Source: a virus
Virus record (IMG/VR): IMGVR_UViG_3300042518_000546
Location: 1 to 38,479 of that record
Reading direction: 5' to 3' (one strand)
DNA: 38,479 nt
The notes below the pieces were generated by a model that searched no databases, was not told where the DNA came from, and saw only the letters and a list, made by a program, of their open reading frames with translations. Made by a program: the position numbers and the translations under genes. This document shows positions 1 to 38,479 of the stretch, one piece after another. Position 1 is the first letter of the stretch. Each line of letters opens with the position of its first letter.

Positions 1-257
1 ACTGTCATTTGTTATAACTCCAGTGGTGCACTGTGTTCTCACTGATTCACACTTAAGACCTGTGGAAAACTATACTGTCAAGGGGTCATGTGCCAGTCCT
101 AGGAGTGACTGGGGGTGCTTGACTTTTCAGAGAGTTTGTGATACACTGGAGGCCAAGATCACAACAACTAGACACATTTACAGGTACATACACTAATTAA
201 CACAAACAATACACATCACACTATTACATTTATTAACACATTTAATTTATCCACAAA
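1..257. other. Non-coding stretch with hairpin and DnaA-box-like repeats
   Basis: No convincing gene is seen here. It holds a cassette-type hairpin (CCAGTC at 93-98 pairing with GACTGG at 107-112), a TTGACA box on the minus strand (76-81), a TGTGGAAAA repeat at 61-69 and TTATCCACA at 247-255. At the left edge a minus-strand ATG at 6-8 follows a TATAAC box (12-17), so a gene may start there and run out of the window, but only two codons are visible. Confidence 0.5.
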
Positions 258-488
258 TCAACACACTTTCTGTGGAAAACTATCATAAACTGTGGAAAAC
301 TTCTCATCTAACTCTCCCCACAGTGCTGTCACATAATCATACTCAATCCAGGCACTTTCCTGTTCACCATTGGGATCTTCTTGCCTTGCTTTGTTATACT
401 CATGTATCCGCAACTCCCATACACCTTTGAGAATACGATTAGCATCCTCTTGGCATAACTCAAGTTGAAACACTTTGTTCTCCTTCAT
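258..488 (-). CDS. Hypothetical protein, 76 aa
   Basis: Small acidic soluble protein of unknown function, the last gene of an operon that runs leftward from 1259. Its ATG lies one nucleotide after the stop of the 50-aa gene upstream (TAG-A-ATG), which suggests translational coupling. The last codons overlap two TGTGGAAAA repeats (271-279, 291-299), so the end of the gene doubles as a repeat region. No family recognised. Confidence 0.7.
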   Translation of the reverse strand: MKENKVFQLELCQEDANRILKGVWELRIHEYNKARQEDPNGEQESAWIEYDYVTALWGELDEKFSTVYDSFPQKVC

Positions 489-489
489 T

Positions 490-642
490 CTAATCTAAAC
501 AGATAAACTCATAGTGTGTCAGATCTTCACCCATCTCAAAGTTCAGTGCTTCACTAATAGTTTCAGGAATGAACTTTCTAGGATGACTGTTAGCATCAAT
601 CATGATCTCCAACTTAACAACCCAGGTCTTTGTTTCCAACAT
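490..642 (-). CDS. Hypothetical protein, 50 aa
   Basis: Read directly from the sequence: it starts MLETKTWVVKLEI and ends EFICLD. The pattern WVVKLEIMIDANSHPRKFI suggests a small beta-rich fold, but no family is recognised. It fits exactly between its neighbours, 4 nt after the stop of the 65-aa gene and 1 nt before the next ATG, which is the main reason to believe it is real. Confidence 0.7.
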   Translation of the reverse strand: MLETKTWVVKLEIMIDANSHPRKFIPETISEALNFEMGEDLTHYEFICLD

Positions 643-646
643 AATT

Positions 647-844
647 CTAATTCAGGACATGAACATAATCAATGGATTTAATACACCAACCAGTTGCACA
701 TGTAATCTCTTCAACTAGATCATCTTCATCATCTGCATCCCATACTGTACTCAATGTATCAGCAGTGATGTTATCATAATGATGCTGCGTGAACTCTTCA
801 TCATCATCAAAATCAAACTCAATTTGTGTAACTTTGTACTTCAT
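647..844 (-). CDS. Hypothetical acidic protein, 65 aa
   Basis: Acidic protein with an Asp/Glu-rich centre (DFDDDEEF, then DADDEDD). Its start ATG overlaps the stop of the upstream 41-aa gene as ATGA. The N-terminal MKYKVTQIEFDFDDDE pattern is common in small phage proteins of unknown role. It belongs to the operon starting at 1259. Confidence 0.75.
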   Translation of the reverse strand: MKYKVTQIEFDFDDDEEFTQHHYDNITADTLSTVWDADDEDDLVEEITCATGWCIKSIDYVHVLN

Positions 845-966
845 TTTTGTTGGATCTTATTGATAGCAGTGGTGATAGATGTGGTCAGGAGAATACAAAC
901 ATCTTGCCTGAAGACAGCATACACAGGTTGTTTGGTTTGAATGTCGAACGTGTATTTAATGGTCAT
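841..966 (-). CDS. Hypothetical protein, 41 aa
   Basis: A short gene (starting MTIKYTFDIQTKQPVYA) that fills the gap between its neighbours. Its ATG overlaps the upstream stop as TGATG and its own stop overlaps the next ATG as ATGA, so it is a tightly coupled operon member. Function unknown. Confidence 0.7.
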   Translation of the reverse strand: MTIKYTFDIQTKQPVYAVFRQDVCILLTTSITTAINKIQQK

Positions 967-1259
967 CAAACTTCTCCTCCTTCATGAATCTCAAACATCA
1001 TTGCATTGATCTCATCATGATCTACTGCCAAAGAATCCCACCTAACATCATCAGCAGTGGCAATCTTATCACAATTGTCCATGCACCTAATGAACTTGAT
1101 GTAAGGTGATTCTTCATTAACATTGTGATACTCTACACATGCAACAGCAGTGTTATACAGGAAGGCATTATTCTGCATCCACAGAGATACATTCCAGGTT
1201 TCATAATTTGCCCAACCATTATAAGTTTGCTGGGTCATTGCTTTGGTTTCATTCATCAT
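966..1259 (-). CDS. Conserved phage protein with NYETWNV motif, 97 aa
   Basis: The motif GWANYETWNVSLWMQN at residues 15-30 is the hallmark of a small family (DUF7249-like) common in phages and mobile elements, of unknown function and often near antirestriction genes. The start is preceded by the promoter-palindrome cassette at 1255-1324, with ATGATGAATG placed 7 nt after TATCAT, so the mRNA is probably leaderless. First gene of a five-gene operon. Confidence 0.8.
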   Translation of the reverse strand: MMNETKAMTQQTYNGWANYETWNVSLWMQNNAFLYNTAVACVEYHNVNEESPYIKFIRCMDNCDKIATADDVRWDSLAVDHDEINAMMFEIHEGGEV

Positions 1260-1324
1260 ACATGTATGATAGCACGGATTCAGGGTTTTCGGTAAATGTT
1301 TGTGCCAGTTCTACAAGTGGCACA
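1255..1324 (-). promoter_or_regulatory. Stem-loop / promoter cassette
   Basis: In transcription order: hairpin 1301-1324 (TGCCACTT/AAC-type arms, directly after the stop at 1334), a TTTACC box, then an extended -10 TGCTATCAT (1266-1271 is the hexamer) inside the perfect 16-bp palindrome ATCATACATGTATGAT (1255-1270). It drives the 97-aa gene, whose ATG overlaps the palindrome. Confidence 0.8.
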
Positions 1325-1333
1325 TGGTATCAT

Positions 1334-1543
1334 TTAGGCAGCAGCAATAGCAGACTCCATGATTACATCTTGCTCACGCATCAGAACATAATCATAACTC
1401 CACTCAACTTCCAGGTGATTCTTGTATGCTTCAGCAGCAGACTTGCAATCAAACATTTTCAGAGAATCAAAAGATTCTCCTTCATAATCATGCCCACCGA
1501 TCACCACATAAACTTGCATTTGGTTGCTTTTCTCATTCATCAT
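1334..1543 (-). CDS. Hypothetical protein, 69 aa
   Basis: Small soluble protein (MMNEKSNQMQVYVVIGGHDYEG). The Y-VIGGHDYEGESFDSLK pattern looks like a small cyanophage family of unknown role. It is alone between two cassettes, so it forms its own transcription unit. Its start sits at the edge of the palindrome at 1539-1554, with no Shine-Dalgarno sequence. Confidence 0.75.
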   Translation of the reverse strand: MMNEKSNQMQVYVVIGGHDYEGESFDSLKMFDCKSAAEAYKNHLEVEWSYDYVLMREQDVIMESAIAAA

Positions 1544-1608
1544 ACATGTATGATAGCACGGATTCAGGGGTTTTGGTAAATGTTTGTGCCACTTTAATTA
1601 GTGGCACA
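1539..1608 (-). promoter_or_regulatory. Stem-loop / promoter cassette with compensated hairpin
   Basis: The palindrome ATCATACATGTATGAT at 1539-1554 overlaps the -10 and the start of the 69-aa gene. The hairpin at 1585-1608 has the outer arms TGTGCCACT and AGTGGCACA (9 bp) but a different loop (TTAATT) from other copies. Both arms changed together relative to the CCAGTT/AACTGG type, which supports selection for pairing. Confidence 0.8.
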
Positions 1609-1623
1609 TGGTATCACCCAGGA

Positions 1624-1803
1624 TCAGAAATCAATGGTATCATCATAATCATTCTCCATGATGTAGGCATCATCAGGCACAGGAACTTGATCCTCTTGAG
1701 TATCTACAACTGCATCCAGTACAGTGAGAAGATCATCACCAGTTTGTGCCTTTGCAAGCATCACCATAGCAGCAGTTTTAGGCAGGTTCAGAGTAGCAGT
1801 CAT
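1624..1803 (-). CDS. Small alanine/leucine-rich protein, 59 aa (paralogue of 6748-6918)
   Basis: Starts MTATLNLPKTAAMVMLAKAQ and ends in an acidic tail. Residues about 16-35 (LAKAQTGDDLLTVLDAVVDT) align with the 56-aa protein at 6748-6918 (LQSAQNGAELVEALDAYDST), so the two appear to be paralogues with a short amphipathic helix. Function unknown. Confidence 0.7.
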   Translation of the reverse strand: MTATLNLPKTAAMVMLAKAQTGDDLLTVLDAVVDTQEDQVPVPDDAYIMENDYDDTIDF

Positions 1804-1845
1804 GATGTTAATTGGAGTGAAAAAGTGTTAGTGAAAGAGTGTGAT

Positions 1846-2322
1846 TCAGTAGTTCTTGATGAACACGAATCCATTGTTGAAAGCATAATTATATTGGAGA
1901 TTTTGTTCCCAGGTTGCTTCCCAATCTACCACAACAAACTCAGGAACTTTATATCCCATGTCATCACAGTAGACTTCAGCAAAGATCTCAGGAGTTTCCC
2001 ATTCTCCATGATAGGCATCCTCAAACCTTTCTACTTCATGAATACCAAACTCTTCAATGAAAGCATCAACAGCAGCATAGGAATTGTCCTCACCAAAGCG
2101 AACATAATCATCATAATAGTTGATGAAATTATCATCGCCATGCTCATTGATGAAGTCCAGCATATCATCAAGATGGAAAGAATCTTCCATCAATTCTTCA
2201 ATCTTACTGCGCAGAGTATCACTAACCTCAGTCAGATAGTTGTCAACAGTAAGGGCAACAGGTTGAATGTTAGTTTGAAGAGCAATCATTTGGTTGGTTT
2301 GAGTGTTGTTTTGTTTTTCCAT
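1846..2322 (-). CDS. ArdA-like antirestriction protein, 158 aa
   Basis: The C-terminal half matches the ArdA antirestriction pattern: FEDAYHGEWETPEIFAEVY at residues 100-118, then VVDWEATWEQNL and the terminal GFVFIKNY. ArdA proteins mimic DNA and block type I restriction enzymes. The protein is strongly acidic, as expected, but the N-terminal third is not recognisably ArdA and may be divergent. The ATG at 2322 is used because an upstream in-frame ATG at 2340 lies in the promoter. The assignment comes from pattern only. Confidence 0.7.
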   Translation of the reverse strand: MEKQNNTQTNQMIALQTNIQPVALTVDNYLTEVSDTLRSKIEELMEDSFHLDDMLDFINEHGDDNFINYYDDYVRFGEDNSYAAVDAFIEEFGIHEVERFEDAYHGEWETPEIFAEVYCDDMGYKVPEFVVVDWEATWEQNLQYNYAFNNGFVFIKNY

Positions 2323-2387
2323 ACTAGTATGGTAGCACATTTTTGGGGTCTGTGCTCATTTCGTGTGACGGTTCTACAACTGGCACA
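2319..2387 (-). promoter_or_regulatory. Stem-loop / promoter cassette for the ArdA-like gene
   Basis: The 14-bp palindrome CCATACTAGTATGG (2319-2332) contains the start codon and follows the -10 TACCAT. The hairpin at 2364-2387 has the CTACAAC loop. A second inverted repeat, AGCACA/TGTGCT, sits between hairpin and promoter. Confidence 0.75.
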
Positions 2388-2462
2388 TCAGTATAAAGGA
2401 GGCAGACAACATTGTGCATTTGGATAATCATAAATGCCAGAACATTGCCTAGCATTTTAGGA

Positions 2463-2936
2463 TCATTGGTCACCATAATCTGCCCAGAAAGCATCATTGT
2501 GGGAAGGACGAATACAGGTTACAGCATGATCCTCAATGACTTTTGCATTGAAAGGACTATCATCAACCCAGAATTGAATGTCATCCCAAAAGCGAAGAAT
2601 ATCCATCAGTTGATGACCTTTAGCAGTGGAACCAGTTGCATCATCATCTGCATTTTTCATGTAGAGTGCATCAAACTCAGGCAAATGTTCCTGCAACCAA
2701 TATGCTGTACCATCTGCAAATGTATCAGGTCTGGCAGTAGCAATGACTAGATCAAATCCCATAGATTTGCAGTGCTTTGCAACATCTACAACTGCATCAA
2801 TAGCAGGGAATTGATCACATTCTTCAAACCCTGATTGATCACCATGATGACACAAAGTTGCATCTAGATCAAATACAACACACTTAGGGTTTGAGATGTT
2901 GTAAATTAGTTTTGAGAATGTTTTGTTTTTTTCCAT
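2463..2936 (-). CDS. HAD-superfamily phosphatase, 157 aa
   Basis: All HAD motifs are visible: nucleophile and acid/base Asp23/Asp25 in VFDLDATL, motif II Thr67 in ATARP, a probable motif III Lys106, and motif IV Asp125/Asp126 in VDDSPFN. The arrangement resembles the 3'-phosphatase half of T4 polynucleotide kinase and phage HAD nucleotidases, so a role in nucleotide or RNA-end repair is plausible but not proven. The start follows a consensus promoter (TTGACA-17-TATCAT). Confidence 0.85.
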   Translation of the reverse strand: MEKNKTFSKLIYNISNPKCVVFDLDATLCHHGDQSGFEECDQFPAIDAVVDVAKHCKSMGFDLVIATARPDTFADGTAYWLQEHLPEFDALYMKNADDDATGSTAKGHQLMDILRFWDDIQFWVDDSPFNAKVIEDHAVTCIRPSHNDAFWADYGDQ

Positions 2937-3001
2937 ACCTGTATGATAGCACGTTTTTAGGGATTTGTCAAGTGTATTGTGACACTAGTACAAGTGGCAC
3001 A
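2934..3001 (-). promoter_or_regulatory. Consensus sigma70 promoter and stem-loop, leaderless start
   Basis: TTGACA (2966-2971), 17-bp spacer, TATCAT (2943-2948), then ACAGGT and the ATG at 2936. The start codon lies exactly where transcription should begin. The imperfect palindrome CATACCTGTATG (2934-2945) overlaps it. Hairpin at 2978-3001. Confidence 0.85.
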
Positions 3002-3010
3002 TGGTATCAC

Positions 3011-3196
3011 TCACTCGTCGATCATTGATGATACATCTTTTTGCATGAGTTTGAGACTATGTTCATTCCAATTATCCAAGTTAAAATCACCACTAGGATA
3101 ATACAGTTCAGATAACCAGAAATCATAAATCATCTGATTTGAGGATAACTTTGCAAATGCTTTGTTAATAGCATCCATCACATCAGTCTGATTCAT
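3011..3196 (-). CDS. Hypothetical protein, 61 aa
   Basis: Small soluble protein starting MNQTDVMDAINKAF, with aromatic residues in the middle. I use the ATG at 3196, which overlaps the upstream gene by 14 nt, rather than the longer start at 3229. Last gene of the 3652-3011 operon. Function unknown. Confidence 0.7.
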   Translation of the reverse strand: MNQTDVMDAINKAFAKLSSNQMIYDFWLSELYYPSGDFNLDNWNEHSLKLMQKDVSSMIDE

Positions 3197-3377
3197 TTTC
3201 AAGGTAAGATTTAAGGAGTTGAACATCATCTAAAACAGATTTCATTGCTGCTCTACTATACCCAGCAGCATAGGGATAACCTTTCTCAGGATCATTGATT
3301 GCAGTCTCTGATTCATAGATTGCCTGCTCAAGATCACTCATAATTCTATTCAGTTTCAGTTGCACAGTTTCATTCAT
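3183..3377 (-). CDS. Hypothetical helical protein, 64 aa
   Basis: Starts MNETVQLKLNRIMSDLEQAIYESE and is predicted to be mostly alpha-helical. The ATG at 3377 overlaps the upstream stop (TGATG). An in-frame TTG two codons earlier is less likely. Function unknown. Confidence 0.72.
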   Translation of the reverse strand: MNETVQLKLNRIMSDLEQAIYESETAINDPEKGYPYAAGYSRAAMKSVLDDVQLLKSYLENESD

Positions 3378-3652
3378 CAGCAAGCACCTGCCATAGGATT
3401 ACCAAGTTGCGGAAGGTTGCTGTTATCTTTGGTCACAATGTAACCAAAACCAGCATACTCACGCAGTTGAACTTTCTTCTCAACTTTGTTAATGAACTTC
3501 TTGGAAATTGTCTCAATTCCTTTCCACTCAAGCACCTTAAGTGTCCAGGTTTCAGATATATCACCAAAAGGTGTTTTGACAGGATAAAATGACACTACCA
3601 TTGTGCCATCTTTAGATTTAATTGTGGGGAAGTCAGTCATTTGTTTTTCCAT
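3377..3652 (-). CDS. Hypothetical protein, 91 aa
   Basis: Basic, beta-rich protein (MEKQMTDFPTIKSKDGTMVV). It begins inside the CCATACTAGTATGG palindrome of its promoter cassette, so its mRNA is probably leaderless. First gene of a three-gene unit. No family recognised. Confidence 0.75.
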   Translation of the reverse strand: MEKQMTDFPTIKSKDGTMVVSFYPVKTPFGDISETWTLKVLEWKGIETISKKFINKVEKKVQLREYAGFGYIVTKDNSNLPQLGNPMAGAC

Positions 3653-3717
3653 ACTAGTATGGTAGCACAGTTTCAGTGGTTTCGGTAAATATAGCGACCA
3701 GTTCTACAACTGGCACA
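3649..3717 (-). promoter_or_regulatory. Stem-loop / promoter cassette
   Basis: Palindrome CCATACTAGTATGG (3649-3662) with -10 TACCAT, and a hairpin whose core CCAGTT/AACTGG spans 3698-3713. The upstream TTTACC box replaces a consensus -35. Confidence 0.75.
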
Positions 3718-3725
3718 TGATATAA

Positions 3726-3962
3726 TCAAACAGGGAGAATAGAGAAAGTTCCGCACCACTTGCGCACCCACAGCAGAGTATCATAATATCCACGAGGATT
3801 GGACATCACCATACTCACATTCTTCTCAGGATTGAAAGCAATAGCAACATACTTATAAACATCATGGGATTCTTCAATTTCTTGAATCCACATTTGATTC
3901 ACTTTACCTTCCTTCCAGTTAGTGTGATAGTGGAAGATTTCAGATGCAATTTGATTTTTCAT
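3726..3962 (-). CDS. Hypothetical protein, 78 aa
   Basis: Soluble protein (MKNQIASEIFHYHTNWKEGK) with a tryptophan-rich C-terminus. The ATG at 3962 is preferred over one at 3980, which would code through the -10 box. It is a single-gene unit between two cassettes. Function unknown. Confidence 0.72.
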   Translation of the reverse strand: MKNQIASEIFHYHTNWKEGKVNQMWIQEIEESHDVYKYVAIAFNPEKNVSMVMSNPRGYYDTLLWVRKWCGTFSILPV

Positions 3963-4027
3963 ACATGTATGATAGCACACTTTTGGGGGATGTGCTCATT
4001 TCGTGTGACAGTTCTACAACTGGCACA
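3959..4027 (-). promoter_or_regulatory. Stem-loop / promoter cassette
   Basis: Palindrome TCATACATGTATGA (3959-3972) with extended -10 TGCTATCAT. Hairpin 4004-4027 (TGTGCCAGTT/AACTGTCACA). It lies directly downstream of the tRNA-Thr gene. Confidence 0.75.
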
Positions 4028-4063
4028 TGGTATCATCCAAATGCCACACATTTGTGGAATAAA

Positions 4064-4135
4064 AGCTAGTGACAAGATTTGAACTTGCGACCTATGGTTT
4101 ACAAAACCATTGCACTACCACTGTGCTACACTAGC
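4064..4135 (-). tRNA. tRNA-Thr(UGU)
   Basis: Full cloverleaf: acceptor GCTAGTG/CACTAGC, anticodon stem ATGGT/ACCAT with loop TTTGTAA (anticodon UGU), T-arm GCAAG-TTCAAAT-CTTGT. No CCA is encoded. It reads the ACA codon and lies between the membrane protein gene and a promoter cassette. Confidence 0.93.
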
Positions 4136-4146
4136 AAAAAAGTTAT

Positions 4147-4470
4147 TTAGTTATCATTTACAAATTGAATGATGAACCAAATTACCAATGAAATTGCACC
4201 AATAAGTAGAATCCACTTCCAGGCATAGATTAACAACATCACTACAAGACCAATGAGTACTAAACCTCCACTAATTTCTGATGATGAACTAGATTCAGAT
4301 TCATTATCACTATACTCACTCCATGAGTTAGTTGTTCTCACAACACAACCAGGATTTGCACGTTGAACTCTTGCAACAGCATCATGTGAGGTAGGTGCCT
4401 CTACAGTTTCTGTGTAGTATTGAAAGAACTCAGTGTTAGGACCTGGACGAACTTCCACTTCATAAATCAT
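4147..4470 (-). CDS. Membrane protein with two C-terminal TM segments, 107 aa
   Basis: An N-terminal soluble part of about 55 residues contains a fold like small phage sensors (HDAVARVQRANPGCVV). It is followed by a serine-rich linker (residues 57-66) and two hydrophobic segments at about 68-84 and 86-103. It probably sits in the host inner membrane. It follows the nuclease gene by 3 nt and shares its transcript. Function unknown. Confidence 0.8.
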   Translation of the reverse strand: MIYEVEVRPGPNTEFFQYYTETVEAPTSHDAVARVQRANPGCVVRTTNSWSEYSDNESESSSSSEISGGLVLIGLVVMLLIYAWKWILLIGAISLVIWFIIQFVNDN

Positions 4471-4473
4471 AAC

Positions 4474-5148
4474 TCAGTTACCTTTGTTATTGTATTCCTG
4501 AATGTATTGCTTGAGAGTATCAACATAATCATCAGGGTTCTTAATAAAAACTTGCGTTTCACCTGAATGACAAGAAATCAAGGTCACAATTTGTTCTACT
4601 TTTTGACCAGTCATTTCCTCATACATCATAGCATAACCAGTCTCCTGAACAAAATAGTTTTGAATCTGATTTTCATACTTTGGTTTAGAAGAACTCTTGA
4701 AGTCAATTACAGACAGTTTACCATTGTATTCTGCAATACAATCTACACGACCTGCAATTCCAAGTTGTTCAGAATACAGGGCACATTCCTGATAGTGAAT
4801 GTTATTCACATCATCAAGAAGTGCCTTGAATTGATTGAACAATTTCAGTGCAACTTCATACTTCTCAGTATCATAATCTACATCAAGATTGTTGACATAA
4901 TCTTCCACAATTTTGTGGAACTTAGTGCCATTGTTTGATGCAAATTGACTAATTTGATTTGCTACATCAACACCTACACGTTCCCTCCACTCTGCAATAG
5001 ATTTGCGATTCTGATAGGAAGTAACTGTAGTGACAGAAGGCAACAGTTTACCATTCACAACATAACGACGTGAACCATCCACAGTTTCAGTGGGAATATC
5101 TGCAAGAATAGGCAGATTGAGGTGATTAAACTTAGTTTGGGTTTGCAT
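4474..5148 (-). CDS. PD-(D/E)XK exonuclease, MGME1/RecB-like, 224 aa
   Basis: The motifs fit the nuclease family common in cyanophages: LPSVTTV near residue 37, His78 in GTKFHKIVEDYV, Asp136 in GIAGRVDCIAEY, and the catalytic VIDFKSS with Asp149 and Lys151, followed by a Gln/Tyr helix (QETGYAMMY). Such enzymes degrade or trim DNA ends, probably for host DNA breakdown or recombination. The start is the ATG at 5148; an upstream TTG at 5169 is possible. No strong ribosome-binding site is visible. Confidence 0.88.
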   Translation of the reverse strand: MQTQTKFNHLNLPILADIPTETVDGSRRYVVNGKLLPSVTTVTSYQNRKSIAEWRERVGVDVANQISQFASNNGTKFHKIVEDYVNNLDVDYDTEKYEVALKLFNQFKALLDDVNNIHYQECALYSEQLGIAGRVDCIAEYNGKLSVIDFKSSSKPKYENQIQNYFVQETGYAMMYEEMTGQKVEQIVTLISCHSGETQVFIKNPDDYVDTLKQYIQEYNNKGN

Positions 5149-5165
5149 AATGTTGTTGTTAATAA

Positions 5166-5315
5166 TCAAAGGAACTCAGCAATATAATAGTCAACAGTTA
5201 TTTCTAGTTCTGCTGCTTTTGCTTCAAGTTCCATAGCATACTCTTCTGCCATTTGTGTATCTGCATGATCACAGAAGAGATCAAGAGTGGAATCAGTCAT
5301 AAACTTATCTTTCAT
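5166..5315 (-). CDS. Hypothetical acidic helical protein, 49 aa
   Basis: Starts MKDKFMTDSTLDLFCDHAD and contains an Ala/Glu-rich helix (EEYAMELEAKAAELE). It is preceded by a near-perfect promoter and starts at the predicted transcription start. Function unknown; it leads the operon with the nuclease gene. Confidence 0.72.
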   Translation of the reverse strand: MKDKFMTDSTLDLFCDHADTQMAEEYAMELEAKAAELEITVDYYIAEFL

Positions 5316-5379
5316 ACATGTATGATACCATAGATTCACCAAAAAGTCAAGCATAAGTGGACAGTTCTACAAGTGTCAC
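5312..5379 (-). promoter_or_regulatory. Consensus promoter and stem-loop, leaderless start
   Basis: TTGACT (5345-5350), 17-bp spacer, TATCAT (5322-5327), six nucleotides, then ATG at 5315. Palindrome TCATACATGTATGA at 5312-5325. Hairpin at about 5357-5379. It drives the 49-aa, nuclease and membrane protein genes and the tRNA-Thr. Confidence 0.85.
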
Positions 5380-5538
5380 TCAGAGTAGATTCATGCTCAC
5401 AACTAGCAGACCAAAGTGATTAACTTGATCTGCAACTTTCCTAATTGCAATTTCTTGATTCTGTGCATTAACTGTGTGAGTTCGATTAGACCAAACATCA
5501 ACAATCTTAAACACTTTCATGTCGTTTTGATTTATCAT
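5380..5538 (-). CDS. Hypothetical protein, 52 aa
   Basis: Read from the sequence: MINQNDMKVFKIVDVWSNRT at the start, VVSMNLL at the end. A short alpha/beta protein of unknown function with its own cassette promoter. Its stop codon abuts the next hairpin. Confidence 0.7.
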   Translation of the reverse strand: MINQNDMKVFKIVDVWSNRTHTVNAQNQEIAIRKVADQVNHFGLLVVSMNLL

Positions 5539-5602
5539 ACATGTATGGTAGCACGTTTTCAGGGGTTTTGGTAAAAATAGCGACCAGTTCTACAACTGTC
5601 AC
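5536..5602 (-). promoter_or_regulatory. Stem-loop / promoter cassette
   Basis: Palindrome CATACATGTATG (5536-5547) with -10 TACCAT and a TTTTACC box upstream. The hairpin (about 5580-5602) overlaps the stop codon of the upstream 39-aa gene. Confidence 0.75.
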
Positions 5603-5718
5603 ATTGTAGAACTTTGGTGAATCATTTTTTGTGTATCATGTTTCATTTGTTGGTCAGCAAAAGCATTAACAATGTTCAAGATTGCAAGGCAAGTGATACA
5701 AAACAGTGCAGATTTCAT
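5599..5718 (-). CDS. Small exported peptide, 39 aa
   Basis: MKSALFCITCLAILNIVNAF followed by A-DQ looks like a complete Sec signal peptide with a cleavage site after residue 21, leaving a mature peptide of about 18 residues (DQQMKHDTQKMIHQSSTM). Its ATG overlaps the upstream stop (ATGA). A periplasmic peptide this small could be a lysis or superinfection factor, but that is speculation. Confidence 0.65.
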   Translation of the reverse strand: MKSALFCITCLAILNIVNAFADQQMKHDTQKMIHQSSTM

Positions 5719-5885
5719 TCTTCTTCAACAGGAAACAGGTTAGCATACTCTTTATCAGTGAGAGTAAGATACTCTACATTAGCATACTTGTGTTCTTCAG
5801 CATACACCAACTGATAGTGAACAAAGTCACTCAAACTGGTGCTGCCATACTCAACAACACCATCAACCAAACAAAGATAATTCAT
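5715..5885 (-). CDS. Hypothetical protein, 56 aa
   Basis: Starts MNYLCLVDGVVEYGSTSLSD. Tyr- and Val-rich, soluble, of unknown function. It overlaps the upstream stop and the downstream start by ATGA at both ends, so it is translationally coupled in the 6298-5599 operon. Confidence 0.72.
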   Translation of the reverse strand: MNYLCLVDGVVEYGSTSLSDFVHYQLVYAEEHKYANVEYLTLTDKEYANLFPVEEE

Positions 5886-6298
5886 TTATACAAATAAGAA
5901 CCTGCCCAATCAGCACGTTGATACATCTCTTCACGAGATTTGTCATCAAGAAGATTATACCTTACACCATTCAATGCAGGTGCAGACCAAGTTGCAGATT
6001 TGTATACATCACCAGTATTCAGGTTCACAAATGCATGAGCACTGCGTTGCTTACTGTCATTGGTAACATGAATAATCTTGGCATACTTTCTGCCTTTGGT
6101 GTAAGTGTATTCATCAACACCTTCACCTTCACAGAGTTTATCAATCTGCTGTTGATGCCATTCTACACTATCACCTTTGGCAATGTAATCTCTGTGCCTT
6201 GCAATAGAATAAGACTGGTAGTTAGTACGAAGAACTTGACACATTTCTTCAATCTTATCAATAACTTTTTCAGTCATGAGAGTGGTTTGTTTGTTCAT
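5882..6298 (-). CDS. Conserved hypothetical protein, 138 aa
   Basis: An N-terminal helical half is followed by a beta-rich C-terminal half (GRKYAKIIHV, then SAHAFVNLNTGDVYKSATW). That second pattern recurs in phage proteins of unknown function. First gene of its operon and directly under a cassette promoter. Confidence 0.78.
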   Translation of the reverse strand: MNKQTTLMTEKVIDKIEEMCQVLRTNYQSYSIARHRDYIAKGDSVEWHQQQIDKLCEGEGVDEYTYTKGRKYAKIIHVTNDSKQRSAHAFVNLNTGDVYKSATWSAPALNGVRYNLLDDKSREEMYQRADWAGSYLYK

Positions 6299-6364
6299 AC
6301 TGTGTATGATAGCACAGTTTCAGGAGTTTTGGGGATTATAGCGACCAGTTCCACAACTGGCACA
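6296..6364 (-). promoter_or_regulatory. Stem-loop / promoter cassette
   Basis: The palindrome here has three central bases (CATAC-TGT-GTATG, 6296-6308), overlapping the start of the 138-aa gene, with extended -10 TGCTATCAT. The hairpin at 6341-6364 has a CCACAAC loop, a one-base variant. Confidence 0.75.
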
Positions 6365-6367
6365 TCA

Positions 6368-6577
6368 CTATACTTTAGGAAGGTCACATTGTGTCACTAT
6401 TTCATAATCAGATCCATCACTAAATGCTGCTGCTGTGTTATAAATCTCTTTTGCCCTATACAATAAATGCTCAAGATCTTCAATTAGTTCACTCAAACTA
6501 TCATCAGTTTTACCAAGCAAAGCATCATCAATTCTATCAAATGCTGCTGCTGTTTGTAGAGTATGCTTGTGGATCAT
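6368..6577 (-). CDS. Hypothetical acidic helical protein, 69 aa
   Basis: MIHKHTLQTAAAFDRIDDAL followed by acidic helices (SLSELIEDLEHLL). The start overlaps the stop of the 40-aa basic gene as ATGA. Function unknown. Confidence 0.72.
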   Translation of the reverse strand: MIHKHTLQTAAAFDRIDDALLGKTDDSLSELIEDLEHLLYRAKEIYNTAAAFSDGSDYEIVTQCDLPKV

Positions 6578-6696
6578 GATACTTTATACTTTGCCTTTAT
6601 TGATTGCAATACTTGTTTACGTGCTTTAATCTTCCCTTTGGACACACCTCTGGGATTCTTTTTCTTGCCTGAATTGTGTATCCAGTTGGGAGTCAT
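6574..6696 (-). CDS. Very basic protein, 40 aa
   Basis: MTPNWIHNSGKKKNPRGVSK and onward, with about 13 Lys/Arg in 40 residues. This is typical of a small nucleic-acid-binding or ribosome-associated peptide, but no family is recognised. It lies just after the terminator at 6723-6739, so it needs its own promoter or read-through. Confidence 0.65.
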   Translation of the reverse strand: MTPNWIHNSGKKKNPRGVSKGKIKARKQVLQSIKAKYKVS

Positions 6697-6722
6697 TGTC
6701 TTAGAAGTGTATAGAAAAGGAA

Positions 6723-6739
6723 AGGGGCATTGTGCCCCT
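6723..6739 (-). terminator. Intrinsic terminator-like hairpin
   Basis: A 7-bp stem AGGGGCA/TGCCCCT with a 3-nt loop, followed on the minus strand by TTCCTTTTC. It is placed after the stop of the 56-aa gene at 6748. Confidence 0.65.
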
Positions 6740-6747
6740 ATTTATTA

Positions 6748-6918
6748 TCAAGCAGCAACAGGTTCAGTCACACTATCAATAACTGTGCTGTCATAAGCAT
6801 CAAGTGCTTCAACAAGTTCAGCACCATTTTGTGCACTTTGCAGACTCATAATGAGTTGAGAAGCAGCGAAATTGGTATCAGCAAGATCAGCAGCAAGAGA
6901 CATCAGATTGATAGACAT
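6748..6918 (-). CDS. Small alanine-rich helical protein, 56 aa (paralogue of 1624-1803)
   Basis: MSINLMSLAADLADTNFAAS and so on. The central helix LQSAQNGAELVEALDAYDST resembles that of the 59-aa protein at 1624-1803. Unknown function. A terminator follows the stop. Confidence 0.7.
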   Translation of the reverse strand: MSINLMSLAADLADTNFAASQLIMSLQSAQNGAELVEALDAYDSTVIDSVTEPVAA

Positions 6919-6979
6919 AATAAAGAAAGTGGTAAGTGAACAAAGTTGTGTAACTTTAAGGCAAACACATTCCTATAAA

Positions 6980-7120
6980 TCAAGCAGTGAGTTCTACTTC
7001 TAAATCAGACTCATCCTCATCAGGAAGATGATAAATGAGTTGATAATAATCATCATAATCAACACCCAAATAGGATGCAAAACCCTCTAAATCATCATGC
7101 AATCTACAAGTGTCAATCAT
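6980..7120 (-). CDS. YLGVDYDDY-motif protein, 46 aa (paralogue of 23717-23857)
   Basis: MIDTCRLHDDLEGFASYLGV then DYDDYYQLIYHL and an acidic tail. The 46-aa protein at 23717-23857 has the same length and the same core (FAEYLGVDYEDYLEFL), so these are diverged copies. Function unknown. Confidence 0.72.
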   Translation of the reverse strand: MIDTCRLHDDLEGFASYLGVDYDDYYQLIYHLPDEDESDLEVELTA

Positions 7121-7160
7121 GTTTCCTCAACTGTTGATGTAATCATCATAGCACATAAAC

Positions 7161-7295
7161 TTAGGTTTTGGGAGTGTTATGTGCCACTTCAACTTGTGTC
7201 ACAGGCATAGCATTAACCTGTGGCAAGTTAATGAAAGGATCTCCCACAAGCAGGATAACGCACAGGCAGACACCTTTCCAAACTTTATTAGACAT
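7161..7295 (-). CDS. Small exported or membrane peptide, 44 aa
   Basis: MSNKVWKGVCLCVILLVGDP with a hydrophobic core suggests a signal peptide, with possible cleavage near VNA-MP. A longer reading from 7421 exists, but that stretch shadows the 61-aa gene, so I use the ATG at 7295, which overlaps that gene's stop by 8 nt. Confidence 0.55.
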   Translation of the reverse strand: MSNKVWKGVCLCVILLVGDPFINLPQVNAMPVTQVEVAHNTPKT

Positions 7296-7473
7296 CGTAG
7301 ATTTTGTTGAAATTAAATTGATCCTCAAACCATGCTTTTTCTGCATCATCCCAGATGCTAAGTCCAAGCAAGAAACTATAATATTCTGCCCACACTCTAC
7401 AACTATCCTCAAACCATTCATTACTGGGTTTGCTAACAGAATAATCTTGAAAGTTCATTTGTTTGTTTGTCAT
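7288..7473 (-). CDS. Hypothetical protein, 61 aa
   Basis: MTNKQMNFQDYSVSKPSNEW with a Trp-rich C-terminal half (AEYYSFLLGLSIWDDAEKAW). Its start overlaps the CATGAATACATG palindrome of its promoter. Function unknown. Confidence 0.75.
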   Translation of the reverse strand: MTNKQMNFQDYSVSKPSNEWFEDSCRVWAEYYSFLLGLSIWDDAEKAWFEDQFNFNKIYDV

Positions 7474-7538
7474 GAATACATGATAGCATAAAAACTGGCA
7501 CTGTGCTCATTTACAGTGCCAGTTTTACAAGTGTCACA
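7471..7538 (-). promoter_or_regulatory. Cassette with overlapping hairpin and terminator
   Basis: The palindrome CATG-AATA-CATG (7471-7482) follows the -10 TATCAT. The cassette hairpin (about 7516-7538) shares its GTGCCAGTTTT arm with the long terminator hairpin at 7491-7526, so only one of the two can form. Confidence 0.75.
7491..7526 (-). terminator. Perfect 14-bp inverted repeat, terminator
   Basis: AAAACTGGCACTGT (7491-7504) pairs perfectly with ACAGTGCCAGTTTT (7513-7526) around an 8-nt loop. On the minus strand the stem is followed by a short T run. It lies between the 69-aa gene and the next promoter. Confidence 0.8.
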
Positions 7539-7540
7539 TG

Positions 7541-7750
7541 CTATACATCAATTTCAGCAAGTTTTTTCTGTTGTCGTAAGTCTTTGATGATAAGTTGCAG
7601 TTCAAATACATCTTGCCTACAATCTTCAAGGTCTTCACACATGATTTCATACTGATATTCAGACTTACAATTCCTAATCTGTTTAGTCAGTTTATCATAC
7701 CTCTTCTTTGCTTCTTTGAGGTCTTTTTCGTACTCTTGGATGCTTTTCAT
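7541..7750 (-). CDS. Coiled-coil protein, 69 aa
   Basis: Almost the whole sequence is charged helix (EYEKDLKEAKKRYDKLTKQI, then LQLIIKDLRQQKKL), typical of a small coiled coil. The start overlaps the upstream 41-aa membrane protein stop as ATGA. Function unknown. Confidence 0.75.
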   Translation of the reverse strand: MKSIQEYEKDLKEAKKRYDKLTKQIRNCKSEYQYEIMCEDLEDCRQDVFELQLIIKDLRQQKKLAEIDV

Positions 7751-7872
7751 TTGATGTAGGGACTATTGAAATAACGACGAAAGACAGTAATAACAATAAT
7801 GGAAGTGCTAATGACACCAACCAGACCAAGGAAGGTAATAGCATCACCAGTGAAATTGTAAGTAGTAGGCAT
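7747..7872 (-). CDS. Single-span membrane peptide, 41 aa
   Basis: MPTTYNFTGDAITFLGLVGV followed by a hydrophobic helix (about residues 11-30) and a basic end (FRRYFNSPYIK), consistent with an inner-membrane peptide. Function unknown. It has a consensus promoter at 7894-7922. Confidence 0.72.
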   Translation of the reverse strand: MPTTYNFTGDAITFLGLVGVISTSIIVITVFRRYFNSPYIK

Positions 7873-7882
7873 TTGTTTTTAG

Positions 7883-7951
7883 ATTACTTTGTAATGATAA
7901 CAGATTTAAGGTCAAAAGTCAAGGCATAGTGGACAGTTGCACAAGTGTCAC
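7883..7951 (-). promoter_or_regulatory. Consensus promoter with ATTAC-type palindrome and stem-loop
   Basis: TTGACT (7917-7922), 17 bp, TATCAT (7894-7899), overlapping the palindrome ATTACTTTGTAAT (7883-7895). Hairpin at about 7929-7951. Here a 21-nt leader precedes the ATG, unlike the CATAC-type cassettes. Confidence 0.85.
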
Positions 7952-7980
7952 AAGATAACTTTATACCCACTGTCCTCTTT

Positions 7981-7988
7981 GATAAATA
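7981..7988 (+). promoter_or_regulatory. Late-type promoter GATAAATA
   Basis: GATAAATA lies 23 nt before the HNH start codon on the plus strand. It matches the NATAAATA form of T4-type late promoters in cyanophages. It would let the selfish gene be expressed late and against the surrounding transcription. Confidence 0.5.
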
Positions 7989-8010
7989 AAACAGTTACCT
8001 GTTGTGTTAA

Positions 8011-8463
8011 ATGTTAAAAGTTTTAGATTTTAGTCATAGAATTGGAAACAAATACTATGACAATGTAATTTGTGATTGTGGAAATCAATTTATTATTAGA
8101 AGAGATTGTTTAAGAAAGCAAAATAAATGTAATGATTGTGCCAATCAGTCAAGGAAAAGTAAAAATACAAAACATGGAGATTGGAAAAGTTATTTGTATG
8201 ACTGTTATCATCAAATAAATCAAAGATGCAATAATCCTAATAAAATAAATTACAAAGATTATGGTGGAAGAGGTATTAAATTACATGAAAAATGGGATAC
8301 CTATGAATCATTCAAAGAATACATTATCAATAATTTGGGAGAAAGACCATCATCAGATTATTCATTAGACAGAATAGACAACAATGGTCATTATGAACCA
8401 GGAAATGTTAGATGGGCAACAAGAAGTCAACAACAAAGAAATAAAAGAAATTCAAAAAATTAG
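8011..8463 (+). CDS. HNH homing-type endonuclease, 150 aa
   Basis: The only clear plus-strand gene. An N-terminal zinc-binding region has CDCG (21-24) and CNDC (40-43). The C-terminal half carries the phage HNH pattern YKDYGGRGIKLHEKW (81-95) and LDRIDNNGHYEPGNVRWAT (119-137). Enzymes of this family are free-standing homing endonucleases. The gene is very A+T-rich, lacks an obvious ribosome-binding site, has a late-type promoter 23 nt upstream, and its stop overlaps the opposing gene's stop by 4 nt. All of this fits recent insertion. Confidence 0.9.
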   Translation: MLKVLDFSHRIGNKYYDNVICDCGNQFIIRRDCLRKQNKCNDCANQSRKSKNTKHGDWKSYLYDCYHQINQRCNNPNKINYKDYGGRGIKLHEKWDTYESFKEYIINNLGERPSSDYSLDRIDNNGHYEPGNVRWATRSQQQRNKRNSKN

Positions 8464-8756
8464 AAATTCCACATACCTCTTTGAATCAAAATTTTACGAA
8501 TTTCATTGTAAGCAAACTGTTGAATCTGCCTGTCAGCAGCATTATCCAGAACATAATACATTTTGTTCAAATACTCATCTTGAGTTGTAACTTTGACTAC
8601 TTTTGCATTAGTAACTCCAAGACCAGAAATAGGAGAACCTGCTTTTACTTTGTTCTTACCAAAGTTACCAGAAACCCTGCCACTTGTGCGAAGTTTAGGT
8701 TTAATCTTGGAAAGATTAGAAGTAGTGAAGGAGTAAGTCATCTGTGATTCATTCAT
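8460..8756 (-). CDS. Hypothetical basic protein, 98 aa
   Basis: MNESQMTYSFTTSNLSKIKP; a basic, low-complexity N-terminal half rich in Lys, Gly and Ser precedes a helical C-terminal half. The ATG at 8756 sits in the CATACAAGTATG palindrome. Its stop converges on the HNH gene stop. Confidence 0.72.
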   Translation of the reverse strand: MNESQMTYSFTTSNLSKIKPKLRTSGRVSGNFGKNKVKAGSPISGLGVTNAKVVKVTTQDEYLNKMYYVLDNAADRQIQQFAYNEIRKILIQRGMWNF

Positions 8757-8817
8757 ACAAGTATGATAGCACACAAAAGGGCACTGTGGGGATTTACTGT
8801 GCCACTTGTACAAGTGT
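8754..8817 (-). promoter_or_regulatory. Stem-loop / promoter cassette
   Basis: Imperfect palindrome CATACAAGTATG (8754-8765) with -10 TATCAT. The hairpin core ACTTGTACAAGT (8804-8815) is a perfect 12-bp palindrome inside the 3' end of the upstream coding region. GGCAC/GTGCC arms form a competing hairpin. Confidence 0.75.
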
Positions 8818-8982
8818 CCTCTCGATGTCCTCTACAGTGCTTTGCAGTTTGTTATACAGGGCACTGAGGGATACTTTACCACTACCTTCCATAATCTTCT
8901 GCTCTTTCTTTGACAGCAACTGTAGGGCAGTCTTCAGTGCATCCAACTCATCAAGGTTCAAACGTACAAAATCTTCATCCAT
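8794..8982 (-). CDS. Hypothetical helical protein, 62 aa
   Basis: MDEDFVRLNLDELDALKTAL and onward is strongly helical and probably coiled coil. Its last eight codons (RTLVQVAQ) are encoded by the cassette hairpin, so the regulatory element is part of the protein-coding sequence. It overlaps the upstream gene by 8 nt. Confidence 0.75.
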   Translation of the reverse strand: MDEDFVRLNLDELDALKTALQLLSKKEQKIMEGSGKVSLSALYNKLQSTVEDIERTLVQVAQ

Positions 8983-9334
8983 TGTCCTTTAATTCCTCAT
9001 TTAAGTTCACTTCAATACCATCAGTAAGGTCTTTCAATCTATCAAAGAAATCTTCATCTAATGGAATCACTTTTTCTTTACCTGTTCTCACATCTTCTGC
9101 CATCTGCATCAAATGTTCAAGAAACTCTTTGGGTAAAGTATCATCATCACCAAGATATTGCCAGAACCAACTATAACATTCTTCATAGGGTTCATCATAC
9201 CACATCAGGGCATAATCTTTATAGTTTCCTGTCATTAGGTCACTCCAGATTCTAAATGACCCACGAATGTTTTGCCATCCTGTCATCCAACAGTGACCAA
9301 TCCAATACTCCCACCAATTTAGTTTTTTACTCAT
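8975..9334 (-). CDS. Trp/Tyr-rich conserved phage protein, 119 aa
   Basis: MSKKLNWWEYWIGHCWMTGW starts an unusually aromatic N-terminal half, followed by an acidic C-terminal helix. The ATG at 9334 overlaps the upstream TAA (TAATG), so an earlier in-frame start is not used. Function unknown. Confidence 0.75.
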   Translation of the reverse strand: MSKKLNWWEYWIGHCWMTGWQNIRGSFRIWSDLMTGNYKDYALMWYDEPYEECYSWFWQYLGDDDTLPKEFLEHLMQMAEDVRTGKEKVIPLDEDFFDRLKDLTDGIEVNLNEELKDNG

Positions 9335-9537
9335 TAGATTAGTTTCCAATTTGGATCGTTAATCTTATCTATCCAAAAGAAGTATTGTTTGTTGATAGAT
9401 GCAAGAAACAATTTGGTATCTGTCTCTTGTTCTACATGACAACCATGTAGTTTATCCATTATATTTGCAAACCTATTCTTTGCTTTATTGGAAATAGGTT
9501 GAACATTTACCATTTTACGTTTCACTTTAGTTTGCAT
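9334..9537 (-). CDS. Hypothetical basic protein, 67 aa
   Basis: MQTKVKRKMVNVQPISNKAK with a short beta-rich C-terminal part (KLFLASINKQYFFWID). The start overlaps the upstream stop (TGATG). Function unknown. Confidence 0.7.
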   Translation of the reverse strand: MQTKVKRKMVNVQPISNKAKNRFANIMDKLHGCHVEQETDTKLFLASINKQYFFWIDKINDPNWKLI

Positions 9538-9947
9538 CAATTTACTCCACAAAAAGACCACCAAGGTTGATCTTCACCTACAGTATCATCAAATGTGTAG
9601 ATGTACTCACATCCACAATTTTTAGCATACTTATACATTTGCTGATGATTTTTGAAGTGTTTAGGATAGATTGAATCTTTATCAGTGTCTCCCCTTTCAT
9701 AATAGTAAAGAGGTTGTTCTTCACGAGTATTAGTATAAGCATCTTGCTTGAAAGTAGATTCCCAAGTAGTATTTGTCTTTAGAGATGACATATCACCACC
9801 ATCAATAAGATCAACAACCTTACTGCGTGCTTGATAATCTTCTTTGAGAATCTTACCATTGTGCTCAACACTACCATCCCAGTGACAATATACACCAGAA
9901 TAAGTATTGTCTTTGTGTTTGATTGTAATGAAACTGCGAGTTCCCAT
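9537..9947 (-). CDS. MGTRS-type conserved protein, 136 aa
   Basis: The N-terminus MGTRSFITIKHKDNTYSGVY and the motif YCHWDGSVEHNGKIL are typical of a widespread phage and bacterial family of unknown function. First gene of a four-gene operon, with a 22-nt leader after an ATTAC-type promoter. Confidence 0.82.
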   Translation of the reverse strand: MGTRSFITIKHKDNTYSGVYCHWDGSVEHNGKILKEDYQARSKVVDLIDGGDMSSLKTNTTWESTFKQDAYTNTREEQPLYYYERGDTDKDSIYPKHFKNHQQMYKYAKNCGCEYIYTFDDTVGEDQPWWSFCGVN

Positions 9948-9957
9948 GTGTTTTACT

Positions 9958-10028
9958 GATTACAAAGTAATCATAGCATACTGTCAAGGCATTTGGGGGG
10001 TTTGTGTGCCACTTCATCATCTGGCACA
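9958..10028 (-). promoter_or_regulatory. Promoter cassette with GATTACAAAGTAATC palindrome
   Basis: The 15-bp palindrome (9958-9972) overlaps the extended -10 TGCTATGAT. The hairpin at 10005-10028 keeps TGTGCCA and TGGCACA arms with a diverged centre. No consensus -35 at the right spacing. Confidence 0.75.
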
Positions 10029-10039
10029 GAGTCTTCATT

Positions 10040-10459
10040 TCATTCTTCTACATCCCAAGGTGCTTTTTTGTTTAGTATTTCACGAAATCTCTTCTGTACT
10101 TCTGGGTCTGGTGGTTCATTCAACCTTTCTACAAGTGTATCAAAATCTTCTTTTGGTAGTACAATTGTTTCAGGTTTTTGAGACAATCTCAACTTACGTT
10201 CTGGACTGATAGTGAGATTGTAAGGGTCATCATAAGGATAAATGTATTCTTGCATCCAACCAATATTCAAACTTTCCCAAAACTCATCATATCCCCATAC
10301 ATCACCATCATCATAACAATCCAAGATATACAGAACATTACGAAATCCATCAAGGAAAAGTTCTAATTTCGTTGGTTCTTCCACTCTCTTATACTTCACA
10401 CCCATAATGGTTGCGTATTCTCCTTCTATGAGAACTTTTGAGATGTCGGTTTCAGTCAT
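10040..10459 (-). CDS. Hypothetical protein, 139 aa
   Basis: MTETDISKVLIEGEYATIMG; an acidic aromatic central part is followed by a C-terminal segment (LPKEDFDTLVERLNEPPDP at about 102-120) that resembles the short helix-plus-Pro motif found in antitoxin-like and phage regulatory proteins. This is a weak resemblance. Last gene of the 15.4-10.0 kb block. Confidence 0.75.
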   Translation of the reverse strand: MTETDISKVLIEGEYATIMGVKYKRVEEPTKLELFLDGFRNVLYILDCYDDGDVWGYDEFWESLNIGWMQEYIYPYDDPYNLTISPERKLRLSQKPETIVLPKEDFDTLVERLNEPPDPEVQKRFREILNKKAPWDVEE

Positions 10460-10763
10460 TCAGTTTCTCCGCAAGTTCTTGTGCGGTGTATTTTTCTCCA
10501 TCAAAATTGAAAAAGGTTCTATCTTTTCCAAGAACTTGATGTTCGTAATAAGTTTTCCCAGAGACTTGTGGAAACTCACCTTCTACTTTTTCTTTTACAT
10601 AGTTGATGTCTCCAATATAGTCGTCACAATCAAGACTACCCGTAAATTGTTTTGGATGATTGTTCATAAACTTCACAGTTGCTTCTACCAAACTCATATC
10701 GGGTTTGATGGATACTAACTGAAACCCAAATCGGGCAAGTAATTTGTTGAGTAGGTTAATCAT
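10452..10763 (-). CDS. Hypothetical protein, 103 aa
   Basis: MINLLNKLLARFGFQLVSIK with an amphipathic N-terminus, then an acidic region and a C-terminal FDGEKYTAQELAEKLND. Overlaps both neighbours by 8 nt. Function unknown. Confidence 0.75.
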   Translation of the reverse strand: MINLLNKLLARFGFQLVSIKPDMSLVEATVKFMNNHPKQFTGSLDCDDYIGDINYVKEKVEGEFPQVSGKTYYEHQVLGKDRTFFNFDGEKYTAQELAEKLND

Positions 10764-10908
10764 TTTGTGCCTCCTGTTTTTCTATAAGTTTCCTCAGTTT
10801 CTCTTTTGCGTATTCAGTAATTTCGTATTTTTGTTTGCGGAGTTCTTCTATTTCCTCTGGATTGAGTAGAAAACCATCAGGAATGTGACCGTATTCTTCA
10901 GTCATCAT
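10756..10908 (-). CDS. Hypothetical helical protein, 50 aa
   Basis: MMTEEYGHIPDGFLLNPEEI then a Lys/Glu-rich helix. The ATG at 10908 overlaps the upstream stop by 11 nt. A longer reading from 10947 only shadows the upstream gene. Function unknown. Confidence 0.68.
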   Translation of the reverse strand: MMTEEYGHIPDGFLLNPEEIEELRKQKYEITEYAKEKLRKLIEKQEAQND

Positions 10909-11089
10909 CAGGGTCTCCAAATACTTCAAGTCCAAGTTCTTCCACAATAACCTCCATTCTATTCAAAAGGTCACAACGAACTTTCTCATCCCCATCATCT
11001 ACCATTTCATTCTCACTCAATACCAGAGCATTCCAAATCATATTGAATTGCTCTTCTGTGAGGTTCATTTGGATTGTTTTTTCAGTCAT
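10898..11089 (-). CDS. Hypothetical helical protein, 63 aa
   Basis: MTEKTIQMNLTEEQFNMIWN; an acidic helical protein with the LTEEQFNMIWNALVLSE pattern seen in several small phage proteins. Overlaps the upstream gene by 8 nt. Function unknown. Confidence 0.75.
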   Translation of the reverse strand: MTEKTIQMNLTEEQFNMIWNALVLSENEMVDDGDEKVRCDLLNRMEVIVEELGLEVFGDPDDD

Positions 11090-11237
11090 TTACCTTTGCC
11101 TCCAGTTCGGCAATTTTCAGGTAGAGTTCCTCAAGGTGTGATGTGAGTTTATACAGGTTGACTTCTCCCATATCATAAACTCCAGCATCTGTGAGGTCTC
11201 CAAAGATTGTTCGCCAGTCGTCGGTTCTCTCAGTCAT
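11082..11237 (-). CDS. Hypothetical protein, 51 aa
   Basis: MTERTDDWRTIFGDLTDAGV with a C-terminal heptad-like helix (LTSHLEELYLKIAELEAKV). It exactly fills the gap, overlapping the upstream stop as ATGA. Function unknown. Confidence 0.72.
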   Translation of the reverse strand: MTERTDDWRTIFGDLTDAGVYDMGEVNLYKLTSHLEELYLKIAELEAKVND

Positions 11238-11959
11238 CGTAGCATTCCTTTAATTTTTTCAAGACAATGATTAAATCCATCCACAAGCAATTCAGTATTT
11301 ACATTTTGACTTCCTGCTGCTGATTGTTCTTTCGGCAACCAACTCTCCACCAAATCTACAATATCATTACAGGCATCAAAATCATAACCAAGTTCATCTA
11401 CCAATCTATTAAAAAGTTTTTGTGCTTGGTGTTTTTTAATTAACCTATTCACAACCTCATCCATAGGTTTTGGATTATCTTTCTCATCCCAATATGCTCT
11501 CACATTCCTATAAGGTTCATCAACTACATCATCATACTTCCCCTTCTTTACATCGTTGAACCACACACCTTCAAGGAGACGATGAGTTTCACCATCAGTA
11601 ATAGCAACCATTACCACACCATCAACAGTATGCTTTCTCTTATACCAACCATGACTTTCATCAGCAAATTCAAGACGAAGATATTCTTCATCATTATAAG
11701 AGACAATCTCAAACTTCCCACCAAAATCAAACTCCATTCTGGGTTGAGATTTATGTGTCTCAATCTCTTTGAGGAGTTCAAGTTTCTTTTGAAGCACTTT
11801 GATTTCTGCTTCTGTTATTTCAATATCGTTCTTGTAAGTCGTTTGTTTAAAATAAGGAGTAGCATCCATCACACCATCTTTGATTGCTTGTCTAAAGGCA
11901 TCACGAAGCCCTTGATCCACTTGTTCTGGTGTTTGTGGTTTTGGTTGAAATTCAGTCAT
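11234..11959 (-). CDS. Conserved hypothetical protein, 241 aa
   Basis: The largest protein of this block. Residues about 48-68 form a charged coiled coil, followed by a beta-rich centre and a helical C-terminal part. No enzymatic motif is visible. Starts MTEFQPKPQTPEQVDQGLRD, overlapping the upstream stop as ATGA. Confidence 0.8.
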   Translation of the reverse strand: MTEFQPKPQTPEQVDQGLRDAFRQAIKDGVMDATPYFKQTTYKNDIEITEAEIKVLQKKLELLKEIETHKSQPRMEFDFGGKFEIVSYNDEEYLRLEFADESHGWYKRKHTVDGVVMVAITDGETHRLLEGVWFNDVKKGKYDDVVDEPYRNVRAYWDEKDNPKPMDEVVNRLIKKHQAQKLFNRLVDELGYDFDACNDIVDLVESWLPKEQSAAGSQNVNTELLVDGFNHCLEKIKGMLR

Positions 11960-12102
11960 TTTCTAATCACAGCAATTACTTTACGATTTGGATACTTCTC
12001 TACAATTATATCACGAGCATTCTCATAATCAACAGCATCCTTTACGGTTTCATAATACACAGTTTCATCTGCGTCATCCCAAGTTTGAACTTCGTAAGTC
12101 AT
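11956..12102 (-). CDS. Hypothetical protein, 48 aa
   Basis: MTYEVQTWDDADETVYYETV with the ending EKYPNRKVIAVIRK. A compact alpha/beta protein of unknown function. Its stop overlaps the next ATG as ATGA. Confidence 0.72.
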   Translation of the reverse strand: MTYEVQTWDDADETVYYETVKDAVDYENARDIIVEKYPNRKVIAVIRK

Positions 12103-12107
12103 CTTTA

Positions 12108-12281
12108 TCACTCATAGTAGGACATATCATAACTACCTTCATTATAACCCATTTGAAAGATTTCTTGGGCAAACTTCACAAAGGCATCAAAGTTTCCAGA
12201 ATACTCCCAACCATCATTCTCATCCCAATCTTCTTCAAAGTGTTCTTTCACAAGTTTTAGGATTTCTTCATCTAAAATCAT
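12108..12281 (-). CDS. EEILKL/QMGY-type protein, 57 aa
   Basis: MILDEEILKLVKEHFEEDWD then FVKFAQEIFQMGYNEGSYD. This matches the 68-aa protein at 12487-12693 (DEEILKLA, then FVQKIYQMGYDDGCYE), so the two are tandem paralogues. Function unknown. The start overlaps the upstream TAA (TAATG). Confidence 0.75.
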   Translation of the reverse strand: MILDEEILKLVKEHFEEDWDENDGWEYSGNFDAFVKFAQEIFQMGYNEGSYDMSYYE

Positions 12282-12490
12282 TAGAGTGCCTCCACATCAT
12301 CAGCAATCTCATTCAGTTCTTGAGCAGTATGAGTAAGCCAAGGTTCATTTGATAGCACTCCATCTCTATGAATGAGAGAAGAAATCACACGAATAGAAGA
12401 TGCTAATGCTTCTTTCATATCATCTGTGGGTTCTACAATCAATTCTGCTTTGAATGTTTCCCAGATTTGGTATGCTGTGTTAGTCATCAT
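12281..12490 (-). CDS. Hypothetical helical protein, 69 aa
   Basis: MMTNTAYQIWETFKAELIVE. Helical, acidic C-terminus. The start overlaps the upstream stop (ATGA at 12490-12487), and an ATG one codon later is equally possible. It separates the two paralogous genes. Function unknown. Confidence 0.72.
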   Translation of the reverse strand: MMTNTAYQIWETFKAELIVEPTDDMKEALASSIRVISSLIHRDGVLSNEPWLTHTAQELNEIADDVEAL

Positions 12491-12693
12491 TGTGGTTCTC
12501 CAAAAAGTCCAGTGTATCCAGTGGAATAAGATGTTTCGTAGCAACCATCATCATAACCCATTTGATAGATTTTTTGGACAAACTTCAAGAAGTCTTTTTC
12601 ATCACATTCCCAGTAAATGTCGTGTGTTGTTTTACATATGTGTCTATCAAACCCATAGGTGTTAGCAAGTTTTAGGATTTCTTCGTCTTTCAT
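12487..12693 (-). CDS. EEILKL/QMGY-type protein, 68 aa
   Basis: Paralogue of the 57-aa protein at 12108-12281, with an extra C-terminal extension (YSTGYTGLFGEPQ). Shared pattern: DEEILKL near the N-terminus, then a helix ending QMGYDDGCYE. Function unknown. Confidence 0.75.
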   Translation of the reverse strand: MKDEEILKLANTYGFDRHICKTTHDIYWECDEKDFLKFVQKIYQMGYDDGCYETSYSTGYTGLFGEPQ

Positions 12694-12902
12694 CAGGCAT
12701 CCTCCAAACGAATGTACTTTTCAAATAATCCTCTCATATCATAAAAATACGATTGTGCTCTATCAAGAACAGCAGTATCATAATCTTCTTGGGTTGGTTC
12801 ATCTTCCATTTCCATATCCTTCCAAACTTCCAAGAAATCTTCAACAGACATATGGTATTCCAGAGGAATGTATGCGACTTTGGGAATGATTGGATTAGTC
12901 AT
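12693..12902 (-). CDS. Hypothetical protein, 69 aa
   Basis: MTNPIIPKVAYIPLEYHMSV with an acidic middle (WKDMEMEDEPTQEDYD). First gene of the unit that runs from the promoter at 12925-12930 to 10040. Function unknown. Confidence 0.75.
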   Translation of the reverse strand: MTNPIIPKVAYIPLEYHMSVEDFLEVWKDMEMEDEPTQEDYDTAVLDRAQSYFYDMRGLFEKYIRLEDA

Positions 12903-12920
12903 CGGTTTGGTTGCTTATGA

Positions 12921-12982
12921 GAGTATTATAGGGCATCACAGACCACTTTGGGTGCCCTGCTGTGCCAGTTCTTCAAGTGTCC
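12921..12982 (-). promoter_or_regulatory. Promoter (TATAAT) and stem-loop cassette
   Basis: A perfect TATAAT (12925-12930) lies 22 nt before the ATG of the 69-aa gene. A GGGCA/TGCCC stem (about 12931-12959) just before it and the cassette hairpin (12961-12982) precede it. No palindrome like those of the other cassettes is obvious. Confidence 0.65.
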
Positions 12983-13080
12983 TTACACCGATGTAATGGA
13001 ATACGAAGAAACTGAAAGAACCTTCCAGTCCATCCTATCTGTGCTCCACATTTAGGGCAACAATAAGATGGGTGAGTCAT
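12973..13080 (-). CDS. Zinc-ribbon-like protein, 35 aa
   Basis: MTHPSYCCPKCGAQIGWTGR carries CCPKCG, and a later HRC could complete a small zinc knuckle. The stop codon lies inside the cassette hairpin. The start overlaps the upstream stop as ATGA. Confidence 0.62.
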   Translation of the reverse strand: MTHPSYCCPKCGAQIGWTGRFFQFLRIPLHRCKDT

Positions 13081-13277
13081 TTTTGTTTCTCCTGAAGTTT
13101 CAAGTAATCATAAGTGGTCTTACAATTCTTTAGTTGTTCCATACAATACACAATACCCCCATTCTTTCCATCTGCGACACCATCATCATAACCAAAACGA
13201 GCACCTAAAAGGAAAGTCACACCAATAGATGCGAGAACAGCAAGTAGAAGTCCCCCAATCAAATTATCATCGTTCAT
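13077..13277 (-). CDS. Membrane protein, single TM, 66 aa
   Basis: MNDDNLIGGLLLAVLASIGV: the hydrophobic segment at about residues 5-27 is followed by a soluble tail with a GYDDGVADGKNGG motif and two cysteines. Overlaps the upstream stop as ATGA. Function unknown. Confidence 0.75.
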   Translation of the reverse strand: MNDDNLIGGLLLAVLASIGVTFLLGARFGYDDGVADGKNGGIVYCMEQLKNCKTTYDYLKLQEKQK

Positions 13278-13417
13278 TTCTTTTCTACCCAAACATTTAC
13301 AATACCATTAGATAAATCTTTTTCATTATTATCTTCATCATAAACAGAGAGTTCTACATTATCAGGAGGATTGAGAACTTCTTTGATGTATTCTGTGAGT
13401 TGTTTGTTTTCCGTCAT
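13274..13417 (-). CDS. Hypothetical protein, 47 aa
   Basis: MTENKQLTEYIKEVLNPPDN and the ending GIVNVWVEKK. It fills the gap with ATGA overlaps at both ends. Function unknown. Confidence 0.72.
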   Translation of the reverse strand: MTENKQLTEYIKEVLNPPDNVELSVYDEDNNEKDLSNGIVNVWVEKK

Positions 13418-13617
13418 CCTCCCAAATCTCCACTCACTACAATAGGTTCTACATCACCACAGACAACTTCTGCGTTCATTTGTTCCATAATAATAGACAC
13501 CTTATCCATAACTCTTTCTCTGGTTTCTTGTGTCCAAATGCTGTTTCCAACAACATTCAAACTTTTATAAAGAGTGTTATGAATTACCATAAGGTCTGCT
13601 GCTGATAGTTTAGTCAT
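13414..13617 (-). CDS. Hypothetical helical protein, 67 aa
   Basis: MTKLSAADLMVIHNTLYKSL; helical N-terminal two-thirds resembling the 63-aa protein at 10898 in length and charge but not clearly related. Function unknown. Confidence 0.73.
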   Translation of the reverse strand: MTKLSAADLMVIHNTLYKSLNVVGNSIWTQETRERVMDKVSIIMEQMNAEVVCGDVEPIVVSGDLGG

Positions 13618-13834
13618 TTTCTTTCACCCAAACCGAATCAAAACACAAATACATCATCCACCTCACAAAACGATTAGGCACTCTTCCTTCTGCTGGTATA
13701 TAAACAATACCAGTATTCACATCAGGACGATTACCAAATAAGTAGCACTTGTAGTTAGATTGTTTTGGTTGGTGAATAAAAAATGTATTATCGGTTGAAA
13801 TATTCACATAAGGAATTTCTTGTTCTTCAGTCAT
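13610..13834 (-). CDS. Hypothetical protein, 74 aa
   Basis: MTEEQEIPYVNISTDNTFFI then a Tyr/Trp-rich C-terminal half. Beta-rich, function unknown. Overlaps the downstream gene by 8 nt and the upstream gene by 4 nt. Confidence 0.74.
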   Translation of the reverse strand: MTEEQEIPYVNISTDNTFFIHQPKQSNYKCYLFGNRPDVNTGIVYIPAEGRVPNRFVRWMMYLCFDSVWVKEND

Positions 13835-14094
13835 TTGTTTCTCCTATACCATTCAAAGTTGCGTGGTTTTGTATCAATCACATCCATACTAATCTCAAAC
13901 CACTTCCAACGAAATGTAAATCCAAACAACTGAGTGCTCCCAATACTCATAATCAACAAAGGGAATATTTCAGTGGCAGGAAACTCATCCCACTGGACTG
14001 TAATATCCAACAGAGCAAACTTTGGGGATGTAAGAACTTGGAAGAACCATTCCTTTCCATAGTCCTGATAGGTTTCATAATCAAAGAGTTTCAT
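13831..14094 (-). CDS. Hypothetical aromatic protein, 87 aa
   Basis: MKLFDYETYQDYGKEWFFQV; contains a hydrophobic stretch (FPLLIMSIGSTQLFGFTF, about residues 44-61), perhaps buried beta strands rather than a membrane span. Function unknown. Confidence 0.73.
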   Translation of the reverse strand: MKLFDYETYQDYGKEWFFQVLTSPKFALLDITVQWDEFPATEIFPLLIMSIGSTQLFGFTFRWKWFEISMDVIDTKPRNFEWYRRNK

Positions 14095-14300
14095 AATGTT
14101 TCATCACTATAATTAATCCATAAATTATCACCACCAATGTTCAGGTGATACATCTTACCATTGTTTAGATAGATTCCTAACCATACTGCTTTGTTTGGTT
14201 CCATTACTTCATAATGCACCATCTTTACATCTTCTAGAACAATCTCATCTGGGTTCTTTACAAATCTTGTCATTTTAGTTGTTTTCCTGATAAATGGCAT
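14091..14300 (-). CDS. Hypothetical protein, 69 aa
   Basis: Beta-rich protein ending NLWINYSDETL. The start is uncertain: the ATG at 14300 is 18 nt after the upstream stop, but the internal ATG at 14273 (MTRFVKNPDEIV) resembles neighbouring MT starts. Function unknown. Confidence 0.68.
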   Translation of the reverse strand: MPFIRKTTKMTRFVKNPDEIVLEDVKMVHYEVMEPNKAVWLGIYLNNGKMYHLNIGGDNLWINYSDETL

Positions 14301-14318
14301 TTATTCAGAATCCTGATA

Positions 14319-14630
14319 TTATGCCAAACTTTTCAATACTTTTCGGAGAAACTGTATAGAACCATAAAACTCCTCACCATCCTGTCCGCCAATCACAATC
14401 CAATCAATTTCTTCTAATGCCAATTGAATTCTTTGGTCTTTGGTAAGTTCCTCAAATGATTTGTTTGCTAGTTCTATTCTCTCTGCTTCTTCAAGCATTT
14501 CTTCGTGAGTCATTTCTTTGACCTCTAATTTCATTTCTGGTGTTTGGATTTTTCCCCAAGAACTATCATCAATGGTGAGAGTTTCTTTTCCTTTATCATA
14601 GACTCTCAACTTACCATCAGTCATTGTCAT
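14319..14630 (-). CDS. Hypothetical protein, 103 aa
   Basis: MTMTDGKLRVYDKGKETLTI, then acidic helices (MTHEEMLEEAERIELANKSF). The ATG at 14630 overlaps the upstream gene by 14 nt. The longer reading from 14654 shadows that gene. Function unknown. Confidence 0.73.
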   Translation of the reverse strand: MTMTDGKLRVYDKGKETLTIDDSSWGKIQTPEMKLEVKEMTHEEMLEEAERIELANKSFEELTKDQRIQLALEEIDWIVIGGQDGEEFYGSIQFLRKVLKSLA

Positions 14631-14799
14631 CCTCAAAGTCAAACCATGTATCAAGAGAGTTCATAATCTCATTCACAATAGCATCAGCAGCAGCATCAAT
14701 GTGTGGTGTGCCTTCTACATGTTTGTGAGCACGATTCCATCCAAACCTAACACCTTCTTCCAGTGCCATTTCAAGTACATTACGAAATTTAGGTTTCAT
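14617..14799 (-). CDS. Hypothetical protein, 60 aa
   Basis: MKPKFRNVLEMALEEGVRFG with GWNRAHKH and a C-terminal acidic helix. The EEGVRFGWNRAHKH pattern appears to be a small conserved phage family, function unknown. Confidence 0.75.
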   Translation of the reverse strand: MKPKFRNVLEMALEEGVRFGWNRAHKHVEGTPHIDAAADAIVNEIMNSLDTWFDFEDDND

Positions 14800-15452
14800 T
14801 TTTTAATTCTCAGGTCTCTGGTTGGGTGTTGTTCTGGATGAAGAACAGTATAATAAAAGTCAACCATACCCCTACCAAAGTTAAGAGAACTCACGGCAAA
14901 TAACACAAACATAAAGAACTTGATAAATTTGATTTCTTTGTCTGTGTTTGCATCTTTCCTAATTCTATCCAAAATACTTTCTTGGTGAAGTTTTGGAATC
15001 AAACTATCTTTCTTTTGCTGATATGTCCATACACTATTTTCAAAATCATACTCCACAAAATTTGTATGATTAAAATGATTCATAACTGGCATACAAACAA
15101 AAGGAATCGTTGGGTCAATATGCCTTATACTACAATCAACCAAAATAGGAACAGGAGTTTTTGTAAGACATACAACGTGGGTTTCCATTTGTGTCTTAGT
15201 TGGAATTTTGAAAGTTCCTGGATATCCAACCAAATGTAAAGCTGGAGGATTTTTCATCACAACCATAAGGCTGCACTCAATTAATTCACATTCAATTCCA
15301 TTTTTATATAAGAGTTTTAGTATCATATCACTCATACTAAAACAAAATCCCACACCACGTTCAATTAGTCCTATATCATTTATATTTTCTAGTACTGTTT
15401 GAATTTTTTTATAGTAATCAGACTCTAATACTTTTTCTAGTTCAGTATGCAT
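14796..15452 (-). CDS. Transglutaminase-like cysteine protein with C-terminal TM, 218 aa
   Basis: The middle reads like a papain/transglutaminase core: a Cys in GVGFCFSMSDMILKLLYKNG near residue 37, a His in ETHVVCLTK near 88, and an Asp in ILVDCSIRHI near 101. This spacing fits a Cys-His-Asp triad, but I infer it from pattern only. A hydrophobic segment follows near the C-terminus (FIKFFMFVLFAVSSLNF), so it may be membrane-anchored. The start is uncertain; a TTG at 15500 would add 16 residues. Confidence 0.6.
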   Translation of the reverse strand: MHTELEKVLESDYYKKIQTVLENINDIGLIERGVGFCFSMSDMILKLLYKNGIECELIECSLMVVMKNPPALHLVGYPGTFKIPTKTQMETHVVCLTKTPVPILVDCSIRHIDPTIPFVCMPVMNHFNHTNFVEYDFENSVWTYQQKKDSLIPKLHQESILDRIRKDANTDKEIKFIKFFMFVLFAVSSLNFGRGMVDFYYTVLHPEQHPTRDLRIKK

Positions 15453-15496
15453 GGGGATATGAAATAAATGAATTTTAGTATTAATTAATTTATTAG

Positions 15497-15640
15497 TCAA
15501 TCCTCAATCAAAATCCAATCTTCCATGTCACTTTCAGTCACAGACTCCCAGTTATCATCAAAGAGATCAAACATGGATTCATTTGGAATGATACAATCAA
15601 ACTCATCAATTTGAATGTCATCGAGAAATGCAGTAGACAT
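15497..15640 (-). CDS. Hypothetical acidic protein, 47 aa
   Basis: MSTAFLDDIQIDEFDCIIPN; about a third of residues are Asp or Glu, giving a DNA-mimic-like charge. It leads a unit with a TATAAT promoter at 15663-15668 and an ATTAC-type palindrome. Function unknown. Confidence 0.72.
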   Translation of the reverse strand: MSTAFLDDIQIDEFDCIIPNESMFDLFDDNWESVTESDMEDWILIED

Positions 15641-15650
15641 GGTTCACATC

Positions 15651-15719
15651 AATTACAAAGTAATTATAGCACATTCTTAATGGTTTTAGTGGTCTATTGT
15701 GCCAGTTGTACAGGTGGCA
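15651..15719 (-). promoter_or_regulatory. Cassette with TATAAT promoter and AATTACAAAGTAATT palindrome
   Basis: Extended -10 TGCTATAAT (hexamer 15663-15668) overlaps the 15-bp palindrome at 15651-15665. The hairpin at 15698-15719 has a GTACAG loop. It drives the 47-aa gene and probably the block below it. Confidence 0.8.
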
Positions 15720-15732
15720 TGGACAATAAAAA

Positions 15733-15753
15733 AGAGGGTCAAAATGACCCTCT
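15733..15753 (-). terminator. Intrinsic terminator
   Basis: A perfect 9-bp stem AGAGGGTCA/TGACCCTCT with a 3-nt loop, followed on the minus strand by TTTTTT. It lies right after the stop of the ParB-like gene. Confidence 0.92.
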
Positions 15754-15758
15754 AATTA

Positions 15759-16748
15759 TTAGGAAATTCTCACTAATTCAGTTGTATCTTCTTCATCAAG
15801 AATTTGAGGAATAAATCCTTCTATAGTAATCAAATCATTAATTACATCGTCATTATACTTTTGTGCATAATTTCTAAACATTTTATTCAATTTTTGAACA
15901 TCTTTTTTTAATTGTTGCCTTGCTTTTTTTGCCTCTTCGGCAGGAACATCACTCAAAAATCCAACTACCTTAACATTTTTATTGTTTGAAATAGCATTAA
16001 GTGCTTGAATAAATGCTCTTTCAATGTAAGTGCTTCTTTTATTATTAATTGCAATTACTTCTGTTTGATTATCACATTCAAGCATTTTTCTTGCTTTACT
16101 TTCTGCTTCCTCTTTTTTCAGAGGAACCATGCTTGATTTGGTTCTAATCTTGTTGAGAACATCTTCACAAGCAGACTTTACTTTTTCTTCTTTAATAGAA
16201 TGTCGAATGGAAGACCACCAATCTAAACATTGATCAAGTGTAGGAAGTTTATCAGAATTTCTTTTCTGATACCTATCAATCCAATTTGCAAGACGAACTT
16301 TAAAATCTTTAATATCTGCAGCTTTTGATGGAGGATGGTCATTGCAACCAAGACCCAATTCATCTTTTAGATCTTCAAGTTCATACCCATCTTCAAGTTT
16401 AACAACAGTATATACCCACTTATTTTGCCCAAGAGATTTAAGAGCATATCCACGAGTAAACCCATCAATGGAAGTTCCATCTTCCAAAATAACAGGGGGA
16501 AGGCTATCAATTTGAATACCTTTTACTTCAATATTATTTTTAATTTTATCTGCATTTATATAATCAGTTCCAGTTGCTCTGACAACATTTACAACTTGAC
16601 CTAGATTATTAGTGTAAATGATACTATCACAGTCTCTAATTTCAAATCCTACAAATTTTGCTGTGTTAAATGTAGGAACTTCTAAATCAGAAAACCAATT
16701 TAGATCAGGAACTCCACAAGGGATTTCAATTTTTTTATATGTAGTCAT
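15759..16748 (-). CDS. ParB/Srx-like domain protein, 329 aa
   Basis: Residues about 70-110 contain a ParB-type pattern: an Ile-rich strand, PPVILEDGTSIDGFTRGYAL with the DG-x-TRG-x-AL turn, then a strand. Phage proteins of this kind bind or nick DNA or act as nucleases or NTP-dependent switches, so the molecular role cannot be fixed. The rest is helical and charged, with a helical C-terminus. It is a single-gene unit ending in a strong terminator and preceded by the tRNA-Ala/Asn pair. Confidence 0.65.
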   Translation of the reverse strand: MTTYKKIEIPCGVPDLNWFSDLEVPTFNTAKFVGFEIRDCDSIIYTNNLGQVVNVVRATGTDYINADKIKNNIEVKGIQIDSLPPVILEDGTSIDGFTRGYALKSLGQNKWVYTVVKLEDGYELEDLKDELGLGCNDHPPSKAADIKDFKVRLANWIDRYQKRNSDKLPTLDQCLDWWSSIRHSIKEEKVKSACEDVLNKIRTKSSMVPLKKEEAESKARKMLECDNQTEVIAINNKRSTYIERAFIQALNAISNNKNVKVVGFLSDVPAEEAKKARQQLKKDVQKLNKMFRNYAQKYNDDVINDLITIEGFIPQILDEEDTTELVRIS

Positions 16749-16777
16749 AGTAATTAATAACGTAAAACAACGTAGTT

Positions 16778-16808
16778 TAGATAGTTTTCACAACAGTGTA
16801 ACTATCTA
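16778..16808 (-). other. 9-bp inverted repeat after tRNA-Ala
   Basis: TAGATAGTT (16778-16786) and AACTATCTA (16800-16808) pair perfectly around a 13-nt loop, one nucleotide from the 3' end of tRNA-Ala. No T run follows, so it is a processing or stability hairpin rather than a clear terminator. Confidence 0.6.
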
Positions 16809-16809
16809 A

Positions 16810-16882
16810 TGGAAGCATCGGGACTCGAACCCGAAACATCTTGCTTGCAAAGCAAGTGCTCTACCAATTGAGCTATGCCCCC
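16810..16882 (-). tRNA. tRNA-Ala(UGC)
   Basis: Acceptor GGGGGCA pairs with TGCTTCC with G-U pairs; anticodon stem CTTGC/GCAAG, loop TTTGCAA (UGC); T-arm CGGG-TTCGAGT-CCCG. No encoded CCA. It lies 3 nt downstream of tRNA-Asn in transcription order. Confidence 0.95.
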
Positions 16883-16885
16883 AAA

Positions 16886-16958
16886 CTCCCCCACCTGGAC
16901 TCGAACCAGGAACATTCTGATTAACAGTCAGACGCATCTACCATTGAGCTATAGGGGA
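16886..16958 (-). tRNA. tRNA-Asn(GUU)
   Basis: Acceptor TCCCCTA/TGGGGGA; anticodon stem TCTGA/TCAGA with loop CTGTTAA (GUU); T-arm CCTGG-TTCGAGT-CCAGG. No encoded CCA. It directly follows the 53-aa gene and precedes tRNA-Ala. Confidence 0.95.
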
Positions 16959-16963
16959 ATAAA

Positions 16964-17125
16964 TTAAGTTTGTTTGTTCAACAAATACTCTACAGTATTT
17001 GCTACATCATTCATAGCATCACGAAGGTTTTCTCTTTGACCTGATTCCATATCAAAATGTGTAGGATCAGTTAAAGTCCAACGCCATTGTTTCATGTCTG
17101 CATTATACCACAAATTAATTATCAT
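16964..17125 (-). CDS. Conserved small protein, 53 aa
   Basis: MIINLWYNADMKQWRWTLTD, then a helical C-terminus. The W-WTLTDP pattern is typical of a small cyanophage family with unknown function. The longer reading from 17164 overlaps the upstream gene, so the ATG at 17125 is used. Confidence 0.75.
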   Translation of the reverse strand: MIINLWYNADMKQWRWTLTDPTHFDMESGQRENLRDAMNDVANTVEYLLNKQT

Positions 17126-17270
17126 GCTTCTGATGTTCCAATTTAATCCAATTAAGAAGAGCATTTACTTCTCCTCTCTTTGCTTCAGTGAAGTCATTAC
17201 CTTTACTAAAGATATAGAAATCTAATGCTTCTATAGCAAGGTTTCTATCTTGTTGTGAAATAAGTGACAT
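17115..17270 (-). CDS. Hypothetical protein, 51 aa
   Basis: MSLISQQDRNLAIEALDFYI with a helical C-terminus. It overlaps the downstream 53-aa gene by 11 nt. It is preceded by the tRNA-Pro gene, so it may be read from the tRNA transcript. Confidence 0.72.
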   Translation of the reverse strand: MSLISQQDRNLAIEALDFYIFSKGNDFTEAKRGEVNALLNWIKLEHQKHDN

Positions 17271-17309
17271 AACAATAATTTAGTTGGTTGGAGATATTTA
17301 GTTCTCCTA

Positions 17310-17380
17310 TCGGGGCGGCAAGAATCGAACTTGCACCTCTGCTTCCCAAAAGCAGCATTCTACCACTATACTACGCCCCG
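17310..17380 (-). tRNA. tRNA-Pro(UGG)
   Basis: Acceptor CGGGGCG/CGCCCCG with the bacterial C1-G72 pair typical of tRNA-Pro; anticodon stem CTGCT/AGCAG with loop TTTGGGA (UGG); T-arm GCAAG-TTCGATT-CTTGC. Follows tRNA-Val by 3 nt. Confidence 0.95.
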
Positions 17381-17383
17381 TGG

Positions 17384-17456
17384 TGGGAAATCACAGATTC
17401 GAACTGTGGACTTTCTGCGTGTAAAGCAGACACTCTAACCACTGAGTTAATCTCCC
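17384..17456 (-). tRNA. tRNA-Val(UAC)
   Basis: Acceptor GGGAGAT/ATTTCCC, anticodon stem TCTGC/GCAGA with loop TTTACAC (UAC), T-arm CACAG-TTCGAAT-CTGTG. Lies between the structured spacer and tRNA-Pro. Confidence 0.95.
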
Positions 17457-17690
17457 AAAAAGGGGCAAGAGTGTCCACCTACGATAATCTACGATGTGGC
17501 CTAGGGGACTCTTTATTTAATACAACTTTCCTGGTTGTACCCCTTACGACTATCAAGCAGACAAGTTTATCTCCAGGCGCTATGATAGAAGGTGTACAAT
17601 ACTGAAGTAAGTTATTGACTCCCCACAGGCATCAATAACACTTTCAGTAAGGTTGATCTCCTTCTAGGCTATGTGCCTAGCGAGTATCAA
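17457..17690 (-). ncRNA. Structured non-coding spacer in the tRNA cluster
   Basis: No minus-strand gene fits in these 234 bases. It holds a CTAGGC/GCCTAG hairpin (17664-17680), a TACAAC/GTTGTA hairpin near 17520-17538, and a nested stem in which AAGAGT (17467-17472) pairs with ACTCTT (17508-17513) around CCAC/GTGG. ATCGTAG occurs twice as a direct repeat inside it. It could be a small RNA or a decayed tRNA/intron remnant. Confidence 0.4.
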
Positions 17691-17773
17691 CGGAAGGAAC
17701 AGGAATCGAACCTGCGAAGTTTTTACACCCAGCCGCTTTCAAGGCGGTGTCCTCGACCAACCGGACTCCTTCC
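17691..17773 (-). tRNA. tRNA-Ser(UGA)
   Basis: Class II tRNA: acceptor GGAAGGA/TCCTTCC, anticodon loop CTTGAAA (UGA) on stem ACCGC/GCGGC, a variable arm of about 16 nt, and T-arm GCAGG-TTCGATT-CCTG. First tRNA of this group in transcription order. Confidence 0.92.
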
Positions 17774-17780
17774 AATGATG

Positions 17781-17825
17781 GGTTAAGTGTGATATACCTC
17801 ATAAGGATATAACAGGGACTTAACC
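17781..17825 (-). other. Inverted repeat between KTSC gene and tRNA-Ser
   Basis: GGTTAAG (17781-17787) pairs with CTTAACC (17819-17825), enclosing a second, imperfect stem. It sits between the stop at 17842 and the tRNA. There is no T run, so it may be a processing site. Confidence 0.5.
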
Positions 17826-17841
17826 TCTATCTAATTATGTA

Positions 17842-18072
17842 TCACATCTGAATAGGAACAAGAACTTTATTGTTCTTCAGTTGTGAGATCAGTTTACCAA
17901 CACTCTCAGCAGTACGAATTTGATCCTCAACATCAATAGGATTTTGGCAAGAGAACACATAAGACTTATCAGGATTGCTCTTATAAGTCACTCCAACTTG
18001 CATTTCATCATAGTCAAAGGAAACTTGAGAAATAGCAGAAGATTCAACAGCAAGAATAGCAGTAACAGACAT
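17842..18072 (-). CDS. KTSC-domain-like protein, 76 aa
   Basis: The pattern SSAISQVSFDYDEMQVGVTY followed by YVFSCQNP and the helix EDQIRTAESVGKLISQLK fits the small KTSC domain found in phages and bacteria, proposed to bind nucleic acid. The assignment is by pattern. Has its own promoter. Confidence 0.7.
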   Translation of the reverse strand: MSVTAILAVESSAISQVSFDYDEMQVGVTYKSNPDKSYVFSCQNPIDVEDQIRTAESVGKLISQLKNNKVLVPIQM

Positions 18073-18085
18073 GTGCTTTTGATTG

Positions 18086-18153
18086 ATTACCTAGTAATAA
18101 TAGCAGGTTTGGGGAGGAAAGTCAAGGGGTTTGTGCCACTTACAGAACTGTCA
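18086..18153 (-). promoter_or_regulatory. Consensus promoter with ATTAC-type palindrome and stem-loop
   Basis: TTGACT (18120-18125), 17-bp spacer, TATTAT (18097-18102), overlapping ATTAC-CTA-GTAAT (18086-18098). The hairpin (about 18132-18153) contains the stop codon of the upstream 44-aa gene. Confidence 0.82.
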
Positions 18154-18274
18154 CAGTGTTCCAATCTTGTCTATACACTAAAAGGAGAGCACTGCTACCA
18201 TTTGGAGTGAAGGTAAAATATTGATTATCCACAAATACAATTCTTCCCTCCATATTTTTATATGATATGAGCAT
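18140..18274 (-). CDS. Hypothetical protein, 44 aa
   Basis: MLISYKNMEGRIVFVDNQYF, beta-rich. Its last codons and stop lie inside the cassette hairpin. Function unknown. Confidence 0.66.
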   Translation of the reverse strand: MLISYKNMEGRIVFVDNQYFTFTPNGSSALLLVYRQDWNTVTVL

Positions 18275-18278
18275 TTTC

Positions 18279-18464
18279 TCACTGAATGTTTGGGGGTTGG
18301 TCATCACCTTTTCCTTCTAATGATTTAACTAACAATGATGTAAAAAGTTCCATTTTATCAGGATGGACAGTAGCAGGATTGATGTTTATAGCATCTTTGA
18401 GTGCTATCATTTCGTTCCATTCTTCAATTGTAAGGTCTTTTTCTGTGGATCTTGAGTGAGTCAT
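18279..18464 (-). CDS. Hypothetical protein, 61 aa
   Basis: MTHSRSTEKDLTIEEWNEMI; a helical, charged protein of unknown function. It follows 78 bases that hold out-of-frame protein-like fragments (see findings). Confidence 0.7.
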   Translation of the reverse strand: MTHSRSTEKDLTIEEWNEMIALKDAININPATVHPDKMELFTSLLVKSLEGKGDDQPPNIQ

Positions 18465-18542
18465 AGTTCTCTACAATTATCTTCAAATCCTAACACACTA
18501 TCTATCCAATGATTGTTTTCTTAAGGGTTTCTTCGAAATCAC

Positions 18543-18926
18543 TTAAGATTTCTTCATAAAATTATCAAGGGCATCTAAGTCATCTTTGAGATCTTGTTCT
18601 TGTTTCTTATCATGATAATAAGACCACAGAGCATTGTGAACTTCCATAAGATGGTCTACCCAGAAACCAGAAGGATAGATTCCCAGTTCATTCAATAGAC
18701 CACGATGAGATGTTCCTTCACTTTCTGCCTTACACATAATATAACAGATTGCCTGAACCATATCAAGTTTATCTTCTTCAGAAAGCATAAAATACTTTCC
18801 TACAGCACGGTGCTTTGCTTCTTCATTTGCTTTTTGCATTTGTTTACAGGCATCAGAGTCCCACCAATCTTGTAGTGCCTTACCAAATTCATTTGTTTGT
18901 TTATCCAAATGGTCCCCAGATTCCAC
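18543..18926 (-). CDS. Conserved cyanophage-type protein, 127 aa
   Basis: GTG start at 18926, chosen because AGGAGG lies exactly 6 nt upstream. The alternative GTG at 18932 would sit on top of it. Helical protein with motifs DLVQ-type LSEEDKLDMVQAICYIMCKA and WVDHLMEVHNALWSYY. Function unknown. Overlaps the upstream gene by 26 nt. Confidence 0.78.
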   Translation of the reverse strand: MESGDHLDKQTNEFGKALQDWWDSDACKQMQKANEEAKHRAVGKYFMLSEEDKLDMVQAICYIMCKAESEGTSHRGLLNELGIYPSGFWVDHLMEVHNALWSYYHDKKQEQDLKDDLDALDNFMKKS

Positions 18927-19119
18927 GATCACCCTCCTTTCTGTTTTCTAACTTATCCAAAAGAGCATCAGTATGAATGACACTATCAATCCTACTAATC
19001 AAATCTGCAATCACAGAAACTACCATAGGACGTTCAGTTCTTGATGCATAAGCAAGTGCATTTCTTAGGTTTGACTCTGCTTCTTTAAGTGATTCTTCAA
19101 CTTGTTGTCCCAATGCCAT
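18901..19119 (-). CDS. Hypothetical helical protein, 72 aa
   Basis: MALGQQVEESLKEAESNLRN. The ATG at 19119 is preferred to 19125 because GGAGG sits 6 nt upstream. Helical, function unknown. Overlaps the upstream gene by 23 nt. Confidence 0.75.
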   Translation of the reverse strand: MALGQQVEESLKEAESNLRNALAYASRTERPMVVSVIADLISRIDSVIHTDALLDKLENRKEGDRGIWGPFG

Positions 19120-19279
19120 TTTCATCCTCCATTAGCATACAATCAATGCACGATTGCAATCGTAACATATCTTCCCTAGAAAGTCCATCTAAGGTAATAG
19201 ATTGCTTTTCAAATGCAATTGTTAGCGAATACTCATCTTCATCTGGATTAGAAGACCCACAGGTTTGAATGGTTCTCAT
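19097..19279 (-). CDS. Hypothetical protein, 60 aa
   Basis: MRTIQTCGSSNPDEDEYSLT; the ATG at 19279 overlaps the upstream TGA (TGATG). A beta-rich first half is followed by a helix with LSREDMLRLQSCIDCML. Function unknown. Confidence 0.73.
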   Translation of the reverse strand: MRTIQTCGSSNPDEDEYSLTIAFEKQSITLDGLSREDMLRLQSCIDCMLMEDENGIGTTS

Positions 19280-19785
19280 CAACTCCCAGCCTTTTTGAGG
19301 GTATTAGTCATTGTTACATGACGAAGAGTATAAGTTCCATCCTTGTTATCAACCCATTCCACATTATCTCCTGGTTTTAGGTTTGCTGCTTCCAATAGGT
19401 CATCAGGGAATATGATGAAGTATTCATCTTCTCCGGTATCACCATTTTCAATCTTATCAACAGGAAGTTGCCACTTAATGACTTTATCTTTCTTATTTTT
19501 AATGAGATACTCCATATCACTATGTCCCCAAGGAGGCATACAATGGTCTTCCTCTTCTTCTTTCTGTTTGACTACAGTTTCTTGCCAAGCAAGTTTGAAC
19601 TTCTCATCAAACTCTGCAAGATAATACTGAAGAAACTCATCTACAGCATACATCAATTGTTCAACTTTATCATATTGATGTTCTTGAAGTCTATCTATTG
19701 CACAATCAAGAATTTCACGGGCAGAACAAATCTTAGATGTTACTGCATCAACATCATTCATCGCTGTCCACATTTTGCTAGGCAT
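19279..19785 (-). CDS. Two-part protein with AbrB-like C-terminal domain, 168 aa
   Basis: The N-terminal half (about 1-75) is helical, with the pattern AREILDCAIDRLQEHQYDK. The C-terminal part (about 104-155) matches a SpoVT/AbrB-type swapped-hairpin fold: LPVDKI, then FPDDLLEAANLKPGDNVEWV and DGTYTLRHV. Such domains bind DNA as dimers, so this could be a transcription regulator. Fusion of the two parts is seen in cyanophages. Confidence 0.7.
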   Translation of the reverse strand: MPSKMWTAMNDVDAVTSKICSAREILDCAIDRLQEHQYDKVEQLMYAVDEFLQYYLAEFDEKFKLAWQETVVKQKEEEEDHCMPPWGHSDMEYLIKNKKDKVIKWQLPVDKIENGDTGEDEYFIIFPDDLLEAANLKPGDNVEWVDNKDGTYTLRHVTMTNTLKKAGS

Positions 19786-19969
19786 TTTGTTCTTTCAAGT
19801 AAAGTTTGACTTGTTCCATAATCATAGCACCAATCTCTTCTGATGTCAGTCCATTGAGGACACTCCATCTACTGTCACAAGGATCCCACTCTATAGTAAA
19901 TGTACCATCAGCATTTTCAATTACTTTGAGACCATCATCAATCTTTTGGTTTTGGTTTGTTACATTCAT
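19778..19969 (-). CDS. Conserved small protein, 63 aa
   Basis: MNVTNQNQKIDDGLKVIENA followed by DGTFTIEWDPCDSRWSVLNG. The EWDPCDSRWS motif marks a phage family of unknown function. The downstream gene start overlaps its stop by 8 nt. Confidence 0.75.
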   Translation of the reverse strand: MNVTNQNQKIDDGLKVIENADGTFTIEWDPCDSRWSVLNGLTSEEIGAMIMEQVKLYLKEQNA

Positions 19970-20084
19970 TGCAGTAATAAGAAAATCCAGATTTAAATTG
20001 TTTTACCACCTGATAATGTTCTTTGTCAAGTGGTTTTTCTTCTTTACATTTAGAACAAATCCTAGTTTGGGTAATAGTCTCCAT
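19938..20084 (-). CDS. Zinc-binding protein, 48 aa
   Basis: METITQTRICSKCKEEKPLD with CSKC and, near the C-terminus, CNEC, so four cysteines could bind zinc. This resembles the N-terminal zinc module of phage endonucleases, here free-standing. The start ATG at 20084 is preferred over an upstream shadow. Confidence 0.7.
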   Translation of the reverse strand: METITQTRICSKCKEEKPLDKEHYQVVKQFKSGFSYYCNECNKPKPKD

Positions 20085-20259
20085 CCCATTCAGATTTTTC
20101 TTTTTTACGGAGGCTCTTAAGTTCTTTGTAAAGTTCCTTGATTTGCTGATAAGCATCTTCTGGCGAGATCTTATCTGCAATTTCAAGTCCTGCAATGAGA
20201 CCCACTTTATCACCAAAACGGGCAAGTGCTCTCTCGAATTCTGTGAGGGTTTCATACAT
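20062..20259 (-). CDS. Hypothetical helical protein, 65 aa
   Basis: MYETLTEFERALARFGDKVG; a helical, charged protein (SPEDAYQQIKELYKELKSLR). Starts by ATGTATGA overlap with the upstream stop. Function unknown. Confidence 0.73.
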   Translation of the reverse strand: MYETLTEFERALARFGDKVGLIAGLEIADKISPEDAYQQIKELYKELKSLRKKEKSEWDGDYYPN

Positions 20260-20479
20260 TATCAAATTGTTCCTTCCATGGATTCTCTGCAACAATATCT
20301 ATACGAGCATCAACTGCATCTACTGAATGCATAATTTCATAGAGAGTGTTTGTAGTTTCTACATTTTCTTCTTCTAACTTTATTATCCTTTGCTCAAGTT
20401 CTTCAATTTTTCTGAATAAAATATCAGTAGGTACTTCTGGCGTTCCCCATTTTTTTTGAAACCAATTTGGGTCACTCAT
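20252..20479 (-). CDS. Coiled-coil protein, 75 aa
   Basis: MSDPNWFQKKWGTPEVPTDI, then heptad-like helix IEELEQRIIKLEEENVETT, and a helix near the C-terminus. Starts as TAATG overlap with the upstream gene. Function unknown. Confidence 0.75.
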   Translation of the reverse strand: MSDPNWFQKKWGTPEVPTDILFRKIEELEQRIIKLEEENVETTNTLYEIMHSVDAVDARIDIVAENPWKEQFDNV

Positions 20480-20631
20480 TACAAAACTCCTATTTCTTTT
20501 AGATAATTTCTATATCTCATAAATCTACCAACACTTGGTTGATTGAGAACATTTAATTGGTAGCAGATCTCACAATAACATAACCATTCATACCAAGGAG
20601 TTGTTGGATCTAATACATGATAACTATTCAC
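20479..20631 (-). CDS. Hypothetical protein, 50 aa, GTG start
   Basis: Start GTG overlaps the upstream TGA (GTGA). MNSYHVLDPTTPWYEWLCYC, a Cys/Tyr-rich peptide that may bind zinc (CYC, C further on). It fits the gap exactly. Confidence 0.68.
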   Translation of the reverse strand: MNSYHVLDPTTPWYEWLCYCEICYQLNVLNQPSVGRFMRYRNYLKEIGVL

Positions 20632-20882
20632 TTTGTGCTTTTCCTTGTTTTCTTTTTAATTGGATGACTGGTGCTAGTTACATCAGTTCCAGGTTTGATA
20701 TAGAGTTGATAATCTCTAGATTTAAACTTTGACTTTGTTATGTACTTATCTGCATGATCTTGAGATTGAAAATAGCAAATCTTTTTGTCCATCATATCTT
20801 TCCCCTCCATGTGCACAATTTTGAATGGAAATTGTGTATGAGGAAAAGTTGTAGAATCTTCTGTGTTAGTTGTTTTTTTCAT
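20628..20882 (-). CDS. Hypothetical basic protein, 84 aa
   Basis: MKKTTNTEDSTTFPHTQFPF, with a Lys-rich C-terminal tail (PIKKKTRKSTK), which suggests nucleic-acid contact. Function unknown. The start overlaps the upstream stop as ATGA. Confidence 0.73.
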   Translation of the reverse strand: MKKTTNTEDSTTFPHTQFPFKIVHMEGKDMMDKKICYFQSQDHADKYITKSKFKSRDYQLYIKPGTDVTSTSHPIKKKTRKSTK

Positions 20883-21415
20883 TTTACTTTACCATGAAGA
20901 GGACAATCACCATTCACCCATTTCTTACTAGCAGGCATGTCTTGATTGTCAAGAATTGGACACTTGCAACCTTTTGCATATGCTTCATCTGTACCAGGAA
21001 CTAAACCATTCCAGACACCATACTGTTCATCATAAATGTCTGTATCATTATCAGGTTGCTCAAGTTTAAAAATCTTTGCTTTAAGTTTACTAATTTCTTC
21101 TTGCAGTTCAGCAACAATTTCATAATGATCTTCCATCATTTTGATATCAAACTCATTAGCAATCTTGCGCATGTTTTCATCACTGCGCATATCATTGAAA
21201 GCAACATAACAAGCACCTTTCATAATGCCAACTTCATTATGTCCCATTGCTTGAAGAAAATTTTCCCACAATTTAAACAACTGTGTAGTGTTTAGATCTT
21301 CTGCAGGAACTTCCATAGTAATATGTTGCTCGGGAAGAATTTCATCATCATAGATTCCACCTTTAAAATCCCAGATAGAATCAAACTTAAGAGTGATTTT
21401 TGCTGTGTAGGTCAT
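20879..21415 (-). CDS. Protein with C-terminal CxC/DCPLHG motif, 178 aa
   Basis: N-terminal beta-rich domain, a coiled coil at about 101-117 (LQEEISKLKAKIFKLEQ), and a C-terminal metal-binding-like tail GCKCPILDN with GDCPLHG. The same tail is common in phage proteins of unknown function. Promoter TATAAT at 21439-21444 lies in the end of the upstream gene. Confidence 0.78.
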   Translation of the reverse strand: MTYTAKITLKFDSIWDFKGGIYDDEILPEQHITMEVPAEDLNTTQLFKLWENFLQAMGHNEVGIMKGACYVAFNDMRSDENMRKIANEFDIKMMEDHYEIVAELQEEISKLKAKIFKLEQPDNDTDIYDEQYGVWNGLVPGTDEAYAKGCKCPILDNQDMPASKKWVNGDCPLHGKVK

Positions 21416-21438
21416 GCACCTGTTGATGAATATGCTCT

Positions 21439-21496
21439 ATTATACAGCATCATCCTGCTTTTGAGAAAGTTGTTGTGCCAGTTGCTCAACTGTCCT
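21439..21496 (-). promoter_or_regulatory. Promoter and stem-loop inside coding sequence
   Basis: TATAAT (21439-21444) lies 24 nt before the 178-aa gene. The cassette hairpin at 21474-21495 lies wholly inside the upstream 86-aa coding region, coding RTVEQLAQ. Confidence 0.7.
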
Positions 21497-21700
21497 CATG
21501 TATTTTCTCATCATCCACCATTTGCCAATAGGATTACTAATCCAGAAAGGATGAAATCTAATAATCCAGATCATCCTTTCAAAATTTAGTTTAATAATTT
21601 TAAAAACAAGTAAAAGATAATCACCTACATTTTGATCTACAATCATCATTACTGCAACAACAGTAAATGCTATGAATAGTGTGTAATAGTAGGTGTTCAT
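21440..21700 (-). CDS. Membrane protein, 86 aa
   Basis: MNTYYYTLFIAFTVVAVMMI begins a hydrophobic helix. A second aromatic hydrophobic stretch (about 43-60) may lie at the membrane. The basic tail (WMMRKYMRTVEQLAQQ) carries the regulatory hairpin in its DNA. Function unknown. Confidence 0.78.
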   Translation of the reverse strand: MNTYYYTLFIAFTVVAVMMIVDQNVGDYLLLVFKIIKLNFERMIWIIRFHPFWISNPIGKWWMMRKYMRTVEQLAQQLSQKQDDAV

Positions 21701-21861
21701 TTATTTTCTATTTTTACTGGACAGGATGGAATAATTTTTTTGATCTCAACTAAAATTTCTTTTTTCTGAATTTCAGTTAATCCCACAACATTTGTAAGTT
21801 TGTGTATTATTCCAACTGCTTGTGTGCAAGATATAATTGTTGTGAGAAATAGAGGAGTCAT
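21697..21861 (-). CDS. Small exported protein, 54 aa
   Basis: MTPLFLTTIISCTQAVGIIH looks like a signal or anchor segment followed by a charged helix and a Cys. SD GGAGG 4 nt before the ATG, one of the stronger ribosome-binding sites here. Function unknown. Confidence 0.7.
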   Translation of the reverse strand: MTPLFLTTIISCTQAVGIIHKLTNVVGLTEIQKKEILVEIKKIIPSCPVKIENK

Positions 21862-21889
21862 ACACCTCCAAAATTTATTTACTATCTAG

Positions 21890-22918
21890 TTAAATTGTAA
21901 TCCACCTTTCATTTTCCAAGGTCCAATTAGTTACATCTGCAATTCTTTCTCTAACTGACTTGGCAGGTTCCCAACCCATTTCTCTCATCTTATCACCATC
22001 AAGTGCATACCTAAGGTCATGTCCTGGTCGTGAGGAATGGAAGTCAATCAATTCATAATTAAGTTCTTTGCCTTGTGCCTCTGCAATGATTTGTGCAAGT
22101 TCAAGGTTGTTTAGTTCTTCTGAACCAACAATGTTGAATTTAGGACACTTAGCACCACCATAGGTATATTCAAGACTACCTTGATAGTTCAGAAGGAATA
22201 GAATTGCACTAGCAACATCCTCAGCATGGATGTAATGTCTAGACCCAGGAATTGTACAAGTTGAGTCACTATGAATGGTTACTTTTTCACCATCTCTAGA
22301 CTTCTTGATGCACATAGGAATGTACTTCTCTGGATGCTGACGCTCTCCAAATACATTCATAGTATGAGTAATATAAATGGGAAGTCCATAAGTATTCTCA
22401 TATGCTACAGCAAGTTCTTCACCTCCTGCCTTGGTTGCACTGTATGGGTTAGTAGAATTATATCTATCATTCTCTTTGTATTTGATTCCATCTGGAGCAG
22501 GACCAAATACTTCATCAGTGCTGAAGTAAATGAATCTTTCTAGGTTGTCTTTCTGTGTTCTTGCAAACTCTAGAATGTTACAGGTTGCCACAACATTATC
22601 AAGAACAAACTCCATAGGATACTCAATACTGCGATCTACATGAGAACCAGCAGCAAGATGAAGAATGTAATCAACTTTACCAATTTCTGATTTAATGAGA
22701 GGATTGAGTTCTGCTTTAAGGTCATGGAATACAACTTTTACACGTTTACGATCATCTGCTGTAAAATCAGAAAGAATGTCATTCAATCTATTAAGATTTC
22801 CACTATAGTCAAGTCTGTCTAGAGTTACAACATCCCAGTCAGTTTCTTTGAGAATGTATCCAATAAGGTGGTGAGCAATAAATCCTGCACCACCAGTAAT
22901 AAGAACTCTTTTAGTCAT
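21890..22918 (-). CDS. NAD-dependent epimerase/dehydratase, RmlB-like (dTDP-glucose 4,6-dehydratase type), 342 aa
   Basis: Extended short-chain dehydrogenase. The Rossmann motif GGAGFIA (9-15), catalytic STDE (133-136) and the YSATK pair (Tyr159, Lys163) are all present, and the length fits RmlB (about 340-360 aa). The Asp-Glu pair after the catalytic Thr suggests dehydration of a dTDP- or UDP-glucose. In a phage this may modify host or phage glycans or make a sugar for DNA or fibre decoration. An upstream TTG (22924) is possible but less likely. Confidence 0.88.
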   Translation of the reverse strand: MTKRVLITGGAGFIAHHLIGYILKETDWDVVTLDRLDYSGNLNRLNDILSDFTADDRKRVKVVFHDLKAELNPLIKSEIGKVDYILHLAAGSHVDRSIEYPMEFVLDNVVATCNILEFARTQKDNLERFIYFSTDEVFGPAPDGIKYKENDRYNSTNPYSATKAGGEELAVAYENTYGLPIYITHTMNVFGERQHPEKYIPMCIKKSRDGEKVTIHSDSTCTIPGSRHYIHAEDVASAILFLLNYQGSLEYTYGGAKCPKFNIVGSEELNNLELAQIIAEAQGKELNYELIDFHSSRPGHDLRYALDGDKMREMGWEPAKSVRERIADVTNWTLENERWITI

Positions 22919-22920
22919 AT

Positions 22921-23181
22921 TCAATCAAGGTAGTAATCACTATTATCCACCAAATTCCACTCTAAGTCAAGTTCTTCCAGAAGTTTAATTAGTTCTTCAT
23001 CATTATCTGGAAAAGTTTGTTCTTCCTCAAAAGTAAAACTTGCCTCACACAATCCAGGACCATACTCAGCAGGATCATAGAAAGTTGGCGCATAAGTTTC
23101 AACTGCATCTTCAACTACAGCAGTTACATAAACAGATCCATCATCATCAAGACTAATACTTTCAATGCTCAAGATACTCAT
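22921..23181 (-). CDS. Conserved acidic protein, 86 aa
   Basis: MSILSIESISLDDDGSVYVT followed by acidic strands and an acidic C-terminal helix. The YVTAVVEDAVETYAPTFYDP pattern is typical of a small cyanophage family. Ends 2 nt before the RmlB-like gene. Function unknown. Confidence 0.78.
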   Translation of the reverse strand: MSILSIESISLDDDGSVYVTAVVEDAVETYAPTFYDPAEYGPGLCEASFTFEEEQTFPDNDEELIKLLEELDLEWNLVDNSDYYLD

Positions 23182-23336
23182 TTCTTTTTAGACTCCTTCA
23201 GTGCAATTTTTTTGGCAGTTTCTATTGTATTGTGAACTGATATTTGCTGTCCTTTATATATCAACATATACTTATTACAATAAGGAATTACTGCCCACTC
23301 TTCATTCTGACTTACCCACCAATCTTTTGATTTCAT
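23178..23336 (-). CDS. Hypothetical basic protein, 52 aa
   Basis: MKSKDWWVSQNEEWAVIPYC with a basic C-terminal helix (KKIALKESKKK). The stop overlaps the next ATG as ATGA. It follows the HNH remnant by 2 nt. Function unknown. Confidence 0.7.
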   Translation of the reverse strand: MKSKDWWVSQNEEWAVIPYCNKYMLIYKGQQISVHNTIETAKKIALKESKKK

Positions 23337-23338
23337 AA

Positions 23339-23425
23339 TTAATCTAGTAAATTGTGATCATATTCCCAATGGCAGTTTGGACAAAGTGCCATTAGATTTT
23401 CTCTTGAGTTTATCACACTTATCAT
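23339..23425 (-). pseudogene. Remnant of an HNH endonuclease, 28 codons
   Basis: The open frame reads MISVINSRENLMALCPNCHW and ends EYDHNLLD. NLMALCPNCH is the classic C-terminal half of an HNH active site, normally at the end of a protein of 100 or more residues. The frame stays open upstream, without a start codon, to the 3' end of tRNA-Arg. The N-terminal half is missing, so this looks like the tail of a lost homing endonuclease next to a tRNA. Confidence 0.6.
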
Positions 23426-23462
23426 TATATCATCACTAAATGAAGAAATAGGTTCAAAACAA

Positions 23463-23535
23463 ACACCCCGTGTAGGATTTGCACCCACGACCGATTCTTT
23501 AGAAGAGAATTGCTCTGTCTCCTGAGCTAACGGGG
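23463..23535 (-). tRNA. tRNA-Arg(UCU)
   Basis: Acceptor GCCCCGT/ACGGGGT with a final G-U, anticodon stem ATTCT/AGAAT with loop CTTCTAA (UCU), T-arm GTGGG-TGCAAAT-CCTAC (position 55 is G instead of U). It reads AGA, a codon frequent in A+T-rich phages. Confidence 0.9.
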
Positions 23536-23619
23536 CATAGTCCCTCCTGTTTGTGCATTGTTAAGAGGCATGGAGGGGGTGGGACTTATTCAAAGTTTGG
23601 ACCTTTGATGCCCATAAGT

Positions 23620-23689
23620 AGAGAGTGGTTGGATTCGAACCAACTACTGAATGTGTTGTCCACGTGCCTTACCCTTTGGCTTCACTCTC
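23620..23689 (-). tRNA. Degenerate tRNA-like gene
   Basis: Acceptor GAGAGTG/CACTCTC, D-arm GCC-AAAGGGTAA-GGC and T-arm GTTGG-TTCGAAT-CCAAC are perfect and the D-arm resembles tRNA-Gln, but the anticodon arm is 2 nt short and has only a GTG/CAC stem with a 5-nt loop. No regular 5-bp stem or U33 is possible, so the anticodon is undetermined. Confidence 0.55.
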
Positions 23690-23716
23690 TGTGGGGCAAC
23701 CTTCCACCCCTACATC

Positions 23717-23857
23717 TTACATTGAAACATCATCAAAGTCAACATCAGGATGCAGAAATTCTAAGTAATCTTCGTAATCAACACCAAGATATTCTGCAAA
23801 CTCTTTGAGCTCCTGATGATGCTCTGTATAAATGATTTCCTTTATGTTTTGAATCAC
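23717..23857 (-). CDS. YLGVDYEDY-motif protein, 46 aa (paralogue of 6980-7120)
   Basis: GTG start at 23857 with a strong GAGGAGG 6 nt upstream. MIQNIKEIIYTEHHQELKEF then AEYLGVDYEDYLEFL. Same length and core motif as the 46-aa protein at 6980-7120. Function unknown. Confidence 0.72.
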   Translation of the reverse strand: MIQNIKEIIYTEHHQELKEFAEYLGVDYEDYLEFLHPDVDFDDVSM

Positions 23858-23868
23858 AGTAAACCTCC

Positions 23869-24000
23869 TCAATAACCATATCTGGAAATCATTTGTTCCA
23901 TCCTATCCTCTCTATATTCATCTTCCATGTCTTCTGATTTATTATCCTCTAATTCATCATAGATGGTATCAGCATCTTTTTCGAGAAAAAGGGAAGTCAT
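23869..24000 (-). CDS. Hypothetical acidic protein, 43 aa
   Basis: MTSLFLEKDADTIYDELEDN; about a third Asp/Glu, ends QMISRYGY. The promoter-like TATAATTATA palindrome (24008-24017) lies 7 nt upstream. Function unknown. Confidence 0.66.
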   Translation of the reverse strand: MTSLFLEKDADTIYDELEDNKSEDMEDEYREDRMEQMISRYGY

Positions 24001-24007
24001 AGGAGTT

Positions 24008-24017
24008 TATAATTATA
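24008..24017 (-). promoter_or_regulatory. TATAAT promoter inside a TATAATTATA palindrome
   Basis: A -10-like TATAAT (24012-24017) about 11 nt before the ATG of the 43-aa gene, forming a 10-bp palindrome with the bases after it. Another instance of a -10 box overlapping a palindrome. No clear -35. Confidence 0.5.
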
Positions 24018-24046
24018 GGGGTGATGTTATGTATTTAGGAAAGGGA

Positions 24047-25144
24047 TTACTCCCCTTCCTGTTGCTGAAACTCAGCATCAATCTTGTCATACAATTCAAC
24101 AAAAGTTGTTTTAGTTTCATCATCAAAGCGATTGAGACAAACTTTGATTGCCTTATCTTTTTTTCCAAAGATGGAATATGCTTTGATGATGTGAACAAGA
24201 CGACGAGTGGAAATGACTTCATCAATACCACCATCTGCAAAGGTCTTACGAATAATCTCAGACCAAGTGCACAGATGTTTAATAAAATCAGTGTGCTCTC
24301 CAACCATAGGAATACTAAGTGATTCTGCTACTTTTGTCAAGATTTTTGTCTCAACATTAATGGTAGGATACTCTTGCTCAAAGGTAATAGGGAACCTCTC
24401 AAGAAATGCCTCATTGAGCACATTGGTGCCAATGAACCTACCATCATCAGAACCTTTACCTTTAGTATTAGCAGTAGCAAACACATTGAACCCTTGTTTA
24501 GGGGTAACATGCTTACCAATTTTCTTCAGGAAGACACCCTTACCCTCCAAAATTGACTGAAGACACATGATTTTATTGGAAGCAAGGTCAATCTCATCAA
24601 GAAGAAGAATTGCACCACGCTCCATTGCTTCAACCACAGGACCATTGTGCCATACAGTTTCGCCATTGACAAGACGAAAACCACCAATTAGGTCATCCTC
24701 ATCAGTTTCAATAGTAATATTGACACGAATCAGTTCACGACCCAACTGTGCACATGTTTGCTCTACACCAAAGGTTTTACCATTACCAGAAAGACCAGTA
24801 ATAAAAGTGGGATAGAATAGACCAGAGGAAACAACTTTTTTAATATCACTAAAGTTACCAAAGCTGACGAAGGTATCATCTTTCTTAGGAATGAGGTTTT
24901 GGACAACTGACAAAAGGGAAGAAATGGTATCTTTTCCTTCTGCAGCAGGAGAGTTATAGGTGTCTTCCAGTTCTTTTACTGTTGCCTCCAGATTCCATTT
25001 ACCACGACTAGTTTTATATGCTTGCAGATACTTCGATGCTGTAGCATAACTAGTGTTCATTTGATTTGCCACTGATTTGACTGCATTAGCATCAATTTCA
25101 GTACCAAATTGTTCCTTTAGCAAACTAATAAGTTGTTCCTGCAT
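24047..25144 (-). CDS. cobS: CobS-like MoxR-family AAA+ ATPase, 365 aa
   Basis: Walker A GLSGNGKT (117-124), Walker B ILLLDEID (179-186) and the conserved AAA sensor region FNVFATANTKGKGSDDG place it in the MoxR/CobS group, as do cyanophage cobS genes. The N-terminal 85 residues form a helical extension. CobS-type ATPases partner with a VWA protein, here the next gene upstream. Whether it acts in cobalt insertion or as a general remodelling factor is not shown. The ATG at 25144 is used since the longer reading passes through the promoter. Confidence 0.9.
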   Translation of the reverse strand: MQEQLISLLKEQFGTEIDANAVKSVANQMNTSYATASKYLQAYKTSRGKWNLEATVKELEDTYNSPAAEGKDTISSLLSVVQNLIPKKDDTFVSFGNFSDIKKVVSSGLFYPTFITGLSGNGKTFGVEQTCAQLGRELIRVNITIETDEDDLIGGFRLVNGETVWHNGPVVEAMERGAILLLDEIDLASNKIMCLQSILEGKGVFLKKIGKHVTPKQGFNVFATANTKGKGSDDGRFIGTNVLNEAFLERFPITFEQEYPTINVETKILTKVAESLSIPMVGEHTDFIKHLCTWSEIIRKTFADGGIDEVISTRRLVHIIKAYSIFGKKDKAIKVCLNRFDDETKTTFVELYDKIDAEFQQQEGE

Positions 25145-25156
25145 GGTCTTGGGTTG

Positions 25157-25225
25157 ATTACTTTGTAATGATAGCATGGATTTGAGGTTTGGGAACCACT
25201 TAGTAGACAGTTCCCAAACTGGCAC
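25157..25225 (-). promoter_or_regulatory. Promoter cassette with ATTACTTTGTAAT palindrome
   Basis: The palindrome at 25157-25169 overlaps the -10 TATCAT (25168-25173). A GGGAAC/GTTCCC hairpin (25191-25196, 25210-25215) competes with a CAGTT/AACTG pairing in the upstream element. It lies between the VWA and ATPase genes. Confidence 0.75.
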
Positions 25226-25226
25226 A

Positions 25227-27365
25227 TCAAGCAATCATATCAACAAAAGAGGACAAAAGTTTCTTATTTGTCTTCTTTTTATTCAACATTTTAGCAAATG
25301 CTGATTTAATTTGTGCTTTGGTTGCACCTTCCTCAACTTCAAACTTTTCATCTTGCGAAAGTGAAGTAGTGGGAATTACATGGAATTGATCATAACCAGT
25401 TCCAGTGAATGTGATGAATTGTTCTTTCTTGTAAATTGACTTTACTTTCTCATAATCACCAAATTCCTTGCCATACCAATCATAGCAAGTCTTGAAATCC
25501 CTACCAGGAACAACCCTAAAGTTGATGAAGTTTACAGTAGAAAACCTATCTTTCAGAGTAGAAAGAAGAACTTTGGAATACTGTGGGAAGTTTCCATAGT
25601 TATAGGAAGAATAGATTCTACCATTAGTCCTGTTACGAACAGTAGTGTTAAATGCTTTAGTGAGGCTAACATATTCCTCACCACTATTATTCTTTTTCTT
25701 GATGGTAGTTGCATTCACATAACCCTCACCATCAGTCAGGAAAACAACATTCACCTTTTGAAGTTTGTTTTTCTTTTGAAAGTCAGGAATCAGCGAATGC
25801 AATGCAAGCATTGTATCACCAATAGGAGAACCAGACAAGTCAAGATGACGAGGAGCACAACCATTACCTTTCTGAAATGCCCAACATGCTGCCCAGATGT
25901 GCTTCATTTGAGCATCCAATTCACGAGAATTACTCTTACTGGTAAAGAAGTTCATCAGTCTAAATGACTGTTCTGGTGCAATAACACCTCCTACTTTCTT
26001 GTAGATAGGAGGATGATTTGGCTGCAATTCAACATAAGCATTGCAATCCACAGTGAAAGCATAAACTTCAAAGGGAATGTTGACCTTTTTACAAAACCAA
26101 ATCAAATTAAACAGTTGCTTACAAGTATCCAACATCCAATGGGACATTGAACCAGACCAGTCAAGAATAAAGATAAGACCATGATTCTTACCATCAGGAA
26201 TTACTGACACTTTTTTGAACAAATCTTCATTGAATTTGTAAGTATGAAGTTTGGATGTGTCAAGTACACCAGTACGTGCAGTAGAAGAACGAGCATATTG
26301 GTCTGCTGATTTCTTACATTCAAACTCCTTAACCAGATAAGAAACTTCTTTCTCTGCAGATTTCTTGTAAGAATTGTATTCTACCAGAACATTCTGATAC
26401 CAATCCTTCATCCAACCAGAATGACTTTGATAATATTCTTCAGTTTTCTGATGAATGAAATCATTAGGAATAATCACATTCTCAAGAATAATTTCAGGAA
26501 GTTCCACATAGTTAGTCTCTTGACCATACTTGTTGGTCAAATCCTGTGCCTTTTCCTCAAAGGATTGTGAAGTCTTGGATTCAAACTCACCATGCTCATT
26601 GCTGGGTTCACGTCCACCACCAGCAGGAGTTTCTTGCTCCATAGTAATAGGATTTTCACCCTGTGATTCTTGTTGAGACTTAGAAGATTCCTCTGATTCT
26701 TGTTCAATATCCATAGAATCTTGAGTATTTTGTTCAGCATTCTCAGGAAGATCTACTTCTTCTCCACTTTGTCCTTGATTTTGAACAATTTCAGGCATCT
26801 CAGTGAGTTGTTTTTTCTTGTAGTTCAAGAACTGAACAATCTCACGAGCAATATCAAGAACTTCTTGGAAAGTTTCCAGTTGACTGATACGAGTCACAAA
26901 CTCATTCTCTTCATCAGAGAAAGCAATATTGTGAAATGCACCAATCTTAAAATACATATTGATGCGATCAATAAAGGTAAGATTATCAAGATTCTCATCC
27001 TTCACTGAGAAGAAATCATCATTATTCAGTTCATTATATCCATTGTAAAATGTCTTAGAAAGACCAGGATACTTTTTCTTCATCAAACGTTCTACACGAA
27101 CATCTTCAATTACATTGATAAAGTCCTTAGGAACATCAGCATACTCTTTTGTCCAATCAATATTATCAGTAAAGAGTGCATGTCCCACTTCATGACCTAC
27201 AAGAAGATCATAAACAGTTGCAGATGCTTTATCCCATAAAGGAAGAACAAGAACCCTACGATCAACATCAAAGCACGCAGTAGGAACTTTCTTGTGTTCA
27301 ATGATAAGGTTCTCAGTTGCCAGACATTTGGCAAGAGAACCTTTAACTTCAAGATTGACTGACAT
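25227..27365 (-). CDS. HExxH peptidase-VWA protein, CobT-like, 712 aa
   Basis: N-terminal region with HEVGH (58-62) and, 25 residues on, NVIEDVRVERL, a zinc-metalloprotease-like arrangement (the Glu in EDVR may be the third ligand). An acidic, Glu/Gln/Ser-rich linker follows. A C-terminal VWA domain has the MIDAS motif DWSGS near 401-405 and FLTDGEGY near 545. CobT partners of CobS have the same layout without a confirmed protease. Start ATG at 27365, 18 nt after a class-variant promoter. Confidence 0.85.
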   Translation of the reverse strand: MSVNLEVKGSLAKCLATENLIIEHKKVPTACFDVDRRVLVLPLWDKASATVYDLLVGHEVGHALFTDNIDWTKEYADVPKDFINVIEDVRVERLMKKKYPGLSKTFYNGYNELNNDDFFSVKDENLDNLTFIDRINMYFKIGAFHNIAFSDEENEFVTRISQLETFQEVLDIAREIVQFLNYKKKQLTEMPEIVQNQGQSGEEVDLPENAEQNTQDSMDIEQESEESSKSQQESQGENPITMEQETPAGGGREPSNEHGEFESKTSQSFEEKAQDLTNKYGQETNYVELPEIILENVIIPNDFIHQKTEEYYQSHSGWMKDWYQNVLVEYNSYKKSAEKEVSYLVKEFECKKSADQYARSSTARTGVLDTSKLHTYKFNEDLFKKVSVIPDGKNHGLIFILDWSGSMSHWMLDTCKQLFNLIWFCKKVNIPFEVYAFTVDCNAYVELQPNHPPIYKKVGGVIAPEQSFRLMNFFTSKSNSRELDAQMKHIWAACWAFQKGNGCAPRHLDLSGSPIGDTMLALHSLIPDFQKKNKLQKVNVVFLTDGEGYVNATTIKKKNNSGEEYVSLTKAFNTTVRNRTNGRIYSSYNYGNFPQYSKVLLSTLKDRFSTVNFINFRVVPGRDFKTCYDWYGKEFGDYEKVKSIYKKEQFITFTGTGYDQFHVIPTTSLSQDEKFEVEEGATKAQIKSAFAKMLNKKKTNKKLLSSFVDMIA

Positions 27366-27382
27366 GTGGGATTTCTTTACTG

Positions 27383-27437
27383 TCCTTATAGGATAGCACA
27401 AAAAAAGGGAACTGGAGGTCTGTATGGACCAGTTCCC
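27383..27437 (-). terminator. Strong terminator and promoter of the peptidase/VWA gene
   Basis: GGGAACTGG (27407-27415) and CCAGTTCCC (27429-27437) form a perfect 9-bp stem, followed by seven T on the minus strand (27400-27406). Immediately after it comes -10 TATCCT (27390-27395) within a TCCT-TAT-AGGA palindrome (27383-27393), so one block ends one transcript and starts the next. Confidence 0.85.
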
Positions 27438-27483
27438 AAAGTGTCCTATAGGAGTTAAGTATTACCTATCCTTCAACCCTAAC
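27402..27483 (-). ncRNA. Small-RNA candidate between consensus promoter and terminator
   Basis: About 80 nt are expected: start near 27483 (7 nt after a perfect -10), end at the T run of the terminator near 27402. Within it a GATAGG/CCTATA pairing is possible before the terminator stem. No ORF was found in it. Confidence 0.5.
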
Positions 27484-27489
27484 AGAGTG

Positions 27490-27518
27490 ATTATAGGTAG
27501 ATTTTAGATACTTGTCAA
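27490..27518 (-). promoter_or_regulatory. Perfect consensus sigma70 promoter
   Basis: TTGACA (27513-27518), 17-bp spacer, TATAAT (27490-27495), a textbook match, more than 120 nt from the next gene and facing the terminator. Confidence 0.85.
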
Positions 27519-27522
27519 GTAC

Positions 27523-28071
27523 TCATGCATTATGTCCTTCTAATAAGACACTGACACTTCCTAAATCAAATGTATCAGTTCCGTTAGCCATGGTGATGCG
27601 GATTCTGTCGAGGGTGGCAGAAAGAGATTTAGACCCTGAGGTTAGATATCCTATAGAGCTGGTGTGGCCGCTAATACTACCAAACATAGACCAAGTGTTT
27701 GTGCTAGCATCTATCAAGGTCAAGATGCAACTACCTGAATATAGGTTAGCTGCAGCCTGGTAACTTGTATTGAGGGTTAAAAGAAAAGCTGAAGCCAATG
27801 TTACACTAGCAATTCCACCTACAAAAACATGATTCGATCCATTGTAACCACTAGTCTCATATCCTCCAGAGTCACCAAGTTGTATTTGCATAGGTGATGT
27901 ACTGTTTGTACTTACACCATTAAGCATAAAAGTAATTCTCTTTACCCAACTTGGGATGCTTGTGAATTCAACTGCGGTGCCAGTAGCAGATTTTACTGCT
28001 TCAAGTCTCATTAGTTCATAAAAAGAAGTCCCTACTACATCAGTTGCTTTATTTACAGCTAAAGTACTCAT
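27523..28071 (-). CDS. Virion-associated beta-rich protein, 182 aa
   Basis: MSTLAVNKATDVVGTSFYEL; rich in Ser, Thr, Gly and short strands, with no catalytic motif, like the small tail or fibre proteins of cyanophages. Last gene of the late fibre block. The exact role is unknown. Confidence 0.7.
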   Translation of the reverse strand: MSTLAVNKATDVVGTSFYELMRLEAVKSATGTAVEFTSIPSWVKRITFMLNGVSTNSTSPMQIQLGDSGGYETSGYNGSNHVFVGGIASVTLASAFLLTLNTSYQAAANLYSGSCILTLIDASTNTWSMFGSISGHTSSIGYLTSGSKSLSATLDRIRITMANGTDTFDLGSVSVLLEGHNA

Positions 28072-28091
28072 ATCTTTATAATCTTTTTAGT

Positions 28092-28099
28092 TATTTATC
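28092..28099 (-). promoter_or_regulatory. Late promoter GATAAATA
   Basis: GATAAATA overlaps the stop of the upstream oxygenase gene and lies 20 nt before the ATG of the 182-aa gene. It matches the NATAAATA late-promoter form of T4-type cyanophages. Confidence 0.55.
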
Positions 28100-28748
28100 A
28101 AGTTCTATCAAATGCAAAGGGAAGATAAGGTCCATTTGCATTCACATAATGAAAAAAGATTTGATGATGATATGTATCATCTTTTTTAAACACTCTTTGA
28201 ATCCTATTATATTTTGATTCTAAAGGATACCTCCAGTGCTCTCTTTCACATCCTTTATAAATCACGGCATCACCATTTTTCATATTTACAAAGCTTTCAT
28301 TACTATTGGGTGTCTCAAACCAAATAGGCCAAGGTTCTTTTCTATTTGTACTGATTTGAAGAGTAACACTCACTTCACAGGAAGGTCTATCACTATGTCT
28401 TTTTAGTCCTTGCCCAGTAAAATAAAATCTATCAAAATAATAAGTAGAATATAAATCAATACCTAAAGTATCTTCTACTTCTTTTTTGATAAGATAATGA
28501 AGTTCTTTATATGGAGGAAAATTATATCTTGATAATGAACCTTGAACTTGTTTTTCTTCTGGTTCATAATTAGATTTATTTTTTCCAAGATAATTAATTT
28601 GCCCTCTTTCTTTTGGAACTGGGCAAAAAATCATTTCTGGATTTGTTACCATACCTGGAACAAAAAGATATCCATTTTTTTCAAATGACTGATGATTAGT
28701 CATCTGATAGGTTGGTAAGGTTTGTTTTTGTGGATATTCTCTTTCCAT
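28098..28748 (-). CDS. 2OG-Fe(II) oxygenase, 216 aa
   Basis: Iron ligands His118 and Asp120 in KRHSDRPSCEVSVTLQIS and His171 in GDAVIYKGCEREHWRYP fit the H-x-D...H facial triad of a double-stranded beta-helix dioxygenase. The terminal HYVNANGPY motif is characteristic of a cyanophage oxygenase family. Substrate unknown. The start ATG at 28748 overlaps the upstream TGA (TGATG). Confidence 0.85.
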   Translation of the reverse strand: MEREYPQKQTLPTYQMTNHQSFEKNGYLFVPGMVTNPEMIFCPVPKERGQINYLGKNKSNYEPEEKQVQGSLSRYNFPPYKELHYLIKKEVEDTLGIDLYSTYYFDRFYFTGQGLKRHSDRPSCEVSVTLQISTNRKEPWPIWFETPNSNESFVNMKNGDAVIYKGCEREHWRYPLESKYNRIQRVFKKDDTYHHQIFFHYVNANGPYLPFAFDRT

Positions 28749-29374
28749 CACTTCCACCGAGGCCCAATTGTCCACCCAACTAAAGATTTTCTTACTCCAG
28801 ATTTTACTTTCTTTACTCTATGTGGAGTTCTTGAATCAAAAAATGCAATAGTCCCTTTTTGCTTTGGCATAAAATAAGGTTTCCCAGAACTATCAAGAAA
28901 CTGGACTTCACCTCCAGTATATTCATCAAAATTTGAAAGTTGTAAAGTAAAAGAAAGTTTTCTCACATATTCTACATTTGTTGCAATAAAATCTTGTGGG
29001 TCATTAACACAAGAAGTTGTAATATTTTGTGGTTTATAACAAACATCTATACCTGAATCAGTATGCCAATTATAAAATTCACCTTCTGAGTATCTTGTAT
29101 ATTGTAGACTTTCACCATCAATACAAGTTAAATCATAAAGAAAATTTTCTCTATTTGCTCTTGTAGCATAATGCCAAAGAAACCCACCAATCCAGTGTGT
29201 AGTAGGAATCCATACATTTTTACTATTTCTAATGTCCTTATTTACTTCTCCCTGTCCACCATATCCAACCGCAGAATCATCAAAATTATTTTCAAAAACT
29301 TTTAAATCTTTTTCTAAAATACTTATAATATCTTGAGGTAAATTAGTATCATACCATACTGTCTGAAATGCCAT
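28748..29374 (-). CDS. 2OG-Fe(II) oxygenase, prolyl-4-hydroxylase type, 208 aa
   Basis: His104 and Asp106 (YNWHTDSG), then EYTGGEVQF, His185 (SRTPHRV) and Arg195 for 2-oxoglutarate. This follows the PKHD/P4H layout, and the protein length is normal for the family. The neighbour upstream is a glycine-rich adhesin and beyond it a collagen-like fibre, so a Gly-X-Y protein substrate is possible but not demonstrated. Confidence 0.87.
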   Translation of the reverse strand: MAFQTVWYDTNLPQDIISILEKDLKVFENNFDDSAVGYGGQGEVNKDIRNSKNVWIPTTHWIGGFLWHYATRANRENFLYDLTCIDGESLQYTRYSEGEFYNWHTDSGIDVCYKPQNITTSCVNDPQDFIATNVEYVRKLSFTLQLSNFDEYTGGEVQFLDSSGKPYFMPKQKGTIAFFDSRTPHRVKKVKSGVRKSLVGWTIGPRWK

Positions 29375-29396
29375 AAAAAAATCAAGTCATTTGAAC

Positions 29397-29404
29397 TATT
29401 TATT
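29397..29404 (-). promoter_or_regulatory. Late promoter AATAAATA
   Basis: AATAAATA lies 22 nt before the ATG of the P4H-type gene, between it and the glycine-rich protein gene. It matches the cyanophage late form NATAAATA. Confidence 0.6.
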
Positions 29405-29409
29405 TTGAA

Positions 29410-30225
29410 TCAATCATATAAAACAAATCTCAAATATCCCCTTCCTCCTGCACCACCTGTAGCAGAAGGACCAACTCCCCCAGCACCAGGAGCACCAACT
29501 TGATATGGATATGGAGAACCTCCAGTTATAGTAAGTCTTGTGTGAATTGCACGTCCTCCTCCACCTCCACCAGCACCACCAGTCAATCCAGTCCATGACC
29601 CTCCACCTCCTCCACCAGCAGGTTCACCAGCAACACCAGGCCCTGGAAATGGGGTTGCTCCAGGACTTCCAGGTCCTGCACCAGCCCCACCTGCTCCTGA
29701 TACTACACCAGGAAATCCTCCAGCATTGCCACCATTTCCAGTTCCAGGTCTAGATGCTGCTGTAGTTCCTGATGTATTTGTTGTTCCTCCAGTTGCAGTT
29801 CCACCAGTTCCTCCACCAGTTCCTCCTCCTGGAGAACCTCCAGTTCCAGAATTTCCAATAACAGTTGAGAAAAATGATGGAGTTCCATTTGACCCAACAG
29901 TACGAGCTAGAGGAGATGTCCCAGCACCACCTCCTCCACCTCCAATAGCAAAAACATAAACTCCAGATACAATTGGATTTACAGTTACACTTCCACTTTG
30001 AGGTGTTTCAAGTATCACAGAAGCATCTGTTTTTACTCCCACAACAGTTGCTATATGCCCAGCACCACCAGTAGCACTTGACTTAAATGCTGTTCCTCCT
30101 GAAATAGTGAGACTTGTGCCACCTTCAGGAAAAACTCCAGTACCAAAAGTTTCATTATAAAGACTTGCTTGTGCAACACTAGTATCATCAAAAATTATAG
30201 TTGGTCCTGAAACTGTGATTGCCAT
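29410..30225 (-). CDS. Glycine-rich fibre or adhesin-like protein, 271 aa
   Basis: An N-terminal strand-rich head (about 1-88) is followed by long Gly-rich stretches with GGGGGG islands and a C-terminal strand (GGRGYLRFVLYD). This composition resembles poly-glycine-type tips such as the gp38 adhesins of T2-like phages, but sequence alone does not prove it. Neighbours are fibre genes, so a host-binding tip is plausible. Confidence 0.7.
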   Translation of the reverse strand: MAITVSGPTIIFDDTSVAQASLYNETFGTGVFPEGGTSLTISGGTAFKSSATGGAGHIATVVGVKTDASVILETPQSGSVTVNPIVSGVYVFAIGGGGGGAGTSPLARTVGSNGTPSFFSTVIGNSGTGGSPGGGTGGGTGGTATGGTTNTSGTTAASRPGTGNGGNAGGFPGVVSGAGGAGAGPGSPGATPFPGPGVAGEPAGGGGGGSWTGLTGGAGGGGGGRAIHTRLTITGGSPYPYQVGAPGAGGVGPSATGGAGGRGYLRFVLYD

Positions 30226-30303
30226 TTTGTGGTGGTGGATAAATTACTGTTTCTGGAAATGTGGAGATTTTGTGAGGTATATAATGTCTTTTATGGGGGG
30301 TTC

Positions 30304-30687
30304 TTAACGGAAAACTGTGATGTTGACTTGAGCACCATCAGTAGAAGTACCAGAAAGATTTGCTGTTACAACCCTCACCAATAATGTAGTTCTGGCAGTT
30401 GTATCATCCAACGTTCTGCCCGTTAACAGGCCTCCCGTTCCCCCAAAAGACCAAGCAACTGCATAATTTGCATCAGGCATCGCAGTCGTAAAGTTCACAG
30501 TATAATCACCAGTATTATTATCAGTAATAGAAGTTACATTAAAAGAAGCACGAATAGCAACAGTACCAGTACCATTAAAGTTCACCCAGGCTCTGCAAAA
30601 AGTTCCAATTGCAGTTCCAGCACTATTATTGATAGTTGGTGGAGAAGTAGTGTTACTTTGAATTGTACCTACACTTAAAGTACTCAT
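30304..30687 (-). CDS. Tail-fibre-associated protein, 127 aa
   Basis: MSTLSVGTIQSNTTSPPTIN begins a beta-rich protein typical of cyanophage fibre proteins (residues 29-43 AGTFCRAWVNFNGTG-like). The first residues resemble those of the 182-aa protein (MSTL). Function inferred from context and composition. Confidence 0.7.
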   Translation of the reverse strand: MSTLSVGTIQSNTTSPPTINNSAGTAIGTFCRAWVNFNGTGTVAIRASFNVTSITDNNTGDYTVNFTTAMPDANYAVAWSFGGTGGLLTGRTLDDTTARTTLLVRVVTANLSGTSTDGAQVNITVFR

Positions 30688-30690
30688 AGT

Positions 30691-30975
30691 TTATACCAGT
30701 GGATTTGGACCTAAAACATTTTCATCCCAAACTTGCTTGAGTTCTGCAGTTACACCAAGAACATCAGTTGCTGTTGGTTCTACATTATTCACAATAGTAG
30801 TCACATCTCTGAGTGCTTGTTTTTCTGTAGTAACTTCTGCAACTTTAGCAGAATCTCCTACTTCAAGTGCTTTCATAAACTCTACATCCTTTTGCTCAAG
30901 TAAAGGATTTCTCACTTCACGAATTATATCTTTGTGAATTTCTTTTGCTTTATCTACATTAATTCCAATAGGCAT
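30691..30975 (-). CDS. Tail-assembly chaperone-like protein, 94 aa
   Basis: ATG at 30975 has AGGAGG 7 nt upstream (in the end of the 63-aa gene), so it is preferred over 30981. MPIGINVDKAKEIHKDIIRE, then the KAREIHR-like pattern and LRDVTTIV, resembles small phage proteins (DUF4376/XkdW-like) linked to tail or fibre assembly. The family assignment is tentative. Confidence 0.65.
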   Translation of the reverse strand: MPIGINVDKAKEIHKDIIREVRNPLLEQKDVEFMKALEVGDSAKVAEVTTEKQALRDVTTIVNNVEPTATDVLGVTAELKQVWDENVLGPNPLV

Positions 30976-30977
30976 TT

Positions 30978-31169
30978 TCAAACCTCCTCATAAGTCCAAG
31001 CATTTCTGTAAGTTCTATCATTAGGAATTTCCGAAACATCAACAACTTGATATGGTTTTCCTTCTGGTACACTTTCAATTAATTTTTCAAGTGAGAGACA
31101 TTCCATAGTAGGAATTATTACAGAAACGCCACCTTCATCATTTGGATAAATTATTCTTGTATTAATCAT
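30978..31169 (-). CDS. Conserved small protein, 63 aa
   Basis: MINTRIIYPNDEGGVSVIIP, then PYQVVDVSEIPNDRTYRNAW. This small family commonly precedes the chaperone-like protein in phages. Its end carries the ribosome-binding site of the next gene. Exact role unknown. Confidence 0.75.
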   Translation of the reverse strand: MINTRIIYPNDEGGVSVIIPTMECLSLEKLIESVPEGKPYQVVDVSEIPNDRTYRNAWTYEEV

Positions 31170-31179
31170 AATTCCTCAA

Positions 31180-31347
31180 TTAAACAATAACCCAACGAGC
31201 ACCAGTATTTATAGTGACTGTGATTCCACTATTTATTGTGGTTGGTCCCACAGTTAACCAATTGTAGGTGGTGGTAAGTGTTTGGTTTGCACTAATAGTT
31301 GGTTCACTACCAAGAAAATTTCCACCATTTGCACCCAAAACAGCCAT
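31180..31347 (-). CDS. Small fibre-tip-like protein, 55 aa
   Basis: MAVLGANGGNFLGSEPTISA, then TINSGITVTINTGARWVIV. The alternating Thr/Gly/Val strand ending in W-hydrophobic-V is typical of the C-terminal tip of phage fibres, here as a free protein. It starts 4 nt after the stop of the giant fibre gene. Confidence 0.7.
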   Translation of the reverse strand: MAVLGANGGNFLGSEPTISANQTLTTTYNWLTVGPTTINSGITVTINTGARWVIV

Positions 31348-31351
31348 TTTT

Positions 31352-34300
31352 TTATCCTAACAATTTGGAATTATTTATAATGTTGCTTAAATTTTCAATT
31401 TGAACTTGTTGCTCTTTAATTGCTTCTATGAGTAATCCAACAAGGTTTCCATAAGCAACTGATTTGTATCCATTACTTTCTATAACAAGTTCTGGATATA
31501 CTGTTTCTAACTCTTGTGCAATCAAACCAATAGTATGAACCTTAGTATCAATACGATCATATTCTACACCTCTAAGATTAAGAACTTTTTCAAGTGCATT
31601 TTCAATAGTATGAATGTTAGTTTTTAATCTTTCATCAGAGTTTGCAGTTATAGTTCCACCAACAGTTAAGTCACCTGTACTTGCATTAAATGTAAATGCA
31701 GTTGCTGTAGTTCTAACACTTGCAGTTTGGTTTGAACCTGCTGCTGCAACAAATACTGGATAAAATGTAGCATTTGTTGTTGTGTTTGTAGCATTAATTA
31801 AAGTTGATGGTCCTGCAGCTCCCTGTGCACCTGGAGTTCCTTGAGCACCTTGAGCACCTGCAGAACCTTGTGCTCCTGCAGATCCTTGTGCACCTTGAGG
31901 TCCTCTAGCTCCTTGTGCACCTGCAGTTCCTTGTGCACCTGCAGTTCCTTGAGCACCTGCAGCACCCTGTGCTCCTTGTGGTCCTTGAGGTCCTCTAGCT
32001 CCTTGTGCACCTGCAGTTCCTTGTGCTCCTGCAGTTCCTTGTGCTCCTGCAGTTCCTTGAGCACCTGCAGCACCCTGTGCTCCTTGTGGTCCTTGAGGTC
32101 CTCTAGCTCCTTGTGCACCTGCAGTTCCTTGTGCTCCTACAGTTCCTTGTGCACCTGCAGTTCCTTGAGCACCTGCAGTTCCTTGTGCACCTGTAGATCC
32201 TGTAGCACCTTGTGCACCTGCAGTTCCTTGAGCACCTGCAGTTCCTTGTGCACCTGTAGATCCTGTAGCACCTTGTGCACCTGCAGTACCTTGAGCACCT
32301 GCAGTACCTTGAGCACCTGTAGATCCTGTAGCTCCCTGTGCACCTGCAGCACCTTGTGCACCTGTAGATCCTGCAGCACCTTGTGCACCTGTAGATCCTG
32401 TAGCACCTTGAGCACCTGTAGATCCTGTAGCACCTTGAGCTCCTGTAGATCCTGTAGCACCTTGAGCTCCTGTAGATCCTGTAGCTCCCTGTGCACCTGC
32501 AGTTCCTTGTGCTCCTGCAGCACCCTGTGCTCCTGTAGATCCTGTAGCTCCTTGTGCACCTTGAGGTCCAATCTCGCCCATAGGACCAAAGGAGAGTTGG
32601 TTGAATGCAAGGCCGGATGTATAAATGGAACTATCAAGATAAAGAGCACTTCCAATTGCTCTTGCAACAGTTCTCAAGAGAGTTCCATTTAAATAGTACC
32701 TTACATTTGCACCATCATAAATGACATAAGCAGTATCACCTGTGGTATAAGTTCCATAAGAACCTACTATTGGAACATTACTCTCATAAATGTTTACTGT
32801 TCCACTATCAAAATAGAAAGCATAATCAATTGAAGCATAACTTGCATTTGTTGTTGGGTCTGTATTGAGACCAAACATTGCAAATCCAGTTGTTGAGGAT
32901 ATTCTTGCAGATGCAAATGCTCCCCTCACATAACCTTGAGATGAATATACCTGAGAATCCCAAGTACTTGCAGCTCCACCAGTTTTGGTGAATGTTGAAG
33001 AATCTGTTGTGGACTGAGTGATGTTTGTTAGGTTTGGTGTCCAATCAGAACCACCTCTTGCACCTTGAGCACCTGCAGCACCTTGTGCACCTGCAGATCC
33101 TTGTGCTCCTGCAGCACCCTGTGCACCTGCAGTTCCTTGAGCACCTGTAGATCCTGTAGCTCCCTGTGCACCTGCAGCACCCTGTGCTCCTGTAGATCCT
33201 GTAGCACCTTGAGCACCTGTAGATCCTGTAGCACCTTGAGCACCTGCAGTACCTTGAGCACCTGTAGATCCTGTGGCTCCCTGTGCACCTGCAGCACCCT
33301 GTGCTCCTGTAGATCCTGTAGATCCTGTAGCACCTTGTGCTCCTGCAGCTCCTTGTGCACCTGTAGATCCTGTAGCACCTTGTGCACCTGCAGCACCCTG
33401 TGCTCCTGTAGATCCTGTAGCACCCTGTGCTCCTTGAGGTCCTTGAGGTCCTCTAGCTCCTTGAGCACCTGCAGTTCCTTGTGCTCCTGCAGCACCTTGA
33501 GCACCTGTAGATCCTGTAGCACCTTGAGCACCTGCAGCACCTTGAGCACCTGTAGATCCTGTGGCTCCCTGTGCACCTGCAGCACCCTGTGCTCCTGTAG
33601 ATCCTGTAGATCCCTGTGCTCCTGCAGATCCTTGTGCTCCTGCAGATCCTTGTGCTCCTGTAGATCCTGTAGATCCCTGTGCGCCTGTAGATCCTGTAGC
33701 ACCTTGTGCACCTGTAGATCCTGTAGCTCCCTGTGCACCTGTAGATCCTGTAGCACCTTGTGCTCCTGCAGCACCCTGTGCACCTTGAGGTCCTGAGTTT
33801 GGCGTAACCCACCTCAATCCTACTCCAGTAGAACTTAATACTGAACTTGCAGAACCTACACTATTGCTTGAATCATAAATTCCACCAGTAATTCTTACAT
33901 TACCTTGAACATGTAATTTTTGTGTTGGCCCTGTGGTTCCAACTCCAATATTACCACCATAAGGTCCAAGTTCAATTGTTCCGTCAGCATCTACATCAAT
34001 ACTTGGAATACCAGAAACATCATTAACTGAGAAGATAGATCCAGTAGTTAGATTATTTGTAATACTGAAGAGTTGTCCAGCAGAACCTTCCCAAGAAAGT
34101 GTTCCTGAATTTAAAGTATCATAAGGAACGATATCAATAATAGTACCAATTCCAAGTGCCCCAGTAGAAGGATTGAATTGAAGTTTTGTTGAAGAAACAT
34201 GAGCAGTTTTGGCAATTCCAGATGTTACAGAAAGAATGCCAACATACCAATTAGAGTTCTGAGTAGTATTATTGAAAACAGTAAATCCACCATCACTTGC

Positions 34301-37300
34301 ACCTTGTGCTCCTGCAGTTCCTTGAGCACCCTGTGCTCCTGTAGATCCTGTAGCACCTTGAGCTCCTGTAGATCCTGTAGCACCTTGAGCTCCTGTAGAT
34401 CCTGTAGCTCCCTGTGCACCTGCAGCTCCTTGTGCACCTGCAGAACCTTGTGCTCCTTGTGGTCCTTGAGGTCCTCTAGCTCCTTGAGCACCTGCAGTTC
34501 CTTGTGCTCCTGCAGCACCTTGAGCACCTGCAGATCCTTGAGCACCTGTAGATCCTGTAGCACCCTGTGCTCCTGCAGATCCTTGAGCACCTGTAGATCC
34601 TGTAGCACCCTGTGCTCCTGCAGATCCTTGAGCACCTGTAGATCCTGTAGCACCCTGTGCTCCTGCAGATCCTTGAGCACCTGTAGATCCTGTAGCACCT
34701 TGAGCTCCTGTAGATCCTGTAGCACCTTGAGCTCCTGTAGATCCTGTAGCTCCCTGTGCACCTGCAGCTCCTTGTGCACCTTGTGCTCCTGTAGTTCCTT
34801 GTGATCCTTGAGGTCCTATAGAACCTTGTGCTCCTTGTGCTCCTGTAGCTCCTGTAGCACCTTGAGCACCTGCAGATCCTTGAGCACCTGTAGATCCTGT
34901 AGCTCCCTGTGCTCCTGCAGATCCTTGAGCACCTGTAGATCCTGTAGCACCCTGTGCTCCTGCAGTACCTTGAGTACCTTGAGCACCTTGTGCTCCTGTA
35001 GTTCCTTGTGATCCTTGAGGTCCTATAGAACCTTGTGCTCCTTGTGCTCCTGTAGCTCCTGTAGCACCTTGAGCACCTTGAGGTCCCTGTGGTCCTCTTG
35101 CACCTTGAGCTCCTGTTGCACCTTGAGCACCTGATGCAGCAGGTATCCAACTTACACCAGAACCAGTAGAACTTAAAACTGATCCAGCAAGACCTACATT
35201 ATTATAAATGTCCCTTAATGTAGAATTTAATTCAATAGGACTCTCAAAAACAAAGTTTCCAGAACCATCAATTTGAGCTCTTACTGCCGCATTACTAACA
35301 TCAACAAAACGAAGATTTGGTGTTGAAGTATTTCCATAAACATCAATATACCAAGCAGTTGCATTATCAGTTGCTCTACCAAAACTTAACTGACCACCTT
35401 CATTAAATGTATCAATTCTACCTGCCTTGATTTCTCCACCAACAACATCAAGTTTAATTCCTGCTCCTGGATTTGTGGTTCCTATACCAATATTAAAGTT
35501 CTCATCACCAACTAACCAATACTTACTTGCATTAGCATCAGTTCTTACACCAACAGCAAATTGAGTATCCTTAGTAGTATTGGGAGAGTCAAAATAATTA
35601 GAGAGGTATCCACTACCAATTATAACTTTATAAGATGCCGCTGCTGAAATACCACTTCTGGGTCCAAGGAAAATATTATTACTTCCAGTTTGGTTACTAA
35701 TTCCAGCAGCAACACCAATAAAACTATTAGAACCTCCACTGCTGTTATTGAATCCTGCATTACTTCCAAAGAAGACATTAGAACTTCCTGTGTTGGTATA
35801 TCCTGCCGAACTACCAAGGAAGACATTACTAAGTCCACCTTGGTTGGAGAATCCCGCAAGTTGACCTAAGAATATATTAGAACTTCCAGTATTATTACTG
35901 TTTCCTGCATTAGCACCAATAAAGATATTATTAGTACCACTAGTAATGGAAGCACCAGTAGTACTATCACCAATTCTTGCGTTATTATTCGCACCAAATC
36001 CCAACACTCCATTAATTTGAAGTTTTGTTTGTGGATTTGTGGTTCCTATACCGACATTACCAGAAACATAAGCACCACCAGTAACTTGAAGTGGTTGTGA
36101 TGCTGTTCCTGTAGAAGTTCCACTTCCAATCAGTACTGGACCATTTGTGAAGGTTGAGATTCCAGTTACTTGGAGTTGTGGAGTTGTTATTGTAGTATCA
36201 GTAACTTGCATTCCACCAGCAGCAAATCTCACTCCATAAGGAATTTGAGTTGAACCAATACCAACGCCATAGTTAAATATCCAAGCATCAGTATTCAGTC
36301 CAGTAAAAGCACCAGACTTGAACCACATTAGTTGCTTATAAGTATCTGGTGTGAGTTCTCCACCAGAATTCATACTAATAAGAGGACTTCCTATTGTAGA
36401 AGCAACTGCAATACCACCACTACTTGCAGTAGTATCATTTGAAATTTCAACACCAGATACATTAGTTGTATATCCAACTACAATATCTTTATCAGTAACT
36501 TTTAATTCATTTACAGCAAGGAATGCTGTAGTTCCTCCGACAGTAATATTTCCTCCAACATAAAGATTAGAACCATCAAAAGTTAAATTACCTGAACCTG
36601 TTGCAATATTTGATGCATCTTTATAAACTACTTGATTTGCAGAACCTGCTACTGGACCAGTAACTCCTTGTGCACCTTGTGCTCCTGCAGTTCCCTGTGC
36701 TCCTTGAGATCCTGCAGTACCTTGAGCACCTTGAGCTCCTGCAGTTCCCTGTGCTCCTTGTGCTCCTTGTGCTCCTGCAGTTCCCTGTGCTCCTTGTGCT
36801 CCTTGTGCTCCTTGTGCTCCTTGTGCTCCTTGTGCTCCTTGTGCTCCTGCAGTTCCCTGTGCTCCTTGAGCACCTTGAGGTCCTTGAAATCCTTGAGCTC
36901 CTGCAGTTCCCTGTGCTCCTGCAGTTCCCTGTGCTCCTTGAGCACCTTGAGGTCCTTGAAATCCTTGAGCTCCTGCAGTTCCCTGTGCTCCTTGAGCACC
37001 TTGAGGTCCTTGAAATCCTTGAGCACCTTGTGCTCCTACAGCACCTTGATCTCCTTGTGCTCCTGCAGTACCTTGAGCACCTTGAGCTCCTGCAGTACCT
37101 TGTGCTCCTTGAGCACCTTGAGGTCCTTGAAATCCTTGAGCACCTTGTGCTCCTGCAGTTCCCTGTGCACCTTGTGCTCCTGCAGTTCCCTGTGCTCCTT
37201 GTGCTCCTGCAGTACCTTGAGCACCTTGTGCTCCTGCAGTTCCCTGTGCTCCTTGAGCACCTTGAGGTCCTTGAAATCCTTGAGCACCTTGTGCTCCTAC

Positions 37301-37591
37301 AGCACCTTGAGCTCCTTGTGCTCCTTGTGCTCCTTGTGCTCCTGCAGTTCCCTGTACTCCTTGTGCTCCTGCAGTACCTTGAGCACCTGTAGAACCTTGA
37401 GCCCCTTGAGGTCCTACATTTCCAAGTTGAACTACAGTAGTTCCAATACCAACACCAAGAGTATCCTGACGAATGAATAATTTTCCATCATAGTGGTTAA
37501 TCGCTAACTCACCTAATCCAAGTTGAGTTATTTCAGGTACTTTGCCTTGAACTAATGAACGTTTAACTCTTACTATAGGATTTGTATTCAT
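31352..37591 (-). CDS. Giant collagen-like tail fibre with S74 chaperone domain, 2079 aa
   Basis: Residues 1-50 match the cyanophage fibre N-terminus ([25 protein letters not shown]). Collagen-like Gly-X-Y blocks occupy about 58-311, 824-1098, 1265-1511 and 1673-1927. Between them lie globular beta regions: about 534-654 has five SNIFLG-x2-AG-type repeats, like adhesin head repeats. The last ~100 residues form an S74 intramolecular chaperone with SDERLKTNI near 1983. It would trimerise and self-cleave after folding. The DNA is extremely repetitive. No proline lies in the canonical Y position of most triplets. Confidence 0.9.
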
Positions 37592-37620
37592 TCATCCTCA
37601 GTGGTGGTATATACCTTAGA

Positions 37621-37638
37621 AACTCTTATATAAGAGTT
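37621..37638 (-). other. 18-bp palindrome between fibre genes
   Basis: AACTCTTATATAAGAGTT is a perfect palindrome after the stop of the lectin-like gene. No T run follows it on the minus strand. A weak late-type CTAAATAA (37644-37651) lies upstream. It may be a hairpin or protein site. Confidence 0.55.
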
Positions 37639-37657
37639 ATTGATTATTTAGATGAGT

Positions 37658-38356
37658 TTAGATTCCAAATCTTGAACGAGTGGCATTAAAGTTTTGTTGG
37701 ATTTCTGCTGCGGAGAGTGCTCTGTTGTATATTGAGACTTGTGCTATGTTTCCATTTACGTGGTAATTATTATTAATACAACCTACTGAAAATTCTAGTG
37801 TTGCTGTTCCGCCAAGACCACCAGTATTAGAGTGAATATTTACTCCATTTTTATATACAATTCTTGAACCATCTGCATTCAAAACAAATCCAAGATTTAC
37901 CCAAGTATTAACCGTCACTGGATTTCCAATGTTTCCTCCAGTATTTGCGCCAGCATAATAATATACACCACCACCATTTTCTATTCCTATGTAAGTATAG
38001 GCATTGACTTCTTGAGTTCCAGACAGTTGATAACCAGAAGGATGTGTAAGAGAACTAAATTTGACCCAAATAAAATAACTTCTTGCTCCAGAAGGTTTAT
38101 AGTTTGTTGATACTTTATCATCAACCCCATCAAAAACAATAGACCCAAAATTCGCACTACTATAAGTCGGTCCATTCGTCAGTGTTCCTGTATTACCATT
38201 ACCACTCAAATCAGTCCAAGTGGTTCCAGAACCAGGATAACTTAAAGTCCTACCAGCATCAAGAGCAAGAACTAATCCACTAGTCACTAAACCATTTAGT
38301 GAATTAGAAGGACTTAGATTTATCCAAGAATTAGTAGGTCCACCATAAACACCCAC
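37658..38356 (-). CDS. LamG/concanavalin-like lectin-domain protein, 232 aa
   Basis: Begins with a GTG start (38356), one nucleotide after the upstream stop and with GGAGGG upstream. Motifs SGLVLALDAG, WTDLSGNGNTGTL, FDGVDDKV and the closing ALSAAEIQQNFNATRSRFG fit a LamG-like glycan-binding sandwich, common in phage fibres. It sits just before the giant fibre gene, so it is probably a host-recognition or structural component. Confidence 0.85.
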   Translation of the reverse strand: MGVYGGPTNSWINLSPSNSLNGLVTSGLVLALDAGRTLSYPGSGTTWTDLSGNGNTGTLTNGPTYSSANFGSIVFDGVDDKVSTNYKPSGARSYFIWVKFSSLTHPSGYQLSGTQEVNAYTYIGIENGGGVYYYAGANTGGNIGNPVTVNTWVNLGFVLNADGSRIVYKNGVNIHSNTGGLGGTATLEFSVGCINNNYHVNGNIAQVSIYNRALSAAEIQQNFNATRSRFGI

Positions 38357-38357
38357 C

Positions 38358-38479
38358 TTACATACCCTCCATAATACTCACCCATTCCTCACCACTCAAT
38401 ATCTCTAAAATCTCTGTGTAACTATAAATCCCTTCAAGTGTTGTGAGTTCACTAATAAAACTTGGTGGTTGTGGTTCTT
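38358..38479 (-). CDS. 3' end of a gene, partial, 39 codons
   Basis: The frame open from the window edge reads EPQPPSFISELTTLEGIYSY and ends SIMEGM with stop TAA at 38358-38360. It ends one nucleotide before the GTG of the lectin-like gene, so it belongs to the same late transcript. Function not determinable. Confidence 0.65.
   Translation of the reverse strand, partial: EPQPPSFISELTTLEGIYSYTEILEILSGEEWVSIMEGM

Follow-up and report, generated by a model that had tools for sequence, protein, structure and literature searches.

The question raised by this locus

We asked what function can be assigned to a short inverted repeat that recurs throughout the window, that is, the whole stretch of 38,479 nucleotides of the IMG/VR virus record IMGVR_UViG_3300042518_000546. 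A preliminary description had read the repeats as RNA hairpins recalling the PeSL (promoter early stem-loop) cassettes of T4-type phages. Our results point instead to DNA sites: with a probability of about three in four, they are host-type, GntR-bound double-stranded DNA operators, which would let the phage start early genes from many dispersed promoters.

A 24-bp palindrome in fixed register with a promoter

The repeat is a 24-bp imperfect palindrome, TGTGMCASTT-N4-AASTGKCACA, composed of two inverted 10-bp half-sites. A 24-nt inverted repeat was present at all 19 sites listed beforehand, although the last two really begin at 25203 and 27425. We found two further copies (7180-7203 and 19856-19879), giving 21 in the window, all on the minus strand, the same as the genes. 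The half-site GTGCCAGTT, with at most one mismatch, occurred 30 times versus 9.2 expected and a maximum of 16 in 100 shuffles. The copies at 25203 (20.2 bits) and 27425 (20.1 bits) barely exceeded the best score of 18.7 bits from 20 simulated sequences, and the copy at 19856 (16.1 bits) lies under it; the latter was accepted because its -10 box is in register. Many copies closely follow stop codons, as had been proposed, but some abut or overlap the preceding ORF and the one at 4004 follows a tRNA gene.

The claim that a promoter always comes next was borne out. When a -10 box was sought 15 to 53 nt from each copy, an extended -10 box was found 29 nt downstream of 20 of the 21 operators and 30 nt downstream of the other, while the copy at 1585 had an equally good box on its opposite side (a tie). 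The box TGCTATCAT serves the operators 1301-1324 (whole unit 1259-1324), 1585-1608 (1543-1608), 4004-4027 (3962-4027, downstream of tRNA-Thr), 7515-7538 (7473-7538) and 8798-8821 (8756-8821), each with an ATG at the predicted +1; 2978-3001 (2936-3001), with a -35 box TTGACA and the ATG of the HAD-like ORF 2463-2936 at the predicted +1; 6341-6364 (6298-6364), which precedes the DUF7717 gene 5882-6298 with an ATG 1 base past the predicted +1; and 25203-25226 (25161-25226), before a CobS-like AAA gene with its ATG at 25144. With TGCTACCAT we found 2364-2387 (2322-2387), 3694-3717 (3652-3717) and 5580-5603 (5538-5603), again with an ATG at the predicted +1, and with TGCTATGAT the two added copies 7180-7203 (7138-7203) and 19856-19879 (19814-19879, the weaker one) together with 10005-10028 (9963-10028). 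A -35 box TTGACT accompanies 5357-5380 (5315-5380, box TGGTATCAT, ATG at the predicted +1), 7929-7952 (7887-7952, TGTTATCAT) and 18132-18155 (18090-18155, TGCTATTAT). The operator 15698-15721 (15656-15721) has TGCTATAAT, while 12961-12984 (12918-12984, the copy with the spacing of 30) and 21474-21497 (21432-21497) have TATAAT. The diverged copy 27425-27448 (27383-27448) is followed by a T-run and TGCTATCCT. As judged from these start codons, some window promoters are predicted to give leaderless mRNAs, the ATG falling on the predicted +1.

Pairing of the two arms is not conserved

If the repeat acted as RNA, its arms should pair. None of the 21 window copies had a perfect 10-bp stem, the exact hairpin as first described matched no copy, and the two arms vary independently of each other among copies. 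Conserved pairing, whose absence in relatives had been named beforehand as a refuting result, was missing: no column showed clear positive covariation across relatives. Both arms did change together at 1585, as the preliminary description had pointed out; this is a lone case, with no clear positive covariation across relatives to accompany it. Among the matches listed from IMG/VR (271 sites), 7.73 of 10 positions were paired, versus 7.91 ± 0.05 for re-paired arms, and the isolates gave 7.04 versus 7.39 ± 0.08 (92 sites). Arms that pair worse than under random re-pairing, together with the rigid spacing to the -10 box, fit a DNA operator and not an RNA stem-loop; an RNA hairpin as the repeated element was therefore rejected for lack of selected pairing.

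We also considered whether the units could be PeSL-like cassettes, in which a terminator stem-loop of the upstream gene is joined to an early promoter and spread through recombination. Copies are intergenic and often lie directly past stop codons, and dispersed promoter cassettes are indeed common to this cyanophage-like genome and its relatives; that part of the PeSL likeness stands, whereas the hairpin that had been named does not. A sigma-70-type extended -10 box is in register in 21 of 21 units, whose timing is presumably early; a conserved stem-loop within the cassette was found neither in the window nor in relatives. As a rule, the repeats themselves lack the mark of an intrinsic terminator, a GC-rich stem leading directly into a U-run. 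A loose terminator scan of bases 1-19000 gave 11 sites versus 8.7 ± 3.1 expected, and the only repeat that it flagged was the one at 3694; an intrinsic-terminator-like hairpin at 15753-15733 precedes the operator at 15698. Terminator-like hairpins do occur between operator and -10 box in a minority of units: in 2 of 21 window copies (at 7515, with a T-run, and at 8798), in 15 of 271 IMG/VR sites among the matches listed (0.8 expected from shuffles) and, with a T-run, in 7 of 29 sites in ACG-2014f. In S-PM2 the operator at 11347 abuts a potential stem loop given at 11369-11391 in PMC4503421. Considering that the repeated element does not keep its pairing and that a terminator would need no rigid spacing, we regard the PeSL-like reading as very improbable.

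The operator adjoins the -35 region

The operator centre falls near -53.5 to -54.5, and the site adjoins the -35 region. The promoters have an extended TG -10 and a purine-T at the predicted +1/+2, and likeness to a -35 box is highest at a spacing of 17 nt; of 363 promoters at this spacing, only 89 reach 4 or more of the 6 possible matches to the -35 box, suggesting that help is needed. The window copies also show a palindrome where transcription is predicted to start (CATACATGTATG, TTAC-GTAA); by eye it is missing from most isolates, and it was dropped.

Each repeat would be a double-stranded DNA operator on which a dimeric activator may occupy the two inverted half-sites TGTGMCASTT; the promoter alongside is of the sigma-70 type with an extended -10 box, and its -35 region adjoins the operator. 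Could the operator bind a repressor that shuts early promoters later in infection? A fixed place beside the promoter suits any dimeric regulator, and GntR proteins often act as repressors. Operator score and -35 match were uncorrelated (rho -0.03), which favours neither an activator nor a repressor. Activators usually sit upstream of the -35 region, however, and this is where the site ends; together with the poor -35 boxes, this makes repression the less probable mode, and we consider it quite unlikely.

The operator is shared by unrelated cyanophages

A matrix built from the window only and applied at more than 17 bits found 80 sites in seven cyanophage genomes, none in T4 and Ma-LMM01 and one in reversed sequences, with a good -10 box 28-31 nt away in 60 of 73 sites. 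With at most one mismatch, the core was found in every one of the 11 Kyanoviridae cyanophages that we checked. P-HM2, S-SKS1 (Llyrvirus), Mic1, which is a siphophage of Microcystis, and at least 119 IMG/VR stretches contain it too. No core at this tolerance was found in T4, KVP40, Ma-LMM01, P-SSP7, Syn5, PSS2 or Pelagibacter phage HTVC008M, the last being classed in Kyanoviridae but infecting Pelagibacter; reversed-pattern controls gave one match each in T4, P-SSP7 and KVP40. As Ma-LMM01, Syn5, P-SSP7 and PSS2 are without it, the core is not required for infecting cyanobacteria. Whole genomes were scanned as 20-kb pieces, so that sites and ORFs spanning piece ends were missed, and of S-SSM7 and B23 a part was read. 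Sites above 17 bits numbered only 3 in Syn9 and 4 in DSL-LC03, the register was seen in only 3 of 9 sites in P-SSM4, and single-cassette BLAST against phages gave weak matches only, through which the isolates were nevertheless reached.

The IMG/VR loci were gathered by one degenerate pattern, which biases the letters it fixes and leaves both S positions free. Among the matches listed, 653 sites were reduced to 351 after redundancy removal and 298 could be oriented, of which the 271 with a -10 box at 28-31 nt (15-53 allowed) were used; these rows are not independent, because window copies and related families are included.

Mic1 contributes a link with expression. We counted 42 operator sites in its genome, and PMC7156551 describes a repeated promoter-bearing motif in which TTGACA and a -10 box come after a palindrome. 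In the published RNA-seq, gp69-gp73 make up 5 of the 6 genes peaking at 0.5 h, and all lie within the operator array; an operator is found immediately upstream of gp52 and of gp59, both early E2 genes, while gp68 lies within the array too, yet is not named among the E1 genes. The best -10 box was at 29-31 or 39 nt in only 22 of the 54 Mic1 sites listed.

The same element precedes a host small RNA gene

The same site, at similar spacing, was found upstream of the host sRNA Cyano-1 (Yfr2 type; Rfam RF01701) in about half of the loci. We analysed 54 of 56 loci (the 2 incomplete ones were left out; some are near-duplicates, and minus-strand RNA starts are approximate). In 27 of 54 loci the best upstream site scored above 5 bits, versus 4 of 586 control windows, and in 18 of 54 above 10 bits, versus 0 of 586; in 12 of 54 it scored -7 bits or less. 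For sites chosen by score and position, the best -10-like box lay at 28-31 nt in 31 of 37, in a search of 24-35 nt that resolved ties towards 29. The exact core is rare in Cyanobiaceae genomes (7 of 201 versus 1 of 201 reversed), and 2 of 10 strict chromosomal sites adjoin Rfam Cyano-1 matches. Host copies are weaker; phage copies are more numerous and nearer consensus.

The title of Lambrecht 2018, which is in the reference list of PMC9692554, states that a host GntR protein regulates Yfr2. The GntR domain PF00392 was found in 35 of 41 Cyanobiaceae genomes, with one strong domain in most; the other 6, of unstated completeness, gave no match. A PF00392 family search found none in 18 operator-bearing phage records. 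At the level of this family, rather than of a PMM1637 orthologue, the candidate regulator is available in most of the hosts searched and is not supplied by these phages. We take the phage operator to be one element with the site preceding Cyano-1, and its most likely binder to be the GntR-family regulator reported for Yfr2. Binding of GntR to the phage copies, activation through that binding and early expression of the window genes are inferred.

An activator encoded by these cyanophages or delivered with the virion could also be the binder, the host element being alike through ancestry or chance. The greater number and closer fit to consensus of phage sites would agree with this, as would the uncharacterised families, such as DUF7717, present in 7 of 7 complete operator-bearing genomes and not in T4 or Ma-LMM01; a passage of PMC11237433 moreover assigns a helix-turn-helix domain to the Mic1 E1 gene gp73. 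The operator often lies ahead of the DUF7717 (PF24835) gene: loci picked by protein alone had a site above 10 bits in 39 of 53 cases, or 44 of 53 counting five at 9.4-9.5. As the regulator itself DUF7717 was rejected: the model (mean pLDDT 92.6) gave no clear match to a known fold, the PDB yielding nothing at E 0.001 and the best VIA Z being 5.3, so that nothing marks a DNA binder. A non-exhaustive search of 20 picked small conserved P-SSM4 proteins matched no transcription-regulator family. An AbrB-like look of one operator-driven family, an impression from sequence, was also set aside; among nine phage genomes, a clear match was obtained only in S-PM2. Since unrelated phages (Kyanoviridae and Mic1) and host sRNA promoters share the operator at similar spacing, a phage activator appears unlikely, though somewhat less so than repression.

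Implications and comparison with known systems

Most likely, the phage has borrowed a promoter switch from its host so as to express genes early; because the host cell contains GntR before infection, its RNA polymerase could fire phage early genes at once. If true, cyanophages, both marine and freshwater, could rely on host RNA polymerase for their first transcription through promoters copied from a conserved host sRNA gene, with one host protein named as candidate regulator. The operator would be a searchable signature for early promoters of uncultured cyanophages, and the reading predicts that phage and host Yfr2 compete for one activator and that leaderless early mRNAs are made. A bolder version is slightly less likely than not: unrelated cyanophages (Kyanoviridae, the Llyrvirus S-SKS1 and the siphophage Mic1) would each have adopted one host switch, the Yfr2 promoter under GntR control, as a common code for early promoters, raised it to some 30-40 copies in some genomes, bettered the host copies, sometimes nested a terminator within and, in one lineage, driven leaderless mRNAs, in which transcription begins at the start codon.

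The late promoters of P2/P4 are similar in having an inverted repeat centred near -55, where Ogr/delta activates, and a weak -35 box; they differ in sequence, and their zinc-finger activator is phage-encoded. Doron 2016 reportedly found a novel conserved element controlling early genes of Syn9 and P-TIM40; both phages contain the core site, which might be the same element. Parts of our finding may already be in print there and in Lambrecht 2018. The PeSL of T4-type phages (Krisch and colleagues) are likewise dispersed promoter cassettes amid small genes; the window differs in having a fixed-register operator and no conserved stem. A search of literature text for the motif letters returned, among the matches listed, one cyanophage paper, on Mic1, whose motif has the same palindrome as the window operator; there it forms a tandem array in a siphophage, the distance to the -10 box falling into classes of about 30 and about 39 nt, and the passages of PMC7156551 consulted draw no connection to other phages or hosts. 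The Yfr2 promoter, with its GntR regulator PMM1637 (Lambrecht 2018), shares with the window a palindrome at a similar distance from a -10-like box, found in many cyanobacteria, whereas in the window stronger, near-consensus copies precede many phage protein genes.

A repeated palindrome at a fixed distance from the -10 box

Across the 38,479 bases of the window, a single IMG/VR record in which ORF calling places most of the larger ORFs on the minus strand, a 24-nt imperfect palindrome is repeated on this same minus strand. It is present at all 19 places where a preliminary description had put promoter/stem-loop cassettes, and two further copies lie at 7180-7203 and 19856-19879. The half-site GTGCCAGTT, with at most one mismatch, matched 30 times in the window versus 9.2 expected. 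The exact hairpin quoted in that description occurs nowhere in the window, the half-sites varying separately around TGTGMCASTT.

Sites were located by the palindrome first, and the best -10 box was then sought 15-53 nt downstream. Results showed that the box lies at 29 or 30 nt for 21 of 21 window copies (the copy at 1585 has an equally good one also on the opposite side of the palindrome) and at 28-31 nt for 271 of 298 oriented sites among the matches listed in a non-redundant IMG/VR set. A scoring matrix built from the window copies only returned, above 17 bits, 80 sites in seven cyanophage genomes versus 1 in reversed sequences, and none in T4 or Ma-LMM01. With this matrix, a good -10 box accompanied 73 cyanophage sites, 60 of them at 28-31 nt. 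In the search by palindrome P-SSM4 is the poor case (3/9). The genomes examined for the register, seven of them complete and two in part, do not include S-T4, P-TIM40, P-HM2 or S-RSM4. If the -10 box is taken to end at -7, the operator is centred at roughly -53.5 to -54.5. When the listed IMG/VR matches are aligned by their -10 boxes, the TG of an extended -10 box stands out, +1 is a purine and +2 is T, and likeness to a -35 element is highest at 17-nt spacing.

A probable DNA operator rather than an RNA hairpin

Pairing of the two arms as RNA, as first proposed, would predict covariation, while no column had a clear excess of pairs in 271 IMG/VR sites among the matches listed. The real arms even pair less than arms swapped among sites: 7.73 versus 7.91 ± 0.05 of 10 positions in the 271 listed sites, 7.04 versus 7.39 ± 0.08 in 92 sites from isolates, and 7.00 versus 7.25 ± 0.23 in the window, a difference not significant taken alone. 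At the S position (C or G in the half-site), 101 of the 271 listed sites were paired, fewer than the 131 that arms varying independently would give (z -3.7). Perfect stems were found in 14/271 listed IMG/VR sites, 0/92 isolate sites and 0/21 window copies. On these pairing results the RNA hairpin was rejected; a dimer-bound DNA operator that would serve sigma-70 promoters is well supported.

Half-sites are often unlike at the S position (161 of the 271 listed matches have the same letter, C/C or G/G, in both places of one strand), so the operator looks intrinsically asymmetric. A terminator-like hairpin with a T-run lies between operator and -10 box in a minority of promoters (15 of the 271 listed versus 0.8 expected; 7/29 in ACG-2014f; 2/21 in the window), and a loose scan of bases 1-19000 flagged one repeat, at 3694, as terminator-like.

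Predicted leaderless early mRNAs

Among the matches listed, 44 of 271 promoters have an ATG 6-7 nt past the -10 box, which places it on the predicted +1 or beside it. Each of these 44 listed ATGs opens a frame of at least 40 codons, versus 4/88 for the two other frames, which suggests that early mRNAs of the window and its IMG/VR relatives may be leaderless; many of the 44 promoters come from the same gene families. A second in-frame ATG within 15 codons is absent in 19 of the 44 listed. The window has 11 such promoters among its 21 copies, all in the region 1259-8756. Several ATG-at-+1 genes have a later in-frame ATG, and the start at +1 is putative.

Spread among phages and other features of the window

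The IMG/VR scan gave at least 119 stretches with the pattern, and the bacterial and archaeal genome collection 3. If a single mismatch is tolerated, the core pattern occurs 42 times in Mic1, 28 in ACG-2014f, 15 in B23, 12 in S-SSM7, 9 in P-SSM2, 7 in P-TIM40, 6 in S-PM2, 5 each in S-SKS1, P-HM2 and S-RSM4, 4 in P-SSM4, 3 in S-T4, and 2 each in Syn9 and DSL-LC03 (the S-SKS1 and P-HM2 records carry no family name). At the same stringency it was not found in T4, P-SSP7, Ma-LMM01, KVP40, Syn5, PSS2 or HTVC008M, the last a phage of Pelagibacter placed in Kyanoviridae; the reversed control pattern matched once each in T4, P-SSP7 and KVP40.

The DUF7717 gene (PF24835; 5882-6298, minus strand), whose P-SSM4 homologue is phrog_818, turned up in every one of seven complete operator-bearing phage genomes that were searched, but not in T4 or Ma-LMM01; its structure model is confident, with no clear known fold. 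A sample chosen by this protein and not by the motif agrees with the motif-based spread: 39 of 53 loci have an upstream site above 10 bits, or 44 once five at 9.4-9.5 bits are counted.

Also on the minus strand are an abiF RNA (RF03085, 50.6 bits; 23541-23577) adjoining a tRNA-Arg, a GDP-mannose dehydratase/epimerase-like gene (21890-22924; 77.6% DNA identity to Marine virus AG-345-E08), a CobS-like AAA gene (24047-25234; 74-79% identical to cyanophages) and a 2079-aa ORF (31352-37591), whose stretch has a G+C of 0.43-0.50, above most of the record (0.33-0.39). PMC9964418 reports an abiF RNA in cyanophage S-CREM1. A weak extra tRNA-like match at 17691-17773, minus strand, scored 30.2 bits (cut-off 29), and ARAGORN called no tRNA there.

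Early timing in Mic1

The repeated promoter-bearing motif of phage Mic1, as printed in PMC7156551, contains this palindrome. According to PMC11237433, six Mic1 genes (gp49 and gp69-gp73) reach their peak at 0.5 h, and 17 E2 early genes follow. Genes gp69-gp73 (67,243-71,901) lie within an operator array at about 66-72 kb; gp68 is also within the array, yet is not named among the E1 genes. Two of the E2 genes, gp52 and gp59, are immediately preceded by a site, at 57776 and 60228, respectively. Considering action this early, the factor would most simply be a host protein. The best -10 box lies at 29-31 nt in 15 of 54 listed Mic1 sites and at 39 nt in 7, the rest being scattered; these two classes differ by roughly one helical turn. 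The period of the Mic1 operator arrays (L318-L322) is often near 56-62 nt.

A host counterpart upstream of Cyano-1 RNAs

The strict 22-nt pattern was found in 10 of 194 cyanobacterial genomes versus 1/194 for its reverse, and a looser core pattern in 7 of 201 Cyanobiaceae versus 1/201. Of the ten strict sites, two adjoin the Rfam Cyano-1 RNA, which we take to be the Yfr2 family. Another four (L311-L314) are followed by stretches that, by eye, begin alike and carry a terminator-like hairpin, and these stretches had no Rfam match. Upstream of Cyano-1, a site above 5 bits occurs in 27 of 54 loci versus 4/586 control windows, and one above 10 bits in 18 versus none; in 12 of the 54 the best site scores -7 bits or lower. 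For 37 Cyano-1 sites picked near the expected position, the best -10-like box, searched at 24-35 nt only, lies at 28-31 nt in 31. Yfr2-5 are RNAs of 89-95 nt with mapped starts, according to Axmann 2005 (PMC1242208). Regulation of Yfr2 by a host GntR protein has reportedly been described by Lambrecht and colleagues in 2018.

A GntR domain scored above cut-off in 35 of 41 Cyanobiaceae genomes and in none of 18 operator-bearing phage records. We infer that a GntR protein may bind the phage operator and that activation may be the effect of this binding. The evidence supports the predicted operator and the host Yfr2 element being one and the same. The link may already be known: in 2016 Doron and colleagues reportedly described a conserved early element, then novel, for Syn9 and P-TIM40. 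The core site is present in each of these two genomes.
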